64,000 bases of DNA from Bugula neritina (Eukaryota; Bryozoa; Gymnolaemata; Cheilostomatida; Bugulidae), in assembly GCA_964035545.1 (NCBI GenBank), contig OZ037766.1, forward strand, positions 848,501 to 912,500, read 5' to 3'. The position numbers were made by a program, and so were the translations under genes. Of this stretch, positions 1-64,000 are shown piece by piece; within the stretch, counting starts at the first letter, position 1, and each line of letters begins with the position of its first letter. The notes beneath the pieces are model-generated. The model had not been told where the DNA came from and did not search any database. It was given only the letters and a program-made list of their open reading frames with translations.

Positions 1-160
1 TCAAGGCATATTTCTGATTGCTGGTACGCTGAGTGCACTCAACTACCTTGCCGTTGATGCCAAGACCAAGTACATGTCTGGTCACAAGGTAGTCATCAGT
101 AATGGGATTTGTCTTTATGACTGGCCTTTGGACACCATCATTTGATATATTCGTTGACAT
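1..160 (-). CDS. MAPKAPK2: MAPKAPK2/3-like protein kinase, first coding exon (partial)
   Basis: Reverse complement from 160 downward starts with ATG and stays open for 53 codons plus one base to the window edge. It begins [16 protein letters not shown] and continues with [19 protein letters not shown], then an RTSNQKYAL segment. The LGLGINGKV stretch is the glycine-rich loop characteristic of MAP kinase-activated protein kinases 2 and 3; MK5 differs here. The family acts downstream of p38 to phosphorylate HSP27 and mRNA-decay factors. The conserved lysine would lie just outside the window in an FALK-like motif. The N-terminus is short and lacks the proline-rich extension of vertebrate MK2. 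The gene is head to head with the IRAK gene starting at 3008. Identity to the MK2/3 subfamily rests on remembered family sequences. Confidence 0.88.
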
Positions 161-3007
161 TACTTGCCAACACCCAACAGGATTTTGTAGAGTCTAAGAC
201 CGATATAAAAATAGATAGCTTGAGTTTGGACTATAGTCTAAGTGAGAGCCACAAGTTGTGTGCATACAGTCACTGTCTGCGGGTATTACCACTAACATTA
301 GAGAGCAGGTTATAATACCTCTAAGTGTACTACTATTCCACCAGCACCATATTGCTAAATTTTCAAATTTATTATATTATGAACTAATGATTAAATTATA
401 TTACATTCATACTGATACTCATATTTTAAGTTATATCACAATGATAATAACTAATAATAATAATTAATAATTTAAATAATATAATTAAATAACATAATGA
501 TAACCATGCAGTGCGTAATTATCATTGTGATAATAATGATGCACCATGATGAGTATGTTGATCAAGATGAAATGTAAACAACATAGAATTAAATAACAAT
601 AGTCATAGTACTAATAATTGATTACAATTTACACTTTGAAAACCAGAAATAAAAACTGATAAACAATTAGTTTTCCTTTTAATTTTACCTTTAAATTTAT
701 TTCTAACTTTTAGTTTTAGCAAATTTAAATAACTACTAGTAATAGTATTACTATAAGTTTTACTTTCACTTTGATTTCTACAATCACACCGACACTCACA
801 GTCACACTGAGTTTGACATTTAGATTTACAATGCCGGTTGCATTCGACATTACATATACTGATGGTGATAGCGATACTGATAGTGTTAAACTTAATGTTA
901 TCACATTCATACTCATACTGATACTCAGACTGATACTCAGACCGATACTCATACTGATACTCATACTTACTCTTAGTCTAAGTCTTATACTTAATCTTAT
1001 AGTTATACTTATAGTTATACTAATTCTTAGTGATACTCATAACCTAAACCATACTTATACTATAGCCATACACACACTCAGAACTGTCACTCACACTATG
1101 ACTCAGTGTGAGTGTAACACTGGCACTGAGTCTGACACAGTCAACTGACTGTGAGTGACACTGACAGTGAGTGTGACTCAGACTGCGCTAGTGATTCAGA
1201 TTGAGATTGAATGAGAAAAGGGAAATCAATCATCAAAATACTTAGTACTTACAGTGGCTAAATAAATATTACCTCCTAAATATTTATTCCAATATTGCTT
1301 AATGGGGGAAAATTAGTAGTAGTGAAGTAATATCAGTATTAATGTCTAAAACAGATAGAAATTAGGTTTCTGTTATACGTTTTACAGCGAAATCTAGTTA
1401 ATTTTATTTTGGGTTACAATCCGGATATGCGCTGATGTCATCGAGCTGTGTGTGCTATGATGTCTTCTACAAAGCTAATCAAGATAAACCGTTCAGTTTA
1501 ATTAGTTGTTGAGCTTTGCAGGTAAAAGTCGTTCAACTATTTCCGCGTGCATCCTAGCTTTAGAGCAATAACAGACAGCACATGGCTTCCTGTTAGAATA
1601 CAGTTTTATTTTCATTTCACCTTAGGCTCGGCCTTGTGGATGGAGCACTGAGTCTGTAAGTAGCAGCTTAACTTTTTTGTTATAACTGTTACTACTAGCA
1701 TATTGTAATAATAAAAGACACAGCATGTATTTTTGTAAAGCTTCCTGATACGTTCCCATTGGCTATTCTTCCAGATCAACCTAAGTTAATCTTGAACTTG
1801 AAGATAAGAATAAAAACTAAAAGTTAAAATCAAATTCAAAATGAAAGTGTGCAGCATGAGCATCAGATTCATTGTGATTTTCAGTGTTAGTGTGGCTATG
1901 ATTATTGCTCTAAATGTCAGTGTTGCAGTGTGCGTATGAGCACGTGATTGTGTATGAATACAGATGTTACTGTAGATTTTAGTACTACTAGTACTAGTAG
2001 TAGTACTAATCACTAATGTCTAATAGTAATAGACATAGTAATACTATTAGTATTAGTATGCCACTAATAGTAATATCTAATATAACTAATAATACAACTA
2101 TAAGTTATAGAACCACCGATAACTTGTATCAGTAGGAGTCGGAGCAGTTCTAGGCGAAGTTTTAGTATTGTTGGTTATGCTCGTAAAACTAATCCAAGAT
2201 GAAGACTGCTTAATTAGTAACCATAGAAGTATCTATGCTTGTAACACTAACTATAGTAAATAGTGTGTTTAGTCAATGTTTGGATATCATATATGTTGTT
2301 TCTTTAATACTAATAGTATCACTATTACAAGGACTATCAATAGGAATGTGTATAAGAATAACTTTGGATATGAGTATATCTCATTAGACTAACAGTTACT
2401 AATAATTGCTAATACTTAGAAAGTTAAGTTTAATTATTATAATCATTATGATTATACTTATAGTAATAGTTATGCTTAGTAGTTGGAATAAATTACAATC
2501 AACAATTATAATAATTTCAGTAACAATTTAGAGAGAAAGCTTATTTATCAGGGGTTGTCTGTGTGCATTGTTAATTTAACTACCTTGTTATAAAGATTTA
2601 GATTTATTGCAAACAGGATGTAACAGCAATGTGAAACTATTAGTAATGCAAACTAACCAACAAGCTAATAGATAATGTATTATAATTATACTACAGTGAC
2701 ATGAACATTACAATACTGACAAGGAAAAATTAATTAATAACAAATGATTTATAATTAAAAATATTTTAAAATAAAATAACTGTGAGATTATGCTGGTATG
2801 CTCTGTAGTATTCACCTATTGCACTGTCTTCTTATTGCTAAGAATACCTCTCTGTTTCTGATATTACTTGTTATACAATGTCTTGTACTGCTACTAATAT
2901 TTCTCTCTCCTCTGAGAAGATTCGGCTCTGTTGCTTTTACCGAAACTCTGTTGTTGAAAACTCTCCTAAAAGACTAAGGCTCTTTGCTTTGTATTTGGCA
3001 GTGAGGG
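161..3007. other. Intergenic region between divergent MAPKAPK2 and IRAK genes
   Basis: No exon recognised. It must hold the 5' ends of both divergent genes. It is AT-rich with degenerate ATACTC/ATACTG hexamer runs around 905-1030 and CTAGTA/TAGTAC-type runs around 1978-2060. No TATA box or CpG-dense promoter could be picked with confidence. The ORFs here are low-complexity. Confidence 0.5.
905..1030. repeat. Degenerate hexamer repeat (ATACTC/ATACTG)
   Basis: Successive imperfect copies of ATACTC, ATACTG and ATACTT on the plus strand. The open frames on both strands over this stretch are by-products of the repeat. Confidence 0.6.
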
Positions 3008-6000
3008 ATGGCACATCCTGAGATATACGCCAACCGTGATGGAACTGAATCTATCTCTACTATGTGGGTGGAAGATAAGCGTCTGCTGTGTCGCAGGTTA
3101 GATGCGAAACACAGGTGGAAAGATTTGGGTGCGTAGTTTTCTTGAATTTTCTTCGTACATTTTTTATACGAAACCTGAAAAAAATGCTATAATTATTCGT
3201 GCTTATTGTTGAGCAAACACTTGAGTGCCTACAGTGAAGTGATCCCGTATTTACTGCATTCTGACCAGCTGAAGCGCCTATGGCCTCACCAGCTGACACT
3301 TCTAGTGGGGGCTCGACTCATCTCCCACCTGTGCAATTTCTTGATATTTCGTCTGTGATTAGTAGTCAGTGACTCATATTATATCAGATTAGTAATCAGT
3401 GAGTCATGTTATCCCGGCAGCCAGTCACCAAGACCTGCGTCTGACACAAGATGACGTGCTGCTACTGAGTCAAGCATCTCCGAGAGAGAGTCCATCTGAA
3501 GGTCTGTTCAACCGTATGACAGAGAAGAGGACGAACATGCTGGAGCTGTATGCGTACCTCCACCAGGCAGATCTGCTGGCTGTTATGAACATAGTCCAGA
3601 AATACAGTCAGTGTTTACATATTGATTGCGGTGTTGGGCTGTTTTAAGTAGTTCTATATACTATTGTAGTAACATCTCTGAGCAGAAGATGGTGGAGTTG
3701 ATGTATGCTAGTTATTGCATTGCATTGCTAGTTTTGCATTGTACATAAAACATATTATTTTAGTGTAGCGTTTATTTCTGTAAACAAATAACTGTATTCA
3801 CATGAAGTATTATATTATGGTGTAGTGTGATGTCATAGGAATGGAGTAGTGTGATGTCATAGGAATGGCGTAGTGTGATGTCATAGGAATGGCGTAGTGT
3901 GATGTCATAATAATGGCGTAGTGGGATGTCATAGGAATGGTGTAGTGTGATGTCATAGGAATGGCGTAGTGTGATGTCATAGGAAGGACATAATGACATA
4001 TCACAGGAAGTGTTTTTATAGCCTTCCATAGTTGTATGGTGTAGACTCTAGTAAGTAAATAGCCTGTGAGTCTATGTTACCATTAGGTAGTGTTTGTGGG
4101 ACATGTTCTTGTAGCCTCCTACTGTGTATACAGCTGTGAAAATGTGTGCTTGTATTTACAGTCCCACCTCATTATCATGTGTCTTCAGAGACTGATATGT
4201 TACATGACCCTTTGGGAGAGGGCAACTCCTTAGGTAAGTGTTTTCATGTGATATTTTAGCTTGTTGATTCCTAAGAGACACTCATTCAAATGACAGGATT
4301 GTATCTCCATTAGCCAGTCCTTAGAATTTCTTATTTCCTGCCAGGTGTATATCGTAAGCTAGCTTGTTATATATTACTTCCTTCAAAAAGAAATTTCTCC
4401 TAATAGCGTACGTTAACTAACTGATTACATCAAATATTCCATCATTGCATTTAAAAGCCAAGCAATATATGATAGGTACTTAGTAATAACCAATCAGAAC
4501 ACTTCTACCAGTTGAATAAATCATCATGAAATAATGACTTCATCCTTCAAGTATCTCTAGACACTCATTACGTTCACAAGTACCTCTATCTCACATGACT
4601 CATACATGTTCTGTCAGCGCCTCCTGTGCCAGCCCCGCCCCCTCCTCTCAGTCCGCTGCCGGCTGCCAACCAGAGTCCCATGAGTCTGCTGGCCCCTCAA
4701 GACCTCCACCAAGCTGGTTTACACAACAGTTTACCTGGTCTGTCTCTGGATGACGGCGGTATGTGTCACTATTACCTTGTACAGTGTGTCACCTTGTACA
4801 GTGTGTCACCTTGTACAGTGTGTCACCTTGTACTCTGTGTCACTATTACCTTGTACAGTGTGTCACTATTACCTTGTACAGTGTGTCACCTTGTACAGTG
4901 TGTCACCTTGTACTCTGTGTCACTATTACCTTGTACAGTGTGTCACCTTGTACTCTGTGTCACTATTACATTGTACAGTGTGTCACCTTGTATTGTGTGT
5001 CATCTTGTACAGTGTGTCACATTGTACAGTGTGTCACATTACCTTCTACAATGTGACACTATTACCCTGTACAGTGTGTCACCTTGTACTGTGTGTCATC
5101 TTGTACAGTGTGTCACCTTGTCTTGTGTGTCACCTTGTATCGTGTGTCACTATTACCTTGTACAGTGTGTCACTTTGTACTGTGTGTCAGATGTGACCTT
5201 GACCTAGTTGTGTAGGTCACAGCATACAGCAGGAACTGGACTCTATGCAGATCCGAGCCGCCCACACCATCATGGCCACCAGAAACTTTGACATAGCAGA
5301 CATCTTGAAAGCCACCAACAACTTTGACGAGCAATATATGATAGCGAAGGGTGCGTATAGCTCGGTCTACAAGGTGAACCTGATGAATACTGACTTCGCA
5401 GCTAAAGTTTACGTGAGTATTTCTATATGGTGTTTGGTATAGTGTATTATATAGTATGCAGTAAGGTAACTGTGTGTACACAATATCATACTTACCATCA
5501 CAGTAGCTATGAGTGTACACAATATCATACTTACCATCACAGTAGCTATGTGTGTACACAATACCATACTTACCATCACAGTAGCTATGTGTGTACACAA
5601 TACCATACTTACCATCACAGTAGCTGTGTCTGTACACAATATCATACTTACCATCACAGTAGCTATGTCTGTACACAATGTCATACTTACCATCACAGTG
5701 ACTGTGTGTGTACACAATATCATACTTACCATCACAGTGACTGTGTGTGTACACAATACCATAATTTTTGTAGGATTTGGACTACAACTCTGTAAAATCT
5801 GACCTTCAGGAAACGAGACTGTAAGTTACTAGGACTATATTAGTATACTGTTACTAGGACTATATTAGTATACTGTTACTAGGACTATATTAGTATAATG
5901 TTACTAGGACTATATTAGTATAATGTTACTAGGACTATATTAGTATACTGTTACTAGGACTATATTAGTATACTGTTACTAGGACTATATTAGTATACTG

Positions 6001-9000
6001 TTACTAGGACTATATTAGTATACTGTTACTAGGACTATATTAGTATAATGTTACTAGGACTATATTAGTATACTGTTACTAGGACTATATTAGTATACTG
6101 TTACTAGGACTATATTAGTATAATGTTACTAGGACTATATTAGTATACTGTTACTAGGACTATATTAGTATACTGTTACTAGGACTATATTAGTATACTG
6201 TTACTAGGACTATATTAGTATAATGTTACTAGGACTATATTAGTATAATGTTACTAGGACTATATTAGTATAATGTTACTAGGACTATATTAGTATTAGC
6301 ACTCAATACTAATGCATAGACAGGTTAGAATTTGTGTGCAGGATACGTATCAGTGGATATTACTCTGAAATTCCTCAAGTCTAATAATAGTAGCAGTTGC
6401 TTTGATTCCTGACTTCCTGATTGGTGGAGCTGTTGACCAATCAGATGCAGTAAACAAGCACATGGCCCAGGGGAATAGCTCTTCTTATTATCTTAACAAG
6501 TGAAACTTCATAGTATGTCCTGCCATCTGATTGGTTGGTTATTCCACTCCCTTATCTCTAGAGTTTTTCTCATAGAGTTTGTGACTGCTGCACCAGTTAA
6601 TATATTAACATATACTTGTGATATAACTGTACTTCTTGTTGTATATTGTTATTATCAGCTGTGCAACATGCACACTTCCTGTTATACTAACTACTACTAG
6701 TTTATGTTGGTGTCACTTCTTAGCCTAGGGCCACACTGTGCGTATTTTTGCATGCGAAAATTGAAATTACAAGTAGCAAAGGTGTCCACTGTAGCGTCAG
6801 TGATGCGTGATAAATAAAGCTTTCATTTTTAAATCGCACTCCCTTTCAATAAAAGGCAATTTACTGGAATATAGCACTTAAATGAAGAAATTGGGCTCGC
6901 TGAATAACTACCAGCCAATTAGGTGACGACGACAGAGACGATTCGCACTTGCGTTGAAAATGCAGAGCGACAAGTGCGAATGTTTTCTCAACGCGCACAG
7001 TGGACACCTTTGCTACTTGTGATTTCAATTTTCGCATGCGAAAATACGCGCCGTGTGGCCCTAGGCTTACTCTGTAGTCTTACATAATATTTTCTAGTGG
7101 CAATAGATTTGATACCAACAGGTTGAGTTTGTGTAGCATATACCTGTTTGGGTCAGCTGTGTTGTATTATGTCCTGTAAAACTGTTTCCTGTAGAACTAT
7201 TATCTGTAGAACTGTAAAACTGTTGACTGTAGAACTGTTGACTGTAGAACTGTTGACTGTAGAACTTTTTGACTTTAGAGCTGTAGACATGTAGAACTGT
7301 AAGCATGTTGAACTGTAGACATACGTAGTACTCGTACTAAAAGTCGCTACGAAATGAACTTCACGATTTTATTGGAATTTATAATCATTCAGTTAATTTA
7401 TTCAAACAGGAAAGTTTCAAGTGTTTCTTTTTGACAGGCAATGTTTGTGCACAGGAAGTGAAATTTACCATAAAGGTTTTTAGTAAAGCATATATATCAT
7501 ATCATAACAATATTGTATCATAATATATCCTAGTATCACATATTATCATATTTTAGCATATCATAGTTGTTTGATATATTCTATTATTACATGAGTAATA
7601 ATGCAGCACAGTTAATAGTTATCTTATCATAAGCTAGTTTTCCTGCCCGTTCATTTGCTACAACTCTACTCTACCATATCATATACTCTGTTGACAGTCA
7701 CACACAGGTGCTCTACCATATCATATACTACTCTGTTGACAGTCACACGCAGGTGCTCTACCATATCATATACTACTCTGTTGACAGTCACACACAGGTG
7801 CTCTACCTTATCATATACTACTCTGTTGACAGTCACACATAGGTGCTCTACCTTATCATATACTCTGTTGACAGTCACACACAGGTGCTCTACCATATCA
7901 TATACTACTCTGTTGACAGTCACATACAGGTGCTCTACCATATCATATACTCTGTTGACAGTCACATACAGGTGCTCTACCATATCATATACTCTGTTGA
8001 CAGTCACAATCATGAGAATGTAGTCTCCATCACTGGAAAGTGTCTGAATGGACCCAGTTTCATCATTCTCTACGAATTCATGACCAACCAGTCCCTCCGT
8101 CATCAACTGGACACCCAGGGAGTCCTTAACATGGACAGACGAGTCACAATACTCAGAGGTGAGCACGTAATACGGTATATATTAGAATATATATCTGTGT
8201 GAGTTAGATATAATACGGTATAGAATATACATCTGTGTGAGTTATATATAATACGGTATAAAATATACATATGTGTGAGTTAGATATAATACGGTATAAA
8301 ATATACATATGTGTGAGTTAGATATAATACGGTATAGAATATACATCTGTGTGAGTTATATATAATACGGTATAAAATATACATATGTGTGAGTTAGATA
8401 TAATACGGTATAGAATATACATCTGTGTGAGTTATATATAATACGGTATAGAATATACATATGTGTGAGTTAGGTGCTGTTTCCATTCATGCTGACTTAT
8501 TGTGTTTTCAGATGCTGCCAGAGGTATTCAGTACCTTCACAGCAACGTCCCCTCTCTACTCCACAGAAACATTAAAAGGTGAGACAGTGCACCCCTTAGT
8601 ACACTCCTTACTATGCCCCTTGCTACACTCCTTACTATGCCCCTTAGTTTACCCCTCACCATCTCATTTGACATCACTACTATGTGTATAGCAGTTCTAA
8701 AAGCTAATTTATTTGAGTTGGTTCTTCATGTAAGTCACATTCAAGTATTCAGTATGCAGCATGTAAAATGGAGAACACACAGAAGACTTCTGTTACATCC
8801 CTCATTCAGAACTCAAGTCTAAAGTTATAACATTCAGTGAATTACTGTGTGTTACATTAAGAGTTGTCTTATCAATGTGCCTATACGTCTGCACTCAGCT
8901 CCAACATCCTATTGGACGACGGGTTGAAGGCCAAACTGTCGGACTTTGGCATGGCTGTGCACGTCAGCAAGAAGTCTGATTCCAGTTCAGTGGAGAGCAG

Positions 9001-12000
9001 CTCGCAGTGTTACACCCACTTCTCCACCCTCAACGACACCTCGGCCCTGCAGCGGAGCAAGGGCTATTGCTCTAAGGAAGTGCTCAATGGCAAGTTTTCT
9101 GTGAAAACCGACACGTATGCATTTGGAGTGGTAAGTGGCTGGAATCTGCAGACGTTTCATTAGCAGACGTTACAGAAAGTGTTATCTGTAGATGTGGTAA
9201 AGTTGTGAAGAGCATTTGTTATAGCAACTACTCAGTCTCTGTGACAATATTTATGAACAAGAATATTAACTGTGTTGGGGTTATCTTCTCCTAACTTATA
9301 ATTTGCCTAAAGAGGTAATAACTCCTAACAATACTTACATAACTAATAAGTCAAAACCTGTTTAATTGTTAAACCAGAACATATTAAATGGTCAGTTGCC
9401 CTGAGTAAGCTTTGTAATCTCACTAACTGGAATATTCTATTTCGGGAGTTATCTCTCCTAAACATGTATTGCCTGTACACACAGCTAGTCATTGTGTAGT
9501 GCTGAAGAGAAAGTGAAGCTGCTGCACTGTGTAGTCTTTTCACTTTCCTAGTCTCTTTATTCTTCAGTTTATTTCAGTCTTTCATTTGGTAGATTGAAAC
9601 ATTAATTTTTTTAAGTTGCCCAGTAATTCGACATCCAGCATAATGTGACGTGACATAGTGTGACACGTTATGTCATGTGACGTGACATAGTGTGACACGT
9701 TATGTCATGTGATGTGACATAGTTGACACGTTATGTCTTGTGACGTGACATAGTGTGACACGTTATGTCTTGTGACGTGACATAATGGGACAGACTAGCG
9801 TGTATACAGACTCTAGCATAGTCTAACAGGTGAAGGACTACCTTTCAGGTAATCTACGAGACTCTGACTAGACTGAAGGCGTACGACTCCAGCCGTAGCC
9901 GTGACAACAGGGCACTGGTGGATTACATTGAGGGCGTGGCCAACGAGTCCAAAGATGTGTGGAACCTGAGAGACAAGACTATACGCTGGGAACAGAAGAC
10001 GTACTTTAAGCTGTTCCGTCTGGCAAAGCTGGCCACTGCAGACCGGCCCAAGTGTCGGCCCACCATGAAACAGGTGCGTTACTGCTACGGTACACCGTCT
10101 ACTGTATGTTACTGCTACGGTACACTGCCTACTGTATGTTACTGTTTAACACAGTGTAATACAGTGTAATACTGTGTAATACTGTGTAATACTGTGTAAT
10201 ACTGTGTAGTACTGTGTAATACTGTGTAATACTGTGTAATACAGTGTAATACAGTGTAATACTGTGTAATACTGTGTAATTCTGTGTAATACAGTGTAAT
10301 ACTGTGTAATACAGTGTAATACTGTGTAATACTGTGTAATACAGTGTAATACTGTGTAATACTGTGTAGTACTGTGTAATACTGTGTAATACAGTGTAAT
10401 ACTGTGTAATACTGTGTAATACAGTGTAATACTGTGTAATACTGTGTAATACTGTGTAATACTGTGTAGTACTGTGTAATACTGTGTAATACTGTGTAGT
10501 ACTGTGTAATACTGTGTAGTACTGTGTAATACAGTGTAATACTGTGTAATACTGTGTAATACAGTGTAATACTGTGTAATACAGTGTAATACTGTGTAGT
10601 ACTGTGTAATACTGTGTAGTACTGTGTAATACTGTGTAATACTGTGTAATACTGTGTAATACTGTGTAATACTGTGTAATACAGTGTAATACTGTGTAGT
10701 ACTGTGTAATACTGTGTAATACTGTGTAATACTGTGTAATACTGTGTAATACAGTGTAATACAGTGTAATACTGTGTAGTACTGTGTAATACTGTGTAAT
10801 ACTGTGTAATACTGTGTAATACAGTGTAATACTGTGTAATACAGTGTAATACTGTGTAATACAGTGTAGTACTGTGTAATACTGTGTAATACTGTGTAAT
10901 ACTGTGTAATACTGTGTAATACAGTGTAATACTGTGTAATACTGTGTAATACAGTGTAATACAGTGTAATACTGTGTAGTACTGTGTAATACAGTGTAAT
11001 ACTGTGTAATACTGTGTAGTACTGTGTAATACTGTGTAATACTGTGTAATACAGTGTAATACTGTGTAATACTGTGTAATACAGTGTAATACTGTGTAAT
11101 ACTGTGTAGTACTGTGTAATACTGTGTAATACAGTGTAATACTGTGTAATACTGTGTAATACAGTGTAATACTGTGTAATACTGTGTAATACTGTGTAAT
11201 ACTGTGTAGTACTGTGTAATACTGTGTAATACTGTGTAGTACTGTGTAATACTGTGTAATACTGTGTAATACAGTGTAATACTGTGTAATACTGTGTAGT
11301 ACTGTGTAATACAGTGTAATACTGTGTAATACTGTGTAATACAGTGTAATACTGTGTAATACAGTGTAATACTGTGTAGTACTGTGTAATACTGTGTAGT
11401 ACTGTGTAATACTGTGTAATACTGTGTAATACTGTGTAATACTGTGTAATACTGTGTAATACAGTGTAATACTGTGTAGTACTGTGTAATACTGTGTAAT
11501 ACTGTGTAATACTGTGTAATACAGTGTAATACTGTGTAATGCAGTGTAATACTGTGTAGTACTGTGTAATACTGTGTAATATTGTGTAATACTGTGTAAT
11601 ACTGTGTAATACTGTGTAATACTGTGTAATACAGTGTAATACAGTGTAATACTGTGTAGTACTGTGTAATACTGTGTAATACAGTGTAATACTGTGTAAT
11701 ACTGTGTAGTACTGTGTAATACTGTGTAATACTGTGTAATACAGTGTAATACTGTGTAATACTGTGTAATACAGTGTAATACTGTGTAATACTGTGTAGT
11801 ACTGTGTAATACTGTGTAATACAGTGTAATACTGTGTAATACAGTGTAATACAGTGTAATACTGTGTAATACTGTGTAATACTGTGTAATACTGTGTAAT
11901 ACTGTGTAATACTGTGTAATACTGTGTAATACAGTGTAATACTGTGTAGTACTGTGTAATACTGTGTAATACTGTGTAGTACTGTGTAATACTGTGTAAT

Positions 12001-14028
12001 ACAGTGTAATACTGTGTAATACTGTGTAATACAGTGTAATACTGTGTAATACTGTGTAATACAGTGTAATACTGTGTAATACTGTGTAATACTGTGTAAT
12101 ACTGTGTAATACTGTGTAATACTGTGTAATACAGTGTAATACAGTGTAATACAGTGTAATACTGCGTAATACTGCGTAATACTGCGTAATACTGCGTAAT
12201 ACTGCGTAATACTGCGTAATACTGTGTAATACAGTGTAATACAGTGTAATACTGTGTAATACTGTGTAATACTGTGTAATACTGTGTAATACTGTGTAAT
12301 ACTGTGTAATACAGTGTAATACTGTGTAATACTGTGTAATACTGTGTAATACTGTGTAATACTGTGTAATACTGTGTAATACTGTGTAATACAGTGTAAT
12401 ACTGTGTAATACTGTGTAATACAGTGTAATGCTGTGTAATACTGTGTAATACAGTGTAATACTGTGTAATACTGTGTAATACAGTGTAATACTGTGTAAT
12501 ACTGTGTAATACTGTGTAATACTGTGTAATACAGTGTAATACTGTGTAATACTGTGTAATACTGTGTAATACTGTGTAATACTGTGTAATACTGTGTAAT
12601 ACTGTGTAATACAGTGTAATACAGTGTAATACTGTGTAATACTGTGTAATACAGTGTAATGCTGTGTAATACTGTGTAATACAGTGTAATACTGTGTAAT
12701 ACAGTGTAATACTGTGTAATACTGTGTAATACTGTGTAATACTGTGTAGTACTGTGTAGTACTGTGTAATACTGTGTAATACAGTGTAATACTGCGTAAT
12801 ACTGCGTACTACTGCGTAATACTGCGTAATACTGCGTAATACTGCGTAATACTGTGTAGTACAGTGTAGTACAGTGTAATACTGTGTAATACTGTGTAAT
12901 ACTGCGTAATACTGCGTAATACTGCGTAATACTGCGTAATACTGCGTAATACAGTGTAATACTGTGTAATACTGTGTAATACTGTGTAATACTGTGTAGT
13001 ACTGTGTAATACTGTGTAGTACAGTGTAATACAGTGTAATACTGTGTAATACTGTGTAATACAGTGTAATACTGTGTAATACTGCGTAATACAGTGTAAT
13101 ACAGTGTAATACTGTGTAATACAGGTCTACAGTGACTTGGACGAGATCTACAAGAACATCCAATCAGATAAGTACGACAGCGAGTTTGACGAGGAAATGC
13201 AGCCGATGTCCTCGCTGTCCCCCATGCAGTCTGACTACGTCTCCGGCTTCTCCGCCACGCCTCCTGACCTTACTCACCACATGTCACTTCCTGTTGTCGG
13301 TCAAGGACATCACTATGGCAACCAGTCGGCCAATCAGCATCGGCTAGCTCCATTCATATCTCAGCAGAACAGTGCCACTAGCCCTGACTACTTGAACCTG
13401 CAGTATACCCAGTCTGATGCCCTCTACCCGCCTCCCGCCCTGCGCTATACACCAGTATACTCTCAGTCTATGCCAGTTGGCAATGTCGAGAGAGAGCTGA
13501 GTATTGGTGAGAGCTCATTGGGTCTGAGTAGCCTCGGTGACCGAACACAAAGTCTACCCGAGGAGGGGGGAGACACCCCGTCCCCTCACTGTGACGTTAC
13601 GAACTCAGATAAGAGGGCAGGAGAGCAGACGACTTCAAGTGACGCCTGCACAAAGGTGAGGGAAGATAGTGCTGCGTGTGACACATGAGTCACGTACTGA
13701 CACCAGCAGCTGCCAGCTAGTCTACTGATTTTACTGAATAAACAATTGAATATCTGCTACTTTAGATTATATATTCGACGGTTTGTTTCAGGCTGCTCTA
13801 TCCGAGTCACTTGAGAATGAGTCATCCCTGCTAGGCGCACAACCGCTGCCAGACGCAGAGGCAGCAGTGTCTGCTGACAGCATGGACAGCTGTGACCTGC
13901 AGGTCTATCTGGATAAGGCAGCTCAGCGAATTCAACTCATGAACGGAGAGGAGAGTGAGGACGACAGCGAACTTGACCCTGACCTTGTGGCCGAGTTGGC
14001 CGGCTTAGATCTGGAGACACCTTCCTGA
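3008..14028 (+). CDS. IRAK: IRAK/Pelle-family death-domain protein with catalytically impaired kinase domain, 12 exons
   Basis: Exons: 3008-3128, 3421-3606, 4162-4233, 4618-4758, 5216-5412, 5774-5820, 8004-8158, 8512-8578, 8899-9130, 9849-10073, 13125-13655, 13792-14028. All junctions keep phase; product 736 aa. Exon 1 is short but carries the first half of the death domain (LLCRRLDAKHRWKDLA); exon 2 supplies the rest (LFNRMTEKRTNMLELYAYL). A Pro-rich linker follows to about 175, then the kinase-like domain from about 190 (NFDIADILKATNNFDE, as in IRAK4) to about 480. Lys237 (FAAKVY) and the DFG motif (Asp344) are present. The catalytic loop reads HRN (Asn326) instead of HRD, the Gly loop is degenerate (GAYSSV), and APE is replaced by SKE. 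The activation segment is long and Ser-rich. The tail, 482-736, is Ser/Pro-rich then acidic, with PEEGGD at 626-631. IRAK2 and IRAK3 are known relatives lacking the same Asp. Likely a Toll/IL-1R scaffold; residual activity cannot be excluded. Confidence 0.9.
3820..3988. repeat. 24-bp minisatellite, about 7 copies, in IRAK intron 2
   Basis: Unit GTAGTGTGATGTCATAGGAA plus four bases, head to tail with few substitutions. The period is a multiple of three, so it produces repetitive open frames that are not genes. Confidence 0.9.
4759..5190. repeat. 17/23-bp minisatellite starting at an IRAK 5' splice site
   Basis: Two interleaved unit lengths: GTGTGTCACCTTGTACA (17) and the same with a CTATTA insertion (23). 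The first unit begins at the donor GTATGTGTCAC of the exon ending at 4758 and the array fills nearly the whole intron to 26 nt before the next acceptor. Confidence 0.92.
5474..5765. repeat. 39-bp minisatellite, about 7.5 copies
   Basis: Unit starts GTGTACACAATATCATACTT, continues ACCATCACAGTAGCTAT. It ends about 10 nt before the acceptor of the 5774 exon. Each copy carries ACTTACC, the complement of a GGTAAGT donor. A 39-nt period gives open frames on both strands. Confidence 0.93.
5824..6297. repeat. 25-bp minisatellite, about 19 copies, starting at a 5' splice site
   Basis: Unit GTTACTAGGACTATATTAGT plus ATACT. The array begins four bases into the intron: the donor itself reads GTAAGTTACTAGG, merging into the first copy. 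Copies differ mainly by ATACT versus ATAAT. Confidence 0.94.
6723..7066. mobile_element. MITE with about 70-bp terminal inverted repeats and TTA target duplication
   Basis: The left end GCCTAGGGCCACACTGTGCG and the complement of the right end GCCTAGGGCCACACGGCGCG begin inverted arms that stay almost identical for about 70 bp, through GCATGCGAAAATTGAAAT and AAGTAGCAAAGGTGTCCACT. TTA flanks both ends (6720-6722 and 7067-7069). Total 344 bp, no coding capacity. A 3-bp TWA duplication is typical of the PIF/Harbinger superfamily, so this is probably a non-autonomous Harbinger-type element in IRAK intron 6. Confidence 0.85.
7160..7325. repeat. 15-bp imperfect repeat (CTGTAGAACTGTTGA)
   Basis: About ten degenerate head-to-tail copies, best preserved at 7200-7270, just downstream of the MITE. 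Confidence 0.75.
7670..8010. repeat. 42/45-bp minisatellite containing eight copies of an IRAK 3' splice site
   Basis: The unit runs CTCTACCATATCATATA(CTA)CT then CTGTTGACAGTCACACACAGG. The eighth copy of CTGTTGACAG|TCACA is the acceptor actually needed for the exon at 8004, and the first exon bases are repeat-derived. The reading frame and the HENVV kinase motif fix this acceptor. Confidence 0.93.
8159..8475. repeat. 38-bp minisatellite, about 8 copies, starting at a 5' splice site
   Basis: Unit GTGAGTTAGATATAATACGG continuing TATAGAATATACATCTGT. The first, diverged copy begins exactly at the donor GTGAGC of the exon ending at 8158, so every copy opens with a donor-like GTGAG. The array ends about 36 nt before the next exon. 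Confidence 0.92.
9650..9790. repeat. 32-bp minisatellite, about 4 copies
   Basis: Unit GTGACGTGACATAGTGTGAC then ACGTTATGTCAT. It lies about 60 nt upstream of the acceptor for the exon at 9849. Confidence 0.85.
10148..13124. repeat. 10-bp satellite-like array, nearly 300 copies, filling an IRAK intron
   Basis: Unit TAATACTGTG with variants TAATACAGTG, TAGTACTGTG and TAATACTGCG. It has essentially no indels over about 3 kb and ends with TAATACAG, which is the acceptor of the exon at 13125. The intron begins at 10074 with two copies of a 30-bp unit before the 10-bp array. The 1005-codon open frame on the minus strand (ITQYYTVLHS repeats) results from the 30-nt translation period and is not a gene. 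Confidence 0.97.
13557..13574 (+). other. Candidate TRAF6-binding motif PEEGGD in the IRAK tail
   Basis: Residues 626-631 read PEEGGD, matching the known TRAF6 consensus P-x-E-x-x-(acidic/aromatic). It lies in the disordered Ser/Pro/acidic tail, the same relative place as TRAF6 motifs in IRAK1. The match is short, so functional assignment is inference. Confidence 0.45.
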
Positions 14029-16061
14029 GCTGTCTGTCTGTCTGTCTCTGGGCTATTCATCACGTCTGTCTGTCTGTCTGTTTCTATGACATATCAGCAC
14101 TGATTCTCTTGAACCACTGAACTTGACATGTTTTATCAATACTTGAACTTTCAGACAACTCGGTTTTAGAAAGCAGTTTGTCACTATAACTATCAGTCAC
14201 TCACTCTAACTATCATTCACTCACTCTAACTGTCAGTCAGTCACTCTAACTTTAAGTAATATTTCGCTATTGAAAGATTTTTTGTCCTTCATTTTGTAAA
14301 CAAGTTTTCCAGTATTTAACATATTTTTGAAGTTAACTAGTTCAAAAGGAAAAACCCTGAAGACTGATTTTCTCACCTCCCCCAAACCCCCCCCCCCCCC
14401 CCCCTTGTTCTCATAGCTCCCAGGCTGAAATTTTGAATTTTTTAGCCTCTTGTTCAGAGCTTTATATTCCATTTATTGTTGCTTGGAGATGTCTAGTTTC
14501 AGTCCACTGATAGTATGCTCTACTACATAACACTACTGACTGTATACAAGTTGCACTCTTTGTTCTCAGATCTATAGCTAGTACTAGTTACATGTTATTT
14601 CAATAGTGCTGGGCATAATATTTATTTAAAATGAGATATTATAATAAAACAGTTATGTTTTTTGTGAAAGAATGTCCTTTATTATATTTTTAAATAGCCA
14701 TTTTTTCTGAGTGTATCGCAAATTCATCCAAATTGTTTTAATAAGAGCAGGTAGTATGCCTTCTATTCATTTCCTTATTTGTTATACATGTGAAATAATA
14801 TCAAATTTATTATATTTATTTTATAACTTTTCTATATTTTATACAAACTTTGTATGTATCTCGTTGTATTCTCTATTTTTATTCAACATGTACAGAAATA
14901 ATAGCAGTCCATGTTGGAACACTCATTTTCTTATTCGTAGAGATAGTTTGTAGCAAATACAAGCTTGGGTCCACAATGGATGTTATATTATTATTATGTA
15001 AATGTTTTATTTCTAAAAATAAATGTTATTTCTCTAAAGAGTAAAACAGGCCAGTTTGTCTCTGCATCCCAAATTTCATACAACATAGAAATATCAGCTG
15101 CATGTAGCTAGCATACCTACTGAACTGTTGGCATATAATCACATTTTATTCATATGTATTAAATTAATCATATGCATTGAGACAGTGTCCGAATTTCCTT
15201 TGGATGTTTCACCTGAGTGTAGGTATACGACTGTCTCACACCAAACCCTCTCCTGCAAATCAGTTGCACATGCTGGGAAGGAAGTGCGACAAGCTAATAA
15301 AATGAAAAGAACTTTATTAGACTAATAGGTTTCAGATGTTGACTGTTTTCACATGCTATTGTGTTGGGGGTCGTGTCACTAGTTCTTTGCACGTGTGAGG
15401 ATCTTAGTCTAGTCCTGTGCACGCCACATTTCTCCTCCAGTCTAGAACAATTGAGCAGATGCGTAACAGTTGACTGGAGTCCTAGCAGCCCAACTACCTC
15501 CCTCTTACAGCTCACTCTTTGGTCGCTGGATATTCTGGTATTGGGGAACAGCTCTCCAACTTTCTACCACATTGCCACGCCAAACAGTTGGCCGGTTTCC
15601 CGGTAGGTTCTTTATTTTATCATTTTGGTGACAAATTACGTAGTATTATTTTGTAGTTTAGTTTTAAAGTATTTTCGTGCAGCAAAAAAGTTTTGTCTCA
15701 ATAATTTTATTTAAACTTAAATTTTCTTTCAATTTGTGCATCAAGGCGTTGCATGTTTTTTGTTGAATCTGTTTTGACATATTTTAAAATCTATTATTTC
15801 AAAATTTTGTGCAACCAACCCTTCATTTTTTTTAATTTTAATAAGTCAAAACCAAGATCTAATAAGAGACGCACATTATTATATTATTATATACTTTTCA
15901 AATAAATAATTTTCTTGAATTAAAATTGTATTTTTCTTTTTAAAGTTCTGACTCTGTTTAAAATATTTTTATTGAAATATCCATTTGTGTGGAGGAATAA
16001 TATTATTAGTTTATGTCGAATATTCTACCTGTAAATATCTCGACTATTTCTGGCAGGGAAG
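14029..16061. other. IRAK 3' flank and COL9A1-like 5' flank
   Basis: No coding exon recognised. It starts with short GTCT and CACTCACTCTAACTATCA-like repeats in the probable IRAK 3'UTR. A run of 18 C lies at 14387-14404. AATAAA occurs at 14643-14648 and 15018-15023; the first is the nearest candidate poly(A) signal. The open frames at 15100-15610 show no family resemblance. Confidence 0.5.
14643..14648 (+). terminator. Candidate IRAK poly(A) signal AATAAA
   Basis: First AATAAA on the plus strand after the IRAK stop codon, about 615 nt downstream. A second copy is at 15018-15023. No cleavage-site evidence. Confidence 0.35.
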
Positions 16062-19000
16062 ATGGCGGCTGGTGTGGTGTCCACGGTAACACACGCTGTA
16101 TTATGTTGTGTAGCTCTCTCATCTCTAGTCTCATCCCAAGGCTCACGTACGTTCTTTTCTAACTCAGCGTCATATTAGATACATATGTCACATGACATGT
16201 TGTGTACATCAATACTGTTGTCATTAGATTACATGTATACAGTGTTTATTAAAGATGCTAAACAATATCTTTTGTGTATTTATGAGTTTGTTATAATTAC
16301 TGGATGCTGTAGTGTAGTGTAGTTTAATTAAGATAGGCAAATAGAATGTCTATTGTCATGATATAGTTTAATATAATATAGCAATCTAATATATTACAGT
16401 TATATATTATGAGATGATACAATAATATAGTACAATATATTATAATACAATCAAGTAATATAGTACAAAACAATATAATATAAAATTACTGTATATTATT
16501 TTGCAGAAGGCTCTGGTATATCATTTAGTCCTGCCTGCCCAGAATCTAACGCTCCTGGAGACCATGACATCAGAGGTATCATTTTTATTTAGTATTATAT
16601 AATATTATATATGTAATATTATATAATACTATAGTAATATATATTAAGATATAATATATATCATGTAATATTATCTATGCCATCATGTATATCATGTAAT
16701 ATTATCTACACTATAATATATATCATGTAAAATTATATTGAAGTATAGTATATATGATATAATAAGATATTTAGATAATACATATGATATAATAATATAC
16801 TTGAGAGTAACTCAAGGTGAACACCATAAAGCTATGAATAGCTCTCAGCTTAGTAAAGAAAAGCTGATGTGTAAACTACAAAATATCTGCTCTCAGCTGA
16901 AACATTTTCCAGATAAAATAACTTTCTTCTATGGTTTAAACTTTCATTATTCAATTTCACCTGGCATTAATTTTATCATTATGAGTTGGTAATATATATT
17001 TGTTATTATTTTATTTCACTAGGAACTGATTTGTTATTTTAGTAAATAAATTTAGACAATGAATCCTGATGTTGAAGAAGTTTCTTTTAGATGAATTTTG
17101 TAAATAACTCAGTTGAAAGTTTTGGCCAAATTTTGTAGCCTACGATTTCATATCACTATATGGGTTGGACGCGATAGAGCATATGCCCCAACCTGGCGTG
17201 GAACTAATAGATGGATCTAACTCTCTACAGAAAGCTTATAGACTCACAAAGAAAGACAATATACTCGCTGCAACCAGGTAATACATACGTCTGCTGTATA
17301 CAGGTAATATATACGTCTGCTATATACAGGTAATATATACGTCTGCTATATACAGGTAATATATACATCTTCAGATGGAAAGTAATGTGAAATAGTATAA
17401 TACCAAGTACTATAACTTTGTGTAATATATGGTATCATAAAATAGTGTAATACGTAGTAATATAATACAGCATAATATACTGTACTGTTATATAATGCAG
17501 TATAATATAATATAAAACAGTATAATAAAACGTATAGTAATTTCTTCTTCACTGCCATATCAACATAAATAAGTTTACATATTATAACAGCTTGTTCATC
17601 ATGGTTATGTTATGTTTATTTTAAAATAAGTCAAACTTTTCACTTTTTCTCGAGGTTTGAGCTGCTCTCTTGAGACTCATGGTGCAAGGTGCCAGCAAAG
17701 CTGCAGTCTAACAATAATTATATAAAGCATTGTGTTCTGAAGCAAATTACCAGCTCTCGTTAGTTTGTAATACGAAGGCATGCACTTCCAATAGGAATCA
17801 GATGTGCCAACACAAAAGCTTGCCTTACATTTATTATTCTCACTGCAAACAATTAAGGCAGAGCCTTAAAAATTTCCTTCACTAATTTTTGCTTAGCATG
17901 TCTCTAGGGTTGGCTTACTGAAAGCCTGTCTGGGAGTATCAGTTTACATCAGACAATGGGGGTGGTACTTCTAGTTACATAGACTTGATCAACTCATTAG
18001 CCTCAGTATCTTATATCATCCTTAATACTAAACTGTGGGTGTCTCCCCACCTCCCCCTAATAGATGTCATGTTAACTTGTTGGTACAATAACCTCAGCTG
18101 GCTGGATTTTGCGTGTACTTCTTAACTTCTCTCACAGATACAACCTTTAGTTTGTTATTCGCTGTAATATTTTCTAGAGAGGAAGTTACAAGTATAAAAT
18201 TTGTTTGATGAAATACGATTAAAAATCATAAATAGTTCATCTAATTGTAAAATGCAAGTGGTTATTCATTTTCTAATTTTAAATTTTTTTTATGATATTT
18301 TTCATTTTACTTGTACAGTATCACTAGTTAAATTTGAGGTGTTTCAATAAATTTACTGGTTCAACTTTTTGGATGCCACTGACACTTTAATATAACACCA
18401 TATAATAGAGATGTTTATGTTAGCAGATAAAAAAAATATGATATCATATTGTATTATAACACGTAAAATACTCCACAAAATATATCATAAAATAAGAATG
18501 TGACAAAGTATTATACGAATGTATTATGAAAGATTAAATGTTATTCATTTATTTTTGCTTTCATTTATTTATCATCTACACCTGTTGAAAGTTATACCTA
18601 ATATTCACATCTGTTGACAATACCTATTATTCACATCTGTTGACAATACCTATTATTCACATCTGTTGACAGTACCTATTATTCACACCTGTTGACAGTA
18701 CCTATTATTCACATTTGTTGACAAGACCTATTATTCACATCTGTTGACAGTACCTATTATTCACATCTGTTGACATTACCTATCATTCACTGCATCTGTT
18801 GACAGTACCTATTATTCACGGCATTTGTTGACAGTACCAATTATTCACATCTGTTGACAGCACCTACTATTCACATCTGTTGACAGCACCTACTATTCAC
18901 ATCTGTTGACAGCACCTATTATTCACATCTGTTGACAGCACCGTACTCCCACATGGTCTACCGAATGAGTTTAGTTTTGGCGCTACTCTGCGAATGCCCA

Positions 19001-22000
19001 AGAGAACGGTGAAGGAGGTCTGGAACATAATCTACATTGACGACTTCAACCGTGAACCCCAGTTTGCCATCAGAATGGACGGCACTTCAAAGACCATCTC
19101 CATCGAGTACAGAAACTACAACTATAAGCTGACCACCAAGACCTTCAGTGGGGACGCTGTCGCTGCCGTAAGCTGCTACTTGATTTAGTCTTCAGAAAGT
19201 GTTTAAGTTTCACTCAGTTTGTTATTTTGATTCTAATTTTTTTGATGTTGTATTATGCCTTTTACAACATTTAAATTCGGTTTTTAAGTATTTATTTTTA
19301 TTGCTCAGTAGCTTATAGGTTTGTGTCAACTTTTAACTGAGTCAACTCTTAACTGAGTCAACTGTTAACTGAGTCAACTTTTAACTGAGTCAACTCTTAA
19401 CTGAGTCAACTCTTAACTGAGTCATCTTAAAGTACTATTCTTAGAAACATCTTTTCTTTGATTTGAGAAGTTAGAAAATTACAAATGATATATTGTATGT
19501 TGCAATAGATCTGTTGGTCCTCGACATGCTATTTTTAGATTTCCTGTCTATTTATAGATTTTTGACTTGAACTGGCATAAGATTAGCATGAGTTTCTTGG
19601 AAGACAGGGTTGTCCTCTACCTAGACTGTAAAGATGCTGGCACAGTGTTGTGGGGCGATGATGTGCGTACCCCAATCGGTACAAACGGAAACGTTTACCT
19701 GGCCCAAAACAGCATGGACAAACCCACACAGGTACGTAGTGGCATCTACCTGCGATGAATATGCGACAACATTTACTTCTCTGCTATCTGCTGTTAAAAA
19801 TCTGATTTTTTTAAGCAAAAATATTCCTAAGAGTAACAACTGTTTCTTCTGCATAGTAGTTGCATGGCAATCAGCTTTGACGATTCTATTTATTAACTTT
19901 TGTGTTGATATTTACATGTGCGCAGATTGACCTGCAATGGCTGGTGATTCACTGCGACCCTTATCTCGCTGCCAAGGAGACGTGCAATGAGCTGCCTCCA
20001 GTGATTGAAGACGAGCCTATGGACCAGCCCTGCGAGGAGCAGTGCCCAGCTGGACCACCCGGAAATGATGGAGCTCCTGTAAGTTCTCGGCCATGTCATG
20101 TACATAGAGAATAGTATGTAGCATAAGGAGTTGTCTTCTATCTTATGTATCTATCTTATGTATATAGTGAACATTATGTAACATAAGGATTTGTCTTCTA
20201 TTTCATAAACAATGGTTCTGGAAATTTATAAGTTTTTTAAGACTTCGCAAGCTTGAAATTTTATTTATTAGCTAATAAAAAATAGAAATTGAAAAATTTT
20301 GTTGACCTTGACCAAACAGAAGTCAAGGTCACCTTAGTCGTGACATCATGAGTCATCATGTCTGCTAACAGAACTGGTTGTGCTAATTCTAGGGAGTAAC
20401 CGGACCCATGGGTCCACCTGGTGCACAGGGAGAGAGAGGTGCAACCGGAGCACCCGGTAAAGCTGGACGTGATGGTGTAGATGGTGCACCAGGTGTACAA
20501 GGTAAACAGGGTGCGCAAGGATTGCCTGGACCTGCTGGTACTGAAGGGACCCCTGGCCCACGAGGAGATATTGGACCACCAGGAACTCCTGGTGCTATGG
20601 GCTTGCAAGGACCTCCTGGAGAGAGAGGAACTGAAGGTCAACCAGGTCCCATTGTGAGTTGCCAACTCCTGTAAAATATGTAATTGGTCATTAGTCATTA
20701 GTCATTAGTCATTAGTCATTAGTCTCGCTTCACTAACTTTGCCTATACTACACAAGTGCCAGTGCTGCTGGCTCGAAAGCTAAATGTTATAAACTGTCAG
20801 CTAAAACCCAATCTAGTATTCCTAGGTTGGTTGGCCTAAAGAAATAATACATAGCTGTTATAGCAGAAGAATTTGTGAACAAGTCAAACCTCCATCTTTT
20901 TACATAAACTGAATGAGACTATAAATAATTATTATTGTGTATGTTGTGTATGCACACTAAACAACTCACAGTTGAACACTCATTTAAGTTATGTTACTTC
21001 TGTTGGTTTTAATTTCTTTGTTTTATAAAAAACAACTCCAACTGACTATTGAAAACTTTATCAAAAAAATGTTGCTTTTACCTTGAATCTCATATTCTTT
21101 CAATAAGTTGAGTTGTTGTGTGACATTGTTTGGTCATGTGACATAGGGGGCACCTGGAGAGATGGGAGTTGAGGGTATGCCCGGTGCACCTGGTGCTCCA
21201 GGTGTTGGTGCTCCCGGAGCTCCTGGACCAGAAGGTAAGATGGGACCCGAGGGACCAATGGGACCTGCCGGAAGAGCCGGCATTCCAGGTCTCAATGGAT
21301 TTGATGGCAAGAAAGGAGAGAAGGTGAGAATAAGTTTACTGGGTCATTAGATTTACCCTGAGTTATTACAAGCTCTTCCTAATTGTAAAGAGTTGTCTCT
21401 CCTCTCAGTAGTTTTTATGCAAATTGAAATTTTTACTGAAGGCATTAATTTTACTATTAATTCATGAAAACTAAGCATGCAATTTTAGTGAAAACATCTA
21501 CTGTGTACAAAATAATAAATATTGAAAAAAAGTATTCCGGCAGTATTATATTATATCATTTAGTAATGTTTACATTTTTATTTCAGTAATACCATGTTTT
21601 ATATTTTGTTGGATTTATTTGCTAAAGTATTGGTTGTTAATTAATTTTAAACTAAGCTGTCATAGACTCGATAAGAATTAGTCTACTAGTAAAAGTATAA
21701 TAAACTCACTTGGAGTTGTCCGTCTTGCATAGTAATATCCTCCACCTCAGAATTCACTTCTCTACGTTGTTCTAAAATATTGTTTCAGGGAGATCGCGGA
21801 GCAGAAGGCAAAGTAGGTCCAGCTGGACCCGAAGGTCCACAAGGGCCAGCAGGACAGCCCGGACCCATGGGCCTGATTGGTCCAGCCGGTAACCCAGGAC
21901 CCCAAGTGAGTAACTTGTGCATTTAGAAGTAACCTGTGAACAAACTAAGTCTTCTAGGAGGGGGGTGTTCCACTCAACCCGCTGCTTCATACAAACTTGC

Positions 22001-25000
22001 ACTGTTTATAGTGCAATGGCAAATTTTTCTAAAACAAGTTATGTAGATGACGCAATATAAAGCTACATATTTTAACTGGCTGTTACCGGAATGCTGTCCT
22101 AAAGTTAGGAGCCAATTAACTACATAATAATTGTAACCTTTCATTATAACAACTGTATTAATAGATATACATTTTACATATATATGTATATAATACTTGT
22201 AACAATATATTTCTATATGCAGGGTTCCCCAGGACAACCTGCCCCAGCTAGTCAAGCCAGAGCTGCAAGACCTGGACCACCTGTAAGTCCTGTCACTTTG
22301 AAATAGAAATGACAACTCCTAAGAACTTTCCCTACCAACCAATTATCTCTATCTGTAGATAGAATGCTAAGCTTTGTATCTATAATATATTAATAGAGAA
22401 TAATATATAATATACTATAGATAGTAATATATAATATACTATAGATAGTAATATATAATATTGATAGATAGTAATATATAATAATAGATAGTAATATATA
22501 ATATTATAGATAGTAATATATGATATTAGTAGATAGTAATATATAATATTAAAAGATAGTATTATATAATAATAATAGACAGCAATATATGATATTATAG
22601 AAAGTAATATAAAATAATAAATAGTACTATATAATATTAATAGATAATAATATATAATATAAGCAGATATAATGCACTAAAACTTTAGTTAGGATTTCCT
22701 CTATACATTGTAGGGAGAAAGAGGTTTGCCCGGAAGCCCTGGAATTCCAGGACCAGCTGGTTTGGTGGGCAGAGAAGGCAGACAAGGAGCACCAGGTCCT
22801 AAAGGAGATACCGGCTTACCTGGATCCGTGGGTAGACAGGGTGCTCGAGGATTTCAGGGAGCCTCTGGCCCACCGGTGAGTTTACTAGGAACACAGGCTA
22901 CACAGAGACTGTGGTAGTTGTCTGCACATGGCCTGGAGGTTATTTAATGAAAGTTCAGACAATATATAATATGTAACGGTTGTGTTTTGTTATTTTTAAC
23001 TTTTTCAAATGAGAAAAACTCGAGCAAATTTACATGGTGCGGCAATGTCAGAGTGACTGGTATTAAGTCTTGCTAATATTCAGTAGTGTGTGTAGCAGAG
23101 CTCCATGAATATTAGTACACGATACTCTATCTTTAGGGTATGCAAGGATCGAAGGGACAGCGCGGAGAGACTGGAGTTCAGGGAAACAGGGTAAGACTGC
23201 AGCAAATATTATGTACTTTTTAATTTGCTTATTTAGTCACTTCAATGCCTTGAAAACTTTGAGTATGTCATTATAAAAATCAGTTTCAAATTTTATATAA
23301 TAGTAACACTTTTTCTAATATATGGAAATGCTAATCTAGTGGGAAACCGGTTGTGTTTTACTCATGCTACAATGTATATGTTAACAGGGAGACAAGGGAC
23401 CAATCGGTAACCCTGGCATGCCAGGCATACAGGGTATTCAGGGAGACATGGGAAGAACCGGAGATAAAGGAGCTCAGGGAGATGCTGGTGTCGAGGTACG
23501 GAGTTTGAATCTCAACTCTAAACTATTAATAGCTTTAAGTTAAACATTTAAATCATATAAATAAATATTCAGCCATTATTTTGCTGCACCAAACTTACTA
23601 TAATATTCTTTTAGTAAATCTCATAATAAATAATTTAGCCAAGGTGCAAAAAAACTAGATTAAAAATGAAAGAGTTTGATTATCTAAAACAACTTTCATT
23701 ACTTCAAGATTTTCAAAAGCCTCTGAATATCTCGTATGATACAGAAATATCTTTTGTCAGGTCAGCAATTTTGTTATTTCCCAAAGATTTCTCTATTTTT
23801 CGGTCAGCAAAAATCATGAATGACAAATTGACATACAATTCACAATGTCTATGTTTATCTGCTAAATATATGGATTAAGAAATGTTAATCCAAGCAGATA
23901 TGAGTGTTAATTAAATCATAAGTATTGATAGTTGTATGAATTTATTCCCAATGGAGTTATATCCAGTCAGCTGTGTGTGTTAGATCAGACAGCATTCTAT
24001 ATTTATGAGTCATAACTTAATTATTTGCTGCCGTTACTACTCTTGGGCCTAAAGCTGCCACAACCATACAAATTTGGTGTCCAATAAGTTGTTTGCTCAA
24101 AATGTGAATGTTTAAGCATATGAAACACATTCTATAAGGATAAAGATCTACTATTATTAAAGTCTTATTGAAGTTCAATTCATACGCATATGTTCTCTAA
24201 TGTCAAGTTTTTAATACTAAATTTTAGAGCACTATAATAAAATGTAATATTAGGAACACATAAATTGCAACATTTAAGTCTTCTAATTGAATTTAATTGA
24301 ATTTATTTGAATTGAATTTAGAGTCAATCTTTTGTCTAAAATCTAAAAGATTTTAATAATAAAATAGTACTAGATTCCCTTCTCTACTGTATAAAGCCAC
24401 AATGCTGCAATTATAGAAATTAAACTGTTAATTGACTTGGCTGCTATAAATATGCGTTTCATTAGAAAGATGGAAATGGAAGAATATTTAGTTTAAGCAT
24501 CAGATATATTGTTGCCATGTAGGAATGTTGTTTACAATCAGCCTACTGAGCTGGGAGAGTTTTTATTCCAACAACTAAACTTTTAACTCTTTAATAATTT
24601 TCTGGGTGTGTAATACAATTTGGTTTGGGGCTGAGTTTGAATTTTTAAAGAATTGTTGGAACTACTTTATTTCCTATAACTATATCAAAAGTGTGCGATG
24701 GCTACATACACATGAAACTGAGACGTGTTATGAGTGTGGCACAATGATCTCTATATAATGCAGTGAGGCTGCACCTCTAGCAATACGAATAGAGGTCAAT
24801 TCTTCTGCAGACGATGACATCTCTTGAGTAACCATTCATTCAGATTTTTATCTAATCTCATTTTTGGCCTCAAATATTAATAAATGACATTCATTGCCAT
24901 TATTCAAACAGAGAGATGAATAATTACGCCGGGACAAACACTTCTGTTGTCAGCCGCTCTCCATTCTATTATGAAACTATGGTTATTGTTTGCTCATTTT

Positions 25001-28000
25001 ATGGATATTAATCTTGACCTGACTGCCCCACAATGCACTCCCCTCGCTTCTCGGCTTTACGCTCGTCAAACTCTATAAACAAACAAGGGAGCCAGTGCTC
25101 GAGTAATCGTGCTCACTCATTACACCATTCCTCCTAATAAACTCTTAAAAATAACTCTGAAATACGAGAAGTTGGGTGAATTTTGAGCGTGAGTCGGTAG
25201 TAGAAGATTGGTAGATGAAGAATTCTTCTTATTCAAACTTGTAATTCCATTCACAGAAATTATGAATTTGCTTTGCGAAGCCAATCCCACATTGTTTGGT
25301 AGGAGTTATGAAAAAGTTACATCGCATCCTAAAGTCGTGAGCAAATTCACTCCTTTGAAAAGACAAACAGCCTCGCCGACCAAGTTTAAGTTTTAATGCA
25401 ATTAATTGTGTCGTCTCTGAGCAGTGATTTATTGTCACACAGAAAGCAGCTGCGTCAGCGGCAGCCGCTGTCTACTCACCTGCCAATATATATGTTAAGT
25501 AATACTATGGTTTGTTTCAGGGACCACCCGGACCACCTGGAGCCAGCGTGAAGGGCGCCCAAGGAGCACCTGTAAGTCTTCTCGTCACATTAAATAAAAA
25601 AACAATTTAAAATTTCCAAAACCTTTTGAATGTGCCTACTGCTTAAAACAATGTACTATAATAAAATTATTTCAGGGCCCTATGGGACCAATCGGAGCAC
25701 CCGGGACACCAGGAGAAGCCGGCCCAATGGTGAGCATTCTTAATTTCTTTCTAATTTTAGTTATTCTGGTTGTAAATTATGTTGGCTAATCACTTTATTG
25801 ATTTATTCACTTTATTTCTTGCTTTCAACATTCCCTCTTTGATGTAAACTATTTCCCCCTCCACAAATATGCTCTGGGGTGAACCTCACAATATTCTGTG
25901 GAACGTGCTGCTGTTACTAACTAGCCAATGAAATGAATGAAGTCTTTTTCACATTAGAATGCACTCAATATGTGGAACAAAAATACGGAGTTGTATGGGA
26001 ACCGTGTCAGTTGCCTTCTATTAATCATAAATAACTTGTCAAGCATTGAGTCAAATCGCATCTAGCAGACGTAACAACTTTGTCTTGGATCAGTTAGCCA
26101 GTGAACAAATTAGACGAACTCATGACTTGAGAAATATGAGTGTCTGGTGTTGAGATGTGGATAGGAAGTCTTCTGCTTCTATGCTGCCTCTTGGAAGTCA
26201 TCACTTCTTCGTCGGTTGGATTTAACGAAGACTCTACACAGTACAATGGGAAGCCAACGAGGACTACGGCAGGCAGTAAGGCTAGACATTTGTGTAGGTT
26301 CCGGTGGGAGTGGGAGAGTATGATATACGGCGACCTATGTCTGCCCGCCAAAGCTTCATTGCGCTCTCGTAAAAAATCTTCTTCATTACTTCGACATAAA
26401 CATCGACATAAAAGTAAAGACTACAATGACGCTCCAAGTTCAAGGTCGTCACAATACAGCAGTGATCTCCTCAGCGAGGACGAGAAGTCAGTGCTGGGTC
26501 TACTAGGACCTCCTCAGTACCAAATGGACGCTCCAACGTACCTCTATAAAACAGTGAGTTCATGTTTTCTTAATGTTTGTTTGCAGGGCGCAACAGGATT
26601 ACCTGGAGCACAAGGTTCAATGGGTAAAACTGGAGATCCAGTAAGTTTGTGAACTTTAACTTATTTCCCTTCTTATATACGGGTGGTTAGGACACCCACC
26701 CGCTTTCAGTATGCTGTAGACTGTAGTTCCTTGCATGCCTACTCACAGCTAGGTTACTAGCAGCTGACTTTTGATGATGCAGGCAAAATATTTAACTTAC
26801 AGCTATCTTATGATTCAGAGTCAGCTGTTAAAGGCAGCATATTTAGTAATAGTTCACCCAACTAGTGAAGTAAAGTGAGCATTATTAAACAGCCAGCATC
26901 TGTTTGTATAGCAGAGAATATTATTCAATTAAGTTTTGTGAAACAATTAAATGGCAGGAAACAGCCCAAACTGTCTAGACGCTGAGCTGTGAGCAGAAGT
27001 CTCTGAATTGTATATTTGCTCAAAGCCGTAACAATGTAATCAGATTTGGAAGTACTCCCTAATATATAGGAGCAAATCTCCTGCATGTGAACAACTAAGC
27101 AAACACCCTTGTGTTTATTTATTCCAAGTCATCTCAGCAAGGGGGTATTACGGCCCCTGTGGCCCCTCATGAATATTCAGCCATTGTTACAGTTAATTAT
27201 GTAGCATGGCATCTATTTACCTTTCCTTATCACCAGCTTTCCGGTTGTTTGGATGTTTGTCTAACCTTACCTGTTGAAATAGCTCCGTTAATCTCACTAT
27301 TTCTCTTCTTGTTGGAGAAATTTTCATCTCTCTTTACACGATAGATGAATTAGTTATTCAAGTGCAGTCAGACAAAATGTTGCCTAGCATCATGTCTAAT
27401 TATATAAGCCACGAAATCTGCGTTTTTTCAATCAATTGTTTCTGGTTCACCCTCCTTGCTGAAACAATGTCCAACTTGTTAGTCTGTCAAATTGTATGTA
27501 AAATGTACTTGGTGGGGTGCGAGTCAACTTTCACCCCAATATAACATAGTTTACACTAAAACTAAGGCTATCTTATTAGAGGCAGGTCTCATCATTGTGA
27601 TCTCGTAGATATGTTAGAATTCAACCTTTCATCTCACTACACTATTCCATGTAAATATATTTCTTCTTACTAAATATTCACCTCTTAAGAATATCTCTAT
27701 TTTATTTACTCTGTCAAGTGTGAAATGCAGTACGTCATGCTGTCATATTACTGCTGCCTATGCTGACCTTGAGTGAAAGGTATGCTGCCATAGAACATGC
27801 AATCAAATCTCTCTCTACAGCTACACACCTCATAAACATCTTCAACAGTTTGTAGTTTCGGTTCAGCTGAAGGCATTGTAGTAGCTGTAGATATCAAGCT
27901 GTATAGAGTAATAATTAATAAACATAAGTTATGACAAGTAATAGATGTACTAGCAGCATGTACTGATTCAGTAATATATGAGTAAATGCAGCTCAACTAG

Positions 28001-31000
28001 TTGTGTTTATTTCCTATGAAAGTAACACATCGAAATGAAAACAATAAGTTTTTATTCTACCAAGTTTTTATGATAAACTCAGTTATCTAAACTCCAAGTC
28101 AGTTTCTGAAATTTACGGCTCAAAGAATAGTACTACTTCCTTTGATGTTTCTAAATATAGATTCAAATTATGCCATCTTAGATAACCCATTTTATTCGCT
28201 TCTCATGCTGTGAAAGTTGATACTGCATCACCGCATTTTATACTAATTAAAATCTGGGGCCTGGAGTACTGCTGCTAGGCTGATGTGACTTGTGTATTAC
28301 TACATCTCTATACACATACTACGTATAATATAGGATACCTCAATATACTCAATACAAGAGAGCAATATCATAGCATGTTTAGTGGCATGTTTCACTAACA
28401 ATTCAGTTTTACAACTTTGTACAAACGTGTACTAATACTAATGTGTTTTACTCATTCCCTTTGAGTATTTACTAAATTTTCACACCCGCACTTAGGTATT
28501 ACACTTCTTCGTATGTCATAAAGTTAATATCCCCCTCTATCTAACAAACAGGAGCTGTGATATATTTTATATTGTACTTTGTCTACCGTGTAACTTGTCA
28601 GTGTTGCTAGTTCAGTTGTTCTACTCCTAAGTGAGAATATAGCAGACGAGTTGTTGTTCAGTGACTGACAGTAGAGTAACTAACAGACAGTGGGACTCAT
28701 AGATATAACTCACAGATAGCCTGAGTACCATGTAGTAGCCTGTTGACCATGTAGTAACCTGTTGACCTTGTGTTGTGTTGCTTTAGGGTATGCCCGGCTT
28801 CCAGGGACCCCGCGGAGAAACCGGACTGATAGGACCACAGGTAAACTTCACCAACACTGACATTCTTTCAGCTTTACCTGTTTATTTGACAGAAGTCGTT
28901 TGATCAAACCCAAATTTCAAATATTTGCTAATTTTAGTTTTTGTCTTTTAACAGTAGTCATCCCAAATAGTAACTAATTAATACTACATAATGTTTAGAA
29001 ATTATGAGTAACTATTATGGTCCCTATAATATGTTAAATCAATTGGTTAATACAATTCTAATAGTTTCATCACGTGAAACTCAAATAATTATGCCAACAT
29101 AATTCAAGAAGGCAATCGTTTATAATTAAGAAATGTTAAATAAAGCTCTATTGTACCTCTAACTTTATTTAATTTTAAGTTTATAATAATTATAATCAAT
29201 TGAATATACCCTTTAAACTGCCCTTTAAACTACCATTAACCAATTACTCTAAGAATAGATTAACATTTGTATCAATTTACATTGATTTTCCATTTATAAT
29301 GAACTATCATTTATTGTTTTCAACTAGGAAATAGTTTGTGGTTAGTAGACTATAAGATAGCATCTCAAGCTTTTCCATTTCTGCATTGTTTTGAGCCCTT
29401 ACAAGTTGGGACAATGGAGCATTTGCACCTTTCAGTTGGTGCAGCAACCACCACTTGTACTCAACTTTGTTTTATCTCCTTTTAAATCTCTCGTTGATCT
29501 CAGTCGTGTGCCATTGAGCTCTACTGTCTGTCTGTTATGTGTAGGGAGAGAAAGGTGACAAGGGAGATGATGGAGATCGTGGACTGCCCGGTAGAACTGT
29601 AAGTCATTTCAACTCTGAAACACAAAAAGCCAGACACAGCAGCAGCTGGTGAAGTTTTCTTAAGTCTTTCATTTGTTTACAAAATTTGTGTGGTTTCTGT
29701 TTTCAGGGACGCGTCGGACCAACTGGAATTCCTGGTATTCCAGGTTTAGATGGTGACAGAGTAAGTTATATAGATATCTGTTTATTTGCCATCACAACAA
29801 TAAGAAATCAGTTGGAGAGGAAATTCTTCCAAGTTTCATATATATTTTTTTATTTCAACCATAAAAGATGAACAACATTATTTTACTTTTTCTAGCAAAA
29901 TAATAATTCTATCAGCATTTACCTGCTCTCATTTCTATCTTTCTTTCAATTACCCATATTGTTTATCAAATTTTTAAGTTTAAAGTTCAAGTAAAAAGTT
30001 TAAATGCATATACTTATGCTTCCAAAAAACTGTTAATAATATGTGATATGGTGTGTATTAAGTTATACAGATTAGAAAATATTACACTTTATATTAAAGT
30101 ATAATCATATTGTATTATATTGCTATAGAATACAATATAGTACAATGTTCTCGTAATATGTGTTATATTGTATTGTTTTGTATGATAACAGGGAGAACAG
30201 GGTGTAGCCGGTAACCCCGGAATGGTGGGTCCACCAGGTAAGGATGGTACTAACGGACCAATGGGAATGCCCGGACCACCCGGCTTCCAGGGACCTCGCG
30301 GAGAGGAAGGAGCTACTGGCCCTCAGGTACGTTACCAGCTACAGTAACCTTGACCTCTGTTCTTCTAATAACAAGTTAACACGACATCTAGCGGGACGCG
30401 TTACGCCCTCCCGTCTAGAGTATTACTCAGTATCATAGAACCAGACTGCACTGCGTCTTTCTGTTATTTAGCTTTACTTTACATGTTTTAGGGACCACCC
30501 GGGCCACCAGGACCCCCAGCCATAGTAAGTACACACACTTGATTAGAACTCAAGCTATTTGTACTACCAGAATATTTCTCTTTGTGTTGTCATCACTTTG
30601 AATAAGTTAGTGTATGCAGATTCTGTGTTGTTTTAGTTGACCGAAGGAGGACAGCTTATTGAAGGACCAATGGGCCCTCAGGGACCAACTGGACCCCGCG
30701 GACCCACTGGAATGGTGAGTTGACCCTTTGAACTTCCAATCAGAGCAATCTCTTTTTCATAACTTAGTAGAGTATAATATGAAAATGTTGCAATGTTCAT
30801 GTTTCTTTCATCAATCAAAATACAGAACACTAGTATTGCTAATATTATGGTGTTTATACAATATTTTGCAATACATTACAATACTTTGCAATTCCTGTCA
30901 TGTTCCGAAGTTGCTAACAATGTCCTTGAACTTGCTGTATAGAACGGAGAGAGAGGACCTTCTGGTATGAGAGGTATGCCTGGACCAACTGGTGCTTCTG

Positions 31001-34000
31001 GAGTCAATGGTATGCCCGGCCCACCCGGACCTTCAGGTCAGAGAGGTTTCCCCGGACAAGCCGGACCTCCCGGACTACCAGGTTTACCAGTAAGTAGTTT
31101 CTCTCAAAGTTAATAAACTTTTATAGAAAAATTCAATTCAAAACATAATTGAGTAGCGAGTATTGTAAAGAACAATACTAAGTGTTGGTGTTAATTGAAT
31201 TAACAGTTTGTTTATGTTACGTAAACATTGTCAATAGCCTCTACCCTTTCTACAAACAAGAATGCGTTGAGTGCAGAAATAAACGGCAGCAAGTCAGCGG
31301 TATCAGTGCACACACTAGATGTATTTCCTAATCCAGACAGCGCTGTCAACATTACAGCTGCCAACAATTGCTTGTTGTTCGCATAATGATAGCAATATTC
31401 TCCATACAACAATCTGATGAACACACACCTTGTGAAGCTGTCAGATTACACACACCTTGAGAGGCATGTCACTCACACACCTTGTAATCCTGTCACCTGT
31501 GGACAACATGTCAAAGTACAATGGGTTTACCCTAAACGCACAGTCCACATGATTACATGATCAGAGGGTGCTAGAGTGCACCTATATTGATCCCTAATTC
31601 AGTCTCAGTCAATGAAACAGCAGCTGTAGTCTACTATCTGAGATGCCATGAGTAATTATTCTTGCATCAACACCTTTGCCTATTGTTATCCCTCTGGTGT
31701 TTTGTGTCTATGAAAGTTATAACTTTAATTGTGGATCCAACATCTAAGTAGCATAAGGTCTACCTAAACCAGGTGGTCTAATAAATTGTGTTAAATTATA
31801 TTTGGTAAGACTCTATTGTACACATTGTGGAATGTAGGCACTATATATAATACTAAATGAGATGCTACTACAGTAATGTTACTAGCTCTATTATACTACA
31901 CAGTCAATAATATTTCACTCAAATATCTTTTCCTATCATTCTTTGCAGGCTGAGGTATAATTTTGTATTCCCCTTCAACTCGTGCATGTCTTAGAGTTTA
32001 GAAGTTAATTTACTCAACATACGCATGTATTACCAGTATAATAGTTTATTTATTTTATTACATTTATACTCTGCTTTAGTCTAGTGAACCTCTTTCTTGC
32101 TTCTTTCCAAATTTCCGTAGGGTAACTTGTTTTCGTAATTACCACAAAAATAAATTTCAACAAAAAAAGATCAGTAATTGGAAATCTGCATCTCAAGTTT
32201 ATTTTATGTTCAGCTTAAAAATAGATGTGGTAAAATTTATCAAAAACTAATAATAGCTGTGATAGTCTAAAAACCCATTTTTCTAGAGTTAATTTTAATT
32301 GTTACCCCACCACATTTAAAGCCATAGCGTTGGCACATTCTATTCAACTTTGAGTACAAGTTAAATAAATGTTATTCCAAGTTGAACAAGTCTTTTATTA
32401 ACAATGTTACTAATTAGTAGGTCTAATTACTGTGTAGACTAATATATCCTTTGCTATTTATACCTATCTCTTTCCATTCTATTCTGGCTGACTAAATTAT
32501 GCCCATCAATCTATTATTATACTGTTGAATGTATTTGTTTGTATTATCCTCAACAATAATTGTAGGGAGAGGCTGTTTCAGTTAACGAAGTAAGATCTAT
32601 TTGTGCCAAGGTGCTCAGAGGTGCGTATTTTCCATATTTAGGGGGTGAACCGATGCAATAGTGATGCTAGGTGATGCTAAATAATTTTAAATTACTTTAC
32701 CTTAACATAGGATTGTAATAGGTCAGCAGTATACTATTATACAATTCAGTTTTAATGCCATAATGATTTTAGGTGCTGTTTTTCTTACGCCCCCTACGTA
32801 TGTACCAGTTTCCTTTCATCCACCCCTTACTACAGGGAGTTGATTTTCTTGTGGTCTGTTTGTTTTCAAATTAATTAGTAACTGGATATATCATTATCTT
32901 AAGTGGAGCCTGTCTTCGGTCTTCTTCATCAATATGTTGTATTTATGGGTGTTTGTTGTTTAATTAATTACTTCTTTAACTCATAACTTATAACAACAGC
33001 CACAAATATCAGCCATTACACATCTGCGGTTCTAATAAATACAATAATTACTTAAACTGAGAAATGAAAACAGACAGTGGCTTATAAACTCTTGAGGCAG
33101 CCAGCTAATCAAGAGGTATATAACTTTAATTGGTGTATAGAGGTAATTAGTGGGCCTCTTTATTTTAAGGACTAAAGCTGCATTCAAGATTAATACAATA
33201 ACAAAGTTCAAGTCAAAACAACAATTATTAACACAAGTTTGATGTAATTAATTACCATAATTCTTTGTACAAGTCATTTGCTAGACTTGTCTCCCCTACA
33301 CATGTCATATTTGTGGGCACCTGCAATGCTAGCTGCACTCAATCACCTGCCCTTGGATGTCATTAGCCCTTTCCAGTTGCTCACTCATTACTCTGTATTG
33401 ATTACTCATTTCTATTGAGTTGAATCACTTCTTTAGACTCAGGGGTGGTCTGCTATGTGCTCGCTGAGAGAAAATACAATGCCGTGTTTATTATTAACAT
33501 TGCTGTTTCATTCCAACGAATTGCCATTATTGTTAACAAATTTACTTTAGATTAACATGATATAAGTGGGCTCAAACAAAATATTGCTGGAAATAAATAG
33601 AAAACTTGTCAACAGTAGAACTTGGAGAGAACCCAATATGAACAGCAGTGCAATGTTGCTGAAACAGTAAATGTTCAAGACTTTTAAGATGATTCCACTA
33701 ACTATTCATCAACCAACATGTCTTGTGATATTTTCCCGCTAGACACTCTAATTTATTCTGTCTGATTGTAGAACAAATTGAAGACTTGACAGCCAGACTA
33801 CAAGGTCCACAAGGTCCACCTGGAGCTGGATATCCTGGTGCTCCTGGAGATCCTGGACCGCAAGGTGCTCAGGGTAAGTCAACAAGACCTGCTATATAGG
33901 ACTATACAGGATATAGTATTTCCATGTTGGTAGGAATTGTCTGTCCTATTCTACCCCACCTATAACTACATGCATACATGTGTAACTCAACATAATATTT

Positions 34001-34602
34001 TACCTGCTTTGCATATTTCTATAACTATAATTATGTGCTACATAATATTATTTATTAATTATGTTTTTAGGTGAGAAAGGTGACCGCGGGTTGCCTGGAG
34101 AGATGGGATTCATGGGAATGCCTGGAGTACCTGGACCTCAAGGTAAATCCGGTTTGAAGGGAGATCCCGGCGAGAGAGGACCACAAGGAGCAGAAGGAGT
34201 TGGTAAAGATGGCCCAGTTGGTCCACCTGGACCCCAGGGAGCCCAGGGTCCACCTGGTATTGGCCTACCTGGCCCTCAGGGAGATCTTGGACCACGAGGC
34301 ATGACCGGAGCTCCCGGACCAATAGGCATGAGAGGTCTACAAGGTCAGCTTGCTGTCGGATGTCTTTGCAGATCTGATCTGATATTTTGCTGTTATCATT
34401 TTCATTAAGATTTACTATTTTCACAAATTATTCAATTATAAAGGTTCATCAGCTGTTGAAGTTGTTGCCTTAGTGGAGTAGCTTATTGAGTTGATCCACT
34501 ATGACTGTCTGTTGGATTTTTTCAGGACCTCCTGGATATTGCGCAAGCTGCAGTGGCGGATCTGCCCCCCAGGCCCCCATCAGTGACGGACCAAAAGGCT
34601 AA
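16062..34602 (+). CDS. COL9A1: Type IX collagen alpha-1-like FACIT chain, 27 exons
   Basis: Exons: 16062-16146, 16507-16575, 17139-17277, 18939-19167, 19558-19731, 19926-20078, 20393-20653, 21147-21323, 21789-21905, 22223-22282, 22714-22875, 23137-23190, 23388-23495, 25521-25571, 25676-25729, 26587-26640, 28787-28840, 29545-29598, 29707-29760, 30192-30326, 30492-30524, 30637-30714, 30943-31089, 32566-32620, 33772-33873, 34071-34343, 34526-34602; 1002 aa. Signal peptide, then a thrombospondin-N/LamG domain (about 39-255; Cys39, 198, 242, 252; [10 protein letters not shown] and ETCNELP match vertebrate NC4). Triple helix starts at Gly275. Interruptions: about 474-485 (NC3-like, no Cys), 759-769, and 837-863 ([20 protein letters not shown], matching NC2, Cys847). 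It ends GPPGYCASC, matching the vertebrate GFCEPASC end. No fibrillar C-propeptide. Many collagenous exons are 54, 108 or 162 bp. It should trimerise and decorate fibrils in extracellular matrix. Long introns such as 23496-25520, 31090-32565 and 32621-33771 show no other gene. Confidence 0.93.
17278..17365. repeat. 26-bp repeat, about 3.4 copies, repeating a COL9A1-like 5' splice site
   Basis: Unit GTAATATATACGTCTGCTAT plus ATACAG. The first copy starts exactly at the donor after 17277, so AG|GTAATA recurs at each copy boundary. Confidence 0.9.
18582..18942. repeat. 26-bp repeat, 14 copies, repeating a COL9A1-like 3' splice site
   Basis: Unit CACATCTGTTGACAGTACCT plus ATTATT. The last copy supplies the acceptor CTGTTGACAG|CACC of the exon at 18939. 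The four copies nearest the exon share its first bases CACC, whereas more distant copies read TACC. Confidence 0.93.
19325..19430. repeat. 16-bp repeat (GAGTCAACTCTTAACT)
   Basis: About six head-to-tail copies with CTCTT, CTGTT and CTTTT variants, in the intron between 19167 and 19558, about 130 nt from the acceptor. Confidence 0.85.
22380..22680. repeat. Imperfect AT-rich repeat (GATAGTAATATATAATATTA)
   Basis: Ten or more degenerate copies of about 20-25 bp, ending about 35 nt upstream of the collagen exon at 22714. Confidence 0.7.
26122..26153 (+). promoter_or_regulatory. Two minimal upstream ORFs before the alternative start codon
   Basis: ATG ACT TGA starts at 26122 and ATG AGT GTC TGG TGT TGA occupies 26136-26153. 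The second stops one base before the main ATG at 26155. If the transcript starts upstream, both could limit or re-route initiation. Confidence 0.35.
26155..26553 (+). CDS. COL9A1: Probable alternative first coding exon of the COL9A1-like gene (short isoform)
   Basis: Inside intron 15 the frame is closed by TGA at 26137, then ATG at 26155 opens a hydrophobic signal peptide ([19 protein letters not shown]). About 110 residues follow with two Cys and a basic cluster ([19 protein letters not shown]), then an acidic stretch and [10 protein letters not shown]. The frame runs in phase 0 into the 54-bp Gly-X-Y exon at 26587, either across a donor-like GTGAGT at 26554 or by reading through the 33 nt between. 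The product would be 504 aa (spliced) or 515 aa (read-through), lacking the LamG domain and the first part of the triple helix. Vertebrate COL9A1 is known to make a short form from an internal promoter that omits NC4. A weak TATA-like CATAAATAA lies at 26026-26034. Use of the promoter is inferred. Confidence 0.6.
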
Positions 34603-34668
34603 ATAATCAGACAATAGTAACTGCAATACCTTAAATTTTAATGTAAATTACCGAATAATAGAAAGTTG

Positions 34669-34674
34669 AATAAA
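34669..34674 (+). terminator. Poly(A) signal AATAAA of the COL9A1-like gene
   Basis: AATAAA 67 nt after the TAA stop at 34600-34602, inside GTTGAATAAAGGTTTT. Confidence 0.7.
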
Positions 34675-37201
34675 GGTTTTCCCTTCGTGTATAGTAAAGA
34701 CAATTCCCAGTAAACTCCGTGGTGCACTAAATATATCCTTTTTATATTCAGGTTATTATTATTGGATATCCTTGAGTTGGTTCACTCAAATATTTCTGAT
34801 GGTGGATTTTTATAAGGCAGAAAAATATTGCACACTCATTTTATTTCTTTACAATGTTACTGTTCTCTTGGACTCGGTAGACTTAGTGTATATCTGTAAG
34901 CTAACTTTTGTGATATCATGAAGAAGGTAGTTTTAAATATAAAATACTCATATTTTATTAAACTTCAAGGCAATCATTATATTCTTTCCATAATATAATA
35001 TGTATATGACAGTCTAAATAGAACAACTTTTACCTGGATCAATTCTCGTCTGTACAGTTCGTGTTGGATTTAGAACGCTGACTCACTTTAAACTGACTAA
35101 GTCAGCGATTCTACATTACGTTTTACGTACCAGCATGGTTTTTTCACAATTATAAACTATAAATACTATAACTTTCAAATAAAAATGATCACTTTGAGTC
35201 ACAATAATATTCAGCAACACTCTTACTCATTTCTGCTGTGTAGTTTAGGGCGACTGATAAATTATAAACACATTGTTTTATTAAACATTTCGTGGAGAAA
35301 TGCTCTGAAACCGCTAAATTAGTAGTACAATTTCTCGCATGAGTCATCACTTCTTCTTTTATGAGAAGCATGAGTCATACTCTTCTGTATTTTTAGACCA
35401 AAATATTAGTTTGAAAACTTTATGAATACAAGGAATATAACAGTCTAATCTAATATAATGGCATACTAGCATTTTATTGATATTATAAAATAATATAATA
35501 CTGTTATAATAATTGATTACAGTATCAAAATTATTGCTATATATGCAGAAAATGATGAATAACCTAACAGCATAATTCAACAATAACATGCCAACACACA
35601 ATATTGAAAGGAAATAGAAACATCAACTTGCAGCTATTGGTGGGTGCATAACTCCTTACTACACTTTATTTATGCAATAGTAAAATACTTATGATATACC
35701 TCAGCTTTTATCTTAAAGCTGTTTCAGGGTTGTCTGCTCAAACAATTTTGTTTTTATAATACACTCTTCGCGAAGGACTAATCTGAAATGTCCGATAGCT
35801 TGCAGCTCTGAAACCCGAGGTAATGTAAAAGGGATCGCAAATATTGCTGAGTTTCATTGAATGCTGTTAACTTAGCTGCTGCAACACACGAGCTACCTGA
35901 CTTGAAAGCTCAAAGTTTAAACATTACGCCACATAATCTCAGAGTGAGTACACAAAACATCTTTAGGCATTGAGTGAACGTATTCAGTAAGTTAAAAAAG
36001 CTGTATTAAATGAATTAACGTCACATAAATTGAAGAAATAATACAGAAATTAATAGATATGTTAAAATACCAACTTAATTTTAAGGTATATCTTTAGTAT
36101 ATTCGCAATGCAAGCTGATGCTGCACTATATAATATATCACTACCAGCTGAAATGAACAGTAAATAATGCAGCCATTTTCATATGTCATGTGAAGCTCTC
36201 ACCTGGCATATTTAGCTTTTCTTCATGCATTCAACAATCTCGGTGGCAGCATATATTAATTATAGCTTATATTTATACCATGTTGGTTAATGACTAAGGC
36301 TGTATTGTAACTTATATAGTTATTAAAGCAATACTGAAAGGGAAGAATGTCTATAGTGCACTGTATTGTACTGCACAGAAGAAGTGTGTGAGAATTCCTG
36401 TTATTATATAACTTCAATAACAACTAACCTACAGCTTGGCACACATACATGTAGAATACAATGGTGATTGCATATAATATAACAATATTATGCCCTTATG
36501 GGTATACTTGCATACTAAGTGCCCCCACTGGGTGAGATTGTGGAGTTGTCTTATCGAAATTGCTAAAACTCGTACTAGTGAGATTAATAGCTAGCTTAGC
36601 ATACAATTCAAAGAGACGCAACTGTACTCGCCCTCATGGCAGACACTGCTTGAAAAAATCTCATTGTTTGTAGATCTTTCTATTATATTACAGCCAAGTT
36701 TTTTCTTGCAGTTGAAACAATCTGCTTTTACGGATATAAATGTTGATAATTCTGCAACTAGGAGACTTTTTTTAGAAATATTTCATATGTTACATCATTT
36801 TTTTATTAGGAAGATTGAGACCATTAATTTAGGACTTCAGTCACAAAACCAGAGTAGTGTTGAATGTTACATTCTCTCTTCACACATCGTATTATATTAC
36901 AATACCATTAATCATGTATATCACAAGGATGAGACGAGACACCATAATGTAATGGTTGTCAACATATAATATATATTAATGTTACTATATACACAATTTA
37001 GTTATAAAATGAATATAAAAGTATTCAGAACAATATTTACAACTTTTATAAATAATTTTTCAAGTCAATCAGATTTATTAATTACAAGCAGAGAGACTTT
37101 CTTCTAGTCATTGTGAAGCATCACCATAGCACCTCTACACACAGACATTCTCTAACAAGAACCTTGATGAGGTCGTAGAGAAATGAGGATATTGGAAGTT
37201 T
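34675..37201. other. Intergenic, no gene recognised
   Basis: AT-rich sequence without recognisable exons, RNA genes or long repeats. Open frames at 35189-35601 (minus) and 36664-36969 (plus) have biased composition, no family match and no convincing splice context. Confidence 0.5.
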
Positions 37202-37448
37202 TATTCACTGCGGTGCTACTATCTTCTTTCTGGCTACATGGTCTGAAACAAACCAATAAACGTTATTTCTTTCTATTTTTCCAAGAAATTAAATCGACCG
37301 CATAATAAGCTATAAACTGAATGATGAAAGACATTACTTCATTGATGAAAATGATAAAATATTAAAACCAAATAAAAATATAAAATTTATAATAACCAAC
37401 TACGAAAACAAACTGAAGTTACCAAGCCTGGGAGCTAGTGGCTAGTAG

Positions 37449-38385
37449 CTAAGTCTCCTCATTGCCAGATTTTACGTCCACAAGTGGACGAGGCTCACAG
37501 GCTATTTTAGCTGCTGGCTCTTTCGACTCAGTTTTATCGTCCGAAGACGTTTCTTTATTCCAAAATACTTTCTTCTTCTGATATTCTATAGTTGCCAAAT
37601 CCTTGCCAATAAACTGGGTATACTTTTGCACTAAAACAGCAAGAAACTGAGGCTAACTTTTCTGTTGGATCTAGAAGTTTATAACTGAGCAACACTATAA
37701 ACATTAACATGAGTATCAGTCTGAGTATGAACAAATCAATTTCATTAGCAAGATTATCTTTAGGTACACAGTATAACCAATACTAAAAGTAATACTTACT
37801 CAAATGGTGGTAGTAATAGAAATAGAAATATGAGCATGATTATGGCTGAAACTGACAGTATTAGACTCAGTATCAGTATGAGTATGTCTGTAAGTATCAG
37901 TACGACCATCAACCCGCTATCAGTATCACTCTCAGTCTCACTAACTCACTAAGAGTAAGAGTAAGACTAAGAGTAAGAGTAAGATGGACTTACTCAATTA
38001 TTGAATAGTGAATTAATACCAGAAACACCCAATTAATTAATACTAACACTATTAGTTATAGTAATACACTTACAGTAATTAACTAACTAACTAATACACT
38101 AACAAAACTAACGGCCAACCATTACAAACCTGAAGTTAACTCATCCCAGTTGTAGCCTGCCTCCTCAGTCTTCTTTTTAACTGCTGGTTGCAATTTAAAC
38201 TTATAGACACACACACCAAGTATATGCCAGCCTAACAGAAATCTTAAAAGCCGTGCAAAAGGTATCGGTGCATGTTTTCTGCCAAAATTAAAATTTCTCA
38301 TGGTCAATTTGTAACATTTTATGACTAAAAGTAAAACATTTCTTTCTTCGAAACTCAATTTTAAAAAAGGAATTGCTTTGCTCAT
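37449..38385 (-). CDS. Small two-exon gene of unknown function, one predicted membrane segment
   Basis: Exons on the minus strand: 38385-38130 and 37630-37449, joined by donor G|GTTTGT and acceptor GTTTTAG|TG in matching phase; 145 aa. I do not recognise it. An N-terminal MSKAIPFLKLSFEERN is followed by RNFNFGRKHAPIPF, a hydrophobic stretch at about 46-60 (LLRFLLGWHILGVCVY), then a charged region (EEAGYNWDELTS joined to QKYTQFIGKDLATIEYQKKK) and a Ser/Glu/Lys-rich tail. A second possible start is Met29. The layout of short basic N-terminus, one membrane helix and charged tail resembles small mitochondrial inner-membrane or assembly proteins, but that is only a guess. AATAAA on this strand lies about 240 nt past the stop (37207-37202). 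It is tail to tail with the collagen gene. Confidence 0.45.
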
Positions 38386-41300
38386 GAGCCGGAGAGGTGT
38401 ACAACTAACTCTACGCTATAACTTGCTATGCAGTACAACTCATATGATATTATAATCCTAGACATCAGTATTAGCAAATTTATTTTAGCTTTAAAACTTG
38501 ACGTGTTTCCGCAGAATACCCCGATAACATTATTACTCTAAATGCTTTGTAAATACTGGCTAATTTTGTTCATAAAATATTTTTAATTAGTCAATACTTG
38601 GAATAAATACCAATCACACACATTATCTCAATATTACCACTGTCGCCGTACAAAACTCGCCAGTGCCTTTGCCATTCGTTTCAGCATCTACTGTAATTGC
38701 CAAATGTTGCTATGCTTGGAATTACATTTACTATTACTATTAGTATTAGTAATACTCATACTGTTAGTATTTACAAATAAAAATTTTATCTTGACAATGA
38801 GTGATGATGATCATAATATTATTTATAATGATAACCATAATAAGTATAACAATAAAATATTGAGTATGATTAGATTAAATTTAATGATTATCATTATGAT
38901 TATAACTATCACAATAATGAATAATGAAATTCAAATTGAAAGTTCAAAATATGAATATCACTGAGAGTGAGTATGAATTAGAATATCATTACCTTTATGG
39001 TTATGATCAATATTATCATTATCATTATGATTAGGACATTATGTCAATTATGATAATGTATAAAATAATGATCATTGAATTGAAAGGTCAAGAAACTTGA
39101 AGAGAGCTTGGAAACCGTAAAAAAAGCCAGTGGAGTTTCAGTTTAGAGAACTAGACGGGATGAGTTTACCCAGTAGACGTAGTCTCTGTGACACTTTGTG
39201 GTGTAATGGTTAGCACGCTAGCTTGCAATTTAATTATGATAATCATAATTCTACAAGAGGAAAGTCAACATCAGGTACTATCTAAGGCATATGATTAGCT
39301 TTCGAAGAATAGAGAAAATGTCGCTGTGTATACAACTACAAGAACGGCAGCTGAAGGACAACCGAATTCCACGTCTGCTTCTCACAGACTTTACTATGAC
39401 AGCTTCCTACCACGGACAATTTGTGATATGAGAACCTTAAATTTGTCAATTAAAACACTAACACCATAAATTCAGAAGATAAAACTTATTCACCAACCGA
39501 GACATTTAACAGTACTATGCTGTTAGCAATATGAATATATAACCTGTCCAAACAATGTCTCTAAATAGAGGCTTTCCATCAGATCTCCACACAGATTGCA
39601 AGGAAGTCTTACCTCATCTGAGGTAATCCGAGATTATATAAATCATCATGATCATAATGATAGTCATAATGATCATTATTATGGTTGTAATTATTTAATC
39701 ATCAATAAGCTTCAAGTCTATGATGATCACAGTAATTAATGATGCTGATGCGTAATCACTAATTTGTTTTGATTACCAATAGTAATATTATAATTATCAA
39801 AATAGAAATATTAATGTGAGTATGAGTATCAATTATAATTATTGTGAAATTATTCCATCATCAATTATTGATGATTGAATTATTATAATTAAATCACTTA
39901 ATTTAAGTTATTGAAACTCTATTAAAGTAATACTTTATAAGCTATCAAATTTGCTAATCTACTCCAAGTCAGTTTATGATCATAGTAGCCATAATACTTT
40001 AGACAAGGGTAGACCCTGAAGTCTGCTGAGTTTGAGGAGGGTTGCTAATCTAACTATCACTCAATCAACTTCAATATGAATGCATAATCATAATCATAGT
40101 ACTCACTAACGTTTAATTTGAGTCATTTTATCTGCATCAAATGTAAATAATAACTAGTAGCTTTAGGTCTAGTTATTTTCAGTTTTTCTGAAAAATATTG
40201 TTGATCTATAATCAATCTAAAATCAATGAGTGAAGGACTAATGATTACCATATTATTACAATATGAATGAGAAATACATATCAGTCATATAATTTATAAT
40301 TACAATAACCAAAAAATTTGCGTAATGATGCTGAAAGAATTGTCAGTTCTCTTTACATTGCTATTAACTCGTCACGATCTAGCAGAATTTGTCTGGACGC
40401 CATGCTATAAAAGATAGAAATTGAATTAAGAAGCTTGGTATTTTGAGTTGCCCAGAGTTTGAAGACTTGTTTTTAAATTGTTCAATCTATCAAATCAACA
40501 CGTCATGTTTAGGTCCATGATTTCAGCAAGCAGTCTTTAGTTTTTCAAATGCCATGACTTTGTAGTGATTGTAGTTATAATCAATGCTACTATAAATAAA
40601 TTTATTAGCCTGAGTTAGGTAGAACTTCTTCAGTAATTACTGTGTACACGATGTCTTAGAGTTGTGTAATTAGTGAGTCAGAGTTTACCTGTTGCTGTTT
40701 AGTTGTTGGGGTTGTATTCTCCTCTCTCACACAAATAGGAACCTACTATGGCATTTTTATATTTTATGTTGTTGAATGACTTGTAGGTTGAACTGAAAAT
40801 TTTCTTATTGTCTGTTTTAATCCAGGTCTAACTTTGAATCTATTTTTTATCATAAAATAAATGTTGGCTCACTGGAACTTGATTATCATAATTACTGCCA
40901 TGTATTTCTTTGATAGGACTACAATTTTTCCAGATTTCCAAACATAATATACTGAAAAATGCATTTAATAAAACAGTAGTAAAAACATTTACTCCAATGC
41001 TATGTTTTATTTTATTTTATTTGCTTTTTTATATGTTATAATTTGGGGTGCTCTCTGTGTCTGTTCTATTGATATACCAACAGATAAACAATGCTAATTA
41101 CCAGAATACTGCTGTTTCCAGATTGCCGTGACTATTAAACCCTTTTATTATGGATACAATGACTTAATTATCTGTGCACTTTTTTAACAAGTTAAATAGT
41201 ATTGAATTCAGTCACAGAACAGGATTTTCTGTGTCTTTTAACAATTATTTGTTAATTTCAGATTTTAATTTGTTCAAAATTCGACAACCTGCATCAAATC

Positions 41301-42720
41301 AATAATAAAGTACATTAATAAATTATACTCCAATGCTTGAAGTCTGCAAGTACTTTAGTCAAAGTGGCTTAGCTTCAACCTTTTATTAATTGGTATTACA
41401 TATATACTTTGATGTTTAGTTTATATTAGATACAAACTATATTATTGATATATTCAAGAAAATATTAAAATATCTTTTCAAGTATCTTATCCACTGTTTT
41501 TCAATTTAATATAACTAAGTTTCAATAACATTCATCGTTTGAAAATACGTAATATGTGTATGTATTTCATGCAATTTATGCTTGAAAATCACCCTAGCCT
41601 TCCAATAAAAAGTTATTTTCTTGACCGTATTCACATAGAAGACTGCTTTTTTTAATAATTTGATTTCTGGGTAGCTTTTTACAAATAATAAAATATTATG
41701 TCAAATTTTGTTCACTGAAAACTTCATTGCAGTATTTTATGGGATTTTTCTGCTAAATTTTGGGTGAAGTTCTGTCGTTTTACCACGCTATAAATCCTTT
41801 TAATGTCCCACACATTGTCACTTGTCTAACTTCTCATGAATCGTAATTTATATCCATTTATTCCTATTAATTCTACACTTTCAGAAATGCTCATGCTGAA
41901 CAATCTCACAATAAATGTTAGTATACGAGCAGCATTAAACTACACATCTTAATACCCTCTTTGAACTATGCAATGAATTTGAATTATAAATTAAATGTCT
42001 GCTAAATGTAGCTTTACGGAAAAATATTTCAATTAAACTTTTGAAATCTCCAATTAAATTAAAATGTAATTGAACATATCAAGAAAAGTTCATTGCTTTG
42101 ATATATTTTATTTTTGAGAGTTTTACCAATGTTTTAGTCATTAGTAGATGCAAAACTCTTGTAGCCAACCCCCTCGGGCCAGTTAGGGCCTCCACTATCT
42201 AGCTGTATAACTGTTATACTGAATAAGTATAGATATATGAGTCAGAAGTATCAAACTTGATGATAAAGAAAGACAAAGGTTTCATACACACACATTGTAC
42301 GAGATACAATGATAACTTTTTTGAAAATTGGTGTTTTTCTAACTTAAAGGGTATAATTTTACAGTGCTGTAAACATTTGCTCATTGATCTAAGTGACAAA
42401 TGAGTTTTTATAATGATTTTACTTTTAAAATGTTCAGTCCACACTCTTCATATTCTTAAAACTACTTATGAACTATTGCAGACGCATGGTGGTAAAATGT
42501 GAGCTGGTCTTTCCCGCCATATGTTTCGGAAATTCATCATTTAAAAACATCTTGTTTTTATTGTTCATTTATCAATAATGTTGGATTATTGCTAGGGTGA
42601 TCTGGACCTTACATCTACTCGACCTTGAACTCGTGTCTGTGTAACCTTGACCGTACACCTGCACCGCCTCTTCCCGTCTCTCAGTAGAAGACATTTCTGG
42701 AGCCTCTTAATTCAACCAGT
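38386..42720. other. Intergenic, low-complexity AT-rich; no gene recognised
   Basis: Runs of ATAATCATTATGATT-type sequence at 38740-39080 and 39640-39720. A tRNA-like fragment lies near 39195. The rest to 42600 is AT-rich without visible exons. 42600-42720 is probably the RAR promoter or 5'UTR. Confidence 0.5.
39195..39230 (+). repeat. tRNA-like 5' fragment (SINE or tRNA relic)
   Basis: GTGGTGTAATGGTTAGCACG resembles the D-arm/box A of eukaryotic tRNAs and is followed by CTAGCTTGCAA, resembling an anticodon arm. The anticodon stem does not close, and no T-arm (GGTTCGAATCC-like) follows. It is therefore a fragment, perhaps the head of a decayed tRNA-derived SINE. Confidence 0.4.
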
Positions 42721-45700
42721 ATGAGTGAGTATAGTTTTACTGTTTCATGTTGACAGAACTTCAACCCAACATCCTAGCCACTGTCCACTTGGAGAGTGGT
42801 ATTATTATAATGGTAGTATATTTTATGCTCCACAACACAAAGTATATTCATCTACATGTTTATGTAATGCTATGTTACTATAATTTGATGACTGTGTACT
42901 TTGAACATGCTGGCAAGAGCTGGTACTGTTTAGGAATTTTATTGGAATACTTTAAAACAGATGACTGGATGCCACCATGTTTTGGTGATGAATAGTTGTT
43001 GGCTTCGCTACTGAATGACTAAGTGACTGAGTGACTCACTCTACACTGACTCTCAGTGAAAGTGACTGAACTTTGACTCAATGTTATGTAGCTCAACTAC
43101 CAGTGAATTTATATGTGCAGATGCATTCAGTATGATATGATTAGCAAATTAGAGGGATGAAGTGAAATGATTGTGAATAGTTATATATTGTAGTAGGGAA
43201 TAGTTATTGAGTGATAATCACAAAGTGATAGTCAATAGTTAGTGTGCTACTAGAGTCATAGAGTGATGATAAAGCACTAACAAGGTAGCTTAGTTGTCAT
43301 ATATACCTGACTGAATGCTAGTGTGAGTTGTGTATAGAAACCTCCCACGTGATTCATTCCAGTCACATTGACCACCAGATCGAGGCTGTCCCACTGCACT
43401 AGTAGCTACTGCAGGCTACATTCGCTCTGCTGAGTGGACTTTACACCATCAACTCTTAACACTATAATACCAGTATATAGTTATTCACCTATGCTGCTGC
43501 TAGAAACTTTCACAGTCACTAAATTCCTGCTGTGTTTATCTGGTAGTTTGACCACCACTTCTGAGTCATAAGATGGGTTACCAGGTACCATCAGCTCCAG
43601 GCCCTCTGGTCTCCATGGTAACAGTCACCAAACAAATCCTCAGTTTCAATATAATAACATCATATTTTTTTCACTTTCCATTTTAAATGCTTCTGGCAAA
43701 ACTCCAATTCGTTGAACTACGCCTACATTTGAAATCCTGCCATAAGAAATGGAAAACAAGGACGATATCACTCATGCCTGGATTCTGGGGCACTAATAGC
43801 AGTAGCTGCTCAGTCTTGCAACTTTCTAGCTGGTTATCCAATCAATACGTTATCACATTGAGTATTAGTGACTGTGCACCTGTGATCATGATGCGCAATC
43901 ATTTTCTAATGTTACTTGGCAGGTAGAAAGCATTTACGTAATTCATTTATCAACTACCCAAATTTATTCTGATATGTGTTGGTAGTTTATATAAACATGC
44001 TCCTGGACTGTTAATTTATATTCAAAATACCTGGTGGTTGCCATAGGTTACTCAATTTTATTGACAAGGGAATCCGATGTTCATGCCAGTCAAGCATTGG
44101 GCCATAGTTTGGTCAGCCAGGCGTGGCGGTACTGAGAAGTTCTTGCGCGAAGCAATGTGGGCGTGACTCTGCTCAAATGCCAGCCCACACGTTTTTACAG
44201 CATTACATTATTATACTTGATTAGTATAACACGCAGGTGCAGCTGTACACATCTAAGCAACTGCTATCCGACACGCACATGTGTTCAACAGAACATTGCA
44301 AACCTCTGCGTTCCTTTCATTCTTACGTCTTCAGTTAATACCTTCAAGGCTAATACTACATACTCTCAAGTTGTGCACACGGATCTGAGTTATTGCATCC
44401 AACCCTAACTACACAGTCCTAGCCGTTTCTGATTGTTACTAGTACTATTAGTATTAGTATCACAACTAGGTAGGTAAGCTCAAGGTAAATAAGGCTGCAT
44501 ACGGACTTAACTAAACTGCTACTAGTACTAGTGATAGTATATATTTCAACTTTAAGACTATTTTTATTGTTGTACTGATACTTTTGCTGTTCTCCTACCT
44601 CTTAATGTATCTTACTCACTGACTGTGAGAAACTCACATTATACTTTGTCTTATTCCTTTTGGTGGATGCAAATTGAGATTGAGATTTTGGTTGTTGCTT
44701 AGAACTAGTGTTCAACCTCATGTCTCTTGCAGAATAAGGTTGCCCCACTTGTTTTACTTTTAAGTTAGAGTGAACTGGTATGTTATTGATTAACTGAAGT
44801 TTATCTTAATATAAGTCTTTGAATGTTATTTTATAGAATCAGAATGAGAATGGCTGAGATTAACTTTAAGATTATATTTATATGCATTATTCACTTATAT
44901 ATTTCTCACTATCGTCTGCATGCAAATGTGGCTTGCTCCGAGTTTGCCCTAAATTTGTTAAGGAATGTCCTTTCATGTGAAGGTCGTTTAGCTCAGTCCC
45001 AACTTCATTGACGGAATGATGGATTGGTTTATAATACTGAGGTCTAATGATATGCTACTATTATTCTCATCACTTTACCTACTAACTAGCTATAACTCTT
45101 AGCTCATCCTTGTTAATGTGTAGAATATAAGTATGTATATGTATATTTGATTTTATACTTATTAATTATGTTTTATATAGGATTGTTTCCAACATCATAT
45201 TCTACCAAAGTTGTTAATAATGTTATATAGTTTATTAGTGTGAAATGATATTCCAAGATTATAATGTGTTTGTTTATGGTCCCTGTTTTCTTCCCAGCTT
45301 CTCTGTCTCTGCTGCTCCTACTACTAATTTTTACCCTTAGTTTATGAATTTATTATCTACCTGGTTATAAGTAACATTATTGTATATTTTGACTGTATTC
45401 GAAGCAGTTGGAAAATTGATTGCATTTACATAAAACCAGTCCGGGAGTTACTCACTCTGATTACATACCAATACTCTCATAGCGTATAGGGTCTAGGTGT
45501 CGTCTGCTAACTAACGGCCCATAGAGATTCTAATTGGCCAGTTTAAATAGTGTGCTCTGATGCTATTGGCTAAAGTAGGTAGGGCCGTGATATCAGCTAC
45601 TTAGAGAGTCAAGTGTTTATCAAAGTGATTCAACCTTTGAATCCACTTCATTGTCTTGGCTATCACTTAACAAACTATTGTGAAATTTCTCATCAATCAG

Positions 45701-48700
45701 CTAAATAAAGCTCCTAGTATCTTCTGATTCACAACCTTGGTCTCATCATTGTTGGATGGACAGGTTTGTTTTTCCATCATGTGATGATAAGCAGTTTTAA
45801 GAAACTTGGGAAAGTGTTTACTTGAGACCTTCTAGATAGAAGTGGGCAAATTAGCCTTAGTTCCCAGAGGCGTGTTTTCAACAATGTGCGATGGTGTCAA
45901 CAGATTTGAAAAGTTGAAATGCTTTACACTCCCTCCAAGAAAAATTTATCAGAGCTGGTCATGTGTAAGGTGCACCTTGAAGGAGTAGTAGTTAATTTTT
46001 CTTGAGCAATTCTACTCACTTGAGCAATGTTTAGCTAGTTTAGCCACAAATATAATTCTTAACTCAAACATCAAGGGTGGGTACCATTTCCCTCTTCACT
46101 TGAATAGTTTCCTAAAACAATTTGAGTTGCCATAACCTTAAGTAAGTGTGAAGTTATCACCAAGGAGGGATACAACACTGCAACTTCAATTTATTAAAAC
46201 CTATCAAAATGATCTTCCTGTAGTATTCTATATCTGCTATATTAGTGGTAAAGTTTACTTCCTGTAGCATTTTATATCTGCTATGTTAGTGGTAAAGTTA
46301 ACTTCCTGTAGTACTTTATATCTGCTATATTAACGGCAAAGTTAACTTCCTGTAGTATTTTATATCTGCTATGTTAGTGGTAAAGTTAACTTCCTGTAGT
46401 ACTTTATGTCTGTTTAAAAGGGAGCGGAATTTGGTATTTAACTTGGCTAGCGATAGTTTTCAAAATACCTGTGGTTTTGTTTTATTATGTCTTTAGTCAG
46501 AACTGTGTTGGTAGTTTAATTTGTTATGATATTTTCAAGTTAGCCCAGTCAGGAGTATATAGTAAACATGTGGGGTTATTTATGTCTGTTTTAACAAGCT
46601 TTAATTACCTATAATGTACACAATTTACATTCCAAATGTAAGGTAATATATACACACACAGTGACGTAATGTAAACGCTATTTCTTTTCGATGTAATAGC
46701 GTTGTTGGTGTATAATATTATCTAACGCGACCTCCGTGTAACCTCAAAACGTACTCGTTGTTCTAACAGCTGATAGAGGCAGTGACATGGCTAATCCATT
46801 TGATAAACAGCTCCGATTTTAACTACAGTTGTTGGATGAAATCACCAGCATGTTAGTATAACCCAGTACCTATTCTGATACACGATAGGTTTATTACTAC
46901 AGGGAATTGATATGATGATGACTATGAGCTAGCATGTGAATATAATTGTTAAGGGCCTGATATCACCATTTCTTATCTCACTGTCCACTTGTTTTCTCAT
47001 TTACTTAATCACTCCATGAACTTTTGAACGCCTCCTGTTCAATTAAAAGAAATCCAATGAAAGATATAGAAATATTTACTTTGCAATGAGCCACAGCGCT
47101 TTATTGCCGACTTTAAAAACATGTTTATCAAAATATGTACACAATCTACCCACAATCCTCCGTAGCTTATCGCCTGCTGTTATTTTGAATACCTTAACCA
47201 CGTGTTAGGATTGAGCAAGCACTGACAGGGATGTGTCATTTAGCTAGTGCCTCATCTGCTAATGAGACGTGTTTTAATATTGGTACCCAGTACCTAGTAG
47301 AAGGTAGGCCGTGTTCAGGGCGTGGACACAATACTGTTATTTTCAAACTCATATTTCTTACGCTCCATTAGCTGCACGAATGTTAACCTAGGTCAAGCAT
47401 GCAATTACATAATGCTTATCATTGTACTCCATTCCATGTGTTCTTAAGCAAAACCTATTCCCTGCTACGCAGGCTGATTAAAAATCAATGATATACGTAA
47501 CTGCCTGCATTGTGATTGTTCCTACCAGTTACTCCCAGCGTTATTTTGGTATAGTTTAGCTCTCTCTATATCTCACAGTCTAACTCTCTCTTAGTCTAAC
47601 TCTTTCTCAGTACAACTCTCTCTATCGTAGTCTAACTGCCTGCAGGTGAAGACAACCCTGTATCAGAGTCAGTGGATATCAAAGTGAGCAACCAACCCTC
47701 CCGTATGACAGCGAGTCTGAGCATGGAATACTCCCGGCACATGGATATGGTTGCCGACAGGAAGCCGATACTGCCTCCATACTCTATGAGTGCCGGAGGA
47801 ATGCTGCCTGGTGGGTTCCAAGGTCTGCCCCACCTTCACGACCAGTCTAATCGTATGTTCCTGTCGTCATACGCTGCCGCAGCACATAGAGGTATGTATT
47901 GCTGTCTGTGTGTTTGGCTGTCTGTGTGTCTGTTAGTGTAGTGTAGGAGTAACGGTGTGACAGTCATGGTCACGAGGGAACAGTACTGTAGGTCTACAAA
48001 CAATGGACGCCATTTCCTGTCCCATCTGATGCACGTGTGAACGATATGCCACCTGCAGTTTTGTGGTAGACTGAGCATGCCCAGTGAGTCATATGCTGGG
48101 ACTGAGCATGCCCAGTGAGTCATATGCTGGGGGTGGCAGGACCAAGCTGGACGCTGTCCAGTGCGTGATTGTCCAGTCATTCTACCGCAGTGTGTGTGCC
48201 TGTAGCCAGCACATGGTGGCTGCAGTATGATCTACTTTCTGCATAATTTGTTGTATTTTGTTGACATTTACCATGAGACTAGGAATAAATTGTATTCCCT
48301 GAGAGACTGAGGTCCACATAGCTCTAGTGAGGGTGCCTCTACCTCCTCCCATACTTCTGTTTATATTTATTACATAACAGCTGGATTTGTTGTAAACAAA
48401 CTCATCAACATCAAAGTTCAAGCTGAATGGTTCCATACCCAGACTAGTGTTTATTTATATTATGTGTTATGTGTTGTGTGCAGCTACTGGATAATGGAAA
48501 TTGACAATTAATAGAGAAACTGAATTCCCTGGCCGTAGCCCCAAGCACTATGCATATTTCTACTCTGTAATAACGTAACACTTTGAATAGCAGCTTATTG
48601 ATTGGTTTGTATTCACTTCACAGACTAACTGATAGCTGTAACTCTCTCCTCCTTGTTTATCATATCAACTTACTGAATATATTATTCTTACGTGTAATTA

Positions 48701-49292
48701 GTCTTGTTTATTATTTATTTACTCGTTATTTGTTATTATTTTATACTCGTGGCTTATGCTAGGAATCTACATTTTATTCACACATAAAAAGGAAATTAGA
48801 GCTGATATGGTAGAGTTGTACTGTTACAGTTTGTTAATGCTGTGAGTGTTGCACGTTTTATACATTGTATAGCAATAACACAATATTACATTGTGTTATT
48901 GTCTACTCGTGGAATAATACAACTACACGCCTGAGAGATACCAACTACGTTCAAATTTCACTGAAATTCGCACGTTTCTACTGTTTCACTGCCACTGCAC
49001 TCTTCTATTTGTATTCTGTGCATTCATTTCCTAACTTATTTCCCTGCAGGTAGAAAAGTTTAGTCTGTTGTTTCTAAGTTAGTAATGTGAATACGCTGTT
49101 TCAGGAGCCCTTCCCTACGACTTTCACGGTCATATGAACCCAGGTAATCTCAACCCTGCACCAGCTAAGAGCCCCTCTCCCCCTCCCCGCGTCTACAAGC
49201 CCTGCGTGGTGTGTAATGACAAGTCCTCAGGCTATCACTATGGAGTGAGCTCCTGCGAAGGCTGCAAGGTGGGTTGGTACACAGTCTATGTT

Positions 49293-49382
<90 letters not shown>

Positions 49383-50420
49383 GACTGTAGAAGTTTACTC
49401 AAACTCTAAATCTATTGATTCTATTCCCAGTTGACAAGAACCTATGTTTTGGTGTTTCTCCAGAGTAGAAACTTATACAATATATTTCAATGACCTTAAT
49501 GGGGCAGCATTTGAGGTGACAGAGGCAGCGTGTAGTGGCAGAGGCAGCACGGGTAGAGATGGTGGGAGAATAATGTATTCAGTGTTGCTACTGCAACTTT
49601 CCACCCACCTGAGGTTTCATATCTCACTAGTCATTCCATTAATAATAACATTGCGCAACAATTAAGCCCAGCTCCACTGTACGTAGCATCTGCAGGCCTG
49701 TAACGGCTGGAAGTGGAATTAATAGCTTCTGTTCTGATTATCTGGCTGTTGGAGCCTCAGCTAACCTCTGCAGTTGTGTGCAGACTAGGAGATGGTGTTG
49801 TTAGTGTTGTTACAGTTAATCTATCAGGATTTGTGTACTGCAGTTGGTTAACTGGAGGATTATTAAGCCTCTTGTTGGTTAAAAAGTACTTTGTTAGCTT
49901 ATTTACTGCTGCATTGTTGTGTGGAGAATCTCATTGTTAATAAGCAGCCACCTAAATGGTGTCCATCTTCTCAGTACGCTCTGTATGGGAAGGTAAGGTT
50001 GTGGAACAGCCTTAAGTAAACACTAAACCATCAAACTGAGGTTTGTTTTTGTTGGGAGGGAAAATGCTGCCACTTTCCTTACTCAGCCACCGCAGCAGCT
50101 GAACAATGAAAATATGGGCCATAGAATGTAACATTTGTAAGTCAACACTTGACTGCAGCCTTTCACGGTTCAAGTACCACTCTGTATTCATAATCCAACT
50201 TCTTGTTTTTCTTCTGTTCTCCGTATATAATATAATATATTTGCTTGTTTATGATAAATTGCTAGCTGCTTGGATTCACACAACATCCTTTCATGTGACT
50301 ATGTTGTGACTACAGCTAGTACTAGTACTACTACTAGTACTACTACTACTACTACTACTACTAGTACTACTACTACTACCGCTACTACCACTACTGCTAC
50401 TACTGCTACTACCACTACTG

Positions 50421-50453
<33 letters not shown>

Positions 50454-53400
50454 TTACTACTGCTACTACTACTGCTACTACCACTACTGCTACTACCACT
50501 GCTACTACTGCTACTACTGCTACTACCACTACTGCTACTACTACTACTACTAGTACTACTACTACTACTACTAGTACTACTTGTACTACTACTAGTAATG
50601 CTACTACTACTACTACTACTAGTACTACTACTACTATTACTACCACTGCTACTACTATTACTACTACTAGTACTACTACTACTAGTACTCCTACTACTAG
50701 TGCTACTACTACTAGTAGTACTGCTACTACTGGTACTATTTTATTCCGTCCTAAAGACTGATTATGTGGCTAAACCAGACCAAACCTGGGGCTGGTTTAT
50801 TATTTTAATTACTTTATAATAGTATTACTTTTCTTAAGTGGCCTCCTTCTCAGAGCACTTATAATTCTCATTAATCTCTCTGTCTCTCTGTCTCAAGGTC
50901 ATTGTCTCACCTCTCTTTACCTAGTAACTCTCCTTGTCTCACCTAGTAACTCTCCTTGTCTCACCTAGTAACTCTCCTTGTCTCACCTAGTAACTCTCCT
51001 TGTCTCACCTAGTAACTCTCCTTGTCTCACCTAGTAACTCTCCTTGTCTCACCTAGTAACTCTCCTTGTCTCACCTAGTAACTCTCCTTGTCTCACCTAG
51101 TAACTCTCCTTGTCTCACCTAGTAACTCTCCTTGTCTCACCTGGTAACTCTCCTTGTCTCACCTGGTAACTCTCCTTGTCTCACCTAGTAACTCTCCTTG
51201 TCTCACCTAGTAACTCTCCTTGTCTCACCTAGTAACTCTCCTTGTCTCACCTAGTAACTCTCCTTGTCTCACCTAGTAACTCTCCTTGTCTCACCTAGTA
51301 ACTCTCCTTGTCTCACCTAGTAACTCTCCTTGTCTCACCTAGTAACTCTCCTTGTCTCACCTAGTAACTCTCCTTGTCTCACCTAGTAACTCTCCTTGTC
51401 TCACCTAGTAACTCTCCTTGTCTCACCTAGTAACTCTCCTTGTCTCACCTAGTAACTCTCCTTGTCTCACCTAGTAACTCTCCTTGTCTCACCTAGTAAC
51501 TCTCCTTGTCTCACCTAGTAACTCTCCTTGTCTCACCTAGTAACTCTCCTTGTCTCACCTAGTAACTCTCCTTGTCTCACCTGGTAACTCTCCTTGTCTC
51601 ACCTGGTAACTCTCCTTGTCTCACCTGGTAACTCTCCTTGTCTCACCTAGTAACTCTCCTTGTCTCACCTAGTAACTCTCCTTGTCTCACCTAGTAACTC
51701 TCCTTGTCTCACCTAGTAACTCTCCTTGTCTCACCTAGTAACTCTCCTTGTCTCACCTAGTAACTCTCCTTGTCTCACCTAGTAACTCTCCTTGTCTCAC
51801 CTAGTAACTCCTTGTCTCACTAAACTCCAGAGTAAAGGGCTGGTATGTATACCTGTCACCTACCTGCTGGTATGTATACCTGTCGCCTACCTGGTGGTAT
51901 GTATACCTGTTCAGAGTTGTGTTCTCTCTCACTGCAGGGGTTCTTCAGACGAAGTGTGAACAAGAACATGACGTACACGTGTCAGAAAGACTCCAACTGT
52001 GAGATCAACAAGGTGACGAGGAACAGGTGCCAACACTGTCGTCTCAAGAAGTGCTTCGACAAGGGCATGTCCAAAGAAGGTGCGTGTGCTTCCCCCCCCC
52101 TTCCCCCCTACAGCCTTCTTCAGACTCTCGGGCTACTGCCTGCTGAATAGAACTCTGGGTCTACAGACCAGTAAAGTGTCTCTATTACTAGACTGTTGAA
52201 TGTAGGCCAGAGTATTAGAATTGTTGTGATTTTTAATGTTCCATATTTTCACCGCACAGCAGCACCTCCATTCTCTGTCATGTGGCAGCAGCCAGCAGGC
52301 TAGATATGCTCTGCAGGTATTTCCATCCTTTGTTAGGTTTCTATTGACTCTGTATGAACACTAAAATAGACTGCACTGGCAACCTGCCAACACTCATCAA
52401 CCCGACATCCGGTTTAACAGAAAGTGTAATAATACGAGCAGCAGGGAACTGTTTGTCAAACGAAATGTCAAAGCCAAGGGGTGCTGTTTACATTTGCTGT
52501 CAGTTGAAAGGTCAACACTCGCTGGCTTGCTGACTTTACTGCTGCATGCTGACTGTTTCCAGGCTTCACATATGAATAGATTTCTTATTCAATGTCTGGA
52601 ACAGTTACTAATATCCACAGCCATAAGTTATCCACTTGAAATAATTGATACACAGTGATAGAGTTTATCTGGAGGTGTTTGCGTCTTCAATATAGACCAA
52701 CTTTATGTAGATGTTTGCCTTTCAGCTTCTCTCATCCCCTGATTAGTTATTCTCCCTCAGTGTGTTGAGTCTCTCTCTCCTGTTGTAGCCGTCAGGAATG
52801 ACAGAAAGAAGAAGCCGCCTGTCGCTGACGCTGAAAAAGAAGACAACAACAACAAGAAGGCGGAGCCAGCAACTTTCCTCACCGAGCGAGACGAACACCT
52901 CATAGGAATCATATTAGATGCGCACAGACAGACACTGCCCGGCGGACCCGTTCTGCCTAAAAAGGTAGCTGGAGATTCTAGTCTACCACAATATCCCACA
53001 ATACCCCACAATATCCCACGGGTGGTATGGGTTGGGGACAGATGTACTCTAGTGAATGTTGTAAACACATGTTTACTGGCAATTAGCAAGTGACTGCAAC
53101 TCGTGTTGTTTTTGATCTTACAGCCTGAGGGCTTTGGCTTCACTTCAGTTAACTTACAGCTTCACTTCAGCTAACTTACACATGTTTTGAAGTTGATTCA
53201 GCAATGATAACTTGTTGTGTCATCTCCAAGAAGTAAGTTGGTTAATGAGCCTTTAACTCTTCATTAGTGGCCAATAGAAAGGTTTCAGCATGAAATAACT
53301 TTAGTTACTGAATCATATTCATTAGAAATAAAAATATTGGAAAAGCAAATCCAAACAATTTGTACTGAAAGCAATATTTAGATACTGGTTTAAGAGTTTT

Positions 53401-56400
53401 TGGAATACATTGGCTATTGTTCCAGCAATGAAACTGTGAGGGTAGCTGGTATTAGATAGTGTATTTTACTCCAACATTTCAATATTCGCAGCTTTTAGTT
53501 CTTTACAACCAGACAAGTATTTCAACTAGACCACCATGTAGCAGTAGTAAGACATCTTTGCTTGTGGAGGTAGTAAAGAAGTTCAGCCCTTCATTGTTAT
53601 CTATTATTAGTCACTCTTCTAACGGAGTGAACAGTTGAATTAGTGAGTCGTGTTACCAACTTCACGGCTCATTTGAGTTGTGGAATTGCGCTTGGGGACA
53701 TTTTAGTGCAGAGTTAAATTTCCTCATGTTACTCGTGGCCCAGAAATTGTTTGCATCTGAGATGGGAGGAGCTTAAACTCCCTCTTCAAATATCCTTGTC
53801 AGAGTGTGGGGATAATTCTATAAGCAGCTCTAAGTTGGGGGTGACTGAGTGCAGTAGTTTGGGGGTTCCAATCAAACATTGTATGTATTTTACCTTTCTG
53901 TTATTTTGTACCCGGCTCTACCTCTCTCTAGTTGTGTATCTCATGTGTATCGTGTATAACTATCCTCTCTCATGTGTCGCAGGTGAACGACTGCCCTAGT
54001 CGCAGCCCCTCCGTGTCATCCCCAGTGCCAAGCACCTGCTCAAACATGACAGGCGAGTCATCTGACAGACCGAGTCCCGACACAACCACTCTGGACAGTA
54101 TGGGGGGTCTGCATAGCCCCTCGACCCCCGGCAGCAACTATGGGTCACCATCTCGGCGGCCTGGCTGGGACAACGTGGATGAACTCAACTCGGAGGGGAT
54201 AGTCAAGGTGGTGGAGTTTGCCAAGAAGATACCACGATTTCTAGAGCTCAGTGTAACTGATCAGATAACTCTGCTGAAGGCAGCGTGTCTAGAGGTCTTG
54301 GTAGGTAGATCTTGTTATCTCTCCTCGTGTCACTGAATACTGTGGGTGTGGCTTTAGACCAGGACTAGTTTCCTGTCCGCTCCAGTGTCCACTGAGCTGA
54401 TTGGTTACTTGTTGAATGAAGATGTCTAGTCATTCTATTTTCATAGGATTTGTACATTGATTATTTCCTGTATTCAGCTCATTCAATACGACTCAAAATT
54501 ACTTCATTTTTCTCATGAAATTGCAGATTCTACGGTTGAGTATGAGATACAAAGCTGCCGAAGATATGCTCACCTTCTCCAATGGTGTCAGCATTTCTCA
54601 GGTGGAGATGGAGAAGGGAGGGTTCGGGGCTCTGGCGCAGACCATATTCAAGTTCTCCGCCGCTCTTTCTCAGATGAACCTTGATGAGAAGGAGTTTGCG
54701 TTACTCTCGTCCATCTGTCTGCTTTCTAGCGGTGAGTATGTCTGCTATACAGTCAGTATACTTCTGCTATACAGTTAGTATACAACTGCTATACAGTTAC
54801 TATACGTCTGCTATACAGTAAGTATACGTCTGCTATACAGTTAGTATACGTCTGCTATACAGTTAGTATACGTCTGCTATACAGTCAGTATACTTCTGCT
54901 ATACAGTTAGCATACGTCTGCTATACGGTTAGTATACGTCTGCTATACGGTTAGTATACGTCTGCTATACGGTCAGTATACGTCTGCTATACAGTTACTA
55001 TACGTCTGCTATACAGTCAGTATACGTCTGCTATACAGTTACTATACGTCTGCTATACAGTCAGTATACGTCTGCTATACAGTTAGCATACGTCTGCTAT
55101 ACGGTTAGTATACGTCTGCTATACGGTTAGTATACGTCTGCTATACGGTTAGTATACGTCTGCTATACGGTTAGTATACTTCTGCTATACAGTTAGTATA
55201 CTTCTGCTATACAGTTAGTAGACGTCTGCTATACGGTCAGTATACGTCTGCTATACGGTTAGTATACGTCTGCTATACAGTTAGTATACGTCTGCTATAC
55301 AGTTAGTATACGTCTGCTATACAGTTAGTATACGTCTGCTATACAGTTAGTATACGTCTGCTATACAGTTAGTATACGTCTGCTATACAGTTAGTATACG
55401 TCTGCTATACAGTCAGTATACGTCTGCTATACAGTCACTATACGTCTGCTATACAGTCAGTATACGTCTGCTATACACGTCTGCACATCAAACACATTCT
55501 CTAAAGCCATACATCAAATAGCTGATTGTTAAGCTGATGTGCAATGTTTAAGTTGCCAATGAAGTCTCACTTGATATTGACACGTGTCATACTGTAGCCC
55601 AACTCCCTCACCCACCTTGTTCTAGACAGCTGTGTGTGAGAGTGAAATTCTAGTATGCTATATGAGTGAAGGTTGGTGGAGTTGCCAGGTTTAGACGCTG
55701 TGACTGGAACTGTAGCTGTGATTGTAGACCGATCTGGGTTAGAGAGTAGCGTGAACGTGGAGAGAGTGCAAGAGCCGTACCTGGTGGCGTTGCAGCACTA
55801 CACCCGACACCGCCACCCTAACAAACCGCACCTCTTTGCTAAGTTACTCATGAAACTGACAGACCTACGGAGTATCAGTATTAAAGGTGAGTGTTGCAGG
55901 TTATCTCCCCTTCATGTGTGCTTTATTGTCAGAGGTTAGGTTCTCCACTCTAGGTAGATGGCGTTATGAGTGTCTTAGACACAAATAGGATTATTTTAGT
56001 GTTTTGGAGTTTTTGCAAGGATTTCCTCCTTGTATAAATGAACTGGCAAATTTTGAGGACATTTCTATTGCACTAAGCTATGTGATGACAAGTTTTCATG
56101 GATGATTGTCAGATAATGATGGCCGTGCATACTTCACTGGCTGGCACATGCTTTAACAACTGCAATTATTAATCCTTGTATGTCATTTTTTGTGTTTTTC
56201 ATACCTTAAAGCATACAATCCTCTCTTGATAATTGAAAGATTATTCCTTTTGTTATTGCAATAGTGTTGTCATTTGTTTTGTAATGCAGATCAGGGTTTA
56301 TCCAGAAATTTTGTCTGTGCCTTCGTAAAACATAAATATACCTGGATTGCAAAGTTGTCTTCCCCATGTATCAGATCTGCTGTATGTCGCGTGATGTTTA

Positions 56401-56507
56401 TTCCAGGAGCGGATAAAGTGTTGCATTTAAGGGAGGAGTCTGCTGACAACATCCCCCCTCTCGTCAAAGAGATGTTCGACAGAACAGAGAATGTTTGTAT
56501 CCTGTAA
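42721..56507 (+). CDS. RAR: Retinoic acid receptor (nuclear receptor NR1B), 9 coding exons
   Basis: Exons: 42721-42724, 47646-47891, 49105-49268, 51938-52079, 52789-52964, 53983-54300, 54527-54731, 55728-55886, 56407-56507; 504 aa. The first coding exon holds only ATG plus A, joined across 4.9 kb to GTGAAGAC. The A/B domain ends before the zinc-finger domain at 117-182 ([21 protein letters not shown]-box [35 protein letters not shown]). The DNA-binding exons split at CK|GFF. Hinge and helix 1 ([19 protein letters not shown]) are followed by a Ser/Pro-rich insert of about 60 residues before helix 3 ([18 protein letters not shown]). Arg357 and Ser368 match the two residues that hold the retinoate carboxylate in vertebrate RARs. 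The AF-2 core LVKEMF is intact, and the F region is only about nine residues. It is a ligand-dependent transcription factor, expected to pair with RXR. Introns carry large arrays at 49295, 50312, 50909 and 54732; intron 1 shows no other gene. Confidence 0.97.
46214..46411. repeat. 44-bp repeat, about 4.5 copies, in RAR intron 1
   Basis: Unit CTTCCTGTAGTATTTTATAT then CTGCTATGTTAGTGGTAAAG and TTAA, with few substitutions. Confidence 0.9.
48070..48131. repeat. Perfect 31-bp tandem duplication with AP-1-like and E-box-like sites
   Basis: Two identical copies of ACTGAGCATGCCCAGTGAGT plus CATATGCTGGG in RAR intron 2. Each contains TGAGTCA (AP-1 consensus), CATATG (an E-box form) and the palindrome GCATGC. 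Confidence 0.9.
49295..49379. repeat. (TC)n microsatellite, about 42 dinucleotides
   Basis: Uninterrupted TC run starting about 26 nt after the donor of the RAR exon that encodes the first zinc finger. Confidence 0.98.
50312..50735. repeat. (ACT)n trinucleotide array
   Basis: ACT with GCT, ACC and AGT variants over about 420 bp. It yields poly-Thr, poly-Leu and poly-Val frames on both strands that are not proteins. Confidence 0.97.
50909..51812. repeat. 22-bp minisatellite, about 41 copies, each acceptor-like
   Basis: Unit CTCACCTAGTAACTCTCCTT plus GT, nearly invariant apart from CTAG/CTGG. Read as ACTCTCCTTGTCTCACCTAG, each copy has a pyrimidine tract followed by an AG. It lies upstream of the acceptor for the second zinc-finger exon (51938). 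Confidence 0.96.
51841..51913. repeat. 27-bp repeat, about 2.7 copies
   Basis: GGTATGTATACCTGTCACCT plus ACCTGCT repeated. The last partial copy ends about 25 nt before the RAR exon at 51938. Each copy opens with a donor-like GGTATGTAT. Confidence 0.85.
54732..55477. repeat. 22-bp minisatellite, about 34 copies, starting at a RAR 5' splice site
   Basis: Unit TATACGTCTGCTATACAGTT plus AG. The donor reads GTGAGTAT followed by GTCTGCTATACA, and copies then carry GTTAGTAT or GTCAGTAT in the place of the donor. So the array extends the splice site itself. Confidence 0.95.
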
Positions 56508-57107
56508 CCATGGCAACCTCACTCGCTCAAACTTGCCATGTCTGCTGCATACTCTCAATCATAACACGACTACAGCTGTACTACCTAACCCTTACAGCTG
56601 GCCACTGTAGAGAGAGAGAGGACAATTACAAAGGCTTATTTGTTGGAGTTGTATTTATTACTGTGTAAGCACTGGGTGACTGATTTGATTTATTCTATAT
56701 ATTCTGACATTCTTGTAAAGAGTGAGTTTATGTTGCTATTTTTACATTGTCACGGTTGTGATTTTCATAATATATTTTCATCCGGGAGAAATTCTGCCTG
56801 GCCGTACAATTTTTCAACATATTTTCAGCTACATCCGTGGTGCTCAAATTTGTCAGGAAATATTTTAATGTTGGTGAATTTACTAATGATTGCTATTACA
56901 CACACTGTTATATACTTTTATATACTAATTATTCTTATATGTTATATGCACTACATATATTATGTACATACACTTGAATTTAGGTCACGAATTACCGGAA
57001 GATGTGTTGTGACCAGTTCTATATCGTAAATTTGTTAACCAAATAATGCTTCTACCCAAATTATCTTTTCATCTGTGAACTCTTTTCTATATTCAATGAT
57101 TTTAGAA

Positions 57108-57113
57108 AATAAA
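57108..57113 (+). terminator. Candidate RAR poly(A) signal AATAAA
   Basis: First good AATAAA downstream of the RAR stop at 56507, followed by TATTTTGTCGTTTATT, a T/GT-rich element. Confidence 0.5.
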
Positions 57114-58076
57114 TATTTTGTCGTTTATTCATTGTGATCTATATGTGACGAACCGACCACCGCCCGTCTTGTAAGTATCGATGTGAGTTCTCAGACTATA
57201 TAAATGTGTCAGCTGTTCCAGAGCCAGAGTAATCTTATGAGAAGCTTTTAGCCTGCTGAACAGTGAAATATGAGTCTGTTATTGACAATGCTGATAACTT
57301 GTGAATGACTTGACTTGCTGAAATTGGCAAAATATATTCAACTTTTGACTGGTTCCAAAATTCATGCAGCTGATATTTGGGACGGAGCCAACCTGTTGGA
57401 TGTTGATAGGACAACCCCTCTTGGTCAGTTTATCTTTGTCAGATGTCACCAGGAATTAATTTATGAAGAAGTTTTTGATTAAAAAATGATATGACCTTTA
57501 CAAGTGTCTTGTGGCTAAATTGAAGATTGAGTTGCACACTAGTCCCTTTTGTCAATGTTTTGTAATAAATTTATCTTTTTATAAGTTTGCTATTAATATT
57601 AATTTATATAGCAATTCTTGTTTAATTCCAAAACTATAATTGCATTTTTAAATTATTGAATAAGACTTTTCTACTTCATGCCAAATTTACAAACTTTGCA
57701 TTGACTAGAAATCATGACCTTAAACAGCTAAGAAATTCAAATAAAAGTCAGCAATAGTGAGTATTATAATACTAGAGCCAAAGGAAAAACCATCAGTATG
57801 AACACAAAACTTATTATGAACCAACATTTTTTTAATACGCAACTCTCAAACAGCCTGTAGGATATAAATAGCGATAAAAATGTAACTTCATGAATTTTTT
57901 AAAATTGAAAATACCTCGTGAAAAGTCTCAATTCCCCCCAGGTTGGAAACCACTGCTCTAACTGTAAGGATGGTTCATATATAATTTCGTACTGCGCAAA
58001 CGAAGTGTAAAGGCAAAGCTGTAAAGTTGTGTTCTCTTATAAATTGACCAACGACTTCGTTGGGTATTCCATATGG

Positions 58077-58113
58077 CCAATGAGATCATAGAACCGTCGG
58101 CGCGATCTTCAAA
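58077..58113 (+). promoter_or_regulatory. CCAAT box plus CDE/CHR-like element upstream of CKS1
   Basis: CCAAT at 58077-58081, GGCGCG at 58099-58104 and TTCAAA at 58108-58113 lie about 170-210 nt before the CKS1 ATG. CCAAT boxes with a GC-rich CDE (E2F-like) site spaced a few bases from a CHR (TTTGAA or its complement TTCAAA) mark vertebrate G2/M gene promoters bound by the DREAM/MuvB complexes. Matches are short. Confidence 0.4.
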
Positions 58114-58283
58114 TGTCAAAATACTTTTTTCAACAAGACCCTTGTCAATAGTTAAATAATCAAGATTTTAATTTGAAAGCCTACATAGTAGTAGCACCTC
58201 AACTGACAACACAATTTCTGCCTGTTTAGTTGTCTTTATTGCTTGCACATTCAAAGTTTATTTATTATTTTATAATTATCACA

Positions 58284-60428
58284 ATGGCCAGCAAAAATAT
58301 CTACTACTCCGATAAATATTACGATGACGAATATGAATATAGGTAAGAATGAAATTCTTATTCAAAAAACTCACAGTAACACTAACACTAACTCACTCTG
58401 ACAGTGACTCCGAGTCTTGCCTGATGGTAATAGTGATATTAATCCGTAATCCTCTAATGGTGATCCTATGCTTTTACAGTAAATTAGTATTACGGTTACT
58501 TAGCTCTACAGTTTTTATGATTTATCATGATCATCCACTCCGACTCAACATTCAACAGTGATTTGGTGATTGTAAATGATTACAAGTAAATCATCATCGT
58601 TGTGATATTGATAAAGATTGTTAACCTCCATGATGATGATTATGATGATAATCCTAATTATAATAGTTATGATGAAATTGGATGATCACATTTTCATTAA
58701 ATTTAATAAAAATGTGATCATCCAATTTCATCATAACTATTATAATTAGAATTATCATTAATGATACAGTGATAATCATTTTGATTATGTAAGTGATAAT
58801 CTAAATCATATTCAAAATCATAATGATTCGAGTAAGTAACCATTAATATTATGATTATAATTAATATGTATTATAAATTAATAATAATAGTATTTATTAT
58901 AATTTAAATTACTATTATATTTAAAATAAATATAATCATAGTGATTACTTTTTATTTTAATTATAATAAATATAGTAATGGTTATTATATTTCTATTTAT
59001 TGTGTTAATATTGATTAATTTTATACTCATATTCATAAGTCATGGAGAAGATCATAATGATATTTACAATATGAATAATCATAATGAGCCTTTAAAGTAA
59101 AGGCAGTCACTAAAGTCAGAATGAGAATCACAATTGTCTGATTGACAATGGTCAATGAGTTTAACACAACATGTGTATTACTATTAGTGTTAGCAACTAG
59201 TGAATTACTTATTCTTTCTCTCAGTTAGTCCTGCACTAGGTTATGTTGGTAATATCAAAATAAGTGTAACTATTAACTATACTGGAGCCCTATCTCTGGT
59301 ACTCTAATACTTATGCTAATACTGTTACTAATGATTACTACCATTACTAGTGATACTATTACTATGATTTTCAAGGATGAGACAGGTTTACATAATCGTA
59401 AAAGTGTAAGTTATTATCTAAAGGAGGGAGCTAATTTTAAAGCTCGGTACAAAGCTTGTTTGACAATTTGAGTTTATTTTTTGAAATTACATTTGTTCAT
59501 TATGCTAGATCTTAAATCAGACTTCATCATCATGTTATAAAGAAAGTATAATCAAGCAGAGATTTATTGGATTGACAGTTTATTCATGCCCGACTATTCA
59601 CACTTATTCACTCTTGTTTTTACAACTACAATTATTGTTTGTAATACCAAACTTAAACAATAAAACTTATAAAGTTAAACTGAATACATGGCACAGTCAC
59701 TCAGTATCAGTTGTAATGCATTAGCAGACAATTGGAAATATGATGAAGAGATACAAATATGTGTCATAGCTGATAACACAAATTGCTTAATTTATTAGCC
59801 ATCAATTAAGTAACACAAGGAAATCACAGCTTTTACAAATATAGTATTGAAGTTTTACATATACTTTTTATATTAAGCATAACTAATGTTAAATTGTGTA
59901 AAATAGTACTAAAACTTGATTTTTTTAAATCTGAATTATAAAGTTTCAAGTTTTTTTAAAGAAAACATGTATACAATAGTCAAAAATGAATGCTTAATGA
60001 CATTTATAGGAGTCTTAAACTCTGTGCTATCCATGAAGGACTAGTTTTAGAGACCCTTATAGTACTTTAAATATTATATGTGCTAAGTATGTTTTTGATT
60101 TTCTTTTCTTATAGACATGTAATCTTGCCAAAAGAAATTGCCAAATTAGTTCCTGACTCACATTTGATGTCAGAGGCCGAGTGGAGAGGAATTGGAGTAC
60201 AGCAGAGTGTAGGCTGGCAGCATTATTTGATGCATGGACCAGGTTATTTGCTATTCTGATTTCTAAGCTGCTCCTTCAATGTTTACATGACGAAACATCT
60301 CTTTAATTGTGTATTTTTATTGCTGCATTCTTATAAAGATAGTTGACAATGCGCTATTTTTTGTAGAAAAGCATATACTCTGCTTCAAGCGAAAGAAAAC
60401 CACGCCTCTTCAGATTCAAAACAAATGA
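58284..60428 (+). CDS. CKS1: Cyclin-dependent kinase regulatory subunit CKS1/2, 3 exons
   Basis: Exons: 58284-58342, 60115-60242, 60367-60428; 82 aa. It begins [20 protein letters not shown] and continues [20 protein letters not shown], then [20 protein letters not shown] and [13 protein letters not shown]. This aligns along its whole length with animal CKS1B/CKS2. The phosphate-binding residues expected in the family (Arg20, the Ser and Trp of SEAEW, the Arg after it) are present. CKS proteins bind Cdk1/Cdk2 and direct multisite phosphorylation; CKS1 also serves SCF-Skp2. The hinge that controls strand exchange, HxPEPH in most relatives, reads HGPEKH here, so its second Pro is Lys. The C-terminal tail [10 protein letters not shown] is longer and different from vertebrates. 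The second intron has a weak donor (GTTATT), but phase and homology fix it. Convergent with the RGS gene. Confidence 0.95.
58647..58756. repeat. Long hairpin: 48-bp inverted repeat with 14-nt loop in CKS1 intron 1
   Basis: Left arm 58647-58694 (GATAATCCTAATTATAATAG ... CACATTTT) and right arm 58709-58756 are complementary with a single C/T difference. The loop is about 14 nt, AT-rich. It has no target-site signature or coding capacity. Confidence 0.92.
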
Positions 60429-60941
60429 TAGCATATATTCTGACTCTTCCAGGGCTACTATCACTACTCTATGGCATTCAATGCCTCTAACTGGTCCTTC
60501 CTAAGACCGGCTGTAAATATGGACATTAGACATGTGTAAATTTACTGACTGGTGTAATGCATGGTAGCAAATATTTTCATACTTTGTTTTCTGTATCATA
60601 ATGATGGCAGCCTTATTTTAATGATTGCTCTGTATGTTATATAGTTTTCGTATTAGTATTAGCAACAAATATATCATGTTAATGAAATCTTCTCTAATTT
60701 CCTTTTCCTTCTATGTTTGTATTGGCTACCACTGATCAATATATAATCACAATAATTTTACATCAAATAATTAAATTTGAATAACTGAGAAAATTCTAGC
60801 AAATAGTCACTGAGCAACATAAAACTGAAACAAACATCAGTAAATTTCAGCTGATCTATTTATAACCAAACTGACACCGTATATAATAAATAAGATAAAA
60901 AGTAAAAGTTAATGAGTGGAAGTGATAAAGTCCCTGATAGC

Positions 60942-63939
60942 CTATCTGTGAAAACTCTGTTTCTTCTTGATTGACATTTTCTTGGTGCTGAGTTTTGATT
61001 TAGGAGAGTATGTAGCACTACTATAAATGCCGCTGTATGTACCGCTGTCATCCGATACTTTATCCACCTCGTCATCCAGTACGCCAGCCTTTACCGACAT
61101 TATTGCAGTCAGCTTTTTCTTTCTAAAAGCAAAAAATAGTTGTTATACATTGCAAAATTTTAACCACTTAATGTTAGGGCTTTTAGAAATATGGTTTATT
61201 ACTAAAAATTTACTAACTATGTAGTGCAGATTGTCCTTAATTCCAGTTTTGCTTCCCTAAGAATATTAATACATATATTGTATCAGATTTATTTGTGGGT
61301 TATTTAATGGTGTTCCCACACCTATTCAATGTTTTAGATTAAGTGGTTGAAGGGTCATATAATGCCTGATTGTGTATAAAAGGGTGTCTCAAGTTGATTA
61401 ATAGCCTCAAGATTCAAGATCATGAAATACATTACTTTGAGTCACAAAACACCTGGTAACTCTATCAAAAATAATGTCATTATAAAAACAATTCAATAAA
61501 TGTAAATTTATAGTCTAGATTTTATTAAATGACATTTTTGCTGCTTAGGAACAAAATGTGAAGGTCACATATGTAGGGTTTAGCACATGCACTAAGGGTA
61601 TGCAGGGAGGGGGGGGGGCATTGAATGAAATATGCAGCATATGCATTCCATAAACAGCTTACAAATACCATACCATGAAGTTTTTGGTTAGTTGGTGCAC
61701 AATACACACTGGATAACTATTGCAAGTACTACCGATTTGATCCAGTTATTGCACTACCCGCGCTAATTGCCCCATTAGTGGCGATTAGTGATGACAAACT
61801 TCCAGCCTTCCTGATGGCAAATCCAGTGTCCACAGACGGGCTTCTACAAAAAATTCTATGAATATACATCCTAATCTAAACACAGGAAAAAGTAATCTAA
61901 AATGAGTAAAAGTTACATACAAATGCTAAAACCATTGATACTACTTTAATGTGTCGTACCAACATTGATGATGATCGGCACAAACCTGTTGCACGTCTCC
62001 GAGACGTTAGAAGAGCGTCTCATATAGTAAGGAGAGACTGAGGTGTGCGGGGATTGGTCTCTCTGACGACCTTTGGCACCAGCCGGAGAAGAGTTTCTCT
62101 TAGAGAACAGTTTAGCTGGTGATGTAATAGACAGCTTCCTGTCACGATTTTGAGGACTCGCTCTCTTAGTATACGCCGGCTTTTCTTTCACAACTCTTCA
62201 AACAGATATAAGTTAGCTTTGGTGTTGGACTGTGAGCATGAATTAGCAAAGTATTTTTTTAAATTTCACATTCCAGCAAGTTGCCAGCTTGCTGCAAGAC
62301 TGAAGCATATCATTACATTAAAACACAATAAACACTTGATTACTCATGAGATGATTATCACTATGGTCTGGCAAACTGAAGAACAGTAAACTTTTCGAAT
62401 GATTAAAAAAGGCAAAACACTACTTCCAACAAAATTATAATAAATTAGCAAGCATCAATAATATTTTCTCAACTCTACGTGTACAAAGAGTGTCAATGTA
62501 AACGCTTGTAGAACTAACGTTTAGCAAGAATTTCTATTATAATATGATAAAAAATGATGTTTTAAGGCAAGAAATTGAGTTTATAGGTTTGTAAGATTAT
62601 ACAAAAAGTCTTACCTCAAAACATAGAAGCTGCAAATGTTGCGCAGAAGACGGATTGAGTGTTTACCGGTTGTTTATAAGCACAATGACGCAAGAGAACG
62701 TGTTAGGCAGTTATTGTAATGAAGCGGGAATATCAAGCAGGGAGTTTCCCGACCATACACGAAGTGTTAAAAGCGATATTCCCATGTCAATCTCTTACAA
62801 ACTACAATCTACACTTTTAATAAACAATAATATTATGGTGTAGAATACAATACATATATTTAGAACTTTACAAAAAATAATTCAGTGTTGTAAACAGACT
62901 TGAAACATTACACTATATAGTAATTCTAGAAAATGCATGCAAAAGGAAACTGAGCAAAAAACAAAGACTGATATACATTTGACATACAATTTGACCCAGT
63001 AGCCTGTAACTGTGGGTGCGTATTTACAGAAACATTAACTAAAAAGCTGATTGGTTCTTATGTAACTGAACACCACAGCCAATACCAGTACCACCGTTTC
63101 TAGCCATGCAGACACTAATGTATGATTGACACATGACAAGATAGAGAGCACCTGTGTGTGTATGCCAATAAGATGCAGCTAGAGCACCAGTGACACCAGT
63201 CAAAAAGTTATAAGTAGTAGCACCATATGAGTCACCGTGTGAGTGAGCCTACACTGGATGAGTAATGGGGAGCACCTGTCACGAGTGTCAACAATAACTA
63301 CCTTCTCTTGTCAATGAACTCTGCAAGCAGACTTTTATACAGATCTGACTTGAGAAAGCGCGGGTAGCAGTCAGTTTTCATGAGGGTGTAGATATGTTGC
63401 TGAGCTTTGTCCATGCAGTATCTGGAAGGAGTCTTCATCTCTTCCAACGTCTGCTGTAAAACCAGCCGGTCCAAGTTGACCTCATATTTAGAGCTCGACT
63501 GAAGGTGATCCCTGAAACAAGAATACTGCTATATTCTAGAATGCTCTAGAAGATCATCTGACACTGCAACAACGGCTATAAACAACAAAACTAAAAAGAT
63601 ATAAAATAGCTGAAATCAATATATCCACATTAATTTTCATGCTACAGACCAAAGTGCTTGTTAAGCATATTATGCCTATTTAACTTATTTATCAATTACA
63701 ATTCACTCAGACTTCAAGGAGAGTATTTTCACCTTTTGATCTTTTCAATTTTGTCTTGTATTTTAGACTGAGGACTTCGCTTCAGATCGTCACAGGCATC
63801 CCAAAAGTGCAAGTTCTCAAGGCTATACTCTTGGTTGAGGAAGGTAGCAAACAGTTGCTTCCCATAAGGATCAGATAGAAGTTCCCTGAAACCCAGCCTC
63901 CAACTTTCCAGCTCCAGTTTGGTGTGTCCTTTATCTTCC
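60942..63939 (-). CDS. R7-type regulator of G-protein signalling, 3' part (RGS domain and Ser/Lys-rich tail)
   Basis: Minus-strand exons: 63939-63733, 63511-63302, 62195-61986, 61843-61733, 61122-60942; 305 aa in the window, 5' part beyond the right edge. The first two exons encode an RGS domain: SWRLGFRELLSDPYGKQLF, FLNQEYSLENLHFWDACDDL, KRSPQSK, then VNLDRLV, AQQHIYTLMKTDCYPRFLKS and DLYKSLLAEF. The FW-AC-DLK-QSK pattern and the HIY-LMK-D-Y-R-LKS segment are closest to the R7 group (RGS6/7/9/11), GTPase activators for Gi/o that pair with Gbeta5. The last three exons give a basic Ser-rich tail (RASPQNRDRKLSITSPAKLF, YYMRRSSNVSETCNRSPSVD, ending KKMSIKKKQSFHR). Joining the tail needs the donor AG|GTAGTT; if that donor is skipped, the protein stops at TAG 63300-63298. 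A donor-like exon end at 62615 (GAG|GTAAGA) could feed the same tail from another start. The RGS domain is certain; the tail assignment is inferred from phase. Confidence 0.8.
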
Positions 63940-64000
63940 CTATGAATATAGAGAGCACAACTCTGAAATTAAAAACATGACTTCAAAATGGATAGGAGTA

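Follow-up and report, generated by a model that had tools for sequence, protein, structure and literature searches.

Tandem repeat arrays at splice donors of the bryozoan Bugula neritina and their likeness to the 'mirages' of amphioxus

Minisatellite-like tandem duplications across the exon-intron boundary are known from amphioxus, where they have been described as 'mirages' in Adh3 and the globin genes (PMC3087553). According to that account, they affect both 5' and 3' boundaries in a handful of cephalochordate genes, AG/GT is present in many, though not all, copies, the Adh3 unit measures 10-72 bp, and no interference with regular splicing is suggested (PMC3087553). Length instability between alleles or somatic cells also counts among the mirage traits. 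For potato RdRp, too, a tandem duplication is described that takes in splice signals or extends across an intron-exon boundary (PMC4974935). Work on Drosophila that treats intron sliding together with tandem duplication describes neighbouring splice signals, some of them duplicated, as able to shift introns (PMC2891723), and human duplicated genes are reported to carry repeats at exon-intron boundaries and cryptic splice sites (PMC2812944). Here we report tandem arrays at splice sites of Bugula neritina, in a window of 64,000 nucleotides (the whole stretch of DNA that was analysed; contig OZ037766.1, assembly GCA_964035545.1, for which an alternate haplotype assembly, GCA_964035465.1, also exists) and at further loci. 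Judged by their sequence, these arrays appear to match the mirages as described for amphioxus (PMC3087553), and we consider it probable that they are splice-anchored minisatellites of this kind, in which donor-straddling duplications are tolerated and the exon-proximal copy keeps the junction.

The likeness extends to the unit, which, as in the mirages described (PMC3087553), spans the exon-intron boundary. The arrays differ from those reported there in their occurrence in a bryozoan, in over a dozen genes, and in a measured excess at donors; the mirages are described at both boundaries, and in Bugula neritina there are acceptor cases at 8003 and 18938, with a weak or absent excess at acceptors outside the window. 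In potato RdRp the duplication is reported to have produced a new intron (PMC4974935), whereas in Bugula neritina it seems only to lengthen an existing one. The Drosophila cases, as described, are single shifts or duplications (PMC2891723) and not arrays of dozens of copies, and the human repeats are presented as variable internal tandem repeats of recent paralogues with copy-number change inside exons (PMC2812944), unlike the arrays reported here. Going by the amphioxus report (PMC3087553), boundary-spanning arrays were previously a curiosity of a few genes. Finding them in a bryozoan whose chromosome-level assembly is annotated opens three questions to testing: do splice donors favour tandem duplication, how does the spliceosome choose one donor among dozens alike, and do donor-anchored arrays move exon ends or create introns? 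Spare donors beside exons may also mislead gene annotation.

Arrays were identified with TRF, and rows with a period below 7 or a score below 80 were dropped. The independent sample was drawn from kinesin, phosphatase and myosin loci, picked irrespective of whether they hold arrays; their exon ends are predictions of a purpose-written gene finder trained on the same loci, with a homology check for some. Six loci judged to be ciliate (L009, L010, L012, L013, L039, L040) were left out, eighteen array-selected loci (L001-L008, L089-L098) were left out of the counts, and the phosphatase paralogues L061-L064 were left out of the placement, word-recurrence, strand-lean, leave-one-out and relocation tests. 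Exons shorter than 30 bp were not accepted as junction support, and duplicate junctions of overlapping loci were removed. The placement p values are uncorrected, several thresholds and strata having been examined, and the sample is small: of 73 arrays, 14 are anchored within 5 bp. The relocation control shifted arrays to intron positions drawn at random, no closer than 20 bp to either intron end. An NCBIfam search of four peptides and a Pfam search of the collagen N-terminal domain assigned no family.

Table 1. Tandem arrays at splice sites in the window (window positions; a slash marks the splice junction)
Array	Position	Strand	Unit or motif	Relation to splice site	Basis
Array in IRAK-like intron 4759-5215	4762..5189	+		Occupies most of intron; abuts donor	TRF
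25-bp array	5825..6296	+	25 bp	Starts 4 bp past donor 5821	TRF
Acceptor-repeating array, IRAK-like gene	7669..8008	+	TTGACAG/TCACA	Ends at acceptor 8003	TRF and copies
Donor-anchored array, IRAK-like gene	8159..8473	+	GTGAG copies		TRF's own start is 8183
10-bp array, about 298 copies	10140..13122	+	10 bp	Nearly fills intron 10074-13124	TRF and copies
Donor-anchored array, collagen gene	17275..17386	+	CAG/GTAATATATACGTCTGCTATATA (26 bp)	Donor 17278	TRF and copies
Acceptor-repeating array, collagen gene	18595..18942	+	TTGACAG/CACC	Ends at acceptor 18938	TRF and copies
Donor-anchored array, RAR gene	54732..55477	+	22 bp, about 34 copies	Donor 54732	TRF

The original prediction placed eight array edges of the window at splice sites and held that the arrays repeat the splice site. 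All eight arrays exist at or beside these positions (Table 1), and the splice signal recurs in register at the donors 8159, 17278 and 54732 and at the acceptors 8003 and 18938. Repetition did not hold at 4759, where the array starts 3 bp inside the intron and the donor GT is repeated in 0 of 22 copies, or at 5821, where the donor is likewise merely abutted. The case at 13124 is weak: the final 10-bp copy would serve as acceptor TACAG, and the unit mostly reads TACTG (224 copies) and more rarely TACAG (69 copies).

At the collagen donor, CAG/GTAATA recurs in 3 more copies, and the repeat likeness takes in the last 11 exon bases, 8 of them identical. The collagen junction 17277/18939 aligns without gaps to collagen IX (2uur, E 1e-29) and the RAR junction 54731/55728 to RAR (5uan), which supports the exon ends of both. 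The RAR donor reads GTGAGTAT and the copies in its array mostly GTTAGTAT or GTCAGTAT, in register at a spacing of about 22 bp, and all 33 later copies retain GT. In the IRAK-like gene, whose kinase exon ends are backed less exactly than these two junctions (6bfn alignment), GTGAG stands at 8159, at 8199 and thereafter each 38 bp up to 8465, and the motif at acceptor 8003 has 8 occurrences. The array at acceptor 18938 contains TTGACA 13 times (9 of them TTGACAG), followed mostly by TACC or CACC.

Array starts exceed uniform expectation at donors with the window included or excluded, which bears out the claim that intron arrays are placed non-randomly. Within 10 bp of a donor, the window alone has 5 of 19 starts (2.4 expected, p 0.028). 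Within 5 bp there are 14 of 73 starts in the window and the other loci together (5.2 expected) and 10 of 54 with the window excluded (3.6 expected), and the excess persists on omission of any one of six loci. Where at least 300 bp are free, 5 of 40 starts lie within 5 bp (0.4 expected; 4 of 30 against 0.3 without the window) and 13 within 40 bp (2.5 expected). More seeding and better survival would both fit this excess as its cause. Most intronic arrays are nevertheless ordinary. They cover 12% of intron bases; over the five bases next to the donor the figure is 5%, and coverage climbs gradually from there up to a plateau. Three observations count against the mirage-like reading: donor words recur downstream in 8 of 258 cases, less often than intronic words do (13 to 27%, depending on the type), so that most arrays must have their site elsewhere than at donors; two of the five donor cases of the window (4759, 5821) lack donor repetition; and so do 6 of 16 arrays within 10 bp of a donor.

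The acceptor half of the claim proved weak. In the window, 6 of 21 array ends lie within 10 bp of an acceptor (3.0 expected under uniform placement, p 0.010), and for three of these six the predicted exon ends involved are doubtful (7884, 48139, 51830). Outside the window there is no overall excess within 10 bp (4 of 49 ends, 4.1 expected). In the strata outside the window, the ends within 10 bp number 4 of 39 with at least 150 bp free (1.0 expected, p 0.019) and 1 with at least 300 bp free (0.5 expected), where none of 30 lies within 5 bp (0.3 expected).

In about a dozen cases the real site is, as stated, one of many copies, and about 12 sampled arrays hold donor copies in register. Exon bases, also part of the prediction, were found inside the repeat at 9 of the 22 junctions compared (L059 1640, L060, L075 290, L090, L091, L092, L093, L098 and window 17278); they number 7 to 25 and are 73 to 100% identical, the longest stretches being 19 bases (L075 290) and 25 in the fetched array L090. 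Donor copies were scored at 23 junctions, of which 13 were counted (among them L059 651, which is partly out of register), 5 were tied two-copy fragments, 2 were out of register and 3 had no copy. The proposal that repeat-borne sites have replaced the originals is not supported: the junction donor scores above the mean of its copies in 10 of the 13 arrays, as if the original had been retained while the copies decayed. Every copy keeps GT in several arrays (43 of 43, 33 of 33, 19 of 19). The donor score of the anchored arrays (n = 16) leans towards the sense strand (mean 3.4 vs 1.5, p 0.065), and that of the non-anchored arrays (n = 67) shows no such lean (p 0.52).

A genome-wide search for three copies of the donor word GGTAAGTA yielded 1,197 matches, with at least 17 arrays among the matches listed (grouped by eye), whose units of 14 to 36 bp have little in common beyond the donor word; the pattern read backwards, an automatic control, gave 22. 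In 8 of the first 10 arrays in listing order, the first donor copy was read as the end of an open frame; the reading is strong for four of these 8 exons, and Pfam names 2 of 7 submitted exons (eIF2D winged helix, 7.3e-7; OATP, 8.6e-6, just under the cut-off). Two control words of the same dinucleotide composition are also frequent, GGTAGTAA with 291 matches (7 arrays on chromosome 1, grouped by eye) and GTAGGTAA with 587 (at least 11 chromosome 1 arrays among the matches listed, one shared with a donor array), so that word counts alone are weak, and they were rejected as stand-alone proof of donor nucleation. The word GTAGGTAA itself holds a donor-like AG/GTAA.

For the origin of the arrays we infer that a short donor-straddling segment (0 to 25 exon bases and the intron start) would duplicate in tandem and that the duplicate would then grow into the intron; expansion toward the exon would alter the protein. 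Such a duplication could be tolerated because the copy beside the exon, presumably the one that is spliced, still works and retains the correct junction, and the remaining copies, intronic and presumably neutral, are removed by splicing. Units would later homogenise and drift, the donor staying recognisable, so that the exon portion would often lose its likeness to the exon. If the arrays were instead ordinary intronic minisatellites whose growth stops at constrained exon or splice sequence, their edges would be geometric in short introns. The arrays at 4759, 5821 and 10074 and the gradual rise in coverage fit this, and with less than 150 bp free the starts within 10 bp of a donor are near expectation (9 of 19, 6.7 expected, p 0.14), though not those within 5 bp (9, 4.4 expected, p 0.005). 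It is nonetheless quite unlikely, as it cannot place exon bases within the unit, and both the donor excess that remains with at least 300 bp free and the acceptor counts within 5 and 10 bp in that stratum outside the window speak against it. A rise in the rate of tandem duplication at active 5' splice sites, with transcription-coupled breakage, R-loops, U1 occupancy or a nucleosome edge as candidate causes, is possible, if on balance doubtful. It agrees with the pattern outside the window, where array edges exceed expectation at donors and little at acceptors, with the unlike units of the 17 listed arrays, and with the scarcity of the acceptor word TTTGCAGG in three copies (29 matches in 5 arrays by our own grouping), although such words are less uniform and the comparison with donors is not like-for-like. 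Against it stand the frequent control words, the word GGTGAGTA with only 3 arrays on chromosome 1, the one acceptor stratum in excess outside the window (at least 150 bp free), and the fact that better survival would yield the same pattern. That active 5' splice sites are, in this lineage, hot spots of tandem duplication which seed arrays at perhaps several per cent of donors and supply a stock of spare donors seems to us unlikely; seeded donors would number thousands genome-wide if the small sample were typical, and exon ends could shift from the standing stock if the hot-spot reading were true.

Retention of GT throughout several arrays would also follow if selection kept the extra donors because, as repeated sites for U1 binding, they shield the transcript or make splicing stronger. 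Homogenisation predicts the same retention, however, and with copies whose mean strength falls below that of the junction donor in 10 of 13 arrays and non-anchored arrays without sense bias, we regard such selection as very unlikely. Highly improbable, too, is an introner-like insertion, in which a dispersed donor-carrying repeat would have entered several introns. The 14-mer ATACGTCTGCTATA is indeed common to two arrays of separate genes, those at 17278 and 54732, and 100 of its 101 genome matches are listed, at 8 loci, 7 of which are arrays with periods of about 22 to 32 bp. Introners, though, are many near-identical copies in different genes, and among the 17 listed donor arrays the units vary in both length and sequence; the introns of the RAR and collagen genes are situated within conserved domains. 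Among the loci of the 14-mer, A[AG]GT stands 3 to 6 bases upstream of the core solely in the 17278 array, a weak test that the donor-anchored 54732 array fails too. Array donors might, finally, attract the predicted exon end, a gene-model artefact for which the training of the gene finder on the same loci would speak. This is extremely unlikely, since of 977 tests with relocated arrays, spread over 16 runs, a single one had a predicted donor within 5 bp, and the checked junctions agree with profile or structure alignments.

The window (contig 2, bases 848,501-912,500, of a genome of 215.8 Mb in 295 contigs) contains genes for an IRAK-like kinase (best chain IRAK1, 6bfn, E 6.9e-34), a collagen whose N-terminal domain resembles collagen IX (2uur, E 1e-29) and a retinoic acid receptor (RAR; 5uan, E 1.3e-85). 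The original prediction was that tandem arrays in these genes start or end at splice sites and repeat the site itself, and a tandem-repeat finder recovered arrays at all eight sites named. The splice signal is repeated in register at the donors 8159, 17278 and 54732 and at the acceptors 8003 and 18938; this did not hold for the donors at 4759 and 5821, where the arrays start 3 and 4 bp inside the intron, respectively, and the donor is not repeated. The array at acceptor 13124 has a 10-bp unit and ends in a copy with TACAG, which is found in 69 units vs 224 with TACTG. The alignments continue ungapped through the junctions at 17277|18939 (collagen) and 54731|55728 (RAR), so that the exon ends there are independent of the repeat. 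An inverted repeat within an intron of the IRAK-like gene (71-nt arms, 94% complementary, 204 nt between them) looks like a non-autonomous DNA transposon. Upstream of an RAR exon are a long imperfect CTA array and 41 copies of a 22-bp unit, the latter ending roughly 10 bp or less from a predicted, possibly spurious exon.

Independent loci (L-numbers) were obtained from matches to the kinesin, tyrosine phosphatase and myosin families, with ciliate contigs and array-selected loci removed, and a small gene finder was trained on 75 sequences, window included (303,079 bases, some overlapping). After removal of duplicates, it yielded 331 donors and 324 acceptors, with 57 and 56 of these in the window. 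Arrays covered 12.1% of the intron bases and 1.7% of the exon bases of sample and window; coverage was 5.2% over the five bases that follow the donor and 12 to 13% past 40 bp, and 2.3% in the bases preceding the acceptor, with a slower climb than on the donor side. In L075, kinesin matches stop at 287 and 1480 of the locus (145 and 290 of the profile), next to predicted donors at 290 and 1478; the following match runs from profile position 283, which places profile position 290 on the predicted exon's first base, 2403. A match in L084 ends at 1757, which is the donor, and the phosphatase match of L059 ends at 1644, with the donor at 1640. Many small contigs (C10, C52, C90, C114, C115, C183, C189, C210, C213 and others) matched myosin, phosphatase or kinesin and carried several TAA and TAG codons in frame, and the match rows of those named lack TGA, as in ciliates; a ciliate seems to have been co-assembled with the bryozoan. 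Clustering of tyrosine phosphatase domains suggests local expansion, and the paralogues L060, L062, L063 and L064 have one donor-anchored array in common.

The expected excess of array edges at splice sites was assessed on the predicted junctions of sample and window by placing every array uniformly inside its own intron; p-values, based on 20,000 simulated placements, are nominal, with five thresholds and four strata examined. At donors the excess was borne out: 14 of 73 arrays start within 5 bp vs 5.2 expected (p 0.0001), and 10 of 54 vs 3.6 with the window excluded (p 0.0006). Introns with at least 300 bp free, in which geometry is unable to force an array edge onto the intron end, gave 5/40 vs 0.4 expected, or 4/30 vs 0.3 (p 0.0001) with the window excluded; where free space was under 150 bp, the donor test at 10 bp was not significant (9/19 vs 6.7 expected). 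The donor excess persists with any one of six loci left out. Arrays were also relocated at random within introns, no closer than 20 bp to either end; of 977 such tests (16 runs), 1 had a predicted donor within 5 bp of the relocated start, and the gene finder is therefore not attracted by arrays.

Array ends lie within 5 bp of the acceptor in 6 of 70 cases vs 4.3 expected overall, and with the window excluded in 3/49 vs 2.2, in 3/39 vs 0.6 (p 0.018) with at least 150 bp free, and in 0/30 vs 0.3 with at least 300 bp free; the acceptor side is therefore weak rather than nil. For three of the six window acceptor cases counted, the predicted exon end is doubtful, and it was a wrong exon end that brought the array at 8003 into the count.

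Sixteen arrays start within 10 bp of a donor, and 10 of these repeat it. Donor-repeating arrays total about 12, or ~4% of the 331 donors, a frequency that for the whole genome is a guess because the sample is small and non-random. The 15-base word at the donor recurred (12/15 or better) in the next 130 bp at 8 of 258 donors, compared with 13 to 16% for random or donor-like intron words, 22 to 27% for intronic words at GT and 2.6% for exon words; donor words thus recur less than intron words, and most arrays are therefore unrelated to donors.

Beyond their position and register, anchored arrays include exon bases in the unit at 9 of 22 compared junctions (7 to 25 bases, 73 to 100% identical), with the longest stretches at the array-selected locus L090 (25) and at L075 290 (19). 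Others start precisely on the first intron base, e.g. L059 651 and L075 1478, the latter with 44 copies. Donor strength was compared at 23 junctions, 10 of which were tied or unscored; in the 13 scored arrays, the junction donor surpassed the average copy in 10 and was weaker in 3, its advantage being due in several arrays to exon-side bases (e.g. AAG vs CTA at L075 1478). Anchored arrays have a sense-strand lean in donor-like words (mean 3.4 vs 1.5, p 0.065, n = 16), with no such lean in the other 67 arrays (p 0.52).

Genome-wide, three copies of GGTAAGTA at 14-44 bp spacing gave 579 + 618 matches vs 6 + 16 for the reversed pattern; GGTGAGTA gave 686 vs 19, with 3 arrays on chromosome 1, and the acceptor word TTTGCAGG 29 vs 0, in 5 arrays. 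Control words with the dinucleotides of GGTAAGTA were frequent too (291 and 587 matches), so that minisatellites here favour GTA-rich words generally, with the donor word modestly in excess (about 1.5- to 2.4-fold in chromosome 1 arrays). The 100 triple GGTAAGTA matches listed, all on chromosome 1, form at least 17 arrays by our grouping, whose units of 14 to 36 bp have little in common beyond the donor word. From the first 10 of these, 290 bp at the 5' edge were taken and frames were read by hand. By our reading, an open frame reaches the first donor copy in 8 of the 10: strong frames of 56 codons or more in L090, L091, L094 and L098, a 32-codon frame in L093 with a Pfam OATP match slightly below the cut-off (8.6e-6), and weaker frames of 18 to 27 codons in L089, L092 and L095; the frames read in L096 and L097 gave nothing clear. 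The L094 exon matches the Pfam eIF2D winged helix (7.3e-7), and five of the seven exons submitted lack a convincing Pfam match. L089 and L092 may be immunoglobulin-like and fasciclin-like. The gene finder placed the exon end exactly in three of the ten short fragments (L090, L091, L098), the remainder being our reading.

The position and register of the arrays and the exon bases in their units are shown directly; their history and the spliceosome's choice of copy are inferred. Most likely, a tandem duplication would straddle the donor. It would do no harm, since splicing at the exon-proximal copy leaves the exon joined at the same base, with the remaining array falling in the intron; with the exon side fixed by coding, arrays would extend into the intron. 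The unit's exon part would later be lost through homogenisation and drift. The donor excess over uniform placement may reflect either more duplication at donors or better survival. The bryozoan arrays belong, as a new member, with the mirage kind, the minisatellite-like tandem duplications spanning exon-intron boundaries in amphioxus (Adh3, globins; PMC3087553). The listings examined on bryozoan genomes, introns, tandem repeats, boundary repeats and intron gain held no bryozoan report of donor-anchored arrays, and the portions of the mirage literature consulted held no measurement of donor preference like that made here.

Locations of arrays and other features (window positions unless a locus, L, or genome contig, C, is named)
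Feature	Location
Start within 10 bp of donor, donor repeated	L016, L059 651, L060, L075 (two), L084, L087 (two), window 17278, 54732
Start within 10 bp of donor, donor not repeated	L038, L079, L087 1474, window 4759, 5821, 10074
Donor repeated, missed by 10-bp rule	L059 1640, window 8159
Loci with ATACGTCTGCTATA	window 17278-17370, 54740-55477; C1:8884504, C5:14813993, C5:17298188, C6:14495177, C6:15458511, C6:15885844
Acceptor-anchored arrays with CTGTTGACAG	7669-8008, 18595-18942
Inverted repeat	6722-7067
CTA array	50309-50738
22-bp array	50919-51820
Tyrosine phosphatase domain clusters	C6:8.02-8.43 Mb, C1:3.97-4.23 Mb, parts of C3 and C5

Some sequence is shared between arrays. The 14-mer ATACGTCTGCTATA occurs at 8 loci among 100 of 101 matches listed, and 7 of these are tandem arrays with periods of about 22 to 32 bp. 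The two acceptor-anchored arrays that both contain CTGTTGACAG lie in different genes, and an array in a kinesin intron (L071), which ends 9 bp short of the acceptor, contains CATCTGTTGA.
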